Shown one piece after another: positions 1 to 42,621 of a DNA stretch of 42,621 nt. The stretch covers positions 1 through 42,621 of the forward strand of contig CAMKLG010000025.1 in the NCBI GenBank assembly GCA_946413585.1, in the 5' to 3' direction. This stretch comes from an uncultured Bacteroidales bacterium (GTDB lineage: Bacteria > Bacteroidota > Bacteroidia > Bacteroidales > WCHB1-69). The notes under the pieces were generated by a model. It saw only the letters and a program-made list of their open reading frames with translations. It had not been told where the DNA came from and ran no database searches. The position numbers and the translations under genes were made by a program. Position 1 is the first letter of the stretch. Every line of letters begins with the position of its first letter.

Positions 1-416
1 ACCTCAGCGCGAGATTTGTCTTGGTTTTCTTCAAACACCTTCTCCGTCATCACAACGGTATCGCCGCATTTCACCACGTTGCCGCCGTCCAAAACGAGGT
101 CGATCCTGATGCTTTTGGGTAGCAGCTGCCTCAAATGGTTCGCTTCTGCTTGGAACACATCATCAGGATTGGTTTGAACGCTTTGTCCGTAGGTATCTTT
201 CAGATAATCGGGCGTATATTTGTAGAACACGAAACGCTCTCTTTCAATCTGGATGGGCATGAAATCGCGACACCAAATATCTTTGGTTTCCGACAGGTAG
301 GCATACGGAATCTCATGTTTTTTCAACGCCTCCGTGATGTGAGCGTTCATGATTGGGCACTTCTCTGGCAAAAGGCTGGAGAAGTAAACGGTGTTGGTTT
401 GGTTATCGGTAATCAT
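1..416 (-). CDS. Agmatine deiminase / peptidyl-arginine deiminase family protein (partial, C-terminus outside window)
   Basis: Reading the minus strand from the ATG at 416-414 gives an open frame that runs off the left edge (about 138 codons). The translation contains KDIWCRDFMPIQ near residue 43 and LDGGNVV near residue 111. These match the substrate-binding 'W-x-RD-x-x-P' segment and the 'D-G-G-N' segment of the agmatine deiminase/PAD_porph family. Family enzymes hydrolyse the guanidino group of agmatine or of peptidyl-arginine to give ammonia and a ureido product; the catalytic Cys lies in the missing part. No signal peptide is visible, so a cytosolic agmatine deiminase is likelier than a secreted PAD. 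Its start lies only 4 bp after the stop of the upstream gene on the same strand, so the two are probably co-transcribed. Confidence 0.8.
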   Translation of the reverse strand, partial: MITDNQTNTVYFSSLLPEKCPIMNAHITEALKKHEIPYAYLSETKDIWCRDFMPIQIERERFVFYKYTPDYLKDTYGQSVQTNPDDVFQAEANHLRQLLPKSIRIDLVLDGGNVVKCGDTVVMTEKVFEENQDKSRAE

Positions 417-420
417 TTTG

Positions 421-1089
421 CTATTTAATCTCTTTCAAACCTTCAATCATAAACTGCCAGGGTTTTTGGTCCAAATTCCTACGTGGACATTGTGTGACCT
501 TCCCTTCTTTTTTATTTTCTACCCACTTAATGACATTAGGCTTATTCACATAAGACAATAATCCTGCATTGTTCATATCATCATAGAGATGAGATGAACA
601 TGGATCGTAAAGAACACTTTCAATGTTAGCATCATCCTTTCTCAGCATTCTATAGGAACGAATAAGAAAAGAAGCCCGGTATTTCTTCTCCTCATTCTCA
701 AAGGTCACATCTACACCTGACTGGTGCAAGTTGAAACTTCCAATTTTGAAATAGGGGTATCCTTCGTGATCGGCTATCTCTTTGTAAAAAACAGGGAGAC
801 TAGCAACGGAGTACTTTCTGATTCTATCCCAATATGCCTTAGGTAATCTCTCGTTGGTGTGGTACATTGCATGGTCTTTTAGGCCTCCAACCGTTTCCTC
901 ATGGTAATACAGTTCAATTGAACCTAAATCGAGGATATACTCGCCATTGATAAGAAAATAACCCTCACAAAGAATCTTCTCAGCACAAGGAAGAAAACAC
1001 TTCGCAACGGCATTGTCATCCCATTTCTCTCTTTTTCTTTTTGTTCTGTTTTCTTCAAATTCTCTCAAAATTTCAATAAGTTTTTCCAT
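421..1089 (-). CDS. Conserved hypothetical protein (222 aa)
   Basis: A complete 222-residue frame with no signal peptide or membrane segment, so probably cytosolic. The N-terminus is highly charged (many K, R, E). A central stretch, residues about 110-150, has the ordered motifs PYFKIGSFNLHQSGVDVTFE and YRASFLIRSYR; I half-recall such a block from uncharacterised Bacteroidales proteins, but I cannot name a function. The gene is AT-richer than the rarA region. It sits directly upstream of the deiminase-family gene with a 4-bp gap, suggesting a two-gene operon. Function unknown. Confidence 0.6.
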   Translation of the reverse strand: MEKLIEILREFEENRTKRKREKWDDNAVAKCFLPCAEKILCEGYFLINGEYILDLGSIELYYHEETVGGLKDHAMYHTNERLPKAYWDRIRKYSVASLPVFYKEIADHEGYPYFKIGSFNLHQSGVDVTFENEEKKYRASFLIRSYRMLRKDDANIESVLYDPCSSHLYDDMNNAGLLSYVNKPNVIKWVENKKEGKVTQCPRRNLDQKPWQFMIEGLKEIK

Positions 1090-1286
1090 AATTACATTGT
1101 TTTTGTTTAGTAATAACTTTCAAAGTGCAAAAGTAAAGCGGAAAAATGAAACCGCCAAACTTTTTTTGTTAATTTTTGTCAAGATTTTCGAAAAGTTATT
1201 TATTATATCCCTAATGCCGCTTGTTTTCTGCAGATTACGATATTGCTTTTGTTTTATTCACACCACTACTCGACTCGCTGATAGTA

Positions 1287-1393
1287 GCGTGTTTTCAACA
1301 CGCCATCGATGTGCTGTCTCCGCTTTCACCCCACACTGCGCTCCACTTCGTTTCGCTTATGTGGGGTTACTAAAATACAGTGTCTTCGACACT
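1287..1393. repeat. REP-like cluster of three hairpins
   Basis: Three consecutive inverted repeats lie in the 490-bp gap between two divergent genes. 1287-1293/1297-1303 is a perfect 7-bp stem (GCGTGTT) with loop TTC. 1328-1335/1360-1367 is a perfect 8-bp stem (ACCCCACA) around a 24-nt loop. 1379-1384/1388-1393 is a perfect 6-bp stem (AGTGTC) with loop TTC. Spaced small palindromes of this kind resemble REP-type repeats mobilised by RAYT transposases, but no RAYT gene is present here. The rest of 1090-1577 is AT-rich and I see no gene in it. Confidence 0.6.
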
Positions 1394-1517
1394 ACTGGCA
1401 CTACATCCTTCATTTTTTCCAAAATACCAATTAAAATTTTAACTATTCAAATCGAAATAGTTAAAATATAATCACAATTGATTGATTGTCAAGAATGAAA
1501 AAAATATCACAAAACCC

Positions 1518-1548
1518 TTGACAAACGGTCGGTTTTGTTGTATATTTG
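1518..1548 (+). promoter_or_regulatory. Bacteroidota-type promoter for the 1578 gene
   Basis: TATATTTG at 1541-1548 matches the Bacteroidota -7 box TAnnTTTG. A TTG at 1518-1520 lies 20 bp upstream, the spacing expected for the -33 element. It points to transcription starting near 1555, which favours the ATG at 1578 over the earlier in-frame ATG at 1482. Confidence 0.6.
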
Positions 1549-1577
1549 TCGGCGGAAATTCAAAATATCTGTTCGAT

Positions 1578-1985
1578 ATGATTATACCACAAGAAAACAA
1601 CCGAGAGGCACTCAAACAACGAGAAGAAATCATTTCCAAAGTGTATCGTATATGGACTGAAAACAATCCCAGCAAACGAGTTTACAATCGTTCTTTCAAA
1701 GATTTTATCAATATTCGGTATCTATCTATAACAGAGACTATTCGCCATGCAGCTAAAACGTATGAATCAACACTTGCGATGCTACAACTAGACACCATTT
1801 TGCGTTATTCTGTCAAATACGGGAAACCGAAAGCGCCAAAAAAAGGAGTGAAGAATCAAGCCGCATTCTCTCAGATACAGGAAATGCGATGCGAATTGAT
1901 CGGGGTCGGTGTGGTAAAAATGATGGTTGGTATAAAGCGAACGGGCGAGAAAATTCAATATTGCATCACGGCAATTAAGGCATAA
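1578..1985 (+). CDS. Hypothetical protein (135 aa)
   Basis: The frame is open from 1482, but the promoter-like sequence at 1518-1548 and the charged N-terminus beginning MIIPQENNREALKQREEI favour the start at 1578. The product is a basic, Lys/Arg-rich soluble protein of 135 residues with no signal peptide, ending in a hydrophobic segment (GVGVVKMMVGI) followed by KRTGEKIQYCITAI. I do not recognise a family. It is AT-rich and isolated between a hairpin cluster and rarA, so it may be a recent acquisition. Confidence 0.45.
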   Translation: MIIPQENNREALKQREEIISKVYRIWTENNPSKRVYNRSFKDFINIRYLSITETIRHAAKTYESTLAMLQLDTILRYSVKYGKPKAPKKGVKNQAAFSQIQEMRCELIGVGVVKMMVGIKRTGEKIQYCITAIKA

Positions 1986-2166
1986 AAAAAGAAATCGACA
2001 GGTTGGCTCTCTTGAAAGGTCATCGCCAAATTGTGGACGTCTAAACGGACTGTTCCCCTATTGATTTCCAACTGCAAAAATACTCTTTTTTTAATATCCA
2101 AACATTCTTAGATAATTTTTTTTTTGTATATCAAATCCCGCCCTCCCCGCATATCCGTATTTTGTC

Positions 2167-2174
2167 TATCTTTG
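2167..2174 (+). promoter_or_regulatory. -7 promoter box upstream of rarA
   Basis: TATCTTTG fits TAnnTTTG and lies 19 bp before the ATG at 2194, implying a very short leader. No convincing -33 TTTG is present at the usual distance. Confidence 0.5.
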
Positions 2175-2193
2175 CGCGGTCAAATTCCGTGTC

Positions 2194-4476
2194 ATGCAGA
2201 AACAGCCGTTGGCAGAGATCCTTCGCCCGCACACGCTTGAGGGCTACATCGGTCAGGAGCACCTGATGGGTGAGGGGGCGGTGTTGCGCACGGCCATCGA
2301 GAGCGGCAACATCCAGTCGATGATCTTCTGGGGACCGCCGGGCGTGGGCAAAACGACTCTCGCCCTGTTGATTGCGCAGTCCATCGATGCGGAGTTTTTC
2401 ACCCTCAGCGCCATCAGCAGCGGCGTGAAGGATATCCGCGAGGTCATCGACAAGGCCAAGAAGTCCGAACGGCGCTGTATCCTCTTTATCGACGAAATCC
2501 ACCGTTTCTCCAAGTCGCAGCAGGATTCGTTGCTCGGCGCGGTGGAACAGGGCGTGGTAACCCTCATCGGCGCCACCACCGAAAACCCCTCCTTCGAGGT
2601 GATTTCCCCGCTGCTTTCGCGTTGCCAAGTCTATGTGCTGAAGGGACTTTCGAAAGATAATCTCGAACAACTGTTGCAGACCGCCATCCAGTACCTGGAA
2701 GGACAGATGAACTGCAAAATCAAACTGGAGAACACGGAGGCCTTGTTGCGCATCTCCGGCGGTGACGCGCGCAAACTACTGAATGCCATAGAGTTGGTAT
2801 CATGGATGACCCCGCCCGTGGATGGTGTCATCACCCTCTCCCGCGAACAGATCATCCATGTTATCCAGCAGAATTTAGCACTCTACGACAAAAAAGGCGA
2901 GCAACATTACGACATCATCTCCGCCTTTATCAAGTCGTTGCGCGGCAGCGACCCCAACGCGGCGGTCTATTGGATGGCCCGGATGCTCGTGGCCGGCGAA
3001 GACCCGCTCTTCATCGCCCGGCGCATGGTGATTCTCGCTTCCGAAGACATCGGCAACGCCAACCCCAACGCGTTGCTGTTGGCCAACAACTGCTTCCAGG
3101 CGGTGAACGTCATCGGGATGCCCGAAGCGCGGATTGTGTTGTCGCAAACCGCTGTTTATCTGGCTTCTTCGCCCAAAAGCAACGCCTCCTACATGGCCAT
3201 CGACAATGCCATCGCGCTTGTCAAGCAGACTGGCGACCTGCCCGTGCCGATGCACATCCGCAATGCCCCGACCAAACTGATGAAGGAACTTGGCTACCAC
3301 AAGGGCTATCAATACGCCCATGATTATGAACACAACTTCGTGAACCAAGAGTTCTTGCCCGAACAGATTGCTGGCACCAAACTCTACGAACCGCAGAACA
3401 ATCCGCGAGAGAATGAACTCCGAAGGTATCTGAAAAGTTGCTGGAACGAGAAATATCGCTACGTGATGCTGCTCTTGGTGGCTCTGACTTTTTTTTTTAA
3501 GATAACCTTCGCCCAAGATTACCATTTTTCACAGTTTTATCTGAATCCTACAGGCACAAACCCTTCTCTGACCGCCGCATTCGACGGGGTTGTGCGTGGG
3601 GGAGTGATCATGCGGTCGCAATGGCTCGCGGTAACGAAACCCTTTATGACCTTGGGCGCGGAGGTGGATGGTGCCGTTTATAAAAACCACCGTCGGCAGG
3701 AACTTATAGGCATCGGCCTTACGTTTAACGGTGACAAGTCTGGCGACGTGAACTACCAGTCGGCGCAAGCCATCCTTTCGCTATCGTATATCAAGAACAT
3801 CGGTCGCCACAGCCGTCACAAAATTGGATTGGGACTTTATGGTGGCATTATCAACAACCATTTCGATATGGATCTAGCCACTTGGGATAACCAGTTCTCA
3901 GGTGGTGTGTTTTATCCGTATCTGCCTAGTGGTGAGAATATTGAGACGATCAATCGGTTGTATGCCGACTTTGGGGTAGGGGCGTTTTGGGGGTATTTGC
4001 CATCCAAAACCATGCTGTTTCGGTTGGCAGTGAGCGCCTCGCACATTAACCAACCGTATTATGGATTTGGCGAGTCCCAAGCACGCTTGCCGATTAAATA
4101 TATCGCTCATTTTTACTCGCAATTTGCTATCAATCGAGAAGTTTCGCTTTCCCCAATGTTGTATCTCTCTTGGCAGCGCACCTTTAGCGAGTATCTGTTA
4201 GGATGTAATGTTGAGTACTTCAAGAAGAAAAACAGTTATACAACCTTGTTCACCTTGGGAGGAGGTCTCTTCTATAGATGGAATGATGCGCTGATTTTCA
4301 ATGGGTTCGTGAGTTGGCAGAACCTTCGCTTTTCGCTTGCCTACGACGTGAACGTGTCACCGTTTGTGGTGGCCACTCATGGGCGCGGCGGCATGGAGGT
4401 TGCCATTTCCTATATCTTCAAGAAGCGGACGATAACGAGGGCGGGCAAAGAACCGTGCCCGTATGATATTATGTGA
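2194..4476 (+). CDS. rarA: RarA AAA+ ATPase fused in frame to a PorP/SprF-type outer membrane protein
   Basis: The frame is uninterrupted for 760 codons, but it joins two unrelated proteins. Residues 1-424 are a full-length RarA/MgsA: Walker A GPPGVGKTT (about 48-56), Walker B ILFIDEIHR, sensor ATTENPSFE, then the tetramerisation and C-terminal domains (PNAAVYWMARML, ASEDIGNANP). RarA is a cytosolic ATPase that acts at stalled replication forks. Residues 425-760 start with a hydrophobic signal-like segment and match PorP/SprF proteins of the T9SS. A cytosolic ATPase cannot sensibly share a chain with an exported beta-barrel, so the fusion probably reflects loss of one stop codon. At 3464-3466 a TGA in the +1 frame overlaps the ATG at 3466 (TGATG). 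One base fewer before it would restore a normal coupled stop/start. Sequencing error, a real mutation or programmed coupling are all possible. Confidence 0.85.
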   Translation: MQKQPLAEILRPHTLEGYIGQEHLMGEGAVLRTAIESGNIQSMIFWGPPGVGKTTLALLIAQSIDAEFFTLSAISSGVKDIREVIDKAKKSERRCILFIDEIHRFSKSQQDSLLGAVEQGVVTLIGATTENPSFEVISPLLSRCQVYVLKGLSKDNLEQLLQTAIQYLEGQMNCKIKLENTEALLRISGGDARKLLNAIELVSWMTPPVDGVITLSREQIIHVIQQNLALYDKKGEQHYDIISAFIKSLRGSDPNAAVYWMARMLVAGEDPLFIARRMVILASEDIGNANPNALLLANNCFQAVNVIGMPEARIVLSQTAVYLASSPKSNASYMAIDNAIALVKQTGDLPVPMHIRNAPTKLMKELGYHKGYQYAHDYEHNFVNQEFLPEQIAGTKLYEPQNNPRENELRRYLKSCWNEKYRYVMLLLVALTFFFKITFAQDYHFSQFYLNPTGTNPSLTAAFDGVVRGGVIMRSQWLAVTKPFMTLGAEVDGAVYKNHRRQELIGIGLTFNGDKSGDVNYQSAQAILSLSYIKNIGRHSRHKIGLGLYGGIINNHFDMDLATWDNQFSGGVFYPYLPSGENIETINRLYADFGVGAFWGYLPSKTMLFRLAVSASHINQPYYGFGESQARLPIKYIAHFYSQFAINREVSLSPMLYLSWQRTFSEYLLGCNVEYFKKKNSYTTLFTLGGGLFYRWNDALIFNGFVSWQNLRFSLAYDVNVSPFVVATHGRGGMEVAISYIFKKRTITRAGKEPCPYDIM
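3466..4476 (+). CDS. PorP/SprF family type IX secretion membrane protein (probable internally started product)
   Basis: This 336-residue frame lies in phase at the end of the rarA frame. It begins MLLLVALTFFFKITFAQ, a signal-peptide-like segment ending at the A-Q common in Bacteroidota, followed by DYHFSQFYLNPTGTNPSLTA, the typical PorP/SprF start. The remainder is alternating beta-strand sequence rich in Gly and aromatics, ending in a strand-like GGMEVAISYIFKK. PorP/SprF proteins are outer membrane components that support T9SS secretion or attach cargo at the surface; genomes carry several paralogs. The signal segment is odd: it has no basic n-region and has a Lys in the middle, next to a run of ten T (3489-3498) that could hide a length error. 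The next gene encodes a propeller/OmpA-like protein, a usual partner of this family. Confidence 0.75.
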   Translation: MLLLVALTFFFKITFAQDYHFSQFYLNPTGTNPSLTAAFDGVVRGGVIMRSQWLAVTKPFMTLGAEVDGAVYKNHRRQELIGIGLTFNGDKSGDVNYQSAQAILSLSYIKNIGRHSRHKIGLGLYGGIINNHFDMDLATWDNQFSGGVFYPYLPSGENIETINRLYADFGVGAFWGYLPSKTMLFRLAVSASHINQPYYGFGESQARLPIKYIAHFYSQFAINREVSLSPMLYLSWQRTFSEYLLGCNVEYFKKKNSYTTLFTLGGGLFYRWNDALIFNGFVSWQNLRFSLAYDVNVSPFVVATHGRGGMEVAISYIFKKRTITRAGKEPCPYDIM

Positions 4477-4564
4477 TTTGTGATGTGTGATTTGTGATGT
4501 GTGATTTGTGATGTGTGATGTGAACCTTAAACCTTAAACTTTGAACCTTGAACTTTGAACCTTG
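4474..4564. repeat. Heptamer array of 13 units overlapping the porP-like stop codon
   Basis: Thirteen contiguous 7-bp units fill 91 bp: seven of TGATTTG/TGATGTG (4474-4522), then six of AACCTTA/AACTTTG/AACCTTG (4523-4564). The first TGA is the stop codon of the upstream gene. The array ends 27 bp before the ATG of the next gene. Confidence 0.9.
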
Positions 4565-4591
4565 AACTATTATCCTGAAACATAAAACCTA

Positions 4592-6175
4592 ATGTGTGGT
4601 AATTCTCTTATACAAAAGATATTGCAGATGACAGTTCTGATGTCCTTGTGGGTTCCTGTGAAGGCGCAGAATGGTGATGCGACTATTTTGCCGACAACGG
4701 ATTCCATCATCGTGACTGTCAAAGCCTTGCCTAACTCCATCAACACTTCATTTTCGGAATTTGCCGCCAAGTTGCTGCCTGATTCCACGTTCCTTTTTAC
4801 AGCCATGCGGAACGATGCGGCAGAGGATGCCGAACATTTCTTCGAAACGAACTGGTACTGTTATCTTTACGAGTCAAAAGCGTTGGAAGAGGGTGGTTTT
4901 TCGTCTGCCAAACCGCTGCCTTCTGCCATCAATAACCCCAAGTACTTCAACAGCAATTTCTGTCTCAGCGAGGGCGGTCAGCGGATGTTGTTGACCCGCT
5001 GTGTGCGTGAGGGGGAGGGCGATCTTCTCTGCTCCCTTTGGCAATCGGAAATGGGAAAAGGCAACTGGGGGAAGCCTAAACCTCTGCCCCCGGTCATCAA
5101 CCAGAAGGGCAGCTCTGCCATGCAGCCTTGTTTAGTGCAACTTCCTGAGTATGAAGTGCTATACTATGTTTCAGACCGACCCGGTGGGTATGGTAAATTG
5201 GATGTTTGGTACTCGATTCTTAAAAATGGCCATTATCAGGATCCGGTGAATCTTGGCCCGATGATCAACACAGAAGGAAATGAAATTACGCCGTATTATG
5301 ACCGGAATAGCAAGATACTCTATTTCAGTACAGATGAACGGAAGGGCATCGGCGATTACGACATCTTTTGTAGCGAAGGAGCGTTGGGTGCCTGGAAAAC
5401 TCCCCTGCATCTTCCTGCACCCTTCAATTCCCTCTATAACGACTTCTATTTTACTGTAAATCAAGATGGTGAAAGTGCTTTTTTCAGTTCCAATCGTCCA
5501 CACGATGACATGGCCGACGAAGATACGTGCTGTAATGATATTCTCTATGCTAATTGGAAACTGCCTGTCAAAGGAGAAGTTATAGATACAATACCGTCGC
5601 CCGATATCCATGAAAAAATTGCTTCAGTGTTGCCTATTACGCTCTATTTCCAGAACGACGCCCCCGATCCTAAATCTCTTTCCGATACCACGTCTAAGGA
5701 CTACCTTGAACTATATAATATGTATATTGCAGATATTCAAGAACATATTCATAAAGCGGGAGAAGGATTGAAGGGTGATGAGCAGCGGGTGGCGATGTAT
5801 GCGGTGGCCGGTTTCTTGCGCGACTCTGTGCAGACGGGTTATGTGCGTTTGCAAAAACTTACGCAATATTTGCAAGAGGCGATGATGAACGGTGACACGA
5901 TTGAGCTGGCAATCAGTGGATTTGCAAGCCCGTTGCATAACAGTGATTATAACAAACATTTGTCTTCCAGAAGAATTGTTAGCCTTCTCAACTACTTGCG
6001 CAAGGTCAGCAATGGAAATCTTGCCCCATATCTTACGGGAGAAAAGTCGGGAATCACTTTGCGGATTTCACCAGAAGGTGCTGTGAATCATGTATTTGAG
6101 ACTGACGATATTCGCGAAACAGTCTTCGGATTGCGGGCAGCAAAGGATCGGAAGATTGTGATTACTGGGCGATGA
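4592..6175 (+). CDS. Exported PD40 beta-propeller protein with divergent OmpA-like C-terminus (PorE-like)
   Basis: 527 residues. The N-terminus (residues 1-26, ending PVKAQ) is a signal peptide. Three propeller blades of the WD40-like PD40 type are visible: YYVSDRPGGYGKLDVW near residue 191, LYFSTDERKGIGDYDIF near 245, and AFFSSNRP near 295. The C-terminal part (about 349-527) has the order of an OmpA domain (ITLYFQND, then LAISGFASPLHNSDYNKHLS near 439, then SRR). The usual G-H-T-D peptidoglycan motif reads G-F-A-S, so diaminopimelate binding may be lost. It resembles PorE, the periplasmic T9SS protein that anchors the machine to peptidoglycan, and follows a PorP-like gene. A role in a T9SS subcomplex is inferred. 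Its 3' end overlaps the convergent PAP2 gene by 14 bp. Confidence 0.75.
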   Translation: MCGNSLIQKILQMTVLMSLWVPVKAQNGDATILPTTDSIIVTVKALPNSINTSFSEFAAKLLPDSTFLFTAMRNDAAEDAEHFFETNWYCYLYESKALEEGGFSSAKPLPSAINNPKYFNSNFCLSEGGQRMLLTRCVREGEGDLLCSLWQSEMGKGNWGKPKPLPPVINQKGSSAMQPCLVQLPEYEVLYYVSDRPGGYGKLDVWYSILKNGHYQDPVNLGPMINTEGNEITPYYDRNSKILYFSTDERKGIGDYDIFCSEGALGAWKTPLHLPAPFNSLYNDFYFTVNQDGESAFFSSNRPHDDMADEDTCCNDILYANWKLPVKGEVIDTIPSPDIHEKIASVLPITLYFQNDAPDPKSLSDTTSKDYLELYNMYIADIQEHIHKAGEGLKGDEQRVAMYAVAGFLRDSVQTGYVRLQKLTQYLQEAMMNGDTIELAISGFASPLHNSDYNKHLSSRRIVSLLNYLRKVSNGNLAPYLTGEKSGITLRISPEGAVNHVFETDDIRETVFGLRAAKDRKIVITGR

Positions 6176-6785
6176 AATTAGGATGTCTTGCTTGGTAGGC
6201 ACGGATGATGCAAATCGCGATTCCGGACATTAGTATTGCGATGAGCCATCCGCAAAGAATGTCGAAAGGGTAGTGCACGCCGACATAGATGCGACTGTAG
6301 CAACTTAACAATGTGATGCCGATGACAATTGTTGCCAGTGCCCACTTCCGTCTAACTTTCGGGGTTAGGAAAAAGAGGAATAGCAGTGAACTCGTCAAAT
6401 AGTTGATAGCATGATTGGAAGGACAACTGTATTTTCCTCCATAGTAATACGTTCCATCTTTCTTTTGAAGTAGATGGACTTGATAGTCCTCGTGGTATTC
6501 GGGGTCGTGTGAGGGGCGAAATCGTTGTATCGTGGGTTTGAGAGCCCGTGCCCCGATGGCATCGGCCAACAGGCAGACCGCTGCGATTATCAGCAGGATT
6601 TTCCAAGCTTGCTTGCGGTAATAATAGCCTATCATCAAAGCACCAATCAGGAAAAAAAGGACTCCGAATTGCGCACTGGTGATCACCCACATCACTTTGT
6701 CCCAAAAGGGTGAATGGTGGCTGTTGATGTATTGGAACAGATGTTTGTCCCAATCGAAAGCGGGGGAGTGGAAGAGCTCGGTCAT
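6162..6785 (-). CDS. PAP2-family membrane phosphatase
   Basis: 207 residues with about five hydrophobic segments. The three acid-phosphatase motifs are present: K-P-T-I-Q-R-F-R-P (motif 1), CPSNHA (motif 2, with N where G is usual in PSGH) and SRIYVGVHYPFD (motif 3, catalytic His). PAP2 membrane enzymes remove phosphate from lipid pyrophosphates such as undecaprenyl pyrophosphate, or from phosphatidylglycerol phosphate or lipid A. The exact substrate cannot be told from sequence. The stop lies 14 bp inside the convergent upstream gene. A four-unit heptamer array abuts the start codon. Confidence 0.85.
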   Translation of the reverse strand: MTELFHSPAFDWDKHLFQYINSHHSPFWDKVMWVITSAQFGVLFFLIGALMIGYYYRKQAWKILLIIAAVCLLADAIGARALKPTIQRFRPSHDPEYHEDYQVHLLQKKDGTYYYGGKYSCPSNHAINYLTSSLLFLFFLTPKVRRKWALATIVIGITLLSCYSRIYVGVHYPFDILCGWLIAILMSGIAICIIRAYQARHPNFIAQ

Positions 6786-6786
6786 G

Positions 6787-6814
6787 AGGGTTTAGAGTTT
6801 ATGGTTTAGGGTTA
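6787..6814. repeat. Four-unit heptamer array (AGGGTTT type)
   Basis: AGGGTTT, AGAGTTT, ATGGTTT, AGGGTTA in tandem, directly upstream of the PAP2 start codon on the minus strand. The same TTTAGGG-like unit recurs at 10887-10956 and 41054-41095. Confidence 0.8.
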
Positions 6815-6851
6815 AAAAAGAAGAGACGTGCGGCAGCGCGTCTCTTCTTTT
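6814..6851 (-). terminator. Hairpin terminator after tRNA-Cys
   Basis: AAAAGAAGAGACG (6816-6828) pairs perfectly with 6839-6851 over 13 bp around a 10-nt loop. The A-rich outer arm reads as a T-run on the minus strand, so it should end the tRNA-Cys transcript, and it could also work on the other strand. The core AGAGACG/CGTCTCT is shared with hairpins at 33297 and 35730. Confidence 0.75.
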
Positions 6852-6852
6852 G

Positions 6853-6923
6853 AGGTCTCGTCCAGATTCGAACTGGAGTCAACGGTTTTGCAGACCGGTA
6901 CCTAACCACTCGGCCACGAGACC
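6853..6923 (-). tRNA. tRNA-Cys (GCA)
   Basis: The minus strand folds as a 71-nt cloverleaf: acceptor GGTCTCG/CGAGACC, anticodon loop CTGCAAA with anticodon GCA, T-loop TTCGAAT, and discriminator U73 as expected for Cys. The 3' CCA is not encoded. A -7 box lies upstream at 6939-6946. Confidence 0.95.
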
Positions 6924-6938
6924 TTGATTTTGACGCGG

Positions 6939-6946
6939 CAAAGATA
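6939..6946 (-). promoter_or_regulatory. -7 promoter box for tRNA-Cys
   Basis: The minus strand reads TATCTTTG, matching TAnnTTTG, 16 bp before the tRNA 5' end. Confidence 0.6.
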
Positions 6947-6961
6947 CACTTTTTTTTGAAA

Positions 6962-7014
6962 TGCAACTTCTTTATAAAGAAATTTGTTAATTTTCTGAAT
7001 ATAAAGAAGTTGCA
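6962..7014. repeat. 15-bp inverted repeat downstream of pyrI
   Basis: TGCAACTTCTTTATA (6962-6976) is perfectly inverted at 7000-7014 across a 23-nt AT-rich spacer. It may end the pyrB-pyrI transcript, although no T-run follows on the minus strand. A TATTTTTG at 7016-7023 on the plus strand faces into pyrI antisense and may be chance. Confidence 0.6.
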
Positions 7015-7047
7015 GTATTTTTGTCTAGTAAGTTGCGGGAAAATCGA

Positions 7048-7482
7048 CTACTTGTTGGGATAAGGAATCACGATATCGTCGCAGTATTCACAGCGGTAGG
7101 AGCGTTTTTCCTTGTTTACGAGATGGAAGACGTGCGGGAAGTAGTGCTCCACGGAGGTGACGCAACGCGGATTCTTGCAGCGGATGATATTCTCCACTCT
7201 GTCAGGTACTTCCAACTTCACCTTCTTGATGGTTTTCCCGTTTTCGATGATGTTCACCGTCGCGTTCGGGTCAATCAATCCCAAGAAATCGTAGTTGATG
7301 TCAATGACATTGTTGATCTTGATAATGTCTTTCTTGCCCATCTTCTCACTGTAGGCGTTGCAGATGAGGGCGACATTATAATCGGCCTTGTCAAGATTCA
7401 GATAATTGAACACTTGGATACCGTATCCGGCGGTAATGTGGTCGATGACAATACCTTTTTCTATGCTGGTGATTTCTAACAT
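7048..7482 (-). CDS. pyrI: Aspartate carbamoyltransferase regulatory chain
   Basis: 144 residues from the ATG at 7482; this start (MLEITSIEKGIVIDHI) fits family length, whereas the longer open frame to 7545 begins inside repeat sequence. The N-terminal allosteric domain binds nucleotides (family motif IEKGIVIDHI-x-AG). The C-terminal zinc domain shows CKNPRC and, 26 residues later, CEYC, four Cys that hold the zinc and contact PyrB. In the holoenzyme PyrI dimers give feedback control of the first committed pyrimidine step by CTP and ATP. It follows pyrB on the same strand with a 76-bp gap that holds a hairpin. Confidence 0.95.
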   Translation of the reverse strand: MLEITSIEKGIVIDHITAGYGIQVFNYLNLDKADYNVALICNAYSEKMGKKDIIKINNVIDINYDFLGLIDPNATVNIIENGKTIKKVKLEVPDRVENIIRCKNPRCVTSVEHYFPHVFHLVNKEKRSYRCEYCDDIVIPYPNK

Positions 7483-7497
7483 GATATTTTTTCTTTT

Positions 7498-7552
7498 ACT
7501 TTGAACTTTGACTTTGACTTTGAACTTTGACAGAGCATAGTTCAAAGTTCAA
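7498..7552. repeat. ACTTTG(A) tandem repeat with 11-bp hairpin between pyrB and pyrI
   Basis: Five units of ACTTTGA or ACTTTG (7498-7530) are followed by an inverted copy, so that TTGAACTTTGA (7520-7530) pairs with 7542-7552 across an 11-nt loop. In the message this hairpin lies between the pyrB stop and the pyrI start, where it could affect relative expression or mRNA stability. That role is inference. Confidence 0.75.
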
Positions 7553-7558
7553 TGTTTA

Positions 7559-8482
7559 TTAATATATACCCAACAGTTTCAGGATCAACGCCATGCGGAC
7601 GTACATACCGTTTTTAGCTTGTTGGAAATACTGGGCGCGGGGGTCTTCATCAACTTCGGTGCTGATCTCGTTCACGCGAGGCAGCGGGTGCAGGATGTAA
7701 GTGTCGGGACGTGCGTATGACATTTTCTCTTTGTCGAGGATGAATCTGTCTTTCAAGCGGATATAGTCCTCTTCGTTGAAGAAACGCTCGCGTTGCACGC
7801 GGGTCATGTAGAGGAAGTCGAGCTGGTTCATGTAGGGTTCCATCTGATCGACCTCTTCGAAGGGGATGCCTTTCTTGCGGACCACTTCTTCGCGGATGTA
7901 CTCCGGAACGCGCAGTTCCTCGGGGGAGATGAAGACGAAGCGGACTCCTTCGTAATTGCTGAGGAATTTGACGAGAGAATGGACGGTGCGGCCGAACTTC
8001 AGGTCACCGCAGAAACCGTAGGTTTTGTTTTCCACATTGCCACGCAGACGCTCGATCGTCAGGATGTCGGTGAGCGTTTGGGTAGGGTGTTGGTGGCCGC
8101 CGTCTCCGGCGTTGATCAGCGGCATGTGGATGTAGTGGCTGGCCAAGCGGGGTGCGCCCTCCTTGGGGTGACGCATAGCCGCGATGTCGGCGTAGCATTC
8201 CACGGTGCGCAGCGTGTCAGCGATGCTCTCACCCTTCGCAGTGGATGAGGAAGCGGCCTCGGAAAAACCGATGACCTGACCGCCTAAACGCAGCATGGCC
8301 GTCTCAAAGCTCAAACGCGTACGCGTGCTCGGTTCATAAAAAAGAGTTGCCAGGATCTTGCCTTCGCAACTCTTGCTGAATTTTTCGGGATTGGCGACGA
8401 TCTGGTGACCCAAATCGAAAATTTCGCGGAATTCTTCGCGCGTGAAATCGGACGGGTCAATCAAACTTCTGTTTTTTAACAT
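7559..8482 (-). CDS. pyrB: Aspartate carbamoyltransferase catalytic chain
   Basis: 307 residues, normal length. Catalyses carbamoyl phosphate plus L-aspartate to N-carbamoyl-aspartate in de novo pyrimidine synthesis. Carbamoyl-phosphate loop [12 protein letters not shown] (about 50-61), the mobile Ser/Lys loop [13 protein letters not shown] (about 133) and HPLPRV (about 267) are all present. The gene is first in a pyrB-pyrI operon, with a promoter-like sequence at 8573-8604 and a leader of about 80 nt. I see no clear attenuator in the leader. Confidence 0.97.
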
Positions 8483-8572
8483 AATGGAACCTCCTATATA
8501 TTTAATTAATAACTCTTTCCGTTTTTCTTCTGGCCTTTTCTCCCCCTAAATTTACCTAAACTAATACCAATG

Positions 8573-8604
8573 CAAAAATAGTATTTTTTTTTTTGCATCG
8601 TCAA
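8573..8604 (-). promoter_or_regulatory. Promoter for pyrB-pyrI
   Basis: On the minus strand TATTTTTG (8580-8573) is preceded 21 bp upstream by TTG (8604-8602), matching the Bacteroidota -33/-7 arrangement. The spacer contains a run of eleven A. Confidence 0.65.
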
Positions 8605-8610
8605 GGAAAT

Positions 8611-9420
8611 TTATTTTTCGCCTAAACAAAATATATGTCCTTGATTGTCAATATAATACAATCCTCCTGCATTGACATCGAAATCTTTTATGTGGGGCCA
8701 GGAGAACATAATCGCGGGTTCTCTTAAAGGAGTCTTGTCGGTGGGCATTCTGTAATGAAAAATCTGGCTGTTTTGGTAATAAATGACTCCACCCTTCTCT
8801 AATTGCATGATTTTGATGCCAGCAATGGGGATTTCTTTCTCGAAAGTGCCGAAAAAGTCAAAAAGACAGATGCCTTGCAGCGTGTCCAACAAGGCAATGC
8901 GATGATCGGGAATCACCTGCATGTCTGACGGGTGAAATTCGCTAGGAAAAGTGATATGCGTGCGTGTTAACACATTCAGACTCAGGTCGGTGATGAGCAA
9001 ATCTTGGTTGGCTTCATCGTACAGCACGATTTTGTTGGGGTTGCCCATGGCTGCCAAGCTCACCGTCATCAACGATTTGTCGAATAGGTTCAGCGGACTG
9101 CTGATAGGTGCTAATTCGTTGTTTAGCAGTACGATGTTGCCGCTTTCACGATAGAAGACGAGGATTTTCGAGGCAATGCCAACATCTACGCGCGTGATGT
9201 TGCCCCAAGTTTGGTCGCTGTAGTTCAGATGTCGCTTCCCGTCAGGCGTGAAAAAGTCCAAATGAGTGTCGTAGGTGAGGTAGAGGTTCCCTTGTAGGTC
9301 GGAGGTGACAGATTCATACAAGTTATCCGCAAAGGGTAGGGTTTTATAAGAATAGTGCCGCTCTTGAGCGTTTGCACAACTCAGGGCGACACTAAATAGG
9401 ATAAGAAGGAGTTTCTTCAT
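8611..9420 (-). CDS. Exported hypothetical protein, probable beta-propeller
   Basis: 269 residues with a clear signal peptide (MKKLLLILFSVALSCANAQ). The mature part has repeated short strand-turn units such as SDLQGNLYLTYD, GGVIYYQNSQI and GGLYYIDNQGHIFCLG, spaced as in a six- or seven-blade propeller, but no named motif. It is probably periplasmic or surface-exposed. Its start lies 5 bp after the stop of the FadL-like gene, so the two are likely co-transcribed and may work together. No function can be assigned. Confidence 0.7.
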   Translation of the reverse strand: MKKLLLILFSVALSCANAQERHYSYKTLPFADNLYESVTSDLQGNLYLTYDTHLDFFTPDGKRHLNYSDQTWGNITRVDVGIASKILVFYRESGNIVLLNNELAPISSPLNLFDKSLMTVSLAAMGNPNKIVLYDEANQDLLITDLSLNVLTRTHITFPSEFHPSDMQVIPDHRIALLDTLQGICLFDFFGTFEKEIPIAGIKIMQLEKGGVIYYQNSQIFHYRMPTDKTPLREPAIMFSWPHIKDFDVNAGGLYYIDNQGHIFCLGEK

Positions 9421-9425
9421 TCAAA

Positions 9426-10868
9426 TTAGAACTTGAAGCCGATGGTGGCCACCACATTGTGGGTGTTGGAACTGACGTTGCAGGGTTCTCCAACAGGGTC
9501 GTAAAGCCAGTAGGAATCTTTGTTCATGCGATACACGTAGGCAAAGTCGGCAAAGAAATTCTCGCCACGGAAGCCAAAACCAGCCGAAATGAAATGCGAG
9601 GTGTTGTTGTAGGGAGAATCTGACAATTTGTAAGGGGAGGTCTTGAAACGATAGCCGGCGCGCAACGCAAAACCTTGGGTGACATTCACCTCCGCACCGA
9701 CACGCACGCTATGTGTGGGGCCATATTTTGCGCGGACGATTTCGTTCTCAAAACCGTAGTCGTAGTTGTCGCTATACAGCGTTGCCATACTGTAATCCTG
9801 AAACTCATACTCTGCCGCGATGAATGCACGCTTTTTGATCAGGAAGGAAGTGCTCACATTCGCTTTTAAGGGCGTGGTCAGCGTGAAATTGTTGGCGTTT
9901 TCGTAGCTGTAATCTAAGGCAGGGAAATTCGTGTAAGTGGCGTAAATTTCTCTATAGAGGTTGTCTCTGATTTTCCAATAGTAAGTTGGGGTGTGGAAAG
10001 ATGCTCCAATGCGCACGAAATCAGCAGGTTGGTAGATAAGGCCTAATTTGAGGTTGACACCAGTACCTCTGTTTCGTTGAGTGGTGTAAAGAGTGTAGTC
10101 TTTTACCCCATAGAGATCTTGTGCATTGGCTGGTGATTCGGTATAGGTGGTTTTCTCTGTGAAATCCAGGAACGGGAAGCCAACCGTGGCACCGATATAG
10201 AGTTTGTCGCTGTAGTTGCCGCCAAAAGAGAGAACCATCTCGTTGATGGCACCACTTCTGACCACTAAAGCGTTTTGATCGAGCTCCGCATGGCTGAAGC
10301 GACTGTAGTATTCGTTGTTGGTTCCGGCAAACGTGTCAATCACACTGGTCATCCAGAACAAATATGCGTCGCCTCGTAGGTCTCCGTAAAAAGTGCCGTC
10401 AGCATGGGATACGACAATGTCTGACAAAGAGCTGTTGACTTGGGCTCTGGCGCGATAAGTGCTGTTAAAGTCCATGATGCGGTTAACGCCAAAACCGAAC
10501 TGCCAGGATTTCCAGCTGCTGCCGCGTTTAATACTGCTCGACAACACCATGCCGGCTTGCGGGAAGTTATATTTCACCTTTTGGGCGGAACTCAGATTTC
10601 CGTTGTAGTAAGTGTCTGTATATCCGAATGCAAGCCCAAGCGGGGTGAGGCTTGTCTCATGGCGCTTGTAAAGTCCGATGGAGGCAGGGTTGGTGCTCAG
10701 TGCGGAAAAGTCACCGCCCGTGGCTCCGAATGCACCGCCAGCACCCATGAAACGCGCCGTTCCATAATAGTCGGACTGCGAAAAGGTAAAGGCTTCATAT
10801 TCTCCCTGGGCACTGACCATTCCGATAAAGCCCAATATTGCGATGATGAATGTTGTTATCTTTTTCAT
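9426..10868 (-). CDS. OmpP1/FadL/TodX family outer membrane transport protein
   Basis: 480 residues. Signal peptide MKKITTFIIAILGFIGMVSAQ, then the family N-terminal signature ARFMGAGGAFGATGGDFSAL followed by STNPASIGLYKR. The rest is amphipathic beta-strand sequence ending in the aromatic VVATIGFKF, a usual signal for barrel assembly. FadL-type barrels carry long-chain fatty acids or other hydrophobic molecules across the outer membrane; the substrate here is unknown. It starts just 3' (minus sense) of an 86-bp repeat tract. Confidence 0.85.
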   Translation of the reverse strand: MKKITTFIIAILGFIGMVSAQGEYEAFTFSQSDYYGTARFMGAGGAFGATGGDFSALSTNPASIGLYKRHETSLTPLGLAFGYTDTYYNGNLSSAQKVKYNFPQAGMVLSSSIKRGSSWKSWQFGFGVNRIMDFNSTYRARAQVNSSLSDIVVSHADGTFYGDLRGDAYLFWMTSVIDTFAGTNNEYYSRFSHAELDQNALVVRSGAINEMVLSFGGNYSDKLYIGATVGFPFLDFTEKTTYTESPANAQDLYGVKDYTLYTTQRNRGTGVNLKLGLIYQPADFVRIGASFHTPTYYWKIRDNLYREIYATYTNFPALDYSYENANNFTLTTPLKANVSTSFLIKKRAFIAAEYEFQDYSMATLYSDNYDYGFENEIVRAKYGPTHSVRVGAEVNVTQGFALRAGYRFKTSPYKLSDSPYNNTSHFISAGFGFRGENFFADFAYVYRMNKDSYWLYDPVGEPCNVSSNTHNVVATIGFKF

Positions 10869-10870
10869 TT

Positions 10871-10956
10871 TGGTTTGTTGGTTTGTTGGTTTAGGGTTTA
10901 GGGTTTAGAGTTTAGGGTTTAAGGTTTAGGGTTTAAGGTTTAGGGTTTAAGGTTTT
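10871..10956. repeat. Telomere-like GGGTTTA heptamer array, ten units plus flanking octamers
   Basis: After GGTTTGTT octamers, ten contiguous heptamers (GGGTTTA, AGGTTTA, GAGTTTA, TGGTTTA) fill 10887-10956. The array lies between the lipoprotein stop and the FadL-like start. It resembles plant telomeric TTTAGGG only in sequence; the setting is intergenic. Confidence 0.9.
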
Positions 10957-10979
10957 AGATTCGGTATTCCGTAGTAATA

Positions 10980-10998
10980 ATTATGAATTATGAATTAT
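10980..10998. repeat. ATTATGA heptamer remnant at the lipoprotein stop codon
   Basis: Two exact ATTATGA units (10980-10993) and a partial third; the stop codon of the lipoprotein gene (10995-10997, minus) lies in the third. Confidence 0.6.
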
Positions 10999-12674
10999 CT
11001 TCTGCCGCTGTAGTGGGAGCCGCCGCCACCGCCGCCGCGAGAATAGCTGGAACTGCTGTGAGAGGAACCACTGTAGGAGGATCGGCTGCTGGATGGGGAA
11101 CTGTAGCTGGAACGGCTGCTGCTACTGCTTGAAGGACGGCTGCTCGACGGAGAACTGTAGGAAGAACGGCTACTATTGCTTGAAGAACGACTGCTTGACG
11201 GGGAACTGTAAGAAGGACGACTGCTAGAACTGCTTGAAGGTCTGGAATTTGCAGGCGTGCTGGATGGTCTGGATGAAGTGGAAGGTGTCGTTCTCGGCGT
11301 AGAGGTTTGTCTGGGAGCAGTGGTCGTTGTTCTGCTTGTTCCCGTTGTTGTGGAAGATGGTCTTGTCGTCGTTCTGCTGTTGTTGGTGGTAGTAGTGGGC
11401 ACAGTTCTGGTTACTGTCCTGGTTGTGGTCGAAGATGGTCTTGTCGAAGAAGCGGGGCTTGTTGTGGAGGGCGTTACCACAGTGCGGGTGACGGTGCGGG
11501 GAGCAACAGGGGTTGCAGGCTTATTGGCCGTTTGTGTAGTGACATTCGTTCTCGTGGAAGTGACGGTTGTGGGAGTCTTTGAAACAGTGGCATTCGAGTT
11601 GGAGCTGGGGTTCGTTCCGGTGCCGGTTCCGGTGCCAGTGCTGACAGTCCCTGTAGTGACGGGCTGTTTGCTCATGGGAGTCGTCGTGGTCGGAGTCTCT
11701 TTGACGTTAAGCTGCGTGGCAGTATTGCTCTTGGGCGTGACATTCGTTGCAGGACGGATGGAAGAGCTGTTGTTAGCACTTCCTATGCCAGTGGTTCCTG
11801 CGAGGTTGTCATAACGTTGGTTGAAAGCGGTGGGCGAGGAAGAGTAGTAGTTGTTGGTTTCGCCGTTGCCATAACCACCTGCTAAAGAACCATTTGAGTT
11901 GTTCGGGTCAGGAAGGTCAGGTCGTCTGTTGCCGTTGCCGCCGTTGCCCACAGAAGGTCCGAGGTTGTTGCGGTGACCATAGTAGTAGCTATGGTTCGGG
12001 TCGTGGTTGTTGTGATACCAGTCGATGGGCATCGGGCCATGAGGAGGTCTCGGGCAGTAAGGATCCCAAACGTAGTAGGGGTAAGGGCGGTACCAGCCCC
12101 AGCCGTAGTTGAAACCGCAGCTATACCATGCGGGACCGTAGTAGTAAGGACGATAGTAATAGTTCGGCCACCACCAATTGTAGCCCATGTAGATGCTTAT
12201 TCCCCAACTGGCAGGACAGTAATCATACCAATACAAGTTGGTGAAAAAGGGGTCGTAGTAGCCCCAACCCACGTAAACATCGGTGTGGAAACGACGGATG
12301 CGGGAGGTATAGCTGTAATCGTAGTAATCGTCAGGGTCATACGTATAAGTGCCGGATGAACCTCCGACAGCCGCACGAGTGGCCGTCGAGTCATCCACCA
12401 CTTCCATGTAAGTGGTGATTACTGGCTCGCTGCTACCCGGATAATAGGTTAAGGTGCGCAGCAGATTGCCGTTCTCATCCGTTTCATAAATGATGGAATC
12501 GGCCTCTACGGTCGCGTTCTGTGCCGTCATGTTTGCGGCGGTTGGGGTTGCGGATTTGGCACTTTTTTCCTCCGTCGATGAGTAAATGTCATCGTAGTAG
12601 GCAAAATTTGCTGTCGAACAAGCTGCCAGTAAGCAAGTTATGGCACTTAGGACGATTAAAATTTGTTTCTTCAT
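10995..12674 (-). CDS. Low-complexity lipoprotein with aromatic/Gly-rich middle and Ser/Thr/Arg-rich tail
   Basis: 559 residues from the ATG at 12674, chosen because AAGGAGG sits at 12686-12680 and the protein then starts as a lipoprotein (MKKQILIVLSAITCLLAACS; lipobox LAAC). Residues about 130-245 are very rich in Tyr, Trp, Gly and Pro. From about 290 to the end the chain is almost only Ser, Thr, Arg, Pro and Asn, with repeats such as SSRPSYSSPSSS and a final Gly-rich GGGGGG. Such tails are disordered and Ser/Thr-rich enough to be O-glycosylated, as Bacteroidota do with periplasmic and surface proteins. No enzymatic domain is visible. The DNA of the tail is itself repetitive, so length may vary between strains. 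Confidence 0.75.
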   Translation of the reverse strand: MKKQILIVLSAITCLLAACSTANFAYYDDIYSSTEEKSAKSATPTAANMTAQNATVEADSIIYETDENGNLLRTLTYYPGSSEPVITTYMEVVDDSTATRAAVGGSSGTYTYDPDDYYDYSYTSRIRRFHTDVYVGWGYYDPFFTNLYWYDYCPASWGISIYMGYNWWWPNYYYRPYYYGPAWYSCGFNYGWGWYRPYPYYVWDPYCPRPPHGPMPIDWYHNNHDPNHSYYYGHRNNLGPSVGNGGNGNRRPDLPDPNNSNGSLAGGYGNGETNNYYSSSPTAFNQRYDNLAGTTGIGSANNSSSIRPATNVTPKSNTATQLNVKETPTTTTPMSKQPVTTGTVSTGTGTGTGTNPSSNSNATVSKTPTTVTSTRTNVTTQTANKPATPVAPRTVTRTVVTPSTTSPASSTRPSSTTTRTVTRTVPTTTTNNSRTTTRPSSTTTGTSRTTTTAPRQTSTPRTTPSTSSRPSSTPANSRPSSSSSSRPSYSSPSSSRSSSNSSRSSYSSPSSSRPSSSSSSRSSYSSPSSSRSSYSGSSHSSSSYSRGGGGGGSHYSGRR

Positions 12675-12700
12675 AGTGTCCTCCTTATCTCTTATTTTAT

Positions 12701-12739
12701 TATTTTTGCGGTTCAATTTTTTATTAGACGGCAAAAGTA
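12701..12739. promoter_or_regulatory. Divergent -7 boxes between lipoprotein gene and proS
   Basis: Plus strand TATTTTTG at 12701-12708 could serve proS (leader about 54 nt). Minus strand TACTTTTG at 12739-12732 could serve the lipoprotein. The two boxes cross over each other, so the two transcripts may interfere. Confidence 0.5.
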
Positions 12740-12768
12740 CGAAAAAGTTAATATAGTAAAGAAATTTT

Positions 12769-14244
12769 ATGGCTAAAAATTTTTGTTCAAGAGAAGAAAA
12801 TTATTCGCAGTGGTATAATGACATTGTGAAAAAGGCTGATTTAGCGGAGAATTCATCTGTGCGCGGATGTATGGTGATTAAACCCTATGGTTATGCCATC
12901 TGGGAAAAAATGCAGCGTCAACTGGACCAAATGTTTAAGGATACGGGCCACTCCAACGCTTATTTCCCGATTTTTATTCCGAAATCCTTCTTCAGCCGCG
13001 AGGCGAGCCACGTGGAGGGTTTTGCGAAAGAGTGCGCCGTGGTGACCCACTATCGTCTGAAAAATGATCCTAACGGCGGTGGCGTTGTCGTCGATCCCGA
13101 CGCAAAACTGGAAGAAGAGCTCATCGTGCGCCCGACTTCCGAAACCATCATCTGGGATACATACAAAAACTGGATTCAATCTTACCGCGACCTGCCCATC
13201 CTTTGTAACCAGTGGGCGAATGTGGTACGTTGGGAGATGCGCACCCGCCTCTTCCTCCGCACGGCCGAGTTCTTGTGGCAAGAGGGTCACACCGCTCACG
13301 CCACCCGCGAAGAAGCTTTGGAAGAAACGGACAAGATGATCCACGTTTATGCTGATTTTGCGGAAAAACACATGGCCATCCCTGTCATCATGGGCGTGAA
13401 ATCCCCGAACGAACGTTTCGGCGGTGCTCTCGACACCTATTGTATCGAAGCTCTCATGCAAGATGGTAAGGCATTGCAGGCAGGTACCTCCCACTTCCTC
13501 GGTCAGAACTTTGCGAAAGCTTTCGATGTGAAATTCCTCAACCAGAAGAACGAGCTCGAATATGTGTGGGCTACTTCTTGGGGTGTCTCTACCCGACTCA
13601 TCGGTGCGCTCATCATGACACACTCCGACGACAACGGACTAGTCTTGCCGCCGGTGTTGGCTCCTATCCAAGTGGTCATCGTTCCGATTTACAAAACCGA
13701 CGAGCAGCGCGAACAGATTGCTGCTAAGGCAGATACGCTCGTGCAACAACTCAAAGCTCTCGGCATTTCCGTGAAGTTCGATAATGACGACACCAAGCGT
13801 TCTGGCTGGAAGTTCAACGAGTACGAACTCAAGGGCGTGCCTGTGCGCGTGGCCATTGGACCGAAAGACATGGAGAACAACGAGGCTGAGGTCGCTCGCC
13901 GCGACACCATGGAGAAATACAACGTCTCTTTCGATACCCTCGTAGAGCATATCCAAAAACTTTTGGAAGAAATTCAACAGAATTTGTACAACAAGGCGTT
14001 GAAATTCAGAGAAGAACACACTTTCAAGGCTGATACTTGGGACGAATTTGTTGATTTGCTCGACAACAAGCCCGGTTTCGTCTATGCACACTGGGACGGC
14101 ACACCCGAAACCGAAGAGAAAATCAAGGATCTCTGTAAAGCAACCATCCGTTGCATCCCGTTCAACAACCCGAAAGAGGAGGGCAAGTGCATCCTGACCG
14201 GCAAGCCGTCACACGAAAGGGTGTTGTTTGCGAGAGCGTACTAA
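12769..14244 (+). CDS. proS: Prolyl-tRNA synthetase (eukaryote/archaeal-type, ProS type 3)
   Basis: 491 residues, the usual length of the type without an editing insertion. Class II motifs: motif 2 in [20 protein letters not shown] (about 150-170) and motif 3 in [19 protein letters not shown] (about 270-290). An anticodon-binding domain follows ([11 protein letters not shown] onward), then the C-terminal domain typical of this type, ending in Tyr. It attaches proline to tRNA-Pro in the cytosol. mazG follows 14 bp downstream and is probably in the same transcript. Confidence 0.97.
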
Positions 14245-14258
14245 CATTCAACGTCAAT

Positions 14259-15062
14259 ATGCAACAAACTGACAAATACACCCCCGCCCTTGCGGCATTC
14301 CGGCATCTGCTGGAAATTATGGACGAGTTGCGAGAAAAGTGCCCGTGGGATCGCGAGCAGACTTTTGACACTCTGCGCAATCTCACCGTGGAGGAGACCT
14401 TCGAGTTGGCAGATGCCATCTTGGAGAAAGACTATCCCGATATGTGCAAGGAACTCGGCGACCTATTGCTCCATATCGTCTTCTACTCAAAGATTGCTTC
14501 CGAGCAAAATCTCTTTGAGGTTAAAGATGTGATTAACCAATTGTGTGACAAACTGATACGTCGTCACCCGCACATCTATGGCGAGGTTAAAGCCGACTCC
14601 GCCAACCAAGTGCACGAGAACTGGGAGAAAATCAAACTGCAAACCGAAGGGAACCGCTCCGTTTTGGGCGGCATCCCTTCTGGAATGCCAGCTATCACAA
14701 AAGCCTATCGCATTCAAGACAAAGTCAGCGGTGTCGGCTTCGACTGGGACAACCGTGACCAAGTATGGGATAAGGTACAGGAGGAACTCGGTGAATTGAA
14801 AGCCGAAGTGGATAACCCCAATCCCGACCAAGCCCATATCGAAGAGGAGCTTGGTGACGTGCTCTTCGCAGTTGTCAACTACTCTCGCTTTATCAACGTT
14901 CATCCCGAAGATGCCTTGGAAAAAACCAACCGCAAATTTCTGCGCCGCTTCCAGCTCCTCGAACAATATGTTAAGGCCGACGGACGTTCTCTTACAGATA
15001 TGTCCCTGGCTGAAATGGATGTCTATTGGGAGAAAGCGAAGAAAGAGTTGGCAGGCAGTTAG
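14259..15062 (+). CDS. mazG: Nucleoside triphosphate pyrophosphohydrolase MazG
   Basis: 267 residues from the ATG at 14259; the longer open frame overlaps proS and is not family-like. Two MazG all-alpha domains are visible: CPWDREQTFDTLRNLTVEET with EELGDLL-like KELGDLLLHIVFYS (about 25-80), and GFDWDNRDQVWDKVQEELGE with EEELGDVLFAVVNYSR (about 160-215). The E-E-x-x-E and E-x-x-D metal ligands are kept in both. It hydrolyses NTPs to NMP and pyrophosphate, cleaning aberrant nucleotides or lowering alarmone effects. The stop codon lies inside AGTTAGT heptamers. Confidence 0.93.
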   Translation: MQQTDKYTPALAAFRHLLEIMDELREKCPWDREQTFDTLRNLTVEETFELADAILEKDYPDMCKELGDLLLHIVFYSKIASEQNLFEVKDVINQLCDKLIRRHPHIYGEVKADSANQVHENWEKIKLQTEGNRSVLGGIPSGMPAITKAYRIQDKVSGVGFDWDNRDQVWDKVQEELGELKAEVDNPNPDQAHIEEELGDVLFAVVNYSRFINVHPEDALEKTNRKFLRRFQLLEQYVKADGRSLTDMSLAEMDVYWEKAKKELAGS

Positions 15063-15070
15063 TAGTTAGT
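15057..15070. repeat. AGTTAGT heptamer pair overlapping the mazG stop
   Basis: Two exact AGTTAGT units; the mazG stop TAG is in the first. The same unit recurs at 17240, 30738 and 31681, each time at the end of a plus-strand gene. Confidence 0.7.
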
Positions 15071-15081
15071 AAGGAGAAGGG

Positions 15082-15183
15082 ATTCTGTTATGAACGATGA
15101 CTATATATTAAACTACTTCCTTGAGCAGCCCCGCTAGGGGCAAGAGCATGGTAGCCAGGGGTGAGCGTGGCGAAACCCCTGGG
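15082..15183. repeat. Composite hairpin element, copy 1
   Basis: A leader (ATTCTGTTATGAACG, later CTTCC) is followed by GCCCC-GCTA-GGGGC (15128-15141) and then by a second stem CCAGGGGT/ACCCCTGG (15155-15162/15175-15182). The leader and first hairpin closely match copy 3 at 30788, and the second hairpin matches the layout in copies 2 and 4. Confidence 0.75.
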
Positions 15184-15207
15184 ACGGATGGCGCATGACG
15201 ATGGTTG

Positions 15208-15272
15208 TTGGTCGATGAATATTGGTCGATGAATATTGGTCGATGAATATTGGTCGATGAATGGTCGATGAA
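15208..15272. repeat. 14-bp tandem repeat (TTGGTCGATGAATA), four copies and a partial
   Basis: Copies at 15208, 15222, 15236 and 15250 are near identical; the unit is two heptamers long. A truncated copy (GGTCGATGAA) follows. Candidate ATG codons for the next gene lie within or just after it. Confidence 0.9.
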
Positions 15273-15291
15273 ACGATATAAAACGATGATT

Positions 15292-17229
15292 ATGAGCAAT
15301 AAATTAAATATAGTATATATTATATTAATGTGTATCGTCGTGGCGATGATGCCGGTGGATTTGTTCGCACAGAAAGGTTCAAAGGCCATTCCTTTGTGCG
15401 AAAAGGCTAAGCAGTGTTTGAAAGTCAATGATTTTGACAAGGCAATGACTTTTCTGAATCAGGCGCAGGCTAAGGATCCCAACTATCCCGACATCTACAT
15501 TATGAAAGGTGACATCTTCAATTTCAATCTTCGTTCCGACTCTGCCATGATCTGCTACCAGCGTGCTATCGATTTGATTGGTGACCCTGATCCAATGCTC
15601 TATTTTATTGCAGGAAACGAGGGCGCCAAGTGCGGGGCTTACGAGTATGCCCTTAAAACCATGCAGCTATTCCTTCAAAAAGGTTTGCAATATTCTGACG
15701 TTCTGCCTGATGCTCAGAAAGTTATTGCCAATTGCCAGTTCGCCATCGAGGCGATGAAACATCCCACGAACTATGAGTTGGTGAACCTGGGAGAGTTGGT
15801 GAACTCGGATTGGGACGAGTACCTAGCTGCTATCACGGCTGATGATCAGGAGATTATCTTTACCGTGAAACACCCACGTACTTCCGTCACGGTCTGTTCG
15901 TTCTGTTTGAACGAGGAGGATTTGTACAGCAGCACGAAGTCTCCCGATGGGAAGTGGACCATGCGTCAACCGATCGGGCAGCCTGTCAGTACGGGTTACA
16001 ACGAAGGGGCGCAGTGCATTTCCCCGGATGGCAAGTACCTGCTTTACACCATGTGCGATGCCGACTTCGGAATGGGAAGTTGCGACCTTTATTGGGCAAA
16101 ACGCATTGGCGACCGCTGGTCGCGTCCGCGTAACTTCGGTGCGCCCGTGAACTCTGGTGCCTGGGAAAGTCAGCCTACGATGGCTGCCGACGGTATGACC
16201 ATCTACTTTGCCTCCTCTCGTCCGGGCGGCTATGGCGGTATGGACATTTGGAAGACTACAATGACCGCAGAGGGGGAGTTTTCGATTCCCGAAAATCTCG
16301 GTCCTGCTATTAACACTCCTGGCGATGATGCCGCCCCGTTTATCCACAGTGATGGCCGGACCCTCTACTTCGCCTCCAACGGCAGGGTAGGAATGGGCGG
16401 CTACGACCTCTACTACGCCTCCCTCCTACCTGACGGGAGTTGGAGCGAGCCCAAGAATATGGGTTACCCGATTAACTCTCCCGCTGACGAAATCAACATT
16501 TTCATCAACGCGATGGGTACGATGGCGTACGTCGCGTCTGACAAAGACGGCGGTTTCGGAGGCCTTGACCTCTACAGCTTTGAGCTCGACGATCAGCTGC
16601 GTCCGAACCCTGTCACCTACATCAAAGGTCATGTGGCCGATGCGTTCACCCATGAACCCTTGGCCGCCCGAATCGAACTTATCGACCTGAATACCAAACA
16701 GTTGTTGACCTCTACCACCTCGGATTCCCAAACGGGAAGTTTCTTGGCCTGTGTCCATACGGGCAGCAATGTGATGCTCAACGTGTCGCATCCCAACTAT
16801 CCGTTCTATTCCGAAAATTTCCAGGTGGCGCAGACCTACACTGAGTTGTCGCCCTACCTTAAGAACATCTATCTTCAGCCCACTGATGTAGGAACGGTTG
16901 TCACCCTCAAAAACGTCTTTTTCGACTTTGACAAGACTGTCTTGAAACCGGAGTCCTACGTAGAGCTCGACAAACTCGCCGATTATCTTCGCACCAACTC
17001 CATTCGCATTGAGATCGGCGGTCACACCGATGACCAAGGTACCGACGAGTACAACGATCGCCTGTCCGAGAACCGCGCCAAGTCAGTCTATGACTATCTC
17101 ATTCAGAAGGGCATCCCCGCCGACCGCCTCCAATACAAAGGTTACGGCAAGCGAGTGCCGGTAGCCGACAACAGCACCGAAGAGGGAAGAGCAGAGAACC
17201 GCAGGACAGAGTTTAAGATCATAAAATAG
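15292..17229 (+). CDS. porE: PorE-like T9SS protein: TPR, PD40 propeller, regulatory-like domain, OmpA domain
   Basis: 645 residues from the ATG at 15292; in-frame ATGs at 15268 and 15286 are alternatives. Signal peptide ends PVDLFAQ. Then TPR-like helices (about 20-140), four PD40 blades (for example YFASSRPGGYGGMDIW, YFASNGRVGMGGYDLYYA, about 180-435), a carboxypeptidase-regulatory-like domain from YIKGHVADAFTHEPLAARIE (about 443-530), and an intact OmpA domain (540-645) with FFDFDKTVLKP, GHTDDQGTDEYNDRLSENRA. This order is that of PorE, which binds peptidoglycan and links to the T9SS core. The intact diaminopimelate-binding Asp and Arg fit a cell wall with meso-DAP, and ddh lies 20 kb away. 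Its neighbour downstream is a giant T9SS cargo protein. Confidence 0.85.
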   Translation: MSNKLNIVYIILMCIVVAMMPVDLFAQKGSKAIPLCEKAKQCLKVNDFDKAMTFLNQAQAKDPNYPDIYIMKGDIFNFNLRSDSAMICYQRAIDLIGDPDPMLYFIAGNEGAKCGAYEYALKTMQLFLQKGLQYSDVLPDAQKVIANCQFAIEAMKHPTNYELVNLGELVNSDWDEYLAAITADDQEIIFTVKHPRTSVTVCSFCLNEEDLYSSTKSPDGKWTMRQPIGQPVSTGYNEGAQCISPDGKYLLYTMCDADFGMGSCDLYWAKRIGDRWSRPRNFGAPVNSGAWESQPTMAADGMTIYFASSRPGGYGGMDIWKTTMTAEGEFSIPENLGPAINTPGDDAAPFIHSDGRTLYFASNGRVGMGGYDLYYASLLPDGSWSEPKNMGYPINSPADEINIFINAMGTMAYVASDKDGGFGGLDLYSFELDDQLRPNPVTYIKGHVADAFTHEPLAARIELIDLNTKQLLTSTTSDSQTGSFLACVHTGSNVMLNVSHPNYPFYSENFQVAQTYTELSPYLKNIYLQPTDVGTVVTLKNVFFDFDKTVLKPESYVELDKLADYLRTNSIRIEIGGHTDDQGTDEYNDRLSENRAKSVYDYLIQKGIPADRLQYKGYGKRVPVADNSTEEGRAENRRTEFKIIK

Positions 17230-17239
17230 CAGTGAGCGA

Positions 17240-17267
17240 TTAGTAGTTAACAGTTAGTAGTTAGTAG
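17240..17267. repeat. TTAGTAG heptamer array, four units
   Basis: TTAGTAG, TTAACAG, TTAGTAG, TTAGTAG in tandem, 10 bp after the PorE-like stop codon. Confidence 0.85.
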
Positions 17268-17283
17268 TTATCGGGGAGTACGA

Positions 17284-17373
17284 TTGTTACAACCTTAAAT
17301 ATTTAAAACCCCTTCCAAAAAGGGCTGAAAGCCCGACCTGTGTTAGCCCAGGGTGAACGTAGTGAGCCCTGGG
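17284..17373. repeat. Composite hairpin element, copy 2
   Basis: Leader GTTACAACCTTAAATATTTA, then CTTCCAAAAAGGGCTGAAAG with a GGGC/GCCC stem (17322-17334), then CCCAGGG/CCCTGGG (17347-17353/17367-17373). It is very similar to copy 4 at 31721. Confidence 0.8.
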
Positions 17374-17390
17374 ATTTTTGTGCGATGTTA

Positions 17391-17544
17391 CGATGAACGG
17401 TTGACGATGAACGGTTGGCGATGAACGGTTGACGATGAACGGTTGGCGATGAACGGTTGGCGATGAACGGTTGGCGATGAACGGTTGGCGATGAATGATT
17501 TGCGATGGACGGTTGGCGATGGACGGTTGGCGATGAATGATGAA
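17391..17544. repeat. 14-bp minisatellite, eleven copies
   Basis: Eleven contiguous 14-mers of CGATGAACGGTTGG (variants ending GA, GGACGG, AATGATTTG) fill exactly 154 bp. It is the longest array in the window and lies in the 870-bp gap before the giant gene. Confidence 0.95.
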
Positions 17545-17648
17545 ACATTTTGTAAATCAATGGGTTATATAATATCGCGCTGAGAATTGAAAATTTCGGC
17601 GCGATTTGTGTTGGTATATGGGTCGTTTGATTCTCGCGGAGATGTTGA

Positions 17649-17752
<104 letters not shown>

Positions 17753-17952
17753 ATTGTACCTGTAACATTCCACCCTCCCGTATCGTATAACCAAGAAAAG
17801 CCCAAATACTATGTAAAATATACGGTTCATAAAAGGTCTGATTGGTGTTAATAACCTGTTGATAATTTTTTTAGCATGTTTGTTTATCGGTAAATTATTG
17901 ATAATAAATACATTATCGATAATTTCAAAAAAAATCGAAAAAAATAAGATGA

Positions 17953-17985
17953 TTGAACAAACAATGAAAAAAAAATGTATTTTTG
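17953..17985 (+). promoter_or_regulatory. Promoter of the giant secreted-protein gene
   Basis: TATTTTTG at 17978-17985 matches the -7 box and TTG at 17953-17955 lies 22 bp upstream. The following G-C-A-G-G-T-T is the same as after the gcvT -7 box. A leader of about 108 nt, nearly all A and T, runs to the ATG at 18100; such unstructured leaders suit strong expression. Confidence 0.65.
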
Positions 17986-18099
17986 CAGGTTAAAAATTAT
18001 GTATAATGTAATGTAATGTATAGTGTTGAATGATAGGCTAAAAAACGAATCGAAATAAAGAAAAATAAATAATATAAATTCAAATTAAACAAAAACAGT

Positions 18100-21000
18100 A
18101 TGAAAAAACTATTATCAATTTGCTTTCTAAGCATTCTGCTGGGGCTCATGAGCTTCAGCATGCGGGCGCAAAGCAGCGGTTTTTGGATCGAGAATCTGAA
18201 TCCCGTGACAGTTGATGGTGTCGTCAACGCGCCCGATGGAAGCGGTACGTTGGTGTTGAACAACACCTTGAACGTAGCCAGAGTAGATGGCGTTGATCTT
18301 TATGAGTTGCACTTCTGTACAGATGTGCCCGACTCATTGAAGATTTCTGTCGATTGGCTGCTTTACCGCAACGGTGAGCTTGTGAATGGAAATCTCTCGG
18401 ATTACGCGGAGATTGACATGTACACATGGTATCCCGAATTGAACTATGAGGGTCAAGGCATGGCCATCCATTGGGTTGGCGGTCGCCTCCCGAATGCGTT
18501 TGGTTATTGCGACCAACCCGTTCAGCCCGACATGTTCTCCGGCTACGATTGTGGTCATGCGCCTACAAACTATCCCGGCGCTTTGCAAGCTGACTATGCA
18601 GCTCCCCAATCCGTGTTCAATGCCCTTGGCGAATTAGTTCCCTCTCAGGGCTTGTACTCCCTCTACACGGAAGCTTTCGATTACTTCTATGCTAAATTCT
18701 TCCAATACGGAAGAACGGTTGTGCAAATCAAATGGAAACAAGTTGGTAACTATTCTCTCGTAATGCGTATCCGTGAACGCCTTGGCGGTACGGATTGGTA
18801 TAATGCATACTATAACAATGACGAGCATCTCCTCGCCGGCGGTCACATGTCTTGCTGCGGCCAGGTCCTCGCTTCCGACTCTATCCACTACCTCGTCAAT
18901 GGCGAATTCTCCAAAGAAGTTTGTCAAGACGCTGTTCCTTACACTTACGGCAATCCTCCTTATGATTTCGATCGTACCATGGAAGACACCAATGTGGTGT
19001 TCGGTCATATCGATCCTCTTCACTGCGACATCTTCGTGGTTGACAGCATTATCGATTTCCACTTCTTCGTGAGACACAAACCTGTTATCCGCGTCGCTAC
19101 TCATATCGATACTCTCTGCTCATGCGATCCTTACATTCCTGAAGATCTCTTTGGTGTAACTTTGGATCCCGTTGATCTCGATGTCGCTTCTGACACCTCT
19201 GTTCAATGGTACCATTGGGGTGCTAGAGGTTATGACTGGTATGAGAATGCTGCTCCCTATGGTGATATGACCAGAAGAACTGCTAATGATACTACTTACG
19301 TATATATTGTCCGTCAAGTAAACTCTTATAATAATTTCAATGAAGAGATTGTTTGCGAGGGTAATGCTGACACCATGTATCTTACTATCAAGAGAATTGA
19401 GGCTCCTGAACTTTCTCCGAACTTGGATGTTTGTTTGGAAACCATCGATTCATCGTCAGTGCACCACGCTACCTCTACGCATGATGCTCGTTGTTCAACG
19501 GTAACTCGTTGGTACACCAAGCTCACGACAGGTATCACCACGCAGTCGTCTTCTTATATTGATTTGAGTTCATTGGTCTATGTTGGCGATGATTTCCCGA
19601 TCAATTTGATGCAGTATGCTCCTACTACCAACGTTGACAAGAAAGTCACTTTCTATGCAGTGTCTTACAATGATTCAACAGGCTGTATGTCCAAGTATTT
19701 CAGCAGATATGAAATCCAATATCATCAGACTCCTGTGTTGACAAAGGTTACCAGCCCTGCTGATATCAACTGTCCTGGTGACACTGTGACCATGAAGGTT
19801 GCGATCAACAATACTCCTAGCCAAACCGATCCTCTTTATACTTATTTCTGGGATGGCGTTACGAATGTGAACGTCGATGGTACGATTGTTCCTCCTGTAA
19901 GCTATGACGAAGTTACCATTGGTACGAGTACATCAAATCAGAATCTTCCTCTTAAAACAGATTCTAAATATAGCTACAGCCAACAGATTTTCTATCCTAC
20001 CGAACTTGAAGCCGGTATTATCACCAAAATGGCTTTCCAAACCTCTGGCGCTATTACCCGTAACAACGTTGAGATTTATTTGAATACCACGGATGTTAAC
20101 AATTTCTCTTCCAATTCTGTTTGGGTTGAACAAGGTGAAAAAGTTTTCACGGGTACTTTGAAATCCACCGCAGCAGGTTGGATTGAGATTGCTCTCGACG
20201 AACCTTATCAATACGATGCTTCCAAGAATTTGGTTGTTACCGTTTATAATAAATCTAATTCTGAGGCTGGTTACCATTATTTCTATACTACCAGCACAAG
20301 TTCAAATTCCAGCATGTATGCTTCTGGCTCTAACAGTTCCTTCAATCCTGCAAGTACTAGTACTAGAAAGACTGTCAAGAGTTATCGTAGCAATACCAAG
20401 TTCACGGTTCAAAGCGTAGTTCCTGGTACTCAAGCTAAGAACCAAGAGGCTTACTTCAACATTCCTGACACTGCAAAGTGCAACGATCAATACAGCTCTT
20501 ATGTATATGTTGTTGACGGTAACGGTTGTGTTTCTCAACCTGATACTTTCACCTACGGTGTTGGCGTGCTTAGCGCTCCTAGAGTAGAAAACGTTCCTAC
20601 TGTTCCTGCTAAGATTTACGTTTGCGAGCTGAATGCCGATAGGATTCCTGCTTACACTACTATTGAAGACGTAAGACAAGCTGGTATCCGCGTTATCGAC
20701 GAGTGTGACAAGGGTATGACTGTCACTCACACTGACGCGATGTTCCGTGGCGTTTGTCACGACACTTTGGTGAGAGTTTACACCATCCACAACCTCTGCG
20801 ACAGCACGGTTTCCTTCACTCTTACGTACATTTCTTACGATACCGTGAAGCCCGTCTTCGTTCGCGACACCATGGAGCTTCCTTTGGTTCAACTCAGACC
20901 TCTGCCTGGTGGCAACTGCACCTACAACTCACCTGACAGCATGGACTTCGTTAACGCTGTGGCTGCCATGGTTTATGACAATTGCACCGATTCTGCTTTC

Positions 21001-24000
21001 CTGATGAGCACGCTTGAGTTCTTCTGGGAAAACACCGACAAGTCTCCGATTAACGATACCAATATCTTCAGAGTGAACAACCACCTGACCGTTACTGCTG
21101 TTATTCATGACATTTGCGGTAACTACTCAGATTCCACTCTCGTGATTTACCTCGACCTTCCTGATACAATGTGGATTTCTGGTGATCCTATTACATTGCC
21201 TACCGTTTGTGAAGGCGTTACTCCTGCTAACCTCGTATTTGACACCACTCTCATTCATCCTGACGCATTCGTTGGCCCTTACTTGCCTTATAGCTATGAA
21301 TGGTCTGAAGTGAATGGTCGTGAAGTCACGTTCACCAATAAATATGCAAAAGAGACCGGTATCAATCCTGTTGGCTCTGGCGACTTTATCTTCCAATTGA
21401 AAGTTACCGACGCTAATGGTTGTGAGGCTCTCTCTGCATACTACTTCTTGCATGTCAATCCTATCCCGAACATCAATGTTACCGAAATTCCTTACAATGG
21501 TGCTACCAGCCCTTATTGCCCGACCTACGGTTGGATGACCGTTGGCGTATTTGATGCTAACACTGGCAACAGATATCCTGCAAGTGCTAACATGAGCTAC
21601 ACTTGGGCAGGCGAAGGTGTGAATATCTTCTCTACTTTCGACACCACTATTGTGAATATCGTTCCTGATAGCTGCGATCATGATTATATGGCTATCGTGA
21701 CGGTTGCTGACCCGATCGGTTGTTCTGCTACTGATACCGTGATCTTCCCGGTTCGCGATACTGAAGGACCCATCATTCTTCCTGGCGTTCTCCACGACAC
21801 CGTTCTTGTAGCTAATAATAATTGTACATTCACTGTTCCTAACTACAGACCTTTCCTCAATGTTTCTAATGTCACTTCTAAGTGTGGTTATTCTCCCACT
21901 AAGATTCTCGAAACCTACGTACAGACCCCTGCTGCTGGTACCTTAATCAACAAAGATACCACTACTATTAAGATTACTCTTACTACTCCTTGTGGTAAAG
22001 ACAGTGTTTACACCGTTTATGCATTCAGACCCGATGATTATGTAACGGTTAGCATTACCGTTGACGGTGATTCTGTTTGTGAAAACGATCCTACTTATAT
22101 CCAAAATGGTATTACCCTTACTGCTACCGCACAAAATGGTACCGCTCCTTACACCTACGCTTGGACGAAGGGTGCTTCTTCTACTGTGATTGGTACGGAT
22201 GCTACTTTGACGGTTCGCGACACCAATGGTGTTTACACCTACCATGTTGCTGTTAAGGACGCTCACAACTGTCCTGTTGGCGACGAGTCTGATGTTACCG
22301 TTTGGTTCAAAGGTGCTCAACCTATTACGCAAGTTACTCCTAACAGACTTTGCGGTGATGGTGAATACAATGGTACCCTCACTATCCTTGAAGCTCCTAC
22401 TGGCTACACTTATAAATACCAAGGTCAAACCAAGATTAGCGACAATGCTAGCCACGAACCTACTCTTTACAATACGGTCTATTTCGCAAACTTGCAACCT
22501 GGTACCTTCACTTTGACTGTTACCACTGTTGATCCTGAAAACTGCGAAACCACTTACGATATCACTATCCCGAATGCAACCGCTGAAGTTGACACCGTTG
22601 TTGCTACTCCTCTTGCAGTGTCTAACTGTTTAGATAACAATGGCGCGATTACCATTGAACGTCAAGCTGGTTATACTTATTACTTCTCTACCGATGGTGG
22701 TACTACGTATGCTGTGACTGAACTTACGGTAATTCCGAACTTGTCTTCTGGTACTTACTGGTTCTACAGAGTAAATGACGCAACGAATTGCGAATCTCCG
22801 AGAAATAGTGTCTATGTGCCTTACAATGCTCCTTCATTCGACTTCACTATCAATTCTGTCAACAATAACTCTTATTGTTACGACAATCAAGCTGACGGTT
22901 CCTTCAAGTTGGCTACCGCAGGTGTGAACTATGTTGTCACCAATCCTGATAATGATACTATTTATCAAGGTGCTTCTGCTACTGTTAACGGTTTGTATGC
23001 TGGTACTTATACCATCGTTGGTGTTAACGACGCTAATGGTTGTGTCAAAACAAAGACTCAACCCATCACGAATGCTAAACGTTTATATCCTTCTGCTACC
23101 CTTGCTACAACTCCTAATAGATATTGTGATCCTACACAGGCTAACGGTACTATTACGGTTACGAAGAAATCTACTTCTCCTGCTTTCACCTATACCGTTT
23201 TGTTGGGTACTGACACGATTCAACCTGCTAACTATGCAAGCTTGTATGCTGATACTTATACGGTGAATATGATTACCGATAAGGGTTGTACGGGCACTGA
23301 TTCCAAGGCTGTTGGAAACAACCAAGTTAATCCTACTGTGACTGCTACTGCTAAGACCAATAGCACTTGTATTCCTGAGGACTTCGATGGTAAGATCACC
23401 CTCACTGTTACCAATTCATCTGCAGCTGGTCCTGGTTTCACTTACATGTTGTGGCAATTCAACGCTGATACTACCATCCAAACCAATGGCACGTTCACTG
23501 GTTTAGCAAGTGGTCGTTATAACTATACTGTTGTTTCCCAATATGGTTGTGTGAAAGAAGCTTACAAGGACGTTGATCAATACAAGGTTCCTGCTCTTGA
23601 TCTGGATTCAACTGCTAACTTCATGTGCGAGCCTACTGCTACGAAACCTGGCGATGGTACTATCACCATTATGGCTCCTCGTAATTCTAATACCAAACAT
23701 TATCATTACAAATATTATGATGCTGCTGGTCATGAATATGACGTTCCGTTCGATGAACCGTTCGTTTATACCCTCTACTGGTTGGCTAACGGTAAATACA
23801 GAGTGACAGCTCTTGAACTCGAAACCAACTGTATGGCTGAGGATTCTATCTACGTTCCCTTGGATCGTTACAATGTTACTATCAATCCAAATGCTACTGG
23901 TAACAAATATTGTACGAAGAATTTCAACGGTACGATCACTGTTAACGCTAATTCTACCAATCCTGATGCTAGACTGCAATACAAGGTTGTTGGTGTGAAT

Positions 24001-27000
24001 AACGACTACACTTCTGAATATACCTTCAATACGGTCTTCACCGGCCTCCAGGATGGTATTTACCAAGTGTTGGTTCGCGATACCAATACCGCATGCGTCT
24101 ATACCTCTAACAATGTTGAAGTTGAGAAGATTGCTAACGATATTACCATCACTCCTACCATTACTGCTGACCACGCTTGTGAAGGCGGTACACACGATGG
24201 TACTCTCTCTGTCGTTGCTACTACTACTACTTTCGACAATCCTTACTTCATGTACAAGTTCCAACAAGATGCTGATTACTCTACCACTTCTTCTTGGACT
24301 GGCTTGAACAGCTCTACCAATTATCACGTTTCTGCTATTGATACCGTTTCTGGTTGTACGGTTGATTCTATCTTCACCATTCCTTTGGAGAACGTTTGTG
24401 CTCCTATTATCACCATCAATGGAAAACACAAATTCTGTTTGAACGAAGAGAATGCTCAAATCTGTGCAACTGCTACCAATAACACTGACGTTTGTCCTGA
24501 AGGCAACTATCAATTCATGTGGGTTATCAGATGTCACCACGACACTGTTTACAACCAATGTGTCGATGTGAACACCTCTTCTGTCCACAACTGTAACTAT
24601 GATCTCTATGTGAAGGATCTTAACACCGGTTGTGTTTCTAACGCTACCTTCGAAGTTGAAATCATGCCTATCAATCAGGTTAACTTCACTATTAACCATG
24701 CTCCTTTCTATGCTGATCCTAGAACTTATGAACATTGTGTTGCTGATTCCGTTTGGATTGGTGTCCAAAAGGATAAATGGGTGAGCGTGTTGTGGTCTAA
24801 CAGCTACGTTACTCCGGATTCAAAGAAACCTCTTGATCTCGAGTTCTGCGTGCCTGCAAACACCAACAATCCTAACCACTTGTACACCTACTGTGTGGAT
24901 GCTATCGACAGCAACGGTTGTCCTGCTCGTAGCGAGATTAACCTCTGGGGTAATCCTGTCCCGAGAACAACTGTTCAAGATACTTCTTGCTTCGAGTTCA
25001 GATTTGAAAATGAAGTCATCCTTTACAGCGATGAAGTCACTTATCCTATCACTCGTACGAAGACCTTCCCTCGCGTTGATAACCATCATTGCGATAGCAT
25101 TGTTACTCATGAAATCGTAATCCTGCCTCATGTTCATGCTAACTTCGACACTGTGGATGAAATGTTGACTCATGTTTATTGTGCTCCTACCGATATCCTC
25201 AGTGCTATGAGAGATTCAGTGAAGTATGATCATGGTACTTTGGAAGTTCAGATTCGTCGTAACAATAATTGGGAGACATTCACCAATTTGAACAACTTGA
25301 CCATCAATTATGCTGACTCTACCTTCCGCTTCCATGTCTATAACACTTGCGAAAGCATTACGAAGGAGTTCCAGATTTCTATGGACAAGGCTCCGCAAAT
25401 TGATACCTTCCAGTTGGATACTTACTATTGTGCTTCTTCTCAAGCTATCTTCAAAGCTACTGTTTCTGAGTATAGCAAGCTTCATAATGGATCTACCTCC
25501 AGCACTTATGTGAAGATGTATTTCGAGAATGACGAAGATAATCCTTTCACTTGTCAGAATCCTACTAACAATGTGACGGATAGATTACAGAAATTCTCCT
25601 TCTCTTATACTCCGACTATGGCCGATAATGGTAGAACTATTATCACGAAAGTTTGGAACAACTGCTCAACGGTTACTCATTCTCAAGTTCTCGTTGTTGA
25701 TACTACTTACATCAATATCTCTAACGATACGATTTGTGAGGGTGACGTTTTGGACTTTGCAAGTATTCTTGGTAGCCAAGCTTCTAACTATACCGATTTG
25801 GTTGCTCACTTGACTGTTAGTGGTAACACCACCGATTATCAACCTGGTTCTACTCTTGGTATGACTTATAATGGTGCTACTTTCTATTTCACTGGCCATG
25901 GCAAGTGTGGTAACATCACCAGCGACACTGCAATCCTCGTTGTGAATCCGTTACCAGTTCTTACGGTTAACGATCACTATGCTGATCTCTGTATTGCACA
26001 AGCTGCTGATTCCATTGCACGCTGCGTTAGCACGATGTATGCTGATACTACTTGCTGGTTGTATCTTGATCCTACTCTTGATACTATTTGGCAAGAGACC
26101 TTTAACTCTTCAATTCCAGCTACTTGGAAGAAATATAAATTTGCTATGGGTAATGGATGGACCGTTAACGGTTCTGCAGCTTATAGTGCAGCTTACAATG
26201 GTAACAATCGATCAAATGTCAACAACTGGCTCTTCACGCCTGCTATTGATGTTCAAGGTAATATGACATTAACTTATGATGTCAAAAAGAATAATTATAG
26301 CAGTGGCTTTTATAATGTGTATGTTTTAACTGCAGATACGGTTAATACACATGCTACTGCTGTGTTTAGCGAACAGCCTCCGTATACGGGTTATCAGAAT
26401 CGCTCGATCGATTTGTCTTCTTATGCTGGACAGCAAGTGTATGTCGTATTCCATCATATAGCTGATTCATATGGTCAGAGCTTGTTCATAGACAATGTTA
26501 CTCTCAAGCAAGCTGGTCATCTTGTTCCTGTGAAGAATGTTGCCGCATTGGTTGATTCTATCAAGAGCATGCCTCAAGCAGATGTTTACTACTATGCCGC
26601 TAACGGTTGTCAAGAGTTGACGAAGAAAGTCGGTACGTTCCGCATCCTCGATACTGTTAAACTTACCGCTTCTAACATCAGCGTATGCCCGAATGATGAT
26701 CTTTCAGACATCAGTCTTTCTCTCACCGCTACTATTACTGACTATGGTAATTACAGAACCGATGAGATTAAGCCTGTTGCAGTTGGCAATGATGGTAATC
26801 TCTATGATTTGACCAGCCATGTGGCTCTTACCACTGTGATGAAGAATGGTGTGATCAGAATCGTTCCTACTGCTACCAATGCTCAGCAACCTATTGATTT
26901 CTGCACTATTGACACGGCTAAAGCTACGATTACTGTCCTTACCAACGATTTCAAACAAGATACGCTCCAGAAGGCTTGCGATGCTACTGAATTCGCAAAC

Positions 27001-28809
27001 TTCATCAAGGCTGCTCCTGTTTGGACGGGTAGTGTATCTGTACAAACCGATATTGATCACCAATTCTGGACTGTTTCTTACTTAGATAACCAAACCGTTA
27101 AATCTAAAGTTATCACTACGGATTCCATTATGAAACAAGGAAGACACATTTCTGTCCATTACACATGGATTACCGATTGTGGTGATACTCTTAGAACTTC
27201 TGAAAAGAATCTTCAATTCTATGTCAACCCTGTTGCTACGATTGTTCCTGACACCGTTTACAAGTGTTCTGGCGATACCTTGTTCATGAACGAGATCACC
27301 TTGACTGTCACGGATCCTGATCAAATTGCTGAAGATACCACTTGGACGCTTGATGGCGCTGCATTCACTGGCGAATACATCGTTGTCACTGAAGACGTCA
27401 ATGGTTCTATCCTGAAGGCTACTGTTGGTACTGAATGTGCGGATGACTTCGATTCTGTTGTGATTATCATGAATCCTCTGCCTGTTGTCGAAGTTACTGG
27501 TCCTGCTAAGGCTTGTTCTGGTGAGCAGGTTAGATTCGAGGCTACTCCTGGTTTCGTCTCCTACACCTTCACTGTGAACGGTGTTGAGACCACCACCGAG
27601 GCTCCTGTTGATAATCCTCAAGCTACTGTTCCTGCAAATGTCCTCTACGTGACTGTCTATGCTGATGGCGTTGAGTTCACGGAAGTGAATGCACTTGTTG
27701 AGAACGAGAATGGTTGTAAAGCTGAAGCTGCAATTCCTGCTTCTGTCCGCGTGACCAACATGCCTGAGTTCATGTTCTTCGATGCTACTGGTATCGCAAA
27801 TGCTGCTCAAAACAATGGCCAATACGATCCTGCTGATGATACTCACCACTTCACCGCTACCACGGGTACGGGTCTTGAGTACGTCTGGATGGTCGGCGAC
27901 CAATGTTACGATCCTGACTTGTTGGTCTATGTTGAATATGACATCTATTTCAACGGTCGTAAGCTTACCAACGATTCTATTGATGACTGGTATCTGATCC
28001 CGCAGACCTACAACTATCATGGTCAATCACCTCGTTGGGTCACCTCTAACCAAATTAACTGGTTGTCACAACAAGGTCAACCTCGTAGCGACATTGCTTA
28101 CTACAACTACGCTATCGGTGATCCTTCTATCGTGATCAACGAGAACGAGTACGGTGGTAACCACTATCCGAACACCAACATGGGCTTCACCAACTCTAAC
28201 GTCTTCGACGATTTGTGGATGCACTTCCTCGCTAAACGTCCTGTGACTCAAAATGTCGCTCCGTTCCGTAGAGAAGGTGAATACAGAATTGTCTTCAGAC
28301 TCCTTGCTACGAGCAATCCTAACGACTTCATGCATGAATACACTCATATCAATGAGGATGGTACTACTCAACGTCTGCACATCGGTGGTTCTAATGCAAA
28401 TGCTAATTTCGCTACCATTACGCTGTTAGCTATGGATTCCATCACCATTGATGTTACAGGTGACGACATCATCGATCCTCAAGTCGTGAACCAGAGCCAA
28501 GCTCCTGAACTTGCTCCTGCTTTGGTGGTTGACGAGACTGTTGTTCCTGACATGGAAGTCTGGCCGAACCCGGCACCTGCTACCGAGACTACTTTGAAGG
28601 CTCGCGTTCACAACATGGCTGGTAACGCTACTGTTACTTTGACCAACCTGAACGGTAAGCAAGTCTATAATGGTAATATCTACATTGACAACGATAACTA
28701 CTACTTCGAATTTGGTGTTACCAACCTCTCTGTGGGTTCATACATCATGACCGTCCGTACCAACGACGCTGTCCTCACGAAGAAAGTCATCGTTACTGTT
28801 GCACGCTAA
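18100..28809 (+). CDS. Giant T9SS-secreted modular adhesin-like protein (3569 aa)
   Basis: Intact 10.7-kb gene. Residues 1-24 are a signal peptide ending FSMRAQ. Residues about 602-774 form a beta-rich module (IGTSTSNQNLPL to TKFTVQ) of a type seen in Bacteroidales surface proteins. A PKD-like unit is near 1327. Eight SprB-like units, 81-95 residues each, run from about 1418 to 2090; each opens with a Cys shortly before an [N/D]G and closes with a Cys near VxDxxxxC. Residues about 2666-2805 are a choice-of-anchor J/cleaved-adhesin module (NNWLFTPAIDV, YAGQQVYVVFHH). Residues 3486-3569 are a T9SS type A sorting domain (VWPNPAP to VIVTVAR). The family is surface-attached or released after outer membrane passage, in adhesion or gliding. 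Codons are strongly biased to GCT, CCT, ACT/ACC and GGT, a sign of high expression. The ligand is unknown. Confidence 0.9.
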   Translation: MKKLLSICFLSILLGLMSFSMRAQSSGFWIENLNPVTVDGVVNAPDGSGTLVLNNTLNVARVDGVDLYELHFCTDVPDSLKISVDWLLYRNGELVNGNLSDYAEIDMYTWYPELNYEGQGMAIHWVGGRLPNAFGYCDQPVQPDMFSGYDCGHAPTNYPGALQADYAAPQSVFNALGELVPSQGLYSLYTEAFDYFYAKFFQYGRTVVQIKWKQVGNYSLVMRIRERLGGTDWYNAYYNNDEHLLAGGHMSCCGQVLASDSIHYLVNGEFSKEVCQDAVPYTYGNPPYDFDRTMEDTNVVFGHIDPLHCDIFVVDSIIDFHFFVRHKPVIRVATHIDTLCSCDPYIPEDLFGVTLDPVDLDVASDTSVQWYHWGARGYDWYENAAPYGDMTRRTANDTTYVYIVRQVNSYNNFNEEIVCEGNADTMYLTIKRIEAPELSPNLDVCLETIDSSSVHHATSTHDARCSTVTRWYTKLTTGITTQSSSYIDLSSLVYVGDDFPINLMQYAPTTNVDKKVTFYAVSYNDSTGCMSKYFSRYEIQYHQTPVLTKVTSPADINCPGDTVTMKVAINNTPSQTDPLYTYFWDGVTNVNVDGTIVPPVSYDEVTIGTSTSNQNLPLKTDSKYSYSQQIFYPTELEAGIITKMAFQTSGAITRNNVEIYLNTTDVNNFSSNSVWVEQGEKVFTGTLKSTAAGWIEIALDEPYQYDASKNLVVTVYNKSNSEAGYHYFYTTSTSSNSSMYASGSNSSFNPASTSTRKTVKSYRSNTKFTVQSVVPGTQAKNQEAYFNIPDTAKCNDQYSSYVYVVDGNGCVSQPDTFTYGVGVLSAPRVENVPTVPAKIYVCELNADRIPAYTTIEDVRQAGIRVIDECDKGMTVTHTDAMFRGVCHDTLVRVYTIHNLCDSTVSFTLTYISYDTVKPVFVRDTMELPLVQLRPLPGGNCTYNSPDSMDFVNAVAAMVYDNCTDSAFLMSTLEFFWENTDKSPINDTNIFRVNNHLTVTAVIHDICGNYSDSTLVIYLDLPDTMWISGDPITLPTVCEGVTPANLVFDTTLIHPDAFVGPYLPYSYEWSEVNGREVTFTNKYAKETGINPVGSGDFIFQLKVTDANGCEALSAYYFLHVNPIPNINVTEIPYNGATSPYCPTYGWMTVGVFDANTGNRYPASANMSYTWAGEGVNIFSTFDTTIVNIVPDSCDHDYMAIVTVADPIGCSATDTVIFPVRDTEGPIILPGVLHDTVLVANNNCTFTVPNYRPFLNVSNVTSKCGYSPTKILETYVQTPAAGTLINKDTTTIKITLTTPCGKDSVYTVYAFRPDDYVTVSITVDGDSVCENDPTYIQNGITLTATAQNGTAPYTYAWTKGASSTVIGTDATLTVRDTNGVYTYHVAVKDAHNCPVGDESDVTVWFKGAQPITQVTPNRLCGDGEYNGTLTILEAPTGYTYKYQGQTKISDNASHEPTLYNTVYFANLQPGTFTLTVTTVDPENCETTYDITIPNATAEVDTVVATPLAVSNCLDNNGAITIERQAGYTYYFSTDGGTTYAVTELTVIPNLSSGTYWFYRVNDATNCESPRNSVYVPYNAPSFDFTINSVNNNSYCYDNQADGSFKLATAGVNYVVTNPDNDTIYQGASATVNGLYAGTYTIVGVNDANGCVKTKTQPITNAKRLYPSATLATTPNRYCDPTQANGTITVTKKSTSPAFTYTVLLGTDTIQPANYASLYADTYTVNMITDKGCTGTDSKAVGNNQVNPTVTATAKTNSTCIPEDFDGKITLTVTNSSAAGPGFTYMLWQFNADTTIQTNGTFTGLASGRYNYTVVSQYGCVKEAYKDVDQYKVPALDLDSTANFMCEPTATKPGDGTITIMAPRNSNTKHYHYKYYDAAGHEYDVPFDEPFVYTLYWLANGKYRVTALELETNCMAEDSIYVPLDRYNVTINPNATGNKYCTKNFNGTITVNANSTNPDARLQYKVVGVNNDYTSEYTFNTVFTGLQDGIYQVLVRDTNTACVYTSNNVEVEKIANDITITPTITADHACEGGTHDGTLSVVATTTTFDNPYFMYKFQQDADYSTTSSWTGLNSSTNYHVSAIDTVSGCTVDSIFTIPLENVCAPIITINGKHKFCLNEENAQICATATNNTDVCPEGNYQFMWVIRCHHDTVYNQCVDVNTSSVHNCNYDLYVKDLNTGCVSNATFEVEIMPINQVNFTINHAPFYADPRTYEHCVADSVWIGVQKDKWVSVLWSNSYVTPDSKKPLDLEFCVPANTNNPNHLYTYCVDAIDSNGCPARSEINLWGNPVPRTTVQDTSCFEFRFENEVILYSDEVTYPITRTKTFPRVDNHHCDSIVTHEIVILPHVHANFDTVDEMLTHVYCAPTDILSAMRDSVKYDHGTLEVQIRRNNNWETFTNLNNLTINYADSTFRFHVYNTCESITKEFQISMDKAPQIDTFQLDTYYCASSQAIFKATVSEYSKLHNGSTSSTYVKMYFENDEDNPFTCQNPTNNVTDRLQKFSFSYTPTMADNGRTIITKVWNNCSTVTHSQVLVVDTTYINISNDTICEGDVLDFASILGSQASNYTDLVAHLTVSGNTTDYQPGSTLGMTYNGATFYFTGHGKCGNITSDTAILVVNPLPVLTVNDHYADLCIAQAADSIARCVSTMYADTTCWLYLDPTLDTIWQETFNSSIPATWKKYKFAMGNGWTVNGSAAYSAAYNGNNRSNVNNWLFTPAIDVQGNMTLTYDVKKNNYSSGFYNVYVLTADTVNTHATAVFSEQPPYTGYQNRSIDLSSYAGQQVYVVFHHIADSYGQSLFIDNVTLKQAGHLVPVKNVAALVDSIKSMPQADVYYYAANGCQELTKKVGTFRILDTVKLTASNISVCPNDDLSDISLSLTATITDYGNYRTDEIKPVAVGNDGNLYDLTSHVALTTVMKNGVIRIVPTATNAQQPIDFCTIDTAKATITVLTNDFKQDTLQKACDATEFANFIKAAPVWTGSVSVQTDIDHQFWTVSYLDNQTVKSKVITTDSIMKQGRHISVHYTWITDCGDTLRTSEKNLQFYVNPVATIVPDTVYKCSGDTLFMNEITLTVTDPDQIAEDTTWTLDGAAFTGEYIVVTEDVNGSILKATVGTECADDFDSVVIIMNPLPVVEVTGPAKACSGEQVRFEATPGFVSYTFTVNGVETTTEAPVDNPQATVPANVLYVTVYADGVEFTEVNALVENENGCKAEAAIPASVRVTNMPEFMFFDATGIANAAQNNGQYDPADDTHHFTATTGTGLEYVWMVGDQCYDPDLLVYVEYDIYFNGRKLTNDSIDDWYLIPQTYNYHGQSPRWVTSNQINWLSQQGQPRSDIAYYNYAIGDPSIVINENEYGGNHYPNTNMGFTNSNVFDDLWMHFLAKRPVTQNVAPFRREGEYRIVFRLLATSNPNDFMHEYTHINEDGTTQRLHIGGSNANANFATITLLAMDSITIDVTGDDIIDPQVVNQSQAPELAPALVVDETVVPDMEVWPNPAPATETTLKARVHNMAGNATVTLTNLNGKQVYNGNIYIDNDNYYFEFGVTNLSVGSYIMTVRTNDAVLTKKVIVTVAR
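22348..24366 (+). other. SprB-like tandem domain region of the giant protein
   Basis: Opening cysteines are at residues about 1418, 1510, 1593, 1676, 1757, 1843, 1938 and 2027, each followed by a short loop and NG or DG (for example YCYDNQADG, YCDPTQANG, TCIPEDFDG, YCTKNFNG). Each unit closes with a Cys after a G-x-Y-x-x-x-V strand, so each may hold one disulfide. DNA identity between units is low, so they are old duplications. Confidence 0.75.
26092..26518 (+). other. Choice-of-anchor J / cleaved-adhesin module
   Basis: The translated block has NGWTVNG, NNWLFTPAIDV, LTYDVKK, YNVYVLTAD, IDLSSYAGQQVYVVFHHI and LFIDNVTL in the order seen in gingipain/haemagglutinin cleaved-adhesin domains. Its codons include TTA, TCA, ATA and TCG, which are scarce in the flanking parts of the gene. 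Confidence 0.75.
28555..28806 (+). other. T9SS type A C-terminal sorting domain
   Basis: The final 84 residues begin VWPNPAP and end KKVIVTVAR, with TLTNLNGKQV and LSVGSYIMTV between, the usual seven-strand pattern recognised by the T9SS and removed by the PorU-type sortase. Confidence 0.92.
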
Positions 28810-28830
28810 AAATAGTTTAATCTGAATATC

Positions 28831-28866
28831 AAGGGAGTTGTTGCGAGAGCGGCAACTCCCTTTTTT
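28831..28866 (+). terminator. Strong intrinsic terminator of the giant gene
   Basis: AAGGGAGTTG and its complement (28831-28840/28853-28862) with four more pairs, two of them G-T, and a GAGA loop give a stem of about 14 bp, followed by TTTTTT at 28861-28866. It lies 21 bp after the stop codon. Confidence 0.9.
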
Positions 28867-28882
28867 AATTAAGAATCAAGAG

Positions 28883-28945
28883 TGATGAGTGATTGGTGAT
28901 GAGTGATGAGTGATTGGTGATGAGTGATTGGTGATGGGTGATGAG
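28883..28945. repeat. TGATGAG/TGATTGG heptamer array, nine units
   Basis: Nine contiguous heptamers over exactly 63 bp (TGATGAG x5, TGATTGG x3, TGATGGG x1), between the terminator and the ABC exporter gene. Confidence 0.92.
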
Positions 28946-28990
28946 TGGGGGAGGAGGAATTTTGTATGTTATTTTTAAATCTTGAATAGG

Positions 28991-30757
28991 ATGATGTTTG
29001 GTGTTTTGAGGCGGTATTGGGTGCGCGTTGCTGGAGTGTTTTTGCTCAACGTGGTGTATGTGGTGCTTACCATTTTCATGTTCCTGATGATTGAGCCGTT
29101 TTTGCGGTTGTTGTTTTATGGGAATTTGGAGGGGGTGAGTCCATTGTCTGCTTTTGTGGTGCGTTTCTTGTCCAGGTTCTTTTCTCTTGAGAAGATTCAG
29201 GGGGCTTTCGCGATTGTAGTCTTGTTTGCTGCGGTGTTGCTGTTATTGCGTAACCTCGCTTCGTATGCGTCGCAATGGGTGATGGCGCATGTGCGCAGTG
29301 ATTTCCTTTACCAACTTCGCAATCAGCTATACGACAAGATGATTTCCCTTCCTTTGGGCTATTTCAGCAAGGAAAACCGTGGAGACGCTGTTACACGTGC
29401 GGTGAATGACACTCAAGATGTTGAATATACTATCCTGACCGCTTTCCAACAGCTTTTAACTGCCCCTATCGCTCTGATTTGTTATTTGCTTTTCCTTTTC
29501 TACATCGATTATCAGCTCACTCTTTGGTCTTTGTTGTTGATTCCTGCTTCTTTTTTGCTCATCGGTTTTCTCTCGCATGCTTTACGCCGCTCTTCCAAGA
29601 CCTATCGCCAACGGTTGGGGGTTCTGCTTTCGCATGTGGAAGAGACTTTGTCAGGGTTACGTGTGATTTACGGTTTTAATGCTCAAAAAACATCACACGA
29701 GAAGTTTGACAAGCTTAATCGTCAGTTTCTTGACCGTCAGCTAACAGTTTTTCGTCTCACTTATTTGGCCTCACCTTTGAGTGAGTTTTTGAGTGTGATA
29801 GCGGTGATGATGGTGTTGGTGATTGGCGGTTTCTTGGTTTTGTCGGAACGCTCTTCGTTGTCTGCACCTTTATTCATCACCTATATTGCTCTTTTTTCGC
29901 AGATTATCGAACCCATTAAGAACATCTCTTCTGCGATGGCTGACTATAAGCGTGGTCAGGCCTCTATGGAGCGTATTCAGGATTTTTTGAATATTGCAGA
30001 TGCTGTAGAAGATACTTCTGATGCTGTTCCTGTGCGAGGCTTCAATGAATGCATTGAATTACAGCATGTAACATTTGCATACGAGGTTGAACCTGTCTTG
30101 CGTGATGTCAGTTTGTCGATTCCCAAGGGTTCGTCTGTGGCCTTCGTTGGAACTTCTGGTTCTGGTAAGAGCACGCTGATTGACCTTTTGATGCGTTTTT
30201 ACGACCCTCAGAGCGGTTTTGTCGCCCTGGACGGTGTTCCGGTCTCCCGATTCAAAATCGGCGATTACAGGTCGCTTTTCGCGCTTGTTTCGCAAGATGT
30301 CATGCTTTTTCACGATACGCTGTACTATAACATCACGTTGGGGCGTGAAGTTCCGATGGAGGAGGTGGTGGCTGCTGCCAAGGTGGCGAACATTTACGAT
30401 TTCATTGTTTCCTTGCCCGACGGATTCAATCACGTAGTGGGCGACCGCGGGGTGTCCTTGTCTGGTGGTCAGCGTCAGCGCATTAGTATCGCGCGGGCAG
30501 TCTTGCGCAAAGCCCCGATTCTTCTCTTGGACGAGGCAACCTCTGCCATGGATACAGAGAGTGAGCGTCTGGTGCAGCAGTCGCTGGACGAGCTTTCTAA
30601 ACGTTGTACTGTTGTCACGGTCGCCCACCGTCTGTCCACCGTTCAGAACGCCGATTGTATTTACGTGTTGAGTGCGGGAAATATTGTGGAGAGCGGACGG
30701 CATGAGGAGCTGATGTTGCGAGAAGGAGCGTATTGGAAGTTAGTAGTTAGCAGTTGA
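28991..30757 (+). CDS. MsbA-type ABC exporter (fused membrane and ATPase domains)
   Basis: 588 residues from the ATG at 28991 (a TTG at 28982 and an ATG at 28994 are alternatives). Six transmembrane segments occupy about 15-310. The ATPase has Walker A GTSGSGKST (about 390), Q-loop SQDVM, signature LSGGQRQR, Walker B ILLLDEAT and H-loop AHRLST. As a half-transporter it works as a homodimer in the inner membrane. MsbA-like members flip lipid A or other lipids, and others export drugs or peptides; sequence alone does not decide. The last codons and the stop come from AGTTAGT/AGTTAGC heptamers, giving the tail LVVSS. Confidence 0.88.
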   Translation: MMFGVLRRYWVRVAGVFLLNVVYVVLTIFMFLMIEPFLRLLFYGNLEGVSPLSAFVVRFLSRFFSLEKIQGAFAIVVLFAAVLLLLRNLASYASQWVMAHVRSDFLYQLRNQLYDKMISLPLGYFSKENRGDAVTRAVNDTQDVEYTILTAFQQLLTAPIALICYLLFLFYIDYQLTLWSLLLIPASFLLIGFLSHALRRSSKTYRQRLGVLLSHVEETLSGLRVIYGFNAQKTSHEKFDKLNRQFLDRQLTVFRLTYLASPLSEFLSVIAVMMVLVIGGFLVLSERSSLSAPLFITYIALFSQIIEPIKNISSAMADYKRGQASMERIQDFLNIADAVEDTSDAVPVRGFNECIELQHVTFAYEVEPVLRDVSLSIPKGSSVAFVGTSGSGKSTLIDLLMRFYDPQSGFVALDGVPVSRFKIGDYRSLFALVSQDVMLFHDTLYYNITLGREVPMEEVVAAAKVANIYDFIVSLPDGFNHVVGDRGVSLSGGQRQRISIARAVLRKAPILLLDEATSAMDTESERLVQQSLDELSKRCTVVTVAHRLSTVQNADCIYVLSAGNIVESGRHEELMLREGAYWKLVVSS

Positions 30758-30787
30758 GGGGGATAGGGGATAGGGAATAGGGAATAG
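30738..30787. repeat. Heptamers AGTTAGT (three) and GGGATAG/GGAATAG (four)
   Basis: 30738-30758 encodes the end of the ABC exporter and holds its stop TGA. After one base, GGGATAG, GGGATAG, GGAATAG, GGAATAG fill 30760-30787. Confidence 0.85.
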
Positions 30788-30862
30788 AATTCTGTTACGA
30801 ACGTAGATTATATATGAAACTGTTTCCATAAGCAGCCCCGCTAGGGGCAAGAAGCTCGGTAG
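30788..30862. repeat. Composite hairpin element, copy 3
   Basis: Leader with TCTGTTACGAACG, then TTTCCATAAGCAGCCCC, GCTA loop and GGGGC (stem 30835-30839/30844-30848), then AAGAAGCTCGGTAG. The second hairpin seen in copies 1, 2 and 4 is missing. It lies between two heptamer arrays. Confidence 0.8.
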
Positions 30863-30866
30863 GTGT

Positions 30867-30996
30867 GATGAATGATGAATGATGAATGATGAATTATGAA
30901 TGATGAATTATGAATGATGAATTATGAATGATGAATTATGAATGATGAATTATGAATTATGAATGATAAATGATTGATAAATGATGAATGATGAAT
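30867..30996. repeat. GATGAAT/TATGAAT heptamer array, fourteen exact-period units plus diverged ones
   Basis: GATGAAT and TATGAAT fill 30867-30964 without a break in the 7-bp phase; GATAAAT, GATTGAT and two more GATGAAT follow. The whole 270-bp gap before trmB is repeat sequence. Confidence 0.95.
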
Positions 30997-31027
30997 GATC
31001 GATTGTTGTACATTGTAAATTGAAAAT

Positions 31028-31699
31028 ATGTCGAAGCATAAATTAGCGAGGTTCGCGGAGAACGCGACGTTTGAGAATTTGTTTCAGCACACGGAATATG
31101 ATAGGGCAGGGAAGGAGTTCCCGTTGCGGGGTCGTTGGAAGGAGGATTATTTCCATAACGACCGGCCCATTGTGCTGGAGTTAGGGTGTGGCAAGGGAGA
31201 ATACACGATAGCCATGTCGAAGCGTTTTCCCGAGCGTAATTACATTGGTATTGACCGGAAGGGGGCGCGGTTGTGGCGCGGCTGCAAGGATGCTATAGAG
31301 CAGGAATTGTCGAATGTGGCGTTCTTGCGCATCACTATTGACCATATCGGCCATTATTTTGCCCCTGGCGAGGTGGATGAGATTTGGGTGACCTTCCCGG
31401 ACCCGCAGATCAAGAAGGAGCGCAAGCGCCTGGTGGGTCCGCACTTTGTCAACGATTACTATCGCCAAATTTGGCCCGCAAACGGCGGTATTTTGCATTT
31501 GAAGTCCGACAGCGACTTCTTGTATGAGTACCTTCTCGAAACCGCGCAAGAACAACGCTGGGAGCTTCTGGAGAACATTCCAGACGTCTATGCGGGCGGT
31601 GTTGACCCGTTGCTCACGGAAGTTCAGACTTTTTACGAGAAGATGTGGTTGGCGAAAGGAAAGACGATTCACTACGTGAAGTTAGCAGTTAGAAGTTAG
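31028..31699 (+). CDS. trmB: tRNA (guanine-N7-)-methyltransferase TrmB
   Basis: 223 residues. It makes m7G46 in the variable loop of tRNAs using S-adenosylmethionine. SAM-binding LELGCGKGEYTIAMS (about 50-64), YIGIDRKGAR, and the signature VTFPDPQIKKERKRL (about 122-136) are present; the usual P-W-P reads P-Q-I. The C-terminal T-x-Y/F-E-K motif is TFYEKMW. The last five residues (LAVRS) and the stop are encoded by GTTAGCA/GTTAGAA heptamers, an extension that the core fold does not need. Confidence 0.93.
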   Translation: MSKHKLARFAENATFENLFQHTEYDRAGKEFPLRGRWKEDYFHNDRPIVLELGCGKGEYTIAMSKRFPERNYIGIDRKGARLWRGCKDAIEQELSNVAFLRITIDHIGHYFAPGEVDEIWVTFPDPQIKKERKRLVGPHFVNDYYRQIWPANGGILHLKSDSDFLYEYLLETAQEQRWELLENIPDVYAGGVDPLLTEVQTFYEKMWLAKGKTIHYVKLAVRS

Positions 31700-31715
31700 C
31701 AGTTAGTAGTTGGAG
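31681..31715. repeat. GTTAGCA heptamer array, five units, running out of trmB
   Basis: GTTAGCA, GTTAGAA, GTTAGCA, GTTAGTA, GTTGGAG. The trmB stop TAG is in the third unit. Confidence 0.9.
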
Positions 31716-31720
31716 TGGTA

Positions 31721-31821
31721 GTACGAACGTTAAAGCCCTAAAATATTTTAAAATATCTTCCAAAAAGGGCTGAAAGCCCGACCACGTGTCAGCCTAGGGT
31801 GAGCGCTAGCGAGCCCTAGGG
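31721..31821. repeat. Composite hairpin element, copy 4
   Basis: GTACGAACGTTAAAGCCC leader, CTTCCAAAAAGGGCTGAAAG with GGGC/GCCC stem (31767-31779), then CCTAGGG/CCCTAGG (31793-31799/31814-31820). A stretch of at least 24 nt beginning CTTCCAAAAAGGGCTG is identical to copy 2. Confidence 0.8.
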
Positions 31822-31870
31822 GAATGGTGGATGGTGTAGGGGCGCGGGATGAATGGTGGTTGATGAATGG

Positions 31871-31934
31871 CGATGATACGATGACACGATGATACGATGA
31901 CACGATGACACGATGATATGATGATACGATGAAT
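31871..31934. repeat. Octamer array CGATGATA/CGATGACA, eight units
   Basis: Eight contiguous 8-bp units; one of the few arrays here whose period is not 7. Diverged GATGAATGG words continue to 32000. Confidence 0.85.
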
Positions 31935-32026
31935 GGTGGTCGATGGATGTCGATGACATGATGAATGGTGATCGATGAATGGCGATGACGCGATGAATGG
32001 GGGCGCGGTGGATGGCGTGTGACGAA

Positions 32027-32054
32027 ATTATGAATTATGAATCATGAATTGTGA
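32027..32054. repeat. ATTATGA heptamer array, four units, abutting the gcvT promoter
   Basis: ATTATGA, ATTATGA, ATCATGA, ATTGTGA. The region where the -33 element should lie is inside this array. Confidence 0.8.
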
Positions 32055-32064
32055 ATTATTTTTG

Positions 32065-32072
32065 TATTTTTG
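32065..32072 (+). promoter_or_regulatory. -7 box for gcvT
   Basis: TATTTTTG followed by CAGGTT, the same words as at the giant gene promoter, 40 bp before the gcvT ATG. Confidence 0.6.
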
Positions 32073-32111
32073 CAGGTTCAAATTTTGTCACAAACAATAA
32101 AGAAAATCAAT

Positions 32112-33206
32112 ATGAAAGAAACTGTTTACAGAGCGAAACATGAGGCGTTAGGCGCCAAAATGGAAGAATTTGCTGGCTTTTACATGCCGATTCAGTACGA
32201 CAGCATTACCAACGAGCACCTGCAGGTGCGTAACAAAGTTGGCGTGTTCGACGTATCCCACATGGGTGAGTTCACCGTGAAGGGTCCCAAGGCTTTGGCT
32301 TTGCTGCAACACATCACCACTAACGATGTGGCTGCCTTGTTCCCGGGCAAGGTACAATACAGCTGTTTCCCGAATGGCAAGGGCGGTATCGTCGATGACC
32401 TGCTCGTCTATAACCTCCACGATGAGGATTATCTGTTGGTAGTGAATGCCGCTAACATCGACAAAGACTGGGCATGGGTGGTTGAGCAGAACAAGGCTTT
32501 CGGTGCTGAGATCGAGAACATTTCCGACAGCATCTCCCAATTGGCCGTACAGGGTCCTTTGGCACTCAAGGCTATGCAGAAACTGACCAGCGCGAATGTG
32601 ATTGATATGGAGTACTACACCAACCAAATCATCACCTTCGCAGGTATCGATAACATCCTCTTTTCCACGACTGGTTACACAGGCAGCGGCGGATGCGAGA
32701 TCTACTTCAAGAACGAGGATGCCATGAAGATTTGGGACGCTGTGTTCCAAGCAGGTGCGGAGTTCGACATTAAACCCATCGGTTTGGGTGCTCGCGACAC
32801 TTTGCGTTTGGAGATGGGCTTCTGCCTGTATGGTCACGAGATTGACGACACGATTTCCCCGATCGAGGCTGGTTTGGGCTGGATCACGAAATTCGTGGAT
32901 GGCAAGGATTTCATCGACCGCAAATATATGGAAGACCTCAAGGCTAACGGTGTGACCCGCAAAATTGCCGGTTTCGAGCTGATCGACCGCGGTATTCCGA
33001 GAAACGGCTATGAGGTGTGCGACGCTGAGGGCAACGTCATCGGCGAAGTGCGTTCTGGCACTTTCGGCCCGTCCGTGAACAAGGGCATCGGTACGGCTCT
33101 CATCAAGAAAGAGTTCGCGAAGTCTGGCACGGAAATTTTCATCAAGGTGAGAAACCGTTTGCTTAAGGCCGTCACCGTGAAGATGCCGTTCTATAAACCC
33201 GAATAG
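32112..33206 (+). CDS. gcvT: Aminomethyltransferase (glycine cleavage system T protein)
   Basis: 364 residues from the ATG at 32112, the start that fits the family ([16 protein letters not shown]). It transfers the methylene group from the lipoyl arm of the H protein to tetrahydrofolate. Family blocks are DVSHMGEF (about 54-61), the folate-site region [12 protein letters not shown], the [19 protein letters not shown] segment and the C-terminal barrel ending KMPFYKPE. No gcvH or gcvP is nearby, so the other subunits are encoded elsewhere. It has its own promoter and terminator. Confidence 0.95.
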
Positions 33207-33234
33207 TTGTTGCGGAAATTTGCGGAAAATGCGC

Positions 33235-33271
33235 AAAAGTGCGGAAATCTATGAGGTTTCCGCACTTTTTT
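33235..33271 (+). terminator. Intrinsic terminator of gcvT
   Basis: AAAAGTGCGGAAA (33235-33247) pairs perfectly with 33257-33269 across a 9-nt loop, ending in a T-run. Two heptamers GTGAATA follow at 33272-33285. Confidence 0.88.
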
Positions 33272-33296
33272 GTGAATAGTGAATAGTGTGTAAACC

Positions 33297-33324
33297 GTAG
33301 AGACGCGCCATGGCACGTCTCTAC
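33297..33324. repeat. GTAGAGACG palindromic element, copy A
   Basis: GTAGAGACG (33297-33305) pairs with CGTCTCTAC (33316-33324), with an inner GCC/GGC stem. The same palindrome occurs at 35730-35757. Confidence 0.75.
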
Positions 33325-33330
33325 AGACAA

Positions 33331-33368
33331 GGGTGTATGCGATACACCAGGGTGTATCGCATACACCC
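33331..33368. repeat. Perfect 17-bp inverted repeat ending at the kinase-like stop codon
   Basis: GGGTGTATGCGATACAC (33331-33347) and its exact complement (33352-33368) flank CAGG. The repeat stops one base before the minus-strand stop codon at 33371-33369. It may protect or end that transcript; no T-run follows. Confidence 0.85.
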
Positions 33369-33998
33369 CTACGGTTGGGGATATTTCCGACGCACATTCT
33401 CAGCGAGGAAGCGTGCCACCTGGTCGGTGGTGAAGCCCGACACGTTGAGGACGATGTCGTAGTTGCGGGCGTCGTAGCGGGAGGTGCCGGCGAAGGCTTG
33501 CGTGTAGTTCTCGCGGGCTTTGTCGGTGCGCTCCATGATTTTGCGGGCCTCTGTTTCGTCCACGCCCTGTTTCTCCATCAGCCGTTTCACGCGGCATTCG
33601 GGTTTGGCGATGAGGAGCAGCCGCATGGCGTCGGGGTTGTCCTTGAATATGTGGAAGCCGGTGCGCCCCACGATGATGCAGGACTCCTGTTCGGCAAGTT
33701 CTTTCAGGATTTTTTCTTCCTCATAGAAGAGCTGTCGCGAATTGACCTCGAATGATTCGTAGGCGATGGCGGCCGTGGTGCCGAACTGTTTGTAGAATCG
33801 GCAGAATTCTCCCCACCAGTTCGCTTTTGTCCCCTTGATTCGTTCGATGTCTTCAGGGGTGAGTTTGTATTTTTCGCGGATAGAGGCAAGGATTTCCTTG
33901 CCATAGACTTTCACGCCGAGCAATTCGCCCAGTTTTTCGGCGATCTCCTTTCCGCCGGAGCCCGCCTCGCGGTTGATGGTGATGACGAAGTTGGACAT
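33369..33998 (-). CDS. Cytidylate kinase-like family protein, paralog 1
   Basis: 209 residues, soluble. The N-terminus VITINREAGSGGKEIAEKLG is the glycine-rich nucleotide loop of the cytidylate-kinase-like family (Cytidylate_kin2); conserved later blocks are SCIIVGRTGFHIF and SRYDARNYDIVLN. True Cmk enzymes phosphorylate CMP, but this branch has no proven substrate known to me. It lies 16 bp downstream of a close paralog on the same strand, so the pair arose by tandem duplication and is likely co-transcribed. Confidence 0.85.
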   Translation of the reverse strand: MSNFVITINREAGSGGKEIAEKLGELLGVKVYGKEILASIREKYKLTPEDIERIKGTKANWWGEFCRFYKQFGTTAAIAYESFEVNSRQLFYEEEKILKELAEQESCIIVGRTGFHIFKDNPDAMRLLLIAKPECRVKRLMEKQGVDETEARKIMERTDKARENYTQAFAGTSRYDARNYDIVLNVSGFTTDQVARFLAENVRRKYPQP

Positions 33999-34014
33999 GT
34001 TAGGATAAAGGGTT

Positions 34015-34647
34015 TTATAGGGTGTATTTCAGTCGGATGTTGTTGACGAGGAATTTCGCCACCTGGTCGGTGGTGAAGGGGGTGACGTTGATGACGAAGT
34101 CGTAGTTGCGGGCATCGTAGCGGGAGACGCCGGCGAAGGTTTTCGTGAAGTTCTCGCGGGCTTTGTCGAGTTCCTCGATCTTTTTGCGCGCTTCTTTTTC
34201 GTCAAGGTTTCTCTTTTTCATCATGCGTTCCACCCGACGTTCCATATCGGCGATGAGGAATATCCGGATAGTGTCGGGGGTGTCTTTGAAGACGTGGAAG
34301 CCAGTGCGGCCCACGATGATGCAGGATTCTTGTTCAGCGAGGTCTCGCAGAGTTTTGGCTTCGGCGTAGTAGAGCTGCTGGGAGTTCACCTCGTAATTTT
34401 CGTCGGTGATGGAGGCGGTGGCACCGAACTGCTTGTAGAACCGGCAGAATTCTGTCCACCAGTTGGGTTTTGAAGCTTTGATTTCCTCCGCTTCTTCTGG
34501 CGTGAGTTTGAACTTTTCCAGGATATGGGCGAGGAAGGTCTTGTCATAGAGCTTGATGTTGAGCATTTCGCTGACTTTCTCGGCGATTTCGTGACCGCCG
34601 GTTCCCGCTTCGCGGTTAATGGTGATGATGAATTTTCGGTTTTCCAT
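34015..34647 (-). CDS. Cytidylate kinase-like family protein, paralog 2
   Basis: 210 residues from the ATG at 34647, in line with paralog 1 (MENRKFIITINREAGTGG). It shares long identical stretches with it, including RFYKQFG, AEQESCIIVGRTGFH, SRYDARNYD and FTTDQVA. It lacks a canonical G-K-[S/T] P-loop, as does its neighbour. It is the first gene of the pair, downstream of a -7 box at 34681-34688. Keeping two diverged copies suggests different substrates or a heteromer, which is inference. Confidence 0.85.
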   Translation of the reverse strand: MENRKFIITINREAGTGGHEIAEKVSEMLNIKLYDKTFLAHILEKFKLTPEEAEEIKASKPNWWTEFCRFYKQFGATASITDENYEVNSQQLYYAEAKTLRDLAEQESCIIVGRTGFHVFKDTPDTIRIFLIADMERRVERMMKKRNLDEKEARKKIEELDKARENFTKTFAGVSRYDARNYDFVINVTPFTTDQVAKFLVNNIRLKYTL

Positions 34648-34680
34648 ATTGTTTGTTTTAATCTCCAAATTTAGGAACGG

Positions 34681-34724
34681 CAAAGATACATTTTTTTGGG
34701 ATTGGCAAAAAAATACTACTTTTG
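34681..34724. promoter_or_regulatory. Divergent promoters for the kinase-like pair and the methyltransferase gene
   Basis: Minus strand TATCTTTG (34688-34681) and plus strand TACTTTTG (34717-34724) lie back to back. Possible -33 TTTG words are 17-18 bp upstream of each, slightly short, and sit within the other promoter. Confidence 0.6.
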
Positions 34725-34745
34725 CAGTTTGAAAAAAAGATCAAT

Positions 34746-35468
34746 ATGGATAAGTACGGTAAGCTATACCTCATTCCTACGCCCATTGCGGAGGGTGCGT
34801 TTGAAACCTTTTTCCCGTCGGTGAACGCGAATGCGATTAACGGGACGGACTATTATATTGTGGAGGCGTTGCGGACGGCGCGGCGGTTTCTGCGCTATGC
34901 GGGCATCAAGAAGCGTATCGACGAGCTCACCTTTTTCGAGCTGAACGAGCACACGCAGGGGGTGGAGATCAACGACTTCCTGCAGCCCTGTCTGGAGGGG
35001 AAGAACGTGGGTGTGATGTCGGAGGCGGGAGTGCCGTGTGTGGCTGATCCGGGGCACAAGGCGGTGGAGAAGGCGCATCAGTTGGGCATAGAGGTGGTGC
35101 CGTTGATTGGTCCCAGTTCGCTGATTCTCGCGTTGATGGGCAGCGGCATGAACGGGCAGAACTTCACGTTTCACGGTTATCTGCCGTCGGAGCAGTATGA
35201 CAGGGAGAAACGGTTGCGTGAGATTGAGGCAGTGTCGGTGAAGACGGGTCAGACGCAGATGTTCATCGAGACGCCGTATCGGAACAACCGTATGACGGCA
35301 TCCATTTGCAACGTGTTGCAGCCGGCCACGCGGGTGTGCATAGCCGCGAATTTGACGGGTGAGAATGCGTTGTTGAAGACGCAATCGGTGTCAAAATGGC
35401 GGAAATATTTCGAGAAGGAGCAGCACCAGTTGGGCAAGGTTCCGTGTATCTATCTGATTAACAGATAG
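34746..35468 (+). CDS. RsmI-like SAM-dependent methyltransferase (tetrapyrrole-methylase fold)
   Basis: 240 residues from MDKYGKLYLIPTPIAEG at 34746. The fold shows in LYLIPTPI, the SEAGVPCVADPGH block (about 92-104), GPSSLILALMGSGMNG and FHGYLP. These match RsmI, which 2'-O-methylates C1402 of 16S rRNA. This shorter form diverges in the N-terminal half (RTARRFLRYAGI), and Bacteroidota commonly have it in addition to a canonical RsmI, so its target is uncertain. No signal peptide. A tRNA operon follows. Confidence 0.85.
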   Translation: MDKYGKLYLIPTPIAEGAFETFFPSVNANAINGTDYYIVEALRTARRFLRYAGIKKRIDELTFFELNEHTQGVEINDFLQPCLEGKNVGVMSEAGVPCVADPGHKAVEKAHQLGIEVVPLIGPSSLILALMGSGMNGQNFTFHGYLPSEQYDREKRLREIEAVSVKTGQTQMFIETPYRNNRMTASICNVLQPATRVCIAANLTGENALLKTQSVSKWRKYFEKEQHQLGKVPCIYLINR

Positions 35469-35512
35469 AAAAAAATTTCATAATGAAAGGTCGAGGATAA
35501 AGAAAAAAGTGT

Positions 35513-35520
35513 ATTTTTGC
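35513..35520 (+). promoter_or_regulatory. -7 box for the tRNA-Leu/tRNA-Gly operon
   Basis: TATTTTTG, 41 bp before the tRNA-Leu 5' end. Confidence 0.6.
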
Positions 35521-35561
35521 GCCGTCGTTTAGAGATGACAAGTTCATTGATATGGCATTTT

Positions 35562-35645
35562 GCCGAAGTGGTGGAATGGTAGACACGAGGGACTTAAAAT
35601 CCCTTGCTTATTGCAAGCGTGTGGGTTCAAGTCCCACCTTCGGTA
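35562..35645 (+). tRNA. tRNA-Leu (TAA)
   Basis: 84 nt with acceptor GCCGAAG/CTTCGGT, anticodon loop CTTAAAA (anticodon TAA), the long variable arm GCTTATTGCAAGC expected for Leu, and T-loop TTCAAGT. CCA is not encoded. Confidence 0.95.
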
Positions 35646-35651
35646 CCGTAT

Positions 35652-35724
35652 GCGGAAGTAGCTCAGTTGGTAGAGCACAACCTTGCCAAGGTTGGGGTCG
35701 CGAGTTCGAGTCTCGTTTTCCGCT
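35652..35724 (+). tRNA. tRNA-Gly (GCC)
   Basis: 73 nt with acceptor GCGGAAG/TTTCCGC, anticodon stem CAACC/GGTTG around TTGCCAA (anticodon GCC), T-loop TTCGAGT and discriminator U. It lies 6 bp after tRNA-Leu, so the two share a transcript. Confidence 0.96.
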
Positions 35725-35729
35725 CAAAT

Positions 35730-35757
35730 GTAGGGACGTTGCACGCAACGTCTCTAC
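35730..35757. repeat. GTAGAGACG palindromic element, copy B
   Basis: GTAGGGACGTTGC (35730-35742) pairs with GCAACGTCTCTAC (35745-35757) with one G-T pair. It is related to the palindrome at 33297. Confidence 0.75.
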
Positions 35758-35772
35758 GTGTTTTAAACACAA

Positions 35773-35814
35773 AAAAAAATCAGCAATTTACAACTGTGAA
35801 TTGCTGATTTTTTT
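35773..35814. terminator. Bidirectional terminator between tRNA-Gly and the alcohol dehydrogenase gene
   Basis: AAAAAAATCAGCAATT (35773-35788) pairs perfectly with 35799-35814 over 16 bp with a 10-nt loop, giving T-runs in both directions. Confidence 0.9.
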
Positions 35815-35827
35815 GTTTTACGGGATT

Positions 35828-37000
35828 TTACATGCTCTCCTTCAAGATTTCCGCGATGTCTTCGGGCTTCAAGTCCATATATCCTGCAGGATAACAGATG
35901 GTGCCTTGGGTGATGCCGGGAATCATCTCTTCGGTGGCGCCGAGTTCGCTGATGGTCAGCGGCAGACCGATTTCCAGCATCCAGTTCTTCAAGGCTTCGA
36001 GGCCGGCTTCGGCAATCTGCTCGTCGGTTTTGCCTTCAGGGCGAACGTTCCAGACGTTCTCGGCGAAACGCACGAATTTGGCCATGCCAGGCTTCATCGC
36101 ACGCTTGTAGTAAGCCATCGAAACGGCGGCCAGGCAGAAACCGTGTGGGGCGTGCGTCCATGCGCCCACGCTATGACCGATCATGTGTACCATCCAGTCT
36201 TGTGTTTTGCCGCATTTGAGCAGGGTGTTGAGAGCCCAAGTGGCTGTCCACATGATGTTGGAGCGGGCTTCATAATCTTGAGGGTTTTTCACCGCTTTGC
36301 GTGAGGAGACGATGAGACTGCGCATCAGCCCTTCGGATAGGTAGTCGCTGGTATTGTCGTCGAAGTCGGAGAAATATTGTTCAAAGATGTGGTTCATGAT
36401 GTCGTATATGCCCGCTTTCATCTGTTCGTCGGGCACGGTCATCGTGTATTTCGGGTTGAGGATGGAGAATTTCGGCATCAGGCGGTCGTCAAACACGTGT
36501 CCCACCTTGAATTTGTGCTCTGCGTCGGTAATCACTGAGCCGCCGTTCATTTCCGAGCCGGTGCCGGCCATCGTGAGGATGCATCCGATGGGCAGGATGC
36601 GCTGGTTGGTGTCGGGGTGCTTCCCTTGCAACCAAAATCTGTCCCAGTAGTCGCCGTCGTAGAACACTGAAGCTGCCACGCCCTTGGAGTAGTCGCAAAC
36701 ACTGCCGCCGCCGAGGGAGAGGATCATATCTACGTTGTTTTCGCGGGCGATTTTAACGCCCTCGTGCAGTTTCTCCAGTGTGGGGTTGCTCATCACGCCC
36801 GGGTTTTCCACGATGGTCTTGCCAGCCTCCTTCAGGATGGCCACCACCTCGTCGTAGATGCCGTTTTTTTTCACGCTGCCGCTGCCGTAGTTCAGCAGCA
36901 CAACGGGTCCGTAGTTCTTCAATTCGTCCTTGAGGTACTTCAAAGACTCATCACCAAAATAGAGTTTGGTGGGATTGTGGTACGAGAAATTTCCTAACAT
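35828..37000 (-). CDS. Iron-containing alcohol dehydrogenase (butanol dehydrogenase-like)
   Basis: 390 residues. The N-terminal Rossmann part has YFGDESL, LLNYGSGSVKKNGIYDEV and the NAD(P)-binding LSLGGGSVCDYSKGVA (about 93-108). The metal-binding half has AGTGSEMNGGSVIT, GIYDIMNHIFEQYFSD and HMIGHSVGAWTHAPHG, which provide the Asp and His ligands of group III enzymes. It resembles YqhD/BdhA proteins, which reduce aldehydes to alcohols with NADPH; the physiological substrate is unknown. No signal peptide. The gene stands alone, with a -7 box upstream and a strong terminator downstream. Confidence 0.92.
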   Translation of the reverse strand: MLGNFSYHNPTKLYFGDESLKYLKDELKNYGPVVLLNYGSGSVKKNGIYDEVVAILKEAGKTIVENPGVMSNPTLEKLHEGVKIARENNVDMILSLGGGSVCDYSKGVAASVFYDGDYWDRFWLQGKHPDTNQRILPIGCILTMAGTGSEMNGGSVITDAEHKFKVGHVFDDRLMPKFSILNPKYTMTVPDEQMKAGIYDIMNHIFEQYFSDFDDNTSDYLSEGLMRSLIVSSRKAVKNPQDYEARSNIMWTATWALNTLLKCGKTQDWMVHMIGHSVGAWTHAPHGFCLAAVSMAYYKRAMKPGMAKFVRFAENVWNVRPEGKTDEQIAEAGLEALKNWMLEIGLPLTISELGATEEMIPGITQGTICYPAGYMDLKPEDIAEILKESM

Positions 37001-37031
37001 ATTTTTGCTGAATATTTAATTGTTTCTATTG

Positions 37032-37076
37032 TTTTCCGCAGCAAGGATGCTGTGACTCTTTTCCGCAGCAAAAGTA
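37032..37076 (-). promoter_or_regulatory. Dehydrogenase-gene promoter with a 13-bp direct repeat
   Basis: Minus strand TACTTTTG (37076-37069) is a -7 box. TTTTCCGCAGCAA occurs exactly twice, at 37032-37044 and 37059-37071, with a 27-bp period; the second copy overlaps the -7 box. This could be a regulator binding site. Confidence 0.5.
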
Positions 37077-37144
37077 TTAAAATTTTCTGATGAAACATGA
37101 AATATTTTTTTTGATTTTTTTAATGTGTGTTTTTCCGAAAAATG

Positions 37145-37152
37145 TATTTTTG
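37145..37152 (+). promoter_or_regulatory. -7 box for ddh
   Basis: TATTTTTG followed by CGCC, 21 bp before the ddh ATG. Confidence 0.55.
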
Positions 37153-37172
37153 CGCCTTTAATATCTGAAAAT

Positions 37173-38033
37173 ATGAAGACTCGCATCGCAATTATCGGTT
37201 ACGGCAACATCGGAAAGGCCGTGGAACAGGCGGTTTTGGCTGCCGAAGACATGCAACTCGTTGGCATTTACCATCATAACGACAATTTGGACAACATCGA
37301 CGCGGATGTGGCGGCTTTGTGCACGCCTACCCGCGAGGTGCCTGCCTTTGCGGAGAAACTGCTCAAACGCGGCATCTGCACGGTCGATAGCTTCGACATC
37401 CACGGGCAGATTTACGACCTGCGCAAACAGCTCACCCCCATCGCGAAGGAGCACCAGGCGGTGAGCGTCATCGCCGCCGGCTGGGACCCCGGTTCCGACT
37501 CCATGGTTCGCGCTCTCCTCACCGCCATCGCCCCGAAAGGCATCACCTACACCAACTTCGGTCCCGGCCGAAGCATGGGTCACACCGTGGCCGCCAAAGC
37601 CATCCCCGGCGTGAAGAACGCCCTCTCCATGACCATTCCGTTAGGCACGGGCATCCATCGCCGCATGGTCTATATCGAGTTGGAAGACGGCGCCGACTTC
37701 GCCACCGTGGAAAAACTGCTGCTCGCGGACGACTACTTCGCCCACGACGAGACCCACGTGATCCCCGTCCCGTCGGTGGATGCGCTCAACAACGTGGCCC
37801 ACGGCGTGCATCTGGTGCGCGACGGCGTGAGCGGCGAAACCCATAACCAGCGTTTCGAGTTCAACATGACCATCAACAATCCCGCGCTCACCGGCCAGGT
37901 GCTGGTCGCCGTCGCCCGCGCGGCTGTGCGCATGAAGGCCGAACAACGTTTCGGCACCTTCACGATGATCGAGATTCCGCCGATCTATATGCTGCCGGGG
38001 GACGAGGAGACGTTGATACGTTCTTTGGTGTAA
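37173..38033 (+). CDS. ddh: meso-Diaminopimelate D-dehydrogenase
   Basis: 286 residues from the ATG at 37173 (MKTRIAIIGYGNIGKAVEQA); the longer frame includes the promoter. It converts tetrahydrodipicolinate, ammonia and NADPH to meso-diaminopimelate in one step, for peptidoglycan and lysine. The dinucleotide site is GYGNIG. Substrate-side blocks are CTPTREVPAFAE, SFDIHGQIYDLR, AGWDPGSDSMVR, NFGPGRSMGHTVAAK and the C-terminal ALTGQVLVAVARAAVR. Its presence points to meso-DAP in the wall, which OmpA-type domains bind. A paired heptamer array follows the stop. Confidence 0.93.
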   Translation: MKTRIAIIGYGNIGKAVEQAVLAAEDMQLVGIYHHNDNLDNIDADVAALCTPTREVPAFAEKLLKRGICTVDSFDIHGQIYDLRKQLTPIAKEHQAVSVIAAGWDPGSDSMVRALLTAIAPKGITYTNFGPGRSMGHTVAAKAIPGVKNALSMTIPLGTGIHRRMVYIELEDGADFATVEKLLLADDYFAHDETHVIPVPSVDALNNVAHGVHLVRDGVSGETHNQRFEFNMTINNPALTGQVLVAVARAAVRMKAEQRFGTFTMIEIPPIYMLPGDEETLIRSLV

Positions 38034-38041
38034 TATATTGG

Positions 38042-38136
38042 TTTCAAGATTCAGGTTTCAAGTAGAATCGCACCTGAAACCTGAAACTTGAAACCTGAAA
38101 CTTGAAACTTGAAACCTGAAACTTGAAACCTGAAAC
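38042..38136. repeat. Inverted heptamer array around an 11-bp centre, copy 1
   Basis: Three units TTTCAAG, ATTCAGG, TTTCAAG (38042-38062), then TAGAATCGCAC (38063-38073), then nine units of CTGAAAC/TTGAAAC (38074-38136), which are the complement of the left units. It lies 9 bp after the ddh stop codon. The centre is nearly identical to that at 42124-42134. Confidence 0.95.
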
Positions 38137-38171
38137 CAAATTGTATCTTCTCTGACATAAAACAATATCCG

Positions 38172-38732
38172 ATGCCTTTCCGTGTCGCCATAATATCGTT
38201 GTTCTGTTGCCTGTTCTGCGCAGGTTTGTCCGCCCAGACGTTTTCGCTGCGGCAGATAAGCGACACGTGTAGCGTGCTGATGCTGACCACGGATTCTATG
38301 TCGGACGAGTGGCTGCTGCCCCATCCTGTCTATCAGTTCCGCACCGGCGACGTGGACGGCGACGGCGTGGAGGAGGCCTTGGTGGGCGTGGTGAAGTCCA
38401 CACGGTTCTATCCCGAAAAAGGAAACCGGCTGTTTGTTTTCAAGAACCGCGACGGAAGGGTTCGCCCGCTGTGGATGGGATCGCGATTGGGCGAAGAGAT
38501 TGTGGATTTCCGCGTGGCGGACGGCAAATTAGTCAGCATCGAACGATGCCGGAACGGACAATACAACCTGGACGAATGGGAATGGTCGAGGTTCGGGCCC
38601 CGTTTTTCGCGATATATCCTGACAAACGCAACATTGGAAGAAGTCAATCAAACATTCAATCAATATGAAAAGAATACTAATCACAGCCATGCTGTTGATG
38701 CTCATCCTCATGGGATGGAGCCAACAAACTGA
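38172..38732 (+). CDS. Exported hypothetical protein with DGDG calcium-type loop
   Basis: 186 residues with signal peptide MPFRVAIISLFCCLFCAGLSAQ. TGDVDGDGVEEALVGVVK (about 58-75) is an FG-GAP/dockerin-like Asp-rich loop that may bind calcium, followed by LFVFKNRDGRVRPLWMGSRL. It is exported. Its last 22 codons overlap the next gene by 68 bp, and that tail (His- and Asn-rich) has no folded look. A natural stop may have been lost. Translation is probably coupled to the DUF3160 gene, and the two products may act together. Confidence 0.65.
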   Translation: MPFRVAIISLFCCLFCAGLSAQTFSLRQISDTCSVLMLTTDSMSDEWLLPHPVYQFRTGDVDGDGVEEALVGVVKSTRFYPEKGNRLFVFKNRDGRVRPLWMGSRLGEEIVDFRVADGKLVSIERCRNGQYNLDEWEWSRFGPRFSRYILTNATLEEVNQTFNQYEKNTNHSHAVDAHPHGMEPTN

Positions 38733-41049
38733 AAAGAAACACTACATCCTTCCTGGCAACGGAAAGATCGATGTGGAGATGCTGAACAAGAAGATAGACC
38801 TCAATATGGATATTTCCAACCTCAGCATCAACGAGTTGCGGGTGCTGCGCAACGCATTCTACGCCCGCCAGGGATATGCGTTCACAATGTCCGATCTGCG
38901 GTCGGTGTTCGATCAGACCACGTGGTACTGGGACACCATGATGGGCAGATGGGAACTTGAAATGGAGGCGGGGTATAGAGGGAAAAAGGTGCCGGAGTAT
39001 CAGTTCTCCAAGGAGGAAGAGGCCTTCATGGCCAAGCTCAAAGCCAGGGAGGAGGAACTCAAGAAGCGCAACTTCGCCGACGGCAAGCCGGTGATGGACA
39101 ACCTCATCAACCGCTTCCAGTTGGAGAATCCCGACCCGAAGCTCACGGATATGCTTGCGAAACAGGGCTTCGCCATCGTGCCCGACTCCTACGACCAGCT
39201 GTTCCAGGTGTATGAGAACAACGACTACCATGACTTCCCCAGCTTCGTCACCACCGACCTCTATCTGCAGCTCTACCACATGTATTTCGACTGCATGTTG
39301 CGCAGGGCCGAGGAGGGCAAGCTGTTCGATGCTCTGCAAGGCTTCTGTCGCAAGGGTTATCGCGAGTGCGCGCGTGCCATCGCCAAACCCGTCGATGCGC
39401 AGGAGAAAGAGCTCGCAGAATACAGCCAGGCTTATTTCGCCATCGCGCTGCGGTTGCTCAGTCCCAAGGAGGATTGCGCCGTGGCCCCGCAATACCAGAA
39501 AATGGTGGAGGACGAGGTGGCGAAATGCACTTCCGCGAGCACCGCTTTCTCGCCTTTCATGGAATATACGAAGGTGATGTTCCCTTACGCCCTGTTCAAG
39601 CCCCGCGGGCATTACACCCGCACGGAGCGGCTGCAACGCTATTTCCGCGGCATGATGTGGGTGCAGACGGCCGCCTTCGACACCGACAAGCCCAATATGA
39701 TGCGCAGGGCCGCTTTCTTAGCCAAGACCATCTGCGGAAACGCCGAACTGAATGCCGCATTCAAGACCATTTTCGATCCCATGACGTTCATCATGGGCCA
39801 ACCCGACAATATCACCCTGATGCAGGTGTATGAGATTCTGCAACGGCACGACTATGCCAAGCTGATTGGAAACGATAAGGCGTTGCAGAAATTCGTCGCG
39901 GAGGTGGATGTTTTGGCCGAGAAACAGACGCGCCTCCGTCCGAAATTCGAATATTCGGGCCATAACAAAGTCAACTTGATGCCCCAACGTTATCAGCCCG
40001 ATGCCGAGGTGCTGCAGGAGATGTACGACTGGAAGAGCGACGTGTCGCAGCGTTTCTGTCCGAAAGGCATCGATTTCTTTGCCGCGGGAGGCAGTCCACT
40101 TGCCCTCCAGTTGGACAAGGAGGGGGAGACCTGGAGCGAGTTCGACGCGAACATGAGCCGCATGCAAAAGCGGATGGACGAAATCGACTGGAAGGAGAAC
40201 ATCGCCGTGCGCTGGCAGCAGGTGCTCCTCGAACTTTCCAAAGGCCGCCACCCGTCGAATGCCCCCTATTTCATGACTGGAACGGCATGGGGAAAGAAGG
40301 ACCTGAATGCCGCTTTGGCCTCCTACGCCGAACTGAAGCACGATGCCATCCTCTACGCCAAGCAGCCTTTCGCGGCTGAATGCGGCGACGGCGGGCCGGA
40401 AGCGCCCATCGTGAGAGCATACGTGGAACCTAATATCGACTTCTGGACGGCTGTGATCGACCTGCTGAACACCACGAAAGAGGCTTTCGGCGCTTTCGGA
40501 ATCATGACCGACGAGATGCTTGCTCTCACCGACGATATGGCCGAAGAGGCGCAATTCTTCCTGAACTGCAGCAAAAAAGAGCTTGCCGGCAAAACGCTGA
40601 GCGAGCAGGAATACCGTCAGTTGGAAATCGTGGGTGCCATGTTCGAAAACATGACGCTGAACATGATGCGCAACGAGGACGAATATTTCAAATGGGAAGA
40701 TATCGAGAGTGCCGACCGCAAAGTGGCGCTGGTGGTCGATCTCTACACGGCCAACGGTGACAATGTCCCAAGGGAGAAAAAAGCCGTGCTTTATAATGCG
40801 GTGGGTCCCGCCGATGTCATCTATGTCGTCGTGGAGATCGGCGGCTACCTCTACCTCACGCGCGGCGCGGTTTTCTCCTATCGGGAGTTTCATGATGCAT
40901 ACGAAAAGCCCCGTTACACCGACGAGGAATGGCAGGAAATGTTGAAGACCAAGCCCCGCCTCGGCGTCCCCAAATGGATGGAGAGCATCATCGCCCCTGT
41001 CAAGGTGCAGAAGGATGACGATTTGATTTATTACAGCACGGGGTGCTGA
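38665..41049 (+). CDS. Exported YARHG and DUF3160 domain protein
   Basis: 794 residues. Signal peptide MKRILITAMLLMLILMGWSQ. A YARHG domain at about 54-90 (NELRVLRNAFYARQGYAF with FDQTTWY) is followed by the large DUF3160 region (about 150-780): DFPSFVTTDLYLQLYHMYFD, then a mostly helical body with many Glu/Lys, ending in YYSTGC. Proteins of this kind are extracytoplasmic in Bacteroidota, with no known activity. The gene starts inside the preceding small gene, so they form an operon. Codon use is GC-rich like its neighbours. Confidence 0.85.
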   Translation: MKRILITAMLLMLILMGWSQQTEKKHYILPGNGKIDVEMLNKKIDLNMDISNLSINELRVLRNAFYARQGYAFTMSDLRSVFDQTTWYWDTMMGRWELEMEAGYRGKKVPEYQFSKEEEAFMAKLKAREEELKKRNFADGKPVMDNLINRFQLENPDPKLTDMLAKQGFAIVPDSYDQLFQVYENNDYHDFPSFVTTDLYLQLYHMYFDCMLRRAEEGKLFDALQGFCRKGYRECARAIAKPVDAQEKELAEYSQAYFAIALRLLSPKEDCAVAPQYQKMVEDEVAKCTSASTAFSPFMEYTKVMFPYALFKPRGHYTRTERLQRYFRGMMWVQTAAFDTDKPNMMRRAAFLAKTICGNAELNAAFKTIFDPMTFIMGQPDNITLMQVYEILQRHDYAKLIGNDKALQKFVAEVDVLAEKQTRLRPKFEYSGHNKVNLMPQRYQPDAEVLQEMYDWKSDVSQRFCPKGIDFFAAGGSPLALQLDKEGETWSEFDANMSRMQKRMDEIDWKENIAVRWQQVLLELSKGRHPSNAPYFMTGTAWGKKDLNAALASYAELKHDAILYAKQPFAAECGDGGPEAPIVRAYVEPNIDFWTAVIDLLNTTKEAFGAFGIMTDEMLALTDDMAEEAQFFLNCSKKELAGKTLSEQEYRQLEIVGAMFENMTLNMMRNEDEYFKWEDIESADRKVALVVDLYTANGDNVPREKKAVLYNAVGPADVIYVVVEIGGYLYLTRGAVFSYREFHDAYEKPRYTDEEWQEMLKTKPRLGVPKWMESIIAPVKVQKDDDLIYYSTGC

Positions 41050-41053
41050 GGTT

Positions 41054-41095
41054 GGTTTAAGGTTTAAGGTTTAGGGTTTAAGGTTTAGGGTTTAG
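41054..41095. repeat. GGTTTAA/GGTTTAG heptamer array, six units
   Basis: GGTTTAA, GGTTTAA, GGTTTAG, GGTTTAA, GGTTTAG, GGTTTAG without a break, 4 bp after the DUF3160 stop. Confidence 0.9.
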
Positions 41096-41121
41096 AGGGT
41101 TAAAAGGTTATGGGTTAAACA

Positions 41122-41160
41122 ATTTCCTTGAACAGCCCCCACAGGGGCAAGAGCTCGGTA
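41122..41160. repeat. Composite hairpin element, copy 5 (short)
   Basis: TTTCCTTGAACAGCCCC, CACA loop and GGGGC (stem 41135-41139/41144-41148), then AAGAGCTCGGTAG. It ends 3 bp before the ATG of the CapA-family gene, so its hairpin would lie at that gene's ribosome binding site. Confidence 0.8.
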
Positions 41161-41163
41161 GAA

Positions 41164-42078
41164 ATGTCGATCGTTAACGTTTATTGTGTGTTTATATTTG
41201 CGGTGCTGATCTCCTTTCAGGTCGGTCAGGCGCAACCGGTGCGGCTGTCTGGAGGGGACACGCTGACGGTGGCCTTCACGGGCGACATCCTCCTTGACCG
41301 GGGTGTGCGTCGGCAGATAGAAAGCCACGGCATAGAGAGCATCTTCGATGCGAGGGCGGATTCCCTGTTCCGCAATTCCGACCTTGTGGTGGGGAATCTG
41401 GAATGCCCGGCCACCGCGCTTAAAACGCCGATGATGAAGAAGTTCGTGTTCCGTGCCGAGCCGGAGTGGTTGGAGGCCTTGCGTGCCCACGGCTTCACCC
41501 ATCTCAATCTGGCCAACAACCATTCGGTGGACCAAGGTCGGCGCGGGTTAGTCGATACATGGCACAACGTGGAGCGATACGGCATGACGGCCGTCGGGGT
41601 GGGCAACACGATGGCGGAGGCCGCGCAGCCCGTGCTGTTGGCGGAGCATCCCCGGAGGGTCTGGTTGATCGCCTCGCTGCAAATGCCGTTGGAGCATTTC
41701 CCGTATCTCCCCGAAGCACCCTCCGTCAATCAGGAATCCATCGACTCCCTGGTGGTCCGCATCCGTGCGTTGCGCGCAGAGGACAGCACCGCCGTGATTC
41801 TGGTGTCGTTGCATTGGGGACAAGAACACACCTTGGAGCCGACCCCGATGCAGCGCAGTGCCGCCCACCGCTTGATCGATGCCGGTGCCGACGCCCTGAT
41901 CTGCCACCACACCCACACCCTGCAGACCATCGAGTCCTATCGCGGCAAGTGCATCTACTACAGTCTCGGCAACTTCATCTTCGACCAAGACCGGGACATC
42001 AACCGCCGCACGTGTGTTCCGCAGGTGAAGGTCACGCGGGACAGCGTGGTGGTAAGAGATAATCTCCTTAGTATGTAA
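41164..42078 (+). CDS. CapA-family (poly-gamma-glutamate capsule type) metallophosphatase-like protein
   Basis: 304 residues from the ATG at 41164, which gives a signal peptide ending VGQAQ; an earlier in-frame start at 41128 would include the repeat element. The PGA_cap family blocks are LTVAFTGDILLDRGV (about 33-47), DLVVGNLECPAT, THLNLANNHSVDQG, VSLHWGQEHTLEPT, ADALICHHTHTLQ and YYSLGNFIFDQ, which together form the metal site of a calcineurin-like fold. CapA takes part in poly-gamma-glutamate capsule formation in Bacillus, but no capB or capC is here, so a different extracytoplasmic hydrolase role is likely. Confidence 0.85.
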   Translation: MSIVNVYCVFIFAVLISFQVGQAQPVRLSGGDTLTVAFTGDILLDRGVRRQIESHGIESIFDARADSLFRNSDLVVGNLECPATALKTPMMKKFVFRAEPEWLEALRAHGFTHLNLANNHSVDQGRRGLVDTWHNVERYGMTAVGVGNTMAEAAQPVLLAEHPRRVWLIASLQMPLEHFPYLPEAPSVNQESIDSLVVRIRALRAEDSTAVILVSLHWGQEHTLEPTPMQRSAAHRLIDAGADALICHHTHTLQTIESYRGKCIYYSLGNFIFDQDRDINRRTCVPQVKVTRDSVVVRDNLLSM

Positions 42079-42088
42079 GTTCCAATAG

Positions 42089-42176
42089 TTTCAGGATTCA
42101 GGATTCAAGATTCAGGATTCAAGTAGGACCGCACTTGAATCCTGAATCTTGAAACTTGAATCTTGAATCTTGAAAC
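42089..42176. repeat. Inverted heptamer array around an 11-bp centre, copy 2
   Basis: Five units TTTCAGG/ATTCAGG/ATTCAAG (42089-42123), centre TAGGACCGCAC (42124-42134), six units TTGAATC/CTGAATC/TTGAAAC (42135-42176). It lies between convergent genes. Confidence 0.95.
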
Positions 42177-42196
42177 GTGTAGTCAGCTTTTTCTTC

Positions 42197-42621
42197 TTAC
42201 TTGATCACCCGCCATTCCCCCGGCTGCAGCGTGCCCAAACTCAGGTCGCCGATTTGGACGCGGATGAGCCGCAGGGTGGGGAAGCCGACGGCCGCAGTCA
42301 TGTGGCGGACTTGGCGATTCTTGCCCTCGGTGAGGGTGAGGCGCACCCAGCTGGTGGGGATGTTGGCGCGATAGCGGATGGGCGGCACGCGCTCCCAGAG
42401 GTTCTCCGGCGGCAGCGCCTTTTCGGCCTTGCAGGGACGGGTGCGGTACCCTTTGATGACGACCCCTTTCCGCAGTTTTTGCAGGGCTTCGTCGGTGATT
42501 TCGCCATCCACTTGGGCGAGGTAGGTGCGCGGGTGGGCGTTCTTCGGATCCAACAGTCTTTTCACTAACCGTCCGTCGTCGGTCAGCAGCAGGGCGCCCT
42601 CGCTGTCGTGGTCCAGCCGTC
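42197..42621 (-). CDS. RsuA/RluB/RluE-family pseudouridine synthase (partial, N-terminus outside window)
   Basis: The frame runs in from the right edge; about 140 codons are present. [16 protein letters not shown], just inside the edge, carries the catalytic Asp of the RsuA branch. [33 protein letters not shown] and [20 protein letters not shown] follow as in the family. These enzymes isomerise a single uridine in 16S or 23S rRNA. The compact C-terminus is like RluE, but the N-terminus, which would show an S4 domain or not, is missing. Confidence 0.85.

Follow-up and report, generated by a model that had tools for sequence, protein, structure and literature searches.

The window, by which we mean the whole stretch of 42,621 nt analysed here, belongs to an uncultured Bacteroidales bacterium (WCHB1-69; contig CAMKLG010000025.1). 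A lag-match scan detects 19 tandem tracts whose period is 7 or 14. Called genes overlap 18 of them by at most 0.2 of the tract length, and the sole exception (31680-31711, overlap 0.6) is due to the tract crossing the end of trmB. An earlier sequence-only reading had announced about twenty such intergenic tracts and quoted seven arrays as examples, all of which were recovered within a few bases of the positions given. The shared 7-bp period that it proposed holds for the 19 tracts but is broken by one array of period 8. The features are as follows, no strand being assigned to any of them:

4472..4567: two abutting period-7 arrays, TGTGATTTGTGATG then AACCTTG/AACTTTG, starting at the end of ORF 2194-4476
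10888..10955: GGTTTAG, period 7, 9.7 units
10979..10998: AATTATG, period 7, short
15208..15262: TTGGTCGATGAATA, period 14, 3.9 units
17245..17270: AGTTAGT, period 7, 15 bp past the end of an OmpA/PD40 gene
17390..17535: CGATGAACGGTTGG, period 14, 10.5 units
17650..17687: AATGATG, period 7
17721..17755: ATGAATT, period 7
28867..28947: GAGTGAT/GGTGATT, period 7
30759..30787: GGGAATA/GGGGATA, period 7, directly past an ABC transporter gene
30866..30999: GATGAAT/TATGAAT, period 7, 19.6 units, in the ABC-trmB gap
31680..31711: GTTAGCA, period 7, encoding the last codons and stop of trmB
31871..32000: period-8 array CGATGATA/CGATGACA (31871-31932) followed by degenerate units, in the trmB-gcvT gap
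32026..32057: AATTATG/AATCATG, period 7
33207..33368: gcvT-cytidylate kinase gap, with a 17-bp GTGAATA array alone (33272-33288)
38072..38137: ACCTGAA/ACTTGAA, period 7
41054..41103: GGTTTAA/GGTTTAG, period 7
42090..42174: gene-less inverted period-7 pair between convergent genes (TTCAGGA arm, 14-bp spacer, TGAATCT arm), predicted to fold into one hairpin of -52.8 kcal/mol

The prominence of period 7 was assessed in 442 kb of the same genome (49,590 intergenic and 393,031 coding bases), made up of the window and the initial 20 kb of each of the 20 largest contigs (L001-L020), a sample with a possible contig-end bias since all twenty are contig starts. At a lag-match score of at least 14, period 7 accounts for 56 intergenic segments covering 2,743 bp, while periods 4, 5, 6, 8, 9 and 10 yield 0, 0, 1, 3, 0 and 2 segments, respectively, and period 11 yields 6. 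The mean over five dinucleotide shuffles was 0 for all periods from 2 to 40, save 0.2 at period 3, and coding DNA contains 4 period-7 segments. The earlier expectation that period 7 would outnumber periods 5, 6, 8 and 9, as well as shuffled DNA, is thus confirmed. Period-7 segments are present in 13 of 20 other genomes of the genus, sampled mostly from contig-interior stretches, and period 7 is the commonest there too.

The notion that different loci carry unrelated words has to be abandoned, as the array words are one related family. Of 64 arrays, 9 share AGGGTTT; a one-substitution neighbour exists for 0.89 of the 37 distinct words, compared with a mean of 0.59 and a maximum of 0.865 in 200 letter-shuffled sets. 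In orthologous gaps of sister species the words differ, and one gap may hold several.

Three array gaps of the window hold, in sister species, a gene flanked on both sides by inverted heptamer arrays of one word. This gene (FHB) encodes a four-helix bundle protein of ~120 aa, belongs to the 23S rRNA IVP/S23 family (PF05635), in which we take the S23 protein of Coxiella burnetii to be included, and has the fold of the DGR protein Avd. A cassette occupies the ABC-trmB gap in L090 and the trmB-gcvT gap in L056, L059 and L090. In L051, whose gcvT product is 100% identical to that of the genome under study, a complete cassette, its inverted arms about 139 and 41 bp long, lies in the gcvT-cytidylate kinase gap. 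No IVP/S23-family ORF lies inside the window itself; the gene-bearing cassettes are all elsewhere. Those inspected in detail are located between protein genes, not in a 23S rRNA gene.

The association is general within the genus. With arrays counted at a period-7 score of at least 10 and within 350 bp of the gene, 41 of 56 FHB genes have one on at least one side and 25 on both; for control genes of the window's genome the figures are 55/307 upstream, 53/307 downstream and 19/307 on both sides, and a conserved FHB paralogue of the same genus has an array in 1 of 21 cases. By flank homology the 56 genes fall into 24 sites, 20 of which have an armed copy. The words of the 25 two-armed cassettes (14 flank clusters) agree in inverted orientation at 6 or more of 7 positions in 20 and at 5 or more in all 25, whereas 2000 permuted pairings reach the stricter level in 2.9 on average and 9 at most; mean similarity is 6.0 of 7 inverted and 3.4 direct. 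Flank complementarity exceeds the 95th percentile of mis-paired flanks for 43 of the 56 genes, for none of the 21 paralogues, and for 15 of the 30 best-scoring FHB genes taken from as many other genomes of the phylum. No other lag is as strong as 7 in the flanks of either FHB set (z 42.8 in the genus, 13.0 in the phylum), and folding of four cassettes predicts 27-57 arm-arm pairs. In 15 of the 56 genes no period-7 array reaches the score of 10; two of these have arms of other periods (6 in L131, about 9/18 in L135), so that 7 is the commonest but not the sole unit. Beyond the genus, only 4 of the 30 FHB genes are flanked by strong arrays. Within it, the lengths of the two arms are not correlated (rho 0.18).

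ORFs of the gene-bearing cassettes match PF05635 at 121.5 bits and TIGR02436 at 115.5 bits. Structure comparison retrieves 2gsc and 2rld (E <= 0.002) as well as Avd (4dwl) and a DGR complex (8ub7) at E 0.007-0.02 and probability 1.00; the Avd profile gives a weak match of 25.8 bits (E 1e-5), short of the curated cut-off of 80. Five examples have a pI of 7.9-9.5, the protein being mostly basic. Of 14 pairs, the six whose dS could be computed and exceeds 0.07 have a dN/dS of 0.03-0.15, which indicates purifying selection on the gene. PF05635 is present in 30 of 30 genus genomes, with 12 matches, 3 of them partial, in the 2.98 Mb of the window's genome. Cassettes are found even within runs of cas genes.

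Comparison of relatives reveals how the cassettes change. At one site, the window's genome and G006 are 96-99% identical in the flanks and 66% in the FHB gene. Conversely, flanks of 85-91% surround a gene and 5' arm of 99% in the comparison with G010, and G020 and G013 share 73% upstream, 83% downstream and 99% in the gene. At the L131 site a different gene comes with different arms within near-identical flanks. These alignments, which break at the outer array ends, indicate that gene and arms are replaced jointly at a fixed site. Indels of at least 4 bp at orthologous loci have a length divisible by 7 in 20 of 52 cases within or close to arrays, compared with 18 of 156 elsewhere; the 14 comparisons behind these counts are not independent, as some share a locus. 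The earlier suggestion of a period-specific copying process finds support here, and the whole-unit steps that it anticipated between relatives appear as a tendency rather than a strict rule. Decay to a gene stub is seen in L331 and L332, which retain an FHB 3' end (scores 46 and 49, shuffle maximum 17) next to a score-10 AATAGTG array and a shorter, sub-threshold tract, respectively. No recent jump of a cassette into a new position with duplication of the target was observed; among the best 45 of 165 pairs, those above 77% nucleotide identity share flanks. FHB proteins at least 65% identical but at different sites share their word in 15 of 26 pairs, equivalent to about two independent cases because 13 of these come from a single pair of site families. 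When every pair from different sites is considered, word similarity and protein identity are only weakly associated (Mantel, 59 of 1000).

Most arrays of the window's genome are far from any FHB gene. A tblastn search of the 442 kb found no convincing FHB debris near these solo arrays, only an intact gene (L014) and a weak match (L003, E 0.04). Inverted arms above the 95th percentile occur in 5 of 57 gaps with arrays (2.9 expected) and in 12 of 123 without (6.2 expected). When the first and last arrays of a gap are compared, 5 of 23 gaps match inverted at 6 or more of 7 positions, one of the five being an FHB cassette itself (permuted mean 1.4; 5 reached in 11 of 2000). The polarity of the arrays favours a cassette origin: the G-rich strand is the plus strand in 39 vs 9 arrays nearer the left gap edge and in 12 vs 30 nearer the right edge (p 5.6e-7 for the contrast). 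The direction is alike in all four gene-orientation classes, the right edge of -- gaps showing it least (10 vs 7). Arrays are nearer a gene 3' end in 60 of 93 cases and nearer a 5' end in 33, a bias not predicted by the cassette model alone, and several encode the final codons and stop of the preceding gene.

Similar cassettes occur in three phyla: Bacteroidota, Cyanobacteriota and, on one plasmid, Gemmatimonadota. Of 16 plasmid records that match FHB, 15 come from cyanobacteria, most of their genera being presumably filamentous. Period-7 arrays accompany 11 of 14 plasmid FHB genes (cyanobacterial or Gemmatirosa; lag-7 z 19.5), and for 7 of the 14 the inverted match of the arms exceeds the 95th percentile; four of these plasmids have an array background of 3 in 100 kb. 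Arrays were detected in 7 of 19 20-kb samples from FHB-rich genomes and 0 of 18 from FHB-free ones (p 0.003), statistics that ignore kinship in sets that also differ in lineage. Across 20 genomes of the genus, array density is not associated with FHB number (rho 0.01). Three copies of TTAGTAG are found in 56 of the 157 genomes that have FHB and in 3 of the 41 that lack it (p 0.0002, again ignoring kinship); this word is not special, since its backward control, a heptamer word too, also matches many genomes.

The heptamer arrays are probably the terminal arms, or single arms that have survived, of small IVS-like cassettes that are intergenic here. The complete form consists of an array, one FHB gene and an inverted array of the same word. 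Sequence comparisons show co-location, inverted arms, purifying selection, length change partly in whole units, joint replacement and decay to a stub. Against this reading weigh the solo arrays, most of which have one arm and no gene debris beside them, the lack of a link between array density and FHB number within the genus, and the scarcity of strong arrays at FHB genes outside it. The arms would pair in the transcript, and also as single-stranded DNA, which may render insertion between genes or in last codons nearly harmless. Copying within the folded arms could hold both on one word, slippage by 7-base steps would alter copy number, and substitution would create new words; the word would vary from locus to locus because different cassettes occupy different places. 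The FHB protein may bind the arms and aid persistence or spread of the cassette, and gene loss would leave one or both arms, such as the solo arrays of the window. The earlier interpretation is, overall, partly supported.

Pure polymerase slippage, by which any intergenic seed grows in 7-base steps set by a 7-nt polymerase footprint (an idea attributed to Mrazek et al. 2007) and the co-location with FHB genes is fortuitous, is an unlikely alternative. It would accommodate the excess of whole-unit indels (20/52 vs 18/156), the one-armed state of most solo arrays and their distance from FHB genes, and the statement, cited in the relevant part of PMC4679880, that heptamers are the commonest repeat category in most surveyed genomes (Mrazek et al. 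2007). It predicts neither inverted same-word arms around a gene (25/25 at 5 or more of 7) nor the gap-side polarity of solo arrays, the joint change of arms and gene, or the absence of arrays from FHB-free samples (0/18). That the arrays came first and FHB genes insert into them is hardly credible: co-location and the coexistence of several words in one gap would fit, but a split array would give direct words, whereas the arm words are inverted (6.0 vs 3.4 of 7), and at the L131 site the arms change with the gene in near-identical flanks.

Other alternatives assign the arrays a function. A role as control sites near gene starts is quite improbable; arrays often lie tens of bases from starts or stops, and the Avd-fold protein is mostly basic, yet sister species have different words in orthologous gaps and 60 of 93 arrays are nearer 3' than 5' ends, unlike sites that govern start codons. 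That same 3' bias, like the arrays that supply the last codons and stop of a gene, would suit stop-bearing units kept behind genes by selection as translation-stop insurance, especially as 7 is coprime with 3 and a stop-bearing unit therefore closes all frames; stops are found on the G-rich strand in 52 of 64 arrays and on the other strand in 35. Since orientation tracks the gap side at gene 5' ends too, where 33 of 93 arrays lie nearer, this explanation has very little probability; it may account for the tolerance of gene-end insertions, not for the existence of arrays. A DGR-like retro-homing in which FHB would serve a reverse transcriptase as its Avd partner, suggested by the fold (4dwl, 8ub7) and the weak profile match, is similarly remote: PF00078 occurs in 7 of 30 genus genomes vs PF05635 in 30 of 30, has 0 matches in the window's own draft genome (87.8% complete), and a reverse transcriptase is lacking in G021 (99% complete, 16 PF05635 matches).

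Heptanucleotide arrays are known as STRR in filamentous cyanobacteria, and heptamer repeats are used for strain typing. The arrays described here are likewise 7-bp tandem units, mostly extragenic and far above chance, as in STRR or long SSR, and the FHB plasmid records are mostly cyanobacterial (15/16). REPIN/RAYT systems comprise short inverted intergenic repeats and a full form flanking a dedicated gene, a layout that the cassettes resemble; the gene is FHB here but a Y1 transposase there, and no period-7 array lies within 1.5 kb of the genome's two Y1 transposase genes (PF01797). The cassettes have inverted repeats at both ends, as in a terminal-inverted-repeat transposon, and differ from DGRs with regard to the reverse transcriptase (0 in the own draft, 7/30 in the genus).

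Intergenic heptamer arrays are also described in Xanthomonas (GGGAATC) and Nostoc, with two close convergent repeat sites in 70 cases in Xcc and 75 in Xac, according to the excerpted text of PMC4692102. Both features resemble those seen here, although Xanthomonas has one dominant word and the window's genome dozens. 'S23' does not occur in that paper, and no link to an FHB gene was seen in the text consulted; X. campestris does have an FHB protein (XCC0516, PDB 2gsc). The sequence-only reading knew of no such system in Bacteroidota, but heptamer arrays were reported there in 2015: the consulted part of PMC4679880 describes TAACTGA repeats in Beggiatoaceae, Cyanobacteria and five Bacteroidetes, arrays that lie between genes and in some of the same phyla. 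In that account relatives keep the gene neighbours with shorter gaps devoid of obvious repeats, the single word is interpreted as a possible translational regulator site, and a role in rearrangement is suggested for the Bacteroidetes repeats.

A close parallel is the Coxiella burnetii IVS, which, as the consulted passages of PMC4990558 have it, is a small element whose complementary ends form a 28-bp terminal stem and whose S23 ORF is preceded by tandem heptamers, in two or three sets by strain. It resides in helix 45 of 23S rRNA, and RNase III cleaves it in vitro, whereas the cassettes lie between protein genes and have longer, tandem arms. The seven-base repeats of this gut bacterium look like mirror-image or left-over ends of one-protein cassettes swapped between species. 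Tentatively, bacterial heptamer arrays in general (STRR, Xanthomonas GGGAATC, Beggiatoaceae TAACTGA and those described here) might be arms or debris of one widespread class of Avd-fold FHB cassette, mobile with no known transposase or reverse transcriptase, whose ends carry a self-renewing 7-base code alike on both arms. Such repeats have been reported for decades without an accepted cause; the FHB link offers a testable origin and predicts which genomes should carry them. The S23/IVP protein, so far an rRNA puzzle, thereby becomes the probable core of a wider group of selfish cassettes that lie between genes in three phyla.

The window makes up contig 25 in a draft genome of 125 contigs and 2.98 Mb (87.8% complete). 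Tandem Repeats Finder and a lag-match scan both recover the intergenic arrays at the positions from which a sequence-only reading had proposed a shared seven-base period; in the window, 19 tracts have a period of 7 or 14. Across 442,621 bases of the same genome (genes from a home-made caller, 88.8% coding), the lag-match scan gives 56 intergenic segments of period 7, compared with 0, 0, 1, 3, 0 and 2 at periods 4, 5, 6, 8, 9 and 10 and six at period 11; shuffled sequence gives almost none. The comparison with neighbouring periods had been fixed in advance as a check able to overturn the proposal; at 56 segments against 0–3 for periods 4 to 10, the excess of period 7 therefore stands.

The words themselves, which that reading took to be unrelated, turn out to be related: among 37 distinct oriented words from 64 arrays (score at least 14), a fraction of 0.89 lies one substitution from another word, against a mean of 0.59 for letter-shuffled words (maximum 0.865 of 200). 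Their G-rich strand contains 4.7% C and 44 of the 64 are C-free, a bias inflated by picking the strand with G ≥ C. This strand is the plus strand for 39 arrays and the minus strand for 9 nearer the left edge of a gap, compared with 12 and 30 nearer the right edge (Fisher p = 5.6e-7; 3 ties). Because the polarity has a like direction in all four gene-orientation classes, though least marked (10 vs 7) near the right edge of −− gaps, array orientation is decided by the gap and not by transcription. It tracks the gap side at gene 5' ends too, which speaks against a stop-codon hypothesis, yet arrays favour 3' ends (nearest gene end 3' in 60 of 93, 5' in 33). The commonest word, GGGTTTA (9 of 64 arrays: 10888-10955 and eight others in the sample of this genome), is identical to the plant telomere repeat. 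The match is probably a coincidence; such arrays can mislead contamination screens.

A probable setting for the arrays emerges from the trmB neighbourhood (trmB is our reading of a PF02390 match; the names ABC, gcvT, cytidylate kinase and subtilase are Pfam-based). Between the window and sister species, one and the same gap carries words that differ by species, and at three loci in relatives (L056, L059, L090) it holds a small gene whose two flanking arrays repeat one word, inverted relative to each other. On its profile matches, the gene product belongs to the 23S rRNA IVP/S23 family of four-helix bundle (FHB) proteins: the copy at locus L133 scores 121.5 bits with PF05635, and TIGR02436 gives 115.5 bits. 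The profile of Avd, an accessory protein of diversity-generating retroelements (DGRs), matches weakly (25.8 bits, under the cut-off). The predicted structure (mean pLDDT 91) is closest to 2gsc (Xanthomonas XCC0516) and 2rld (E ≤ 0.002); next come 4dwl (Avd) and 8ub7 (DGR reverse-transcriptase complex), at E 0.007–0.02 and probability 1.00. At L051, whose gcvT product is 100% identical to that of the window, the gap separating gcvT from the cytidylate kinase gene holds a complete cassette, with the FHB gene between inverted arrays (arms); in the window a 17-bp GTGAATA array is all that this gap contains.

Array gaps of the window and their state in sister species
30758-31027, array gap, FHB cassette in sister species
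31700-32111, array gap, FHB cassette in sister species
33207-33368, array gap, FHB cassette in sister species

The gene is under purifying selection, with dN/dS of 0.03–0.15 in the six of 14 pairs that have a computable dS above 0.07; dS is zero or saturated in four, and another four with dS below 0.07 span dN/dS from 0 to 0.53.

All 30 genus genomes searched carry PF05635 genes, 2–18 per genome among the matches listed. A period-7 array (score at least 10) lies within 350 bp upstream of 36 of 56 mobile-type FHB genes, downstream of 30, on both sides of 25 and on either side of 41. Among 307 called genes of the window's own genome, 55 have an array upstream, 53 downstream and 19 both, and a conserved longer PF05635 paralogue has one on either side in 1 of 21 copies. 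By flank homology the 56 genes represent 24 sites, of which 20 have an armed copy. The arms are inverted repeats of one word: in 25 two-armed cassettes (14 flank clusters), inverted agreement reaches at least 6/7 in 20 and at least 5/7 in all 25, whereas permuted pairings predict 2.9 at the higher level (maximum 9 in 2000, related copies counted as independent) and direct orientation gives a mean of 3.4. A single scan of named genomes with the window's gcvT product returned 80 loci, titled as Bacteroidales, Bacteroidetes/Bacteroidia or Lentimicrobiaceae MAGs and mostly of rumen or gut origin; seven FHB genes were found in them, some also among the 56, and six of the seven are two-armed with inverted agreement of 6–7 of 7. 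Period 7 is not universal: the arms have period 6 in L131 and about 9/18 in L135. For 43 of the 56 genes, and for 0 of 21 paralogues, complementarity between the 5' and 3' flanks exceeds that of 95% of mis-paired flanks. These array and complementarity counts omit L159 and L169 (truncated flanks) and L140–L142 (incomplete matches within longer ORFs). Across genus genomes, array density does not correlate with FHB number, and no correlation was found between the lengths of a cassette's two arms. We consider it very likely that the arrays are linked, as arms, to FHB cassettes. The longer paralogue (L138, L172–L191; about 150–190 aa, usually one per genome among the matches listed) is possibly a domesticated form.

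Cassettes are swapped at fixed sites. At the L131 site, the window's genome and the related genome G006 have flanks 96–99% identical, FHB genes only 66% identical and arms of CTTAGA (period 6) vs GGCTGTT (period 7), the sequences matching up to the outer array ends and differing from there inward; the FHB gene of the window's genome is 99% identical to that of a further genome, G010, with flanks at 85–91%. Another pair (G020, G013) has FHB genes 99% identical on a background of 73–83%, with a dS of 0.04 vs 0.72 in the next gene. A recombination tract including some flank would also fit this pair, in which identity is 91% at −400 to −150. The same site shows the opposite trend between G007 and G002 (dS 0.22 for FHB, 0.07 for the next gene), the G002 copy being shortened. 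Different sites also share words: FHB proteins at least 65% identical have words agreeing at 6/7 or better in 15 of 26 different-site pairs (13 of the 15 compare two site families only, about two independent cases) and in 26 of 30 same-site pairs, compared with 33 of 754 pairs below 65% under a slightly different site test. Across all different-site pairs the trend of word with protein similarity is weak (Mantel, 59 of 1000).

Cassettes also decay. The gap before the subtilase gene, compared in 30 loci from 30 genomes, holds intact or near-intact cassettes in six (L313, L315, L319, L323, L324, L327), an FHB copy with an early stop in L330, 3' stubs of the gene in L331 and L332 (aligning with scores of 46 and 49, where shuffles reach 17 at most), gene-free inverted arrays of another word in, e.g., L317, L320 and L322, and no arrays in, e.g., L321 and L325. 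Another orthologous-gap comparison was dropped, its ORF being apparently antisense and having internal stops in most relatives.

No FHB relics were found beside the window's arrays, and solo arrays of its genome, those without an FHB gene, are mostly one-armed and without detectable gene debris (the FHB gap of contig L014 is left out of the arm count), features that agree with upkeep by slippage alone and give no support to intact two-armed MITEs. One window tract, 42090-42174, is two-armed and gene-free, with a predicted fold of −52.8 kcal/mol. We consider descent of most solo arrays from cassettes somewhat better than an even bet. Insertion of FHB genes into pre-existing arrays is made very unlikely by the inverted orientation of the arms. 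Mobility driven by a reverse transcriptase is unsupported, none having been found in the draft genome; neither of its two Y1 transposase genes has a period-7 array within 1.5 kb; and PADLOC gave no match. Array length changes in part by whole units (20 of 52 indels of at least 4 bp in or near arrays are multiples of 7, vs 18 of 156 elsewhere). On descent from cassettes, slippage would alter copy number, fold-back copying may keep arms alike, and a single arm may outlast the rest.

Some further features were noted. An Rfam Acido-Lenti-1 RNA match (17321-17373, 41.3 bits) lies between two arrays, and its hairpin core, GGGCTGAAAGCCC, recurs at 31767 in the trmB-gcvT gap and at position 8008 of one other sampled contig (L004). 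A second dispersed hairpin motif, CCGCTAGGGG with variants, occurs at 30838 (followed by CAAGAAGCTCGGTAG), at 15131, at 1563 of contig L012 and in sister species' trmB gaps; several sister species have similar copies beside different words in their orthologous ABC-trmB gaps. Among the window's genes, one open frame (2194-4476) joins a RarA/MgsA-type AAA ATPase to a PorP/SprF type IX secretion protein (Pfam), either a fusion or an assembly frameshift, and a 3,569-aa frame (18100-28809) carries a type IX C-terminal sorting domain at borderline score (26.4 bits against a cut-off of 27).

Of 198 genomes from the phylum, 157 bear PF05635; the other 41 are counted as FHB-free, including G149, which is without a listed match. 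Strong period-7 arrays flank only 4 of 30 phylum genes (one per genome from 30 genomes, chosen as its top scorer and so not at random). Among lags 3–24, their flanks peak at lag 7 (z 13.0; lag 24 second, 9.9), and 15 of the 30 exceed 95% of mis-paired flanks in 5'/3' complementarity. Among 20-kb genome samples, period-7 arrays are present in 7 of the 19 that are FHB-rich and in none of the 18 that are FHB-free (p = 0.003, kinship ignored; of 60 stretches asked for, 3 were nonexistent, two FHB-free ones are below 5 kb and one genus stretch is 16.8 kb); three TTAGTAG units with at most 3 mismatches occur in 56 of the 157 genomes with FHB and in 3 of the 41 without (p = 0.0002, kinship ignored). 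FHB genes are found in 16 of 72,556 plasmid records, 15 cyanobacterial and one from Gemmatirosa. Of the 14 analysed (H2 and H10 left out), 11 have period-7 arrays (lag-7 z 19.5) and in seven the inverted match of the arms ranks above the 95th percentile; four of these plasmids have 3 arrays in 100 kb of other sequence, a density at which 0.8% of flank sets would be expected to carry one. Several cassettes lie within tight gene runs, including CRISPR-cas runs of cyanobacterial plasmids (L302, L303, L304; cas6-FHB-cas4 twice, cas10-FHB-cmr3-type once), and one sits on the opposite strand between nrdB- and nrdA-type genes.

In the open-licence literature, surveyed mostly at listing level, no paper linking heptamer arrays with FHB/S23 genes outside rRNA was found. 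Heptamer arrays as such have been described: TAACTGA in Beggiatoaceae, Cyanobacteria and five Bacteroidetes (MacGregor 2015, PMC4679880, which cites Mrazek et al. 2007 for heptamer abundance and the idea of slippage), and GGGAATC in Xanthomonas, where 70 pairs in Xcc and 75 in Xac are convergent (Rehm et al. 2015, PMC4692102). The Coxiella IVS has a terminal stem and heptamers that vary (Warrier et al. 2016, PMC4990558). Cassette arms would likewise pair in RNA, 27–57 arm-to-arm pairs being predicted in the four cassettes folded, and by analogy with the rRNA IVS such pairing may be what makes insertions between genes tolerable.
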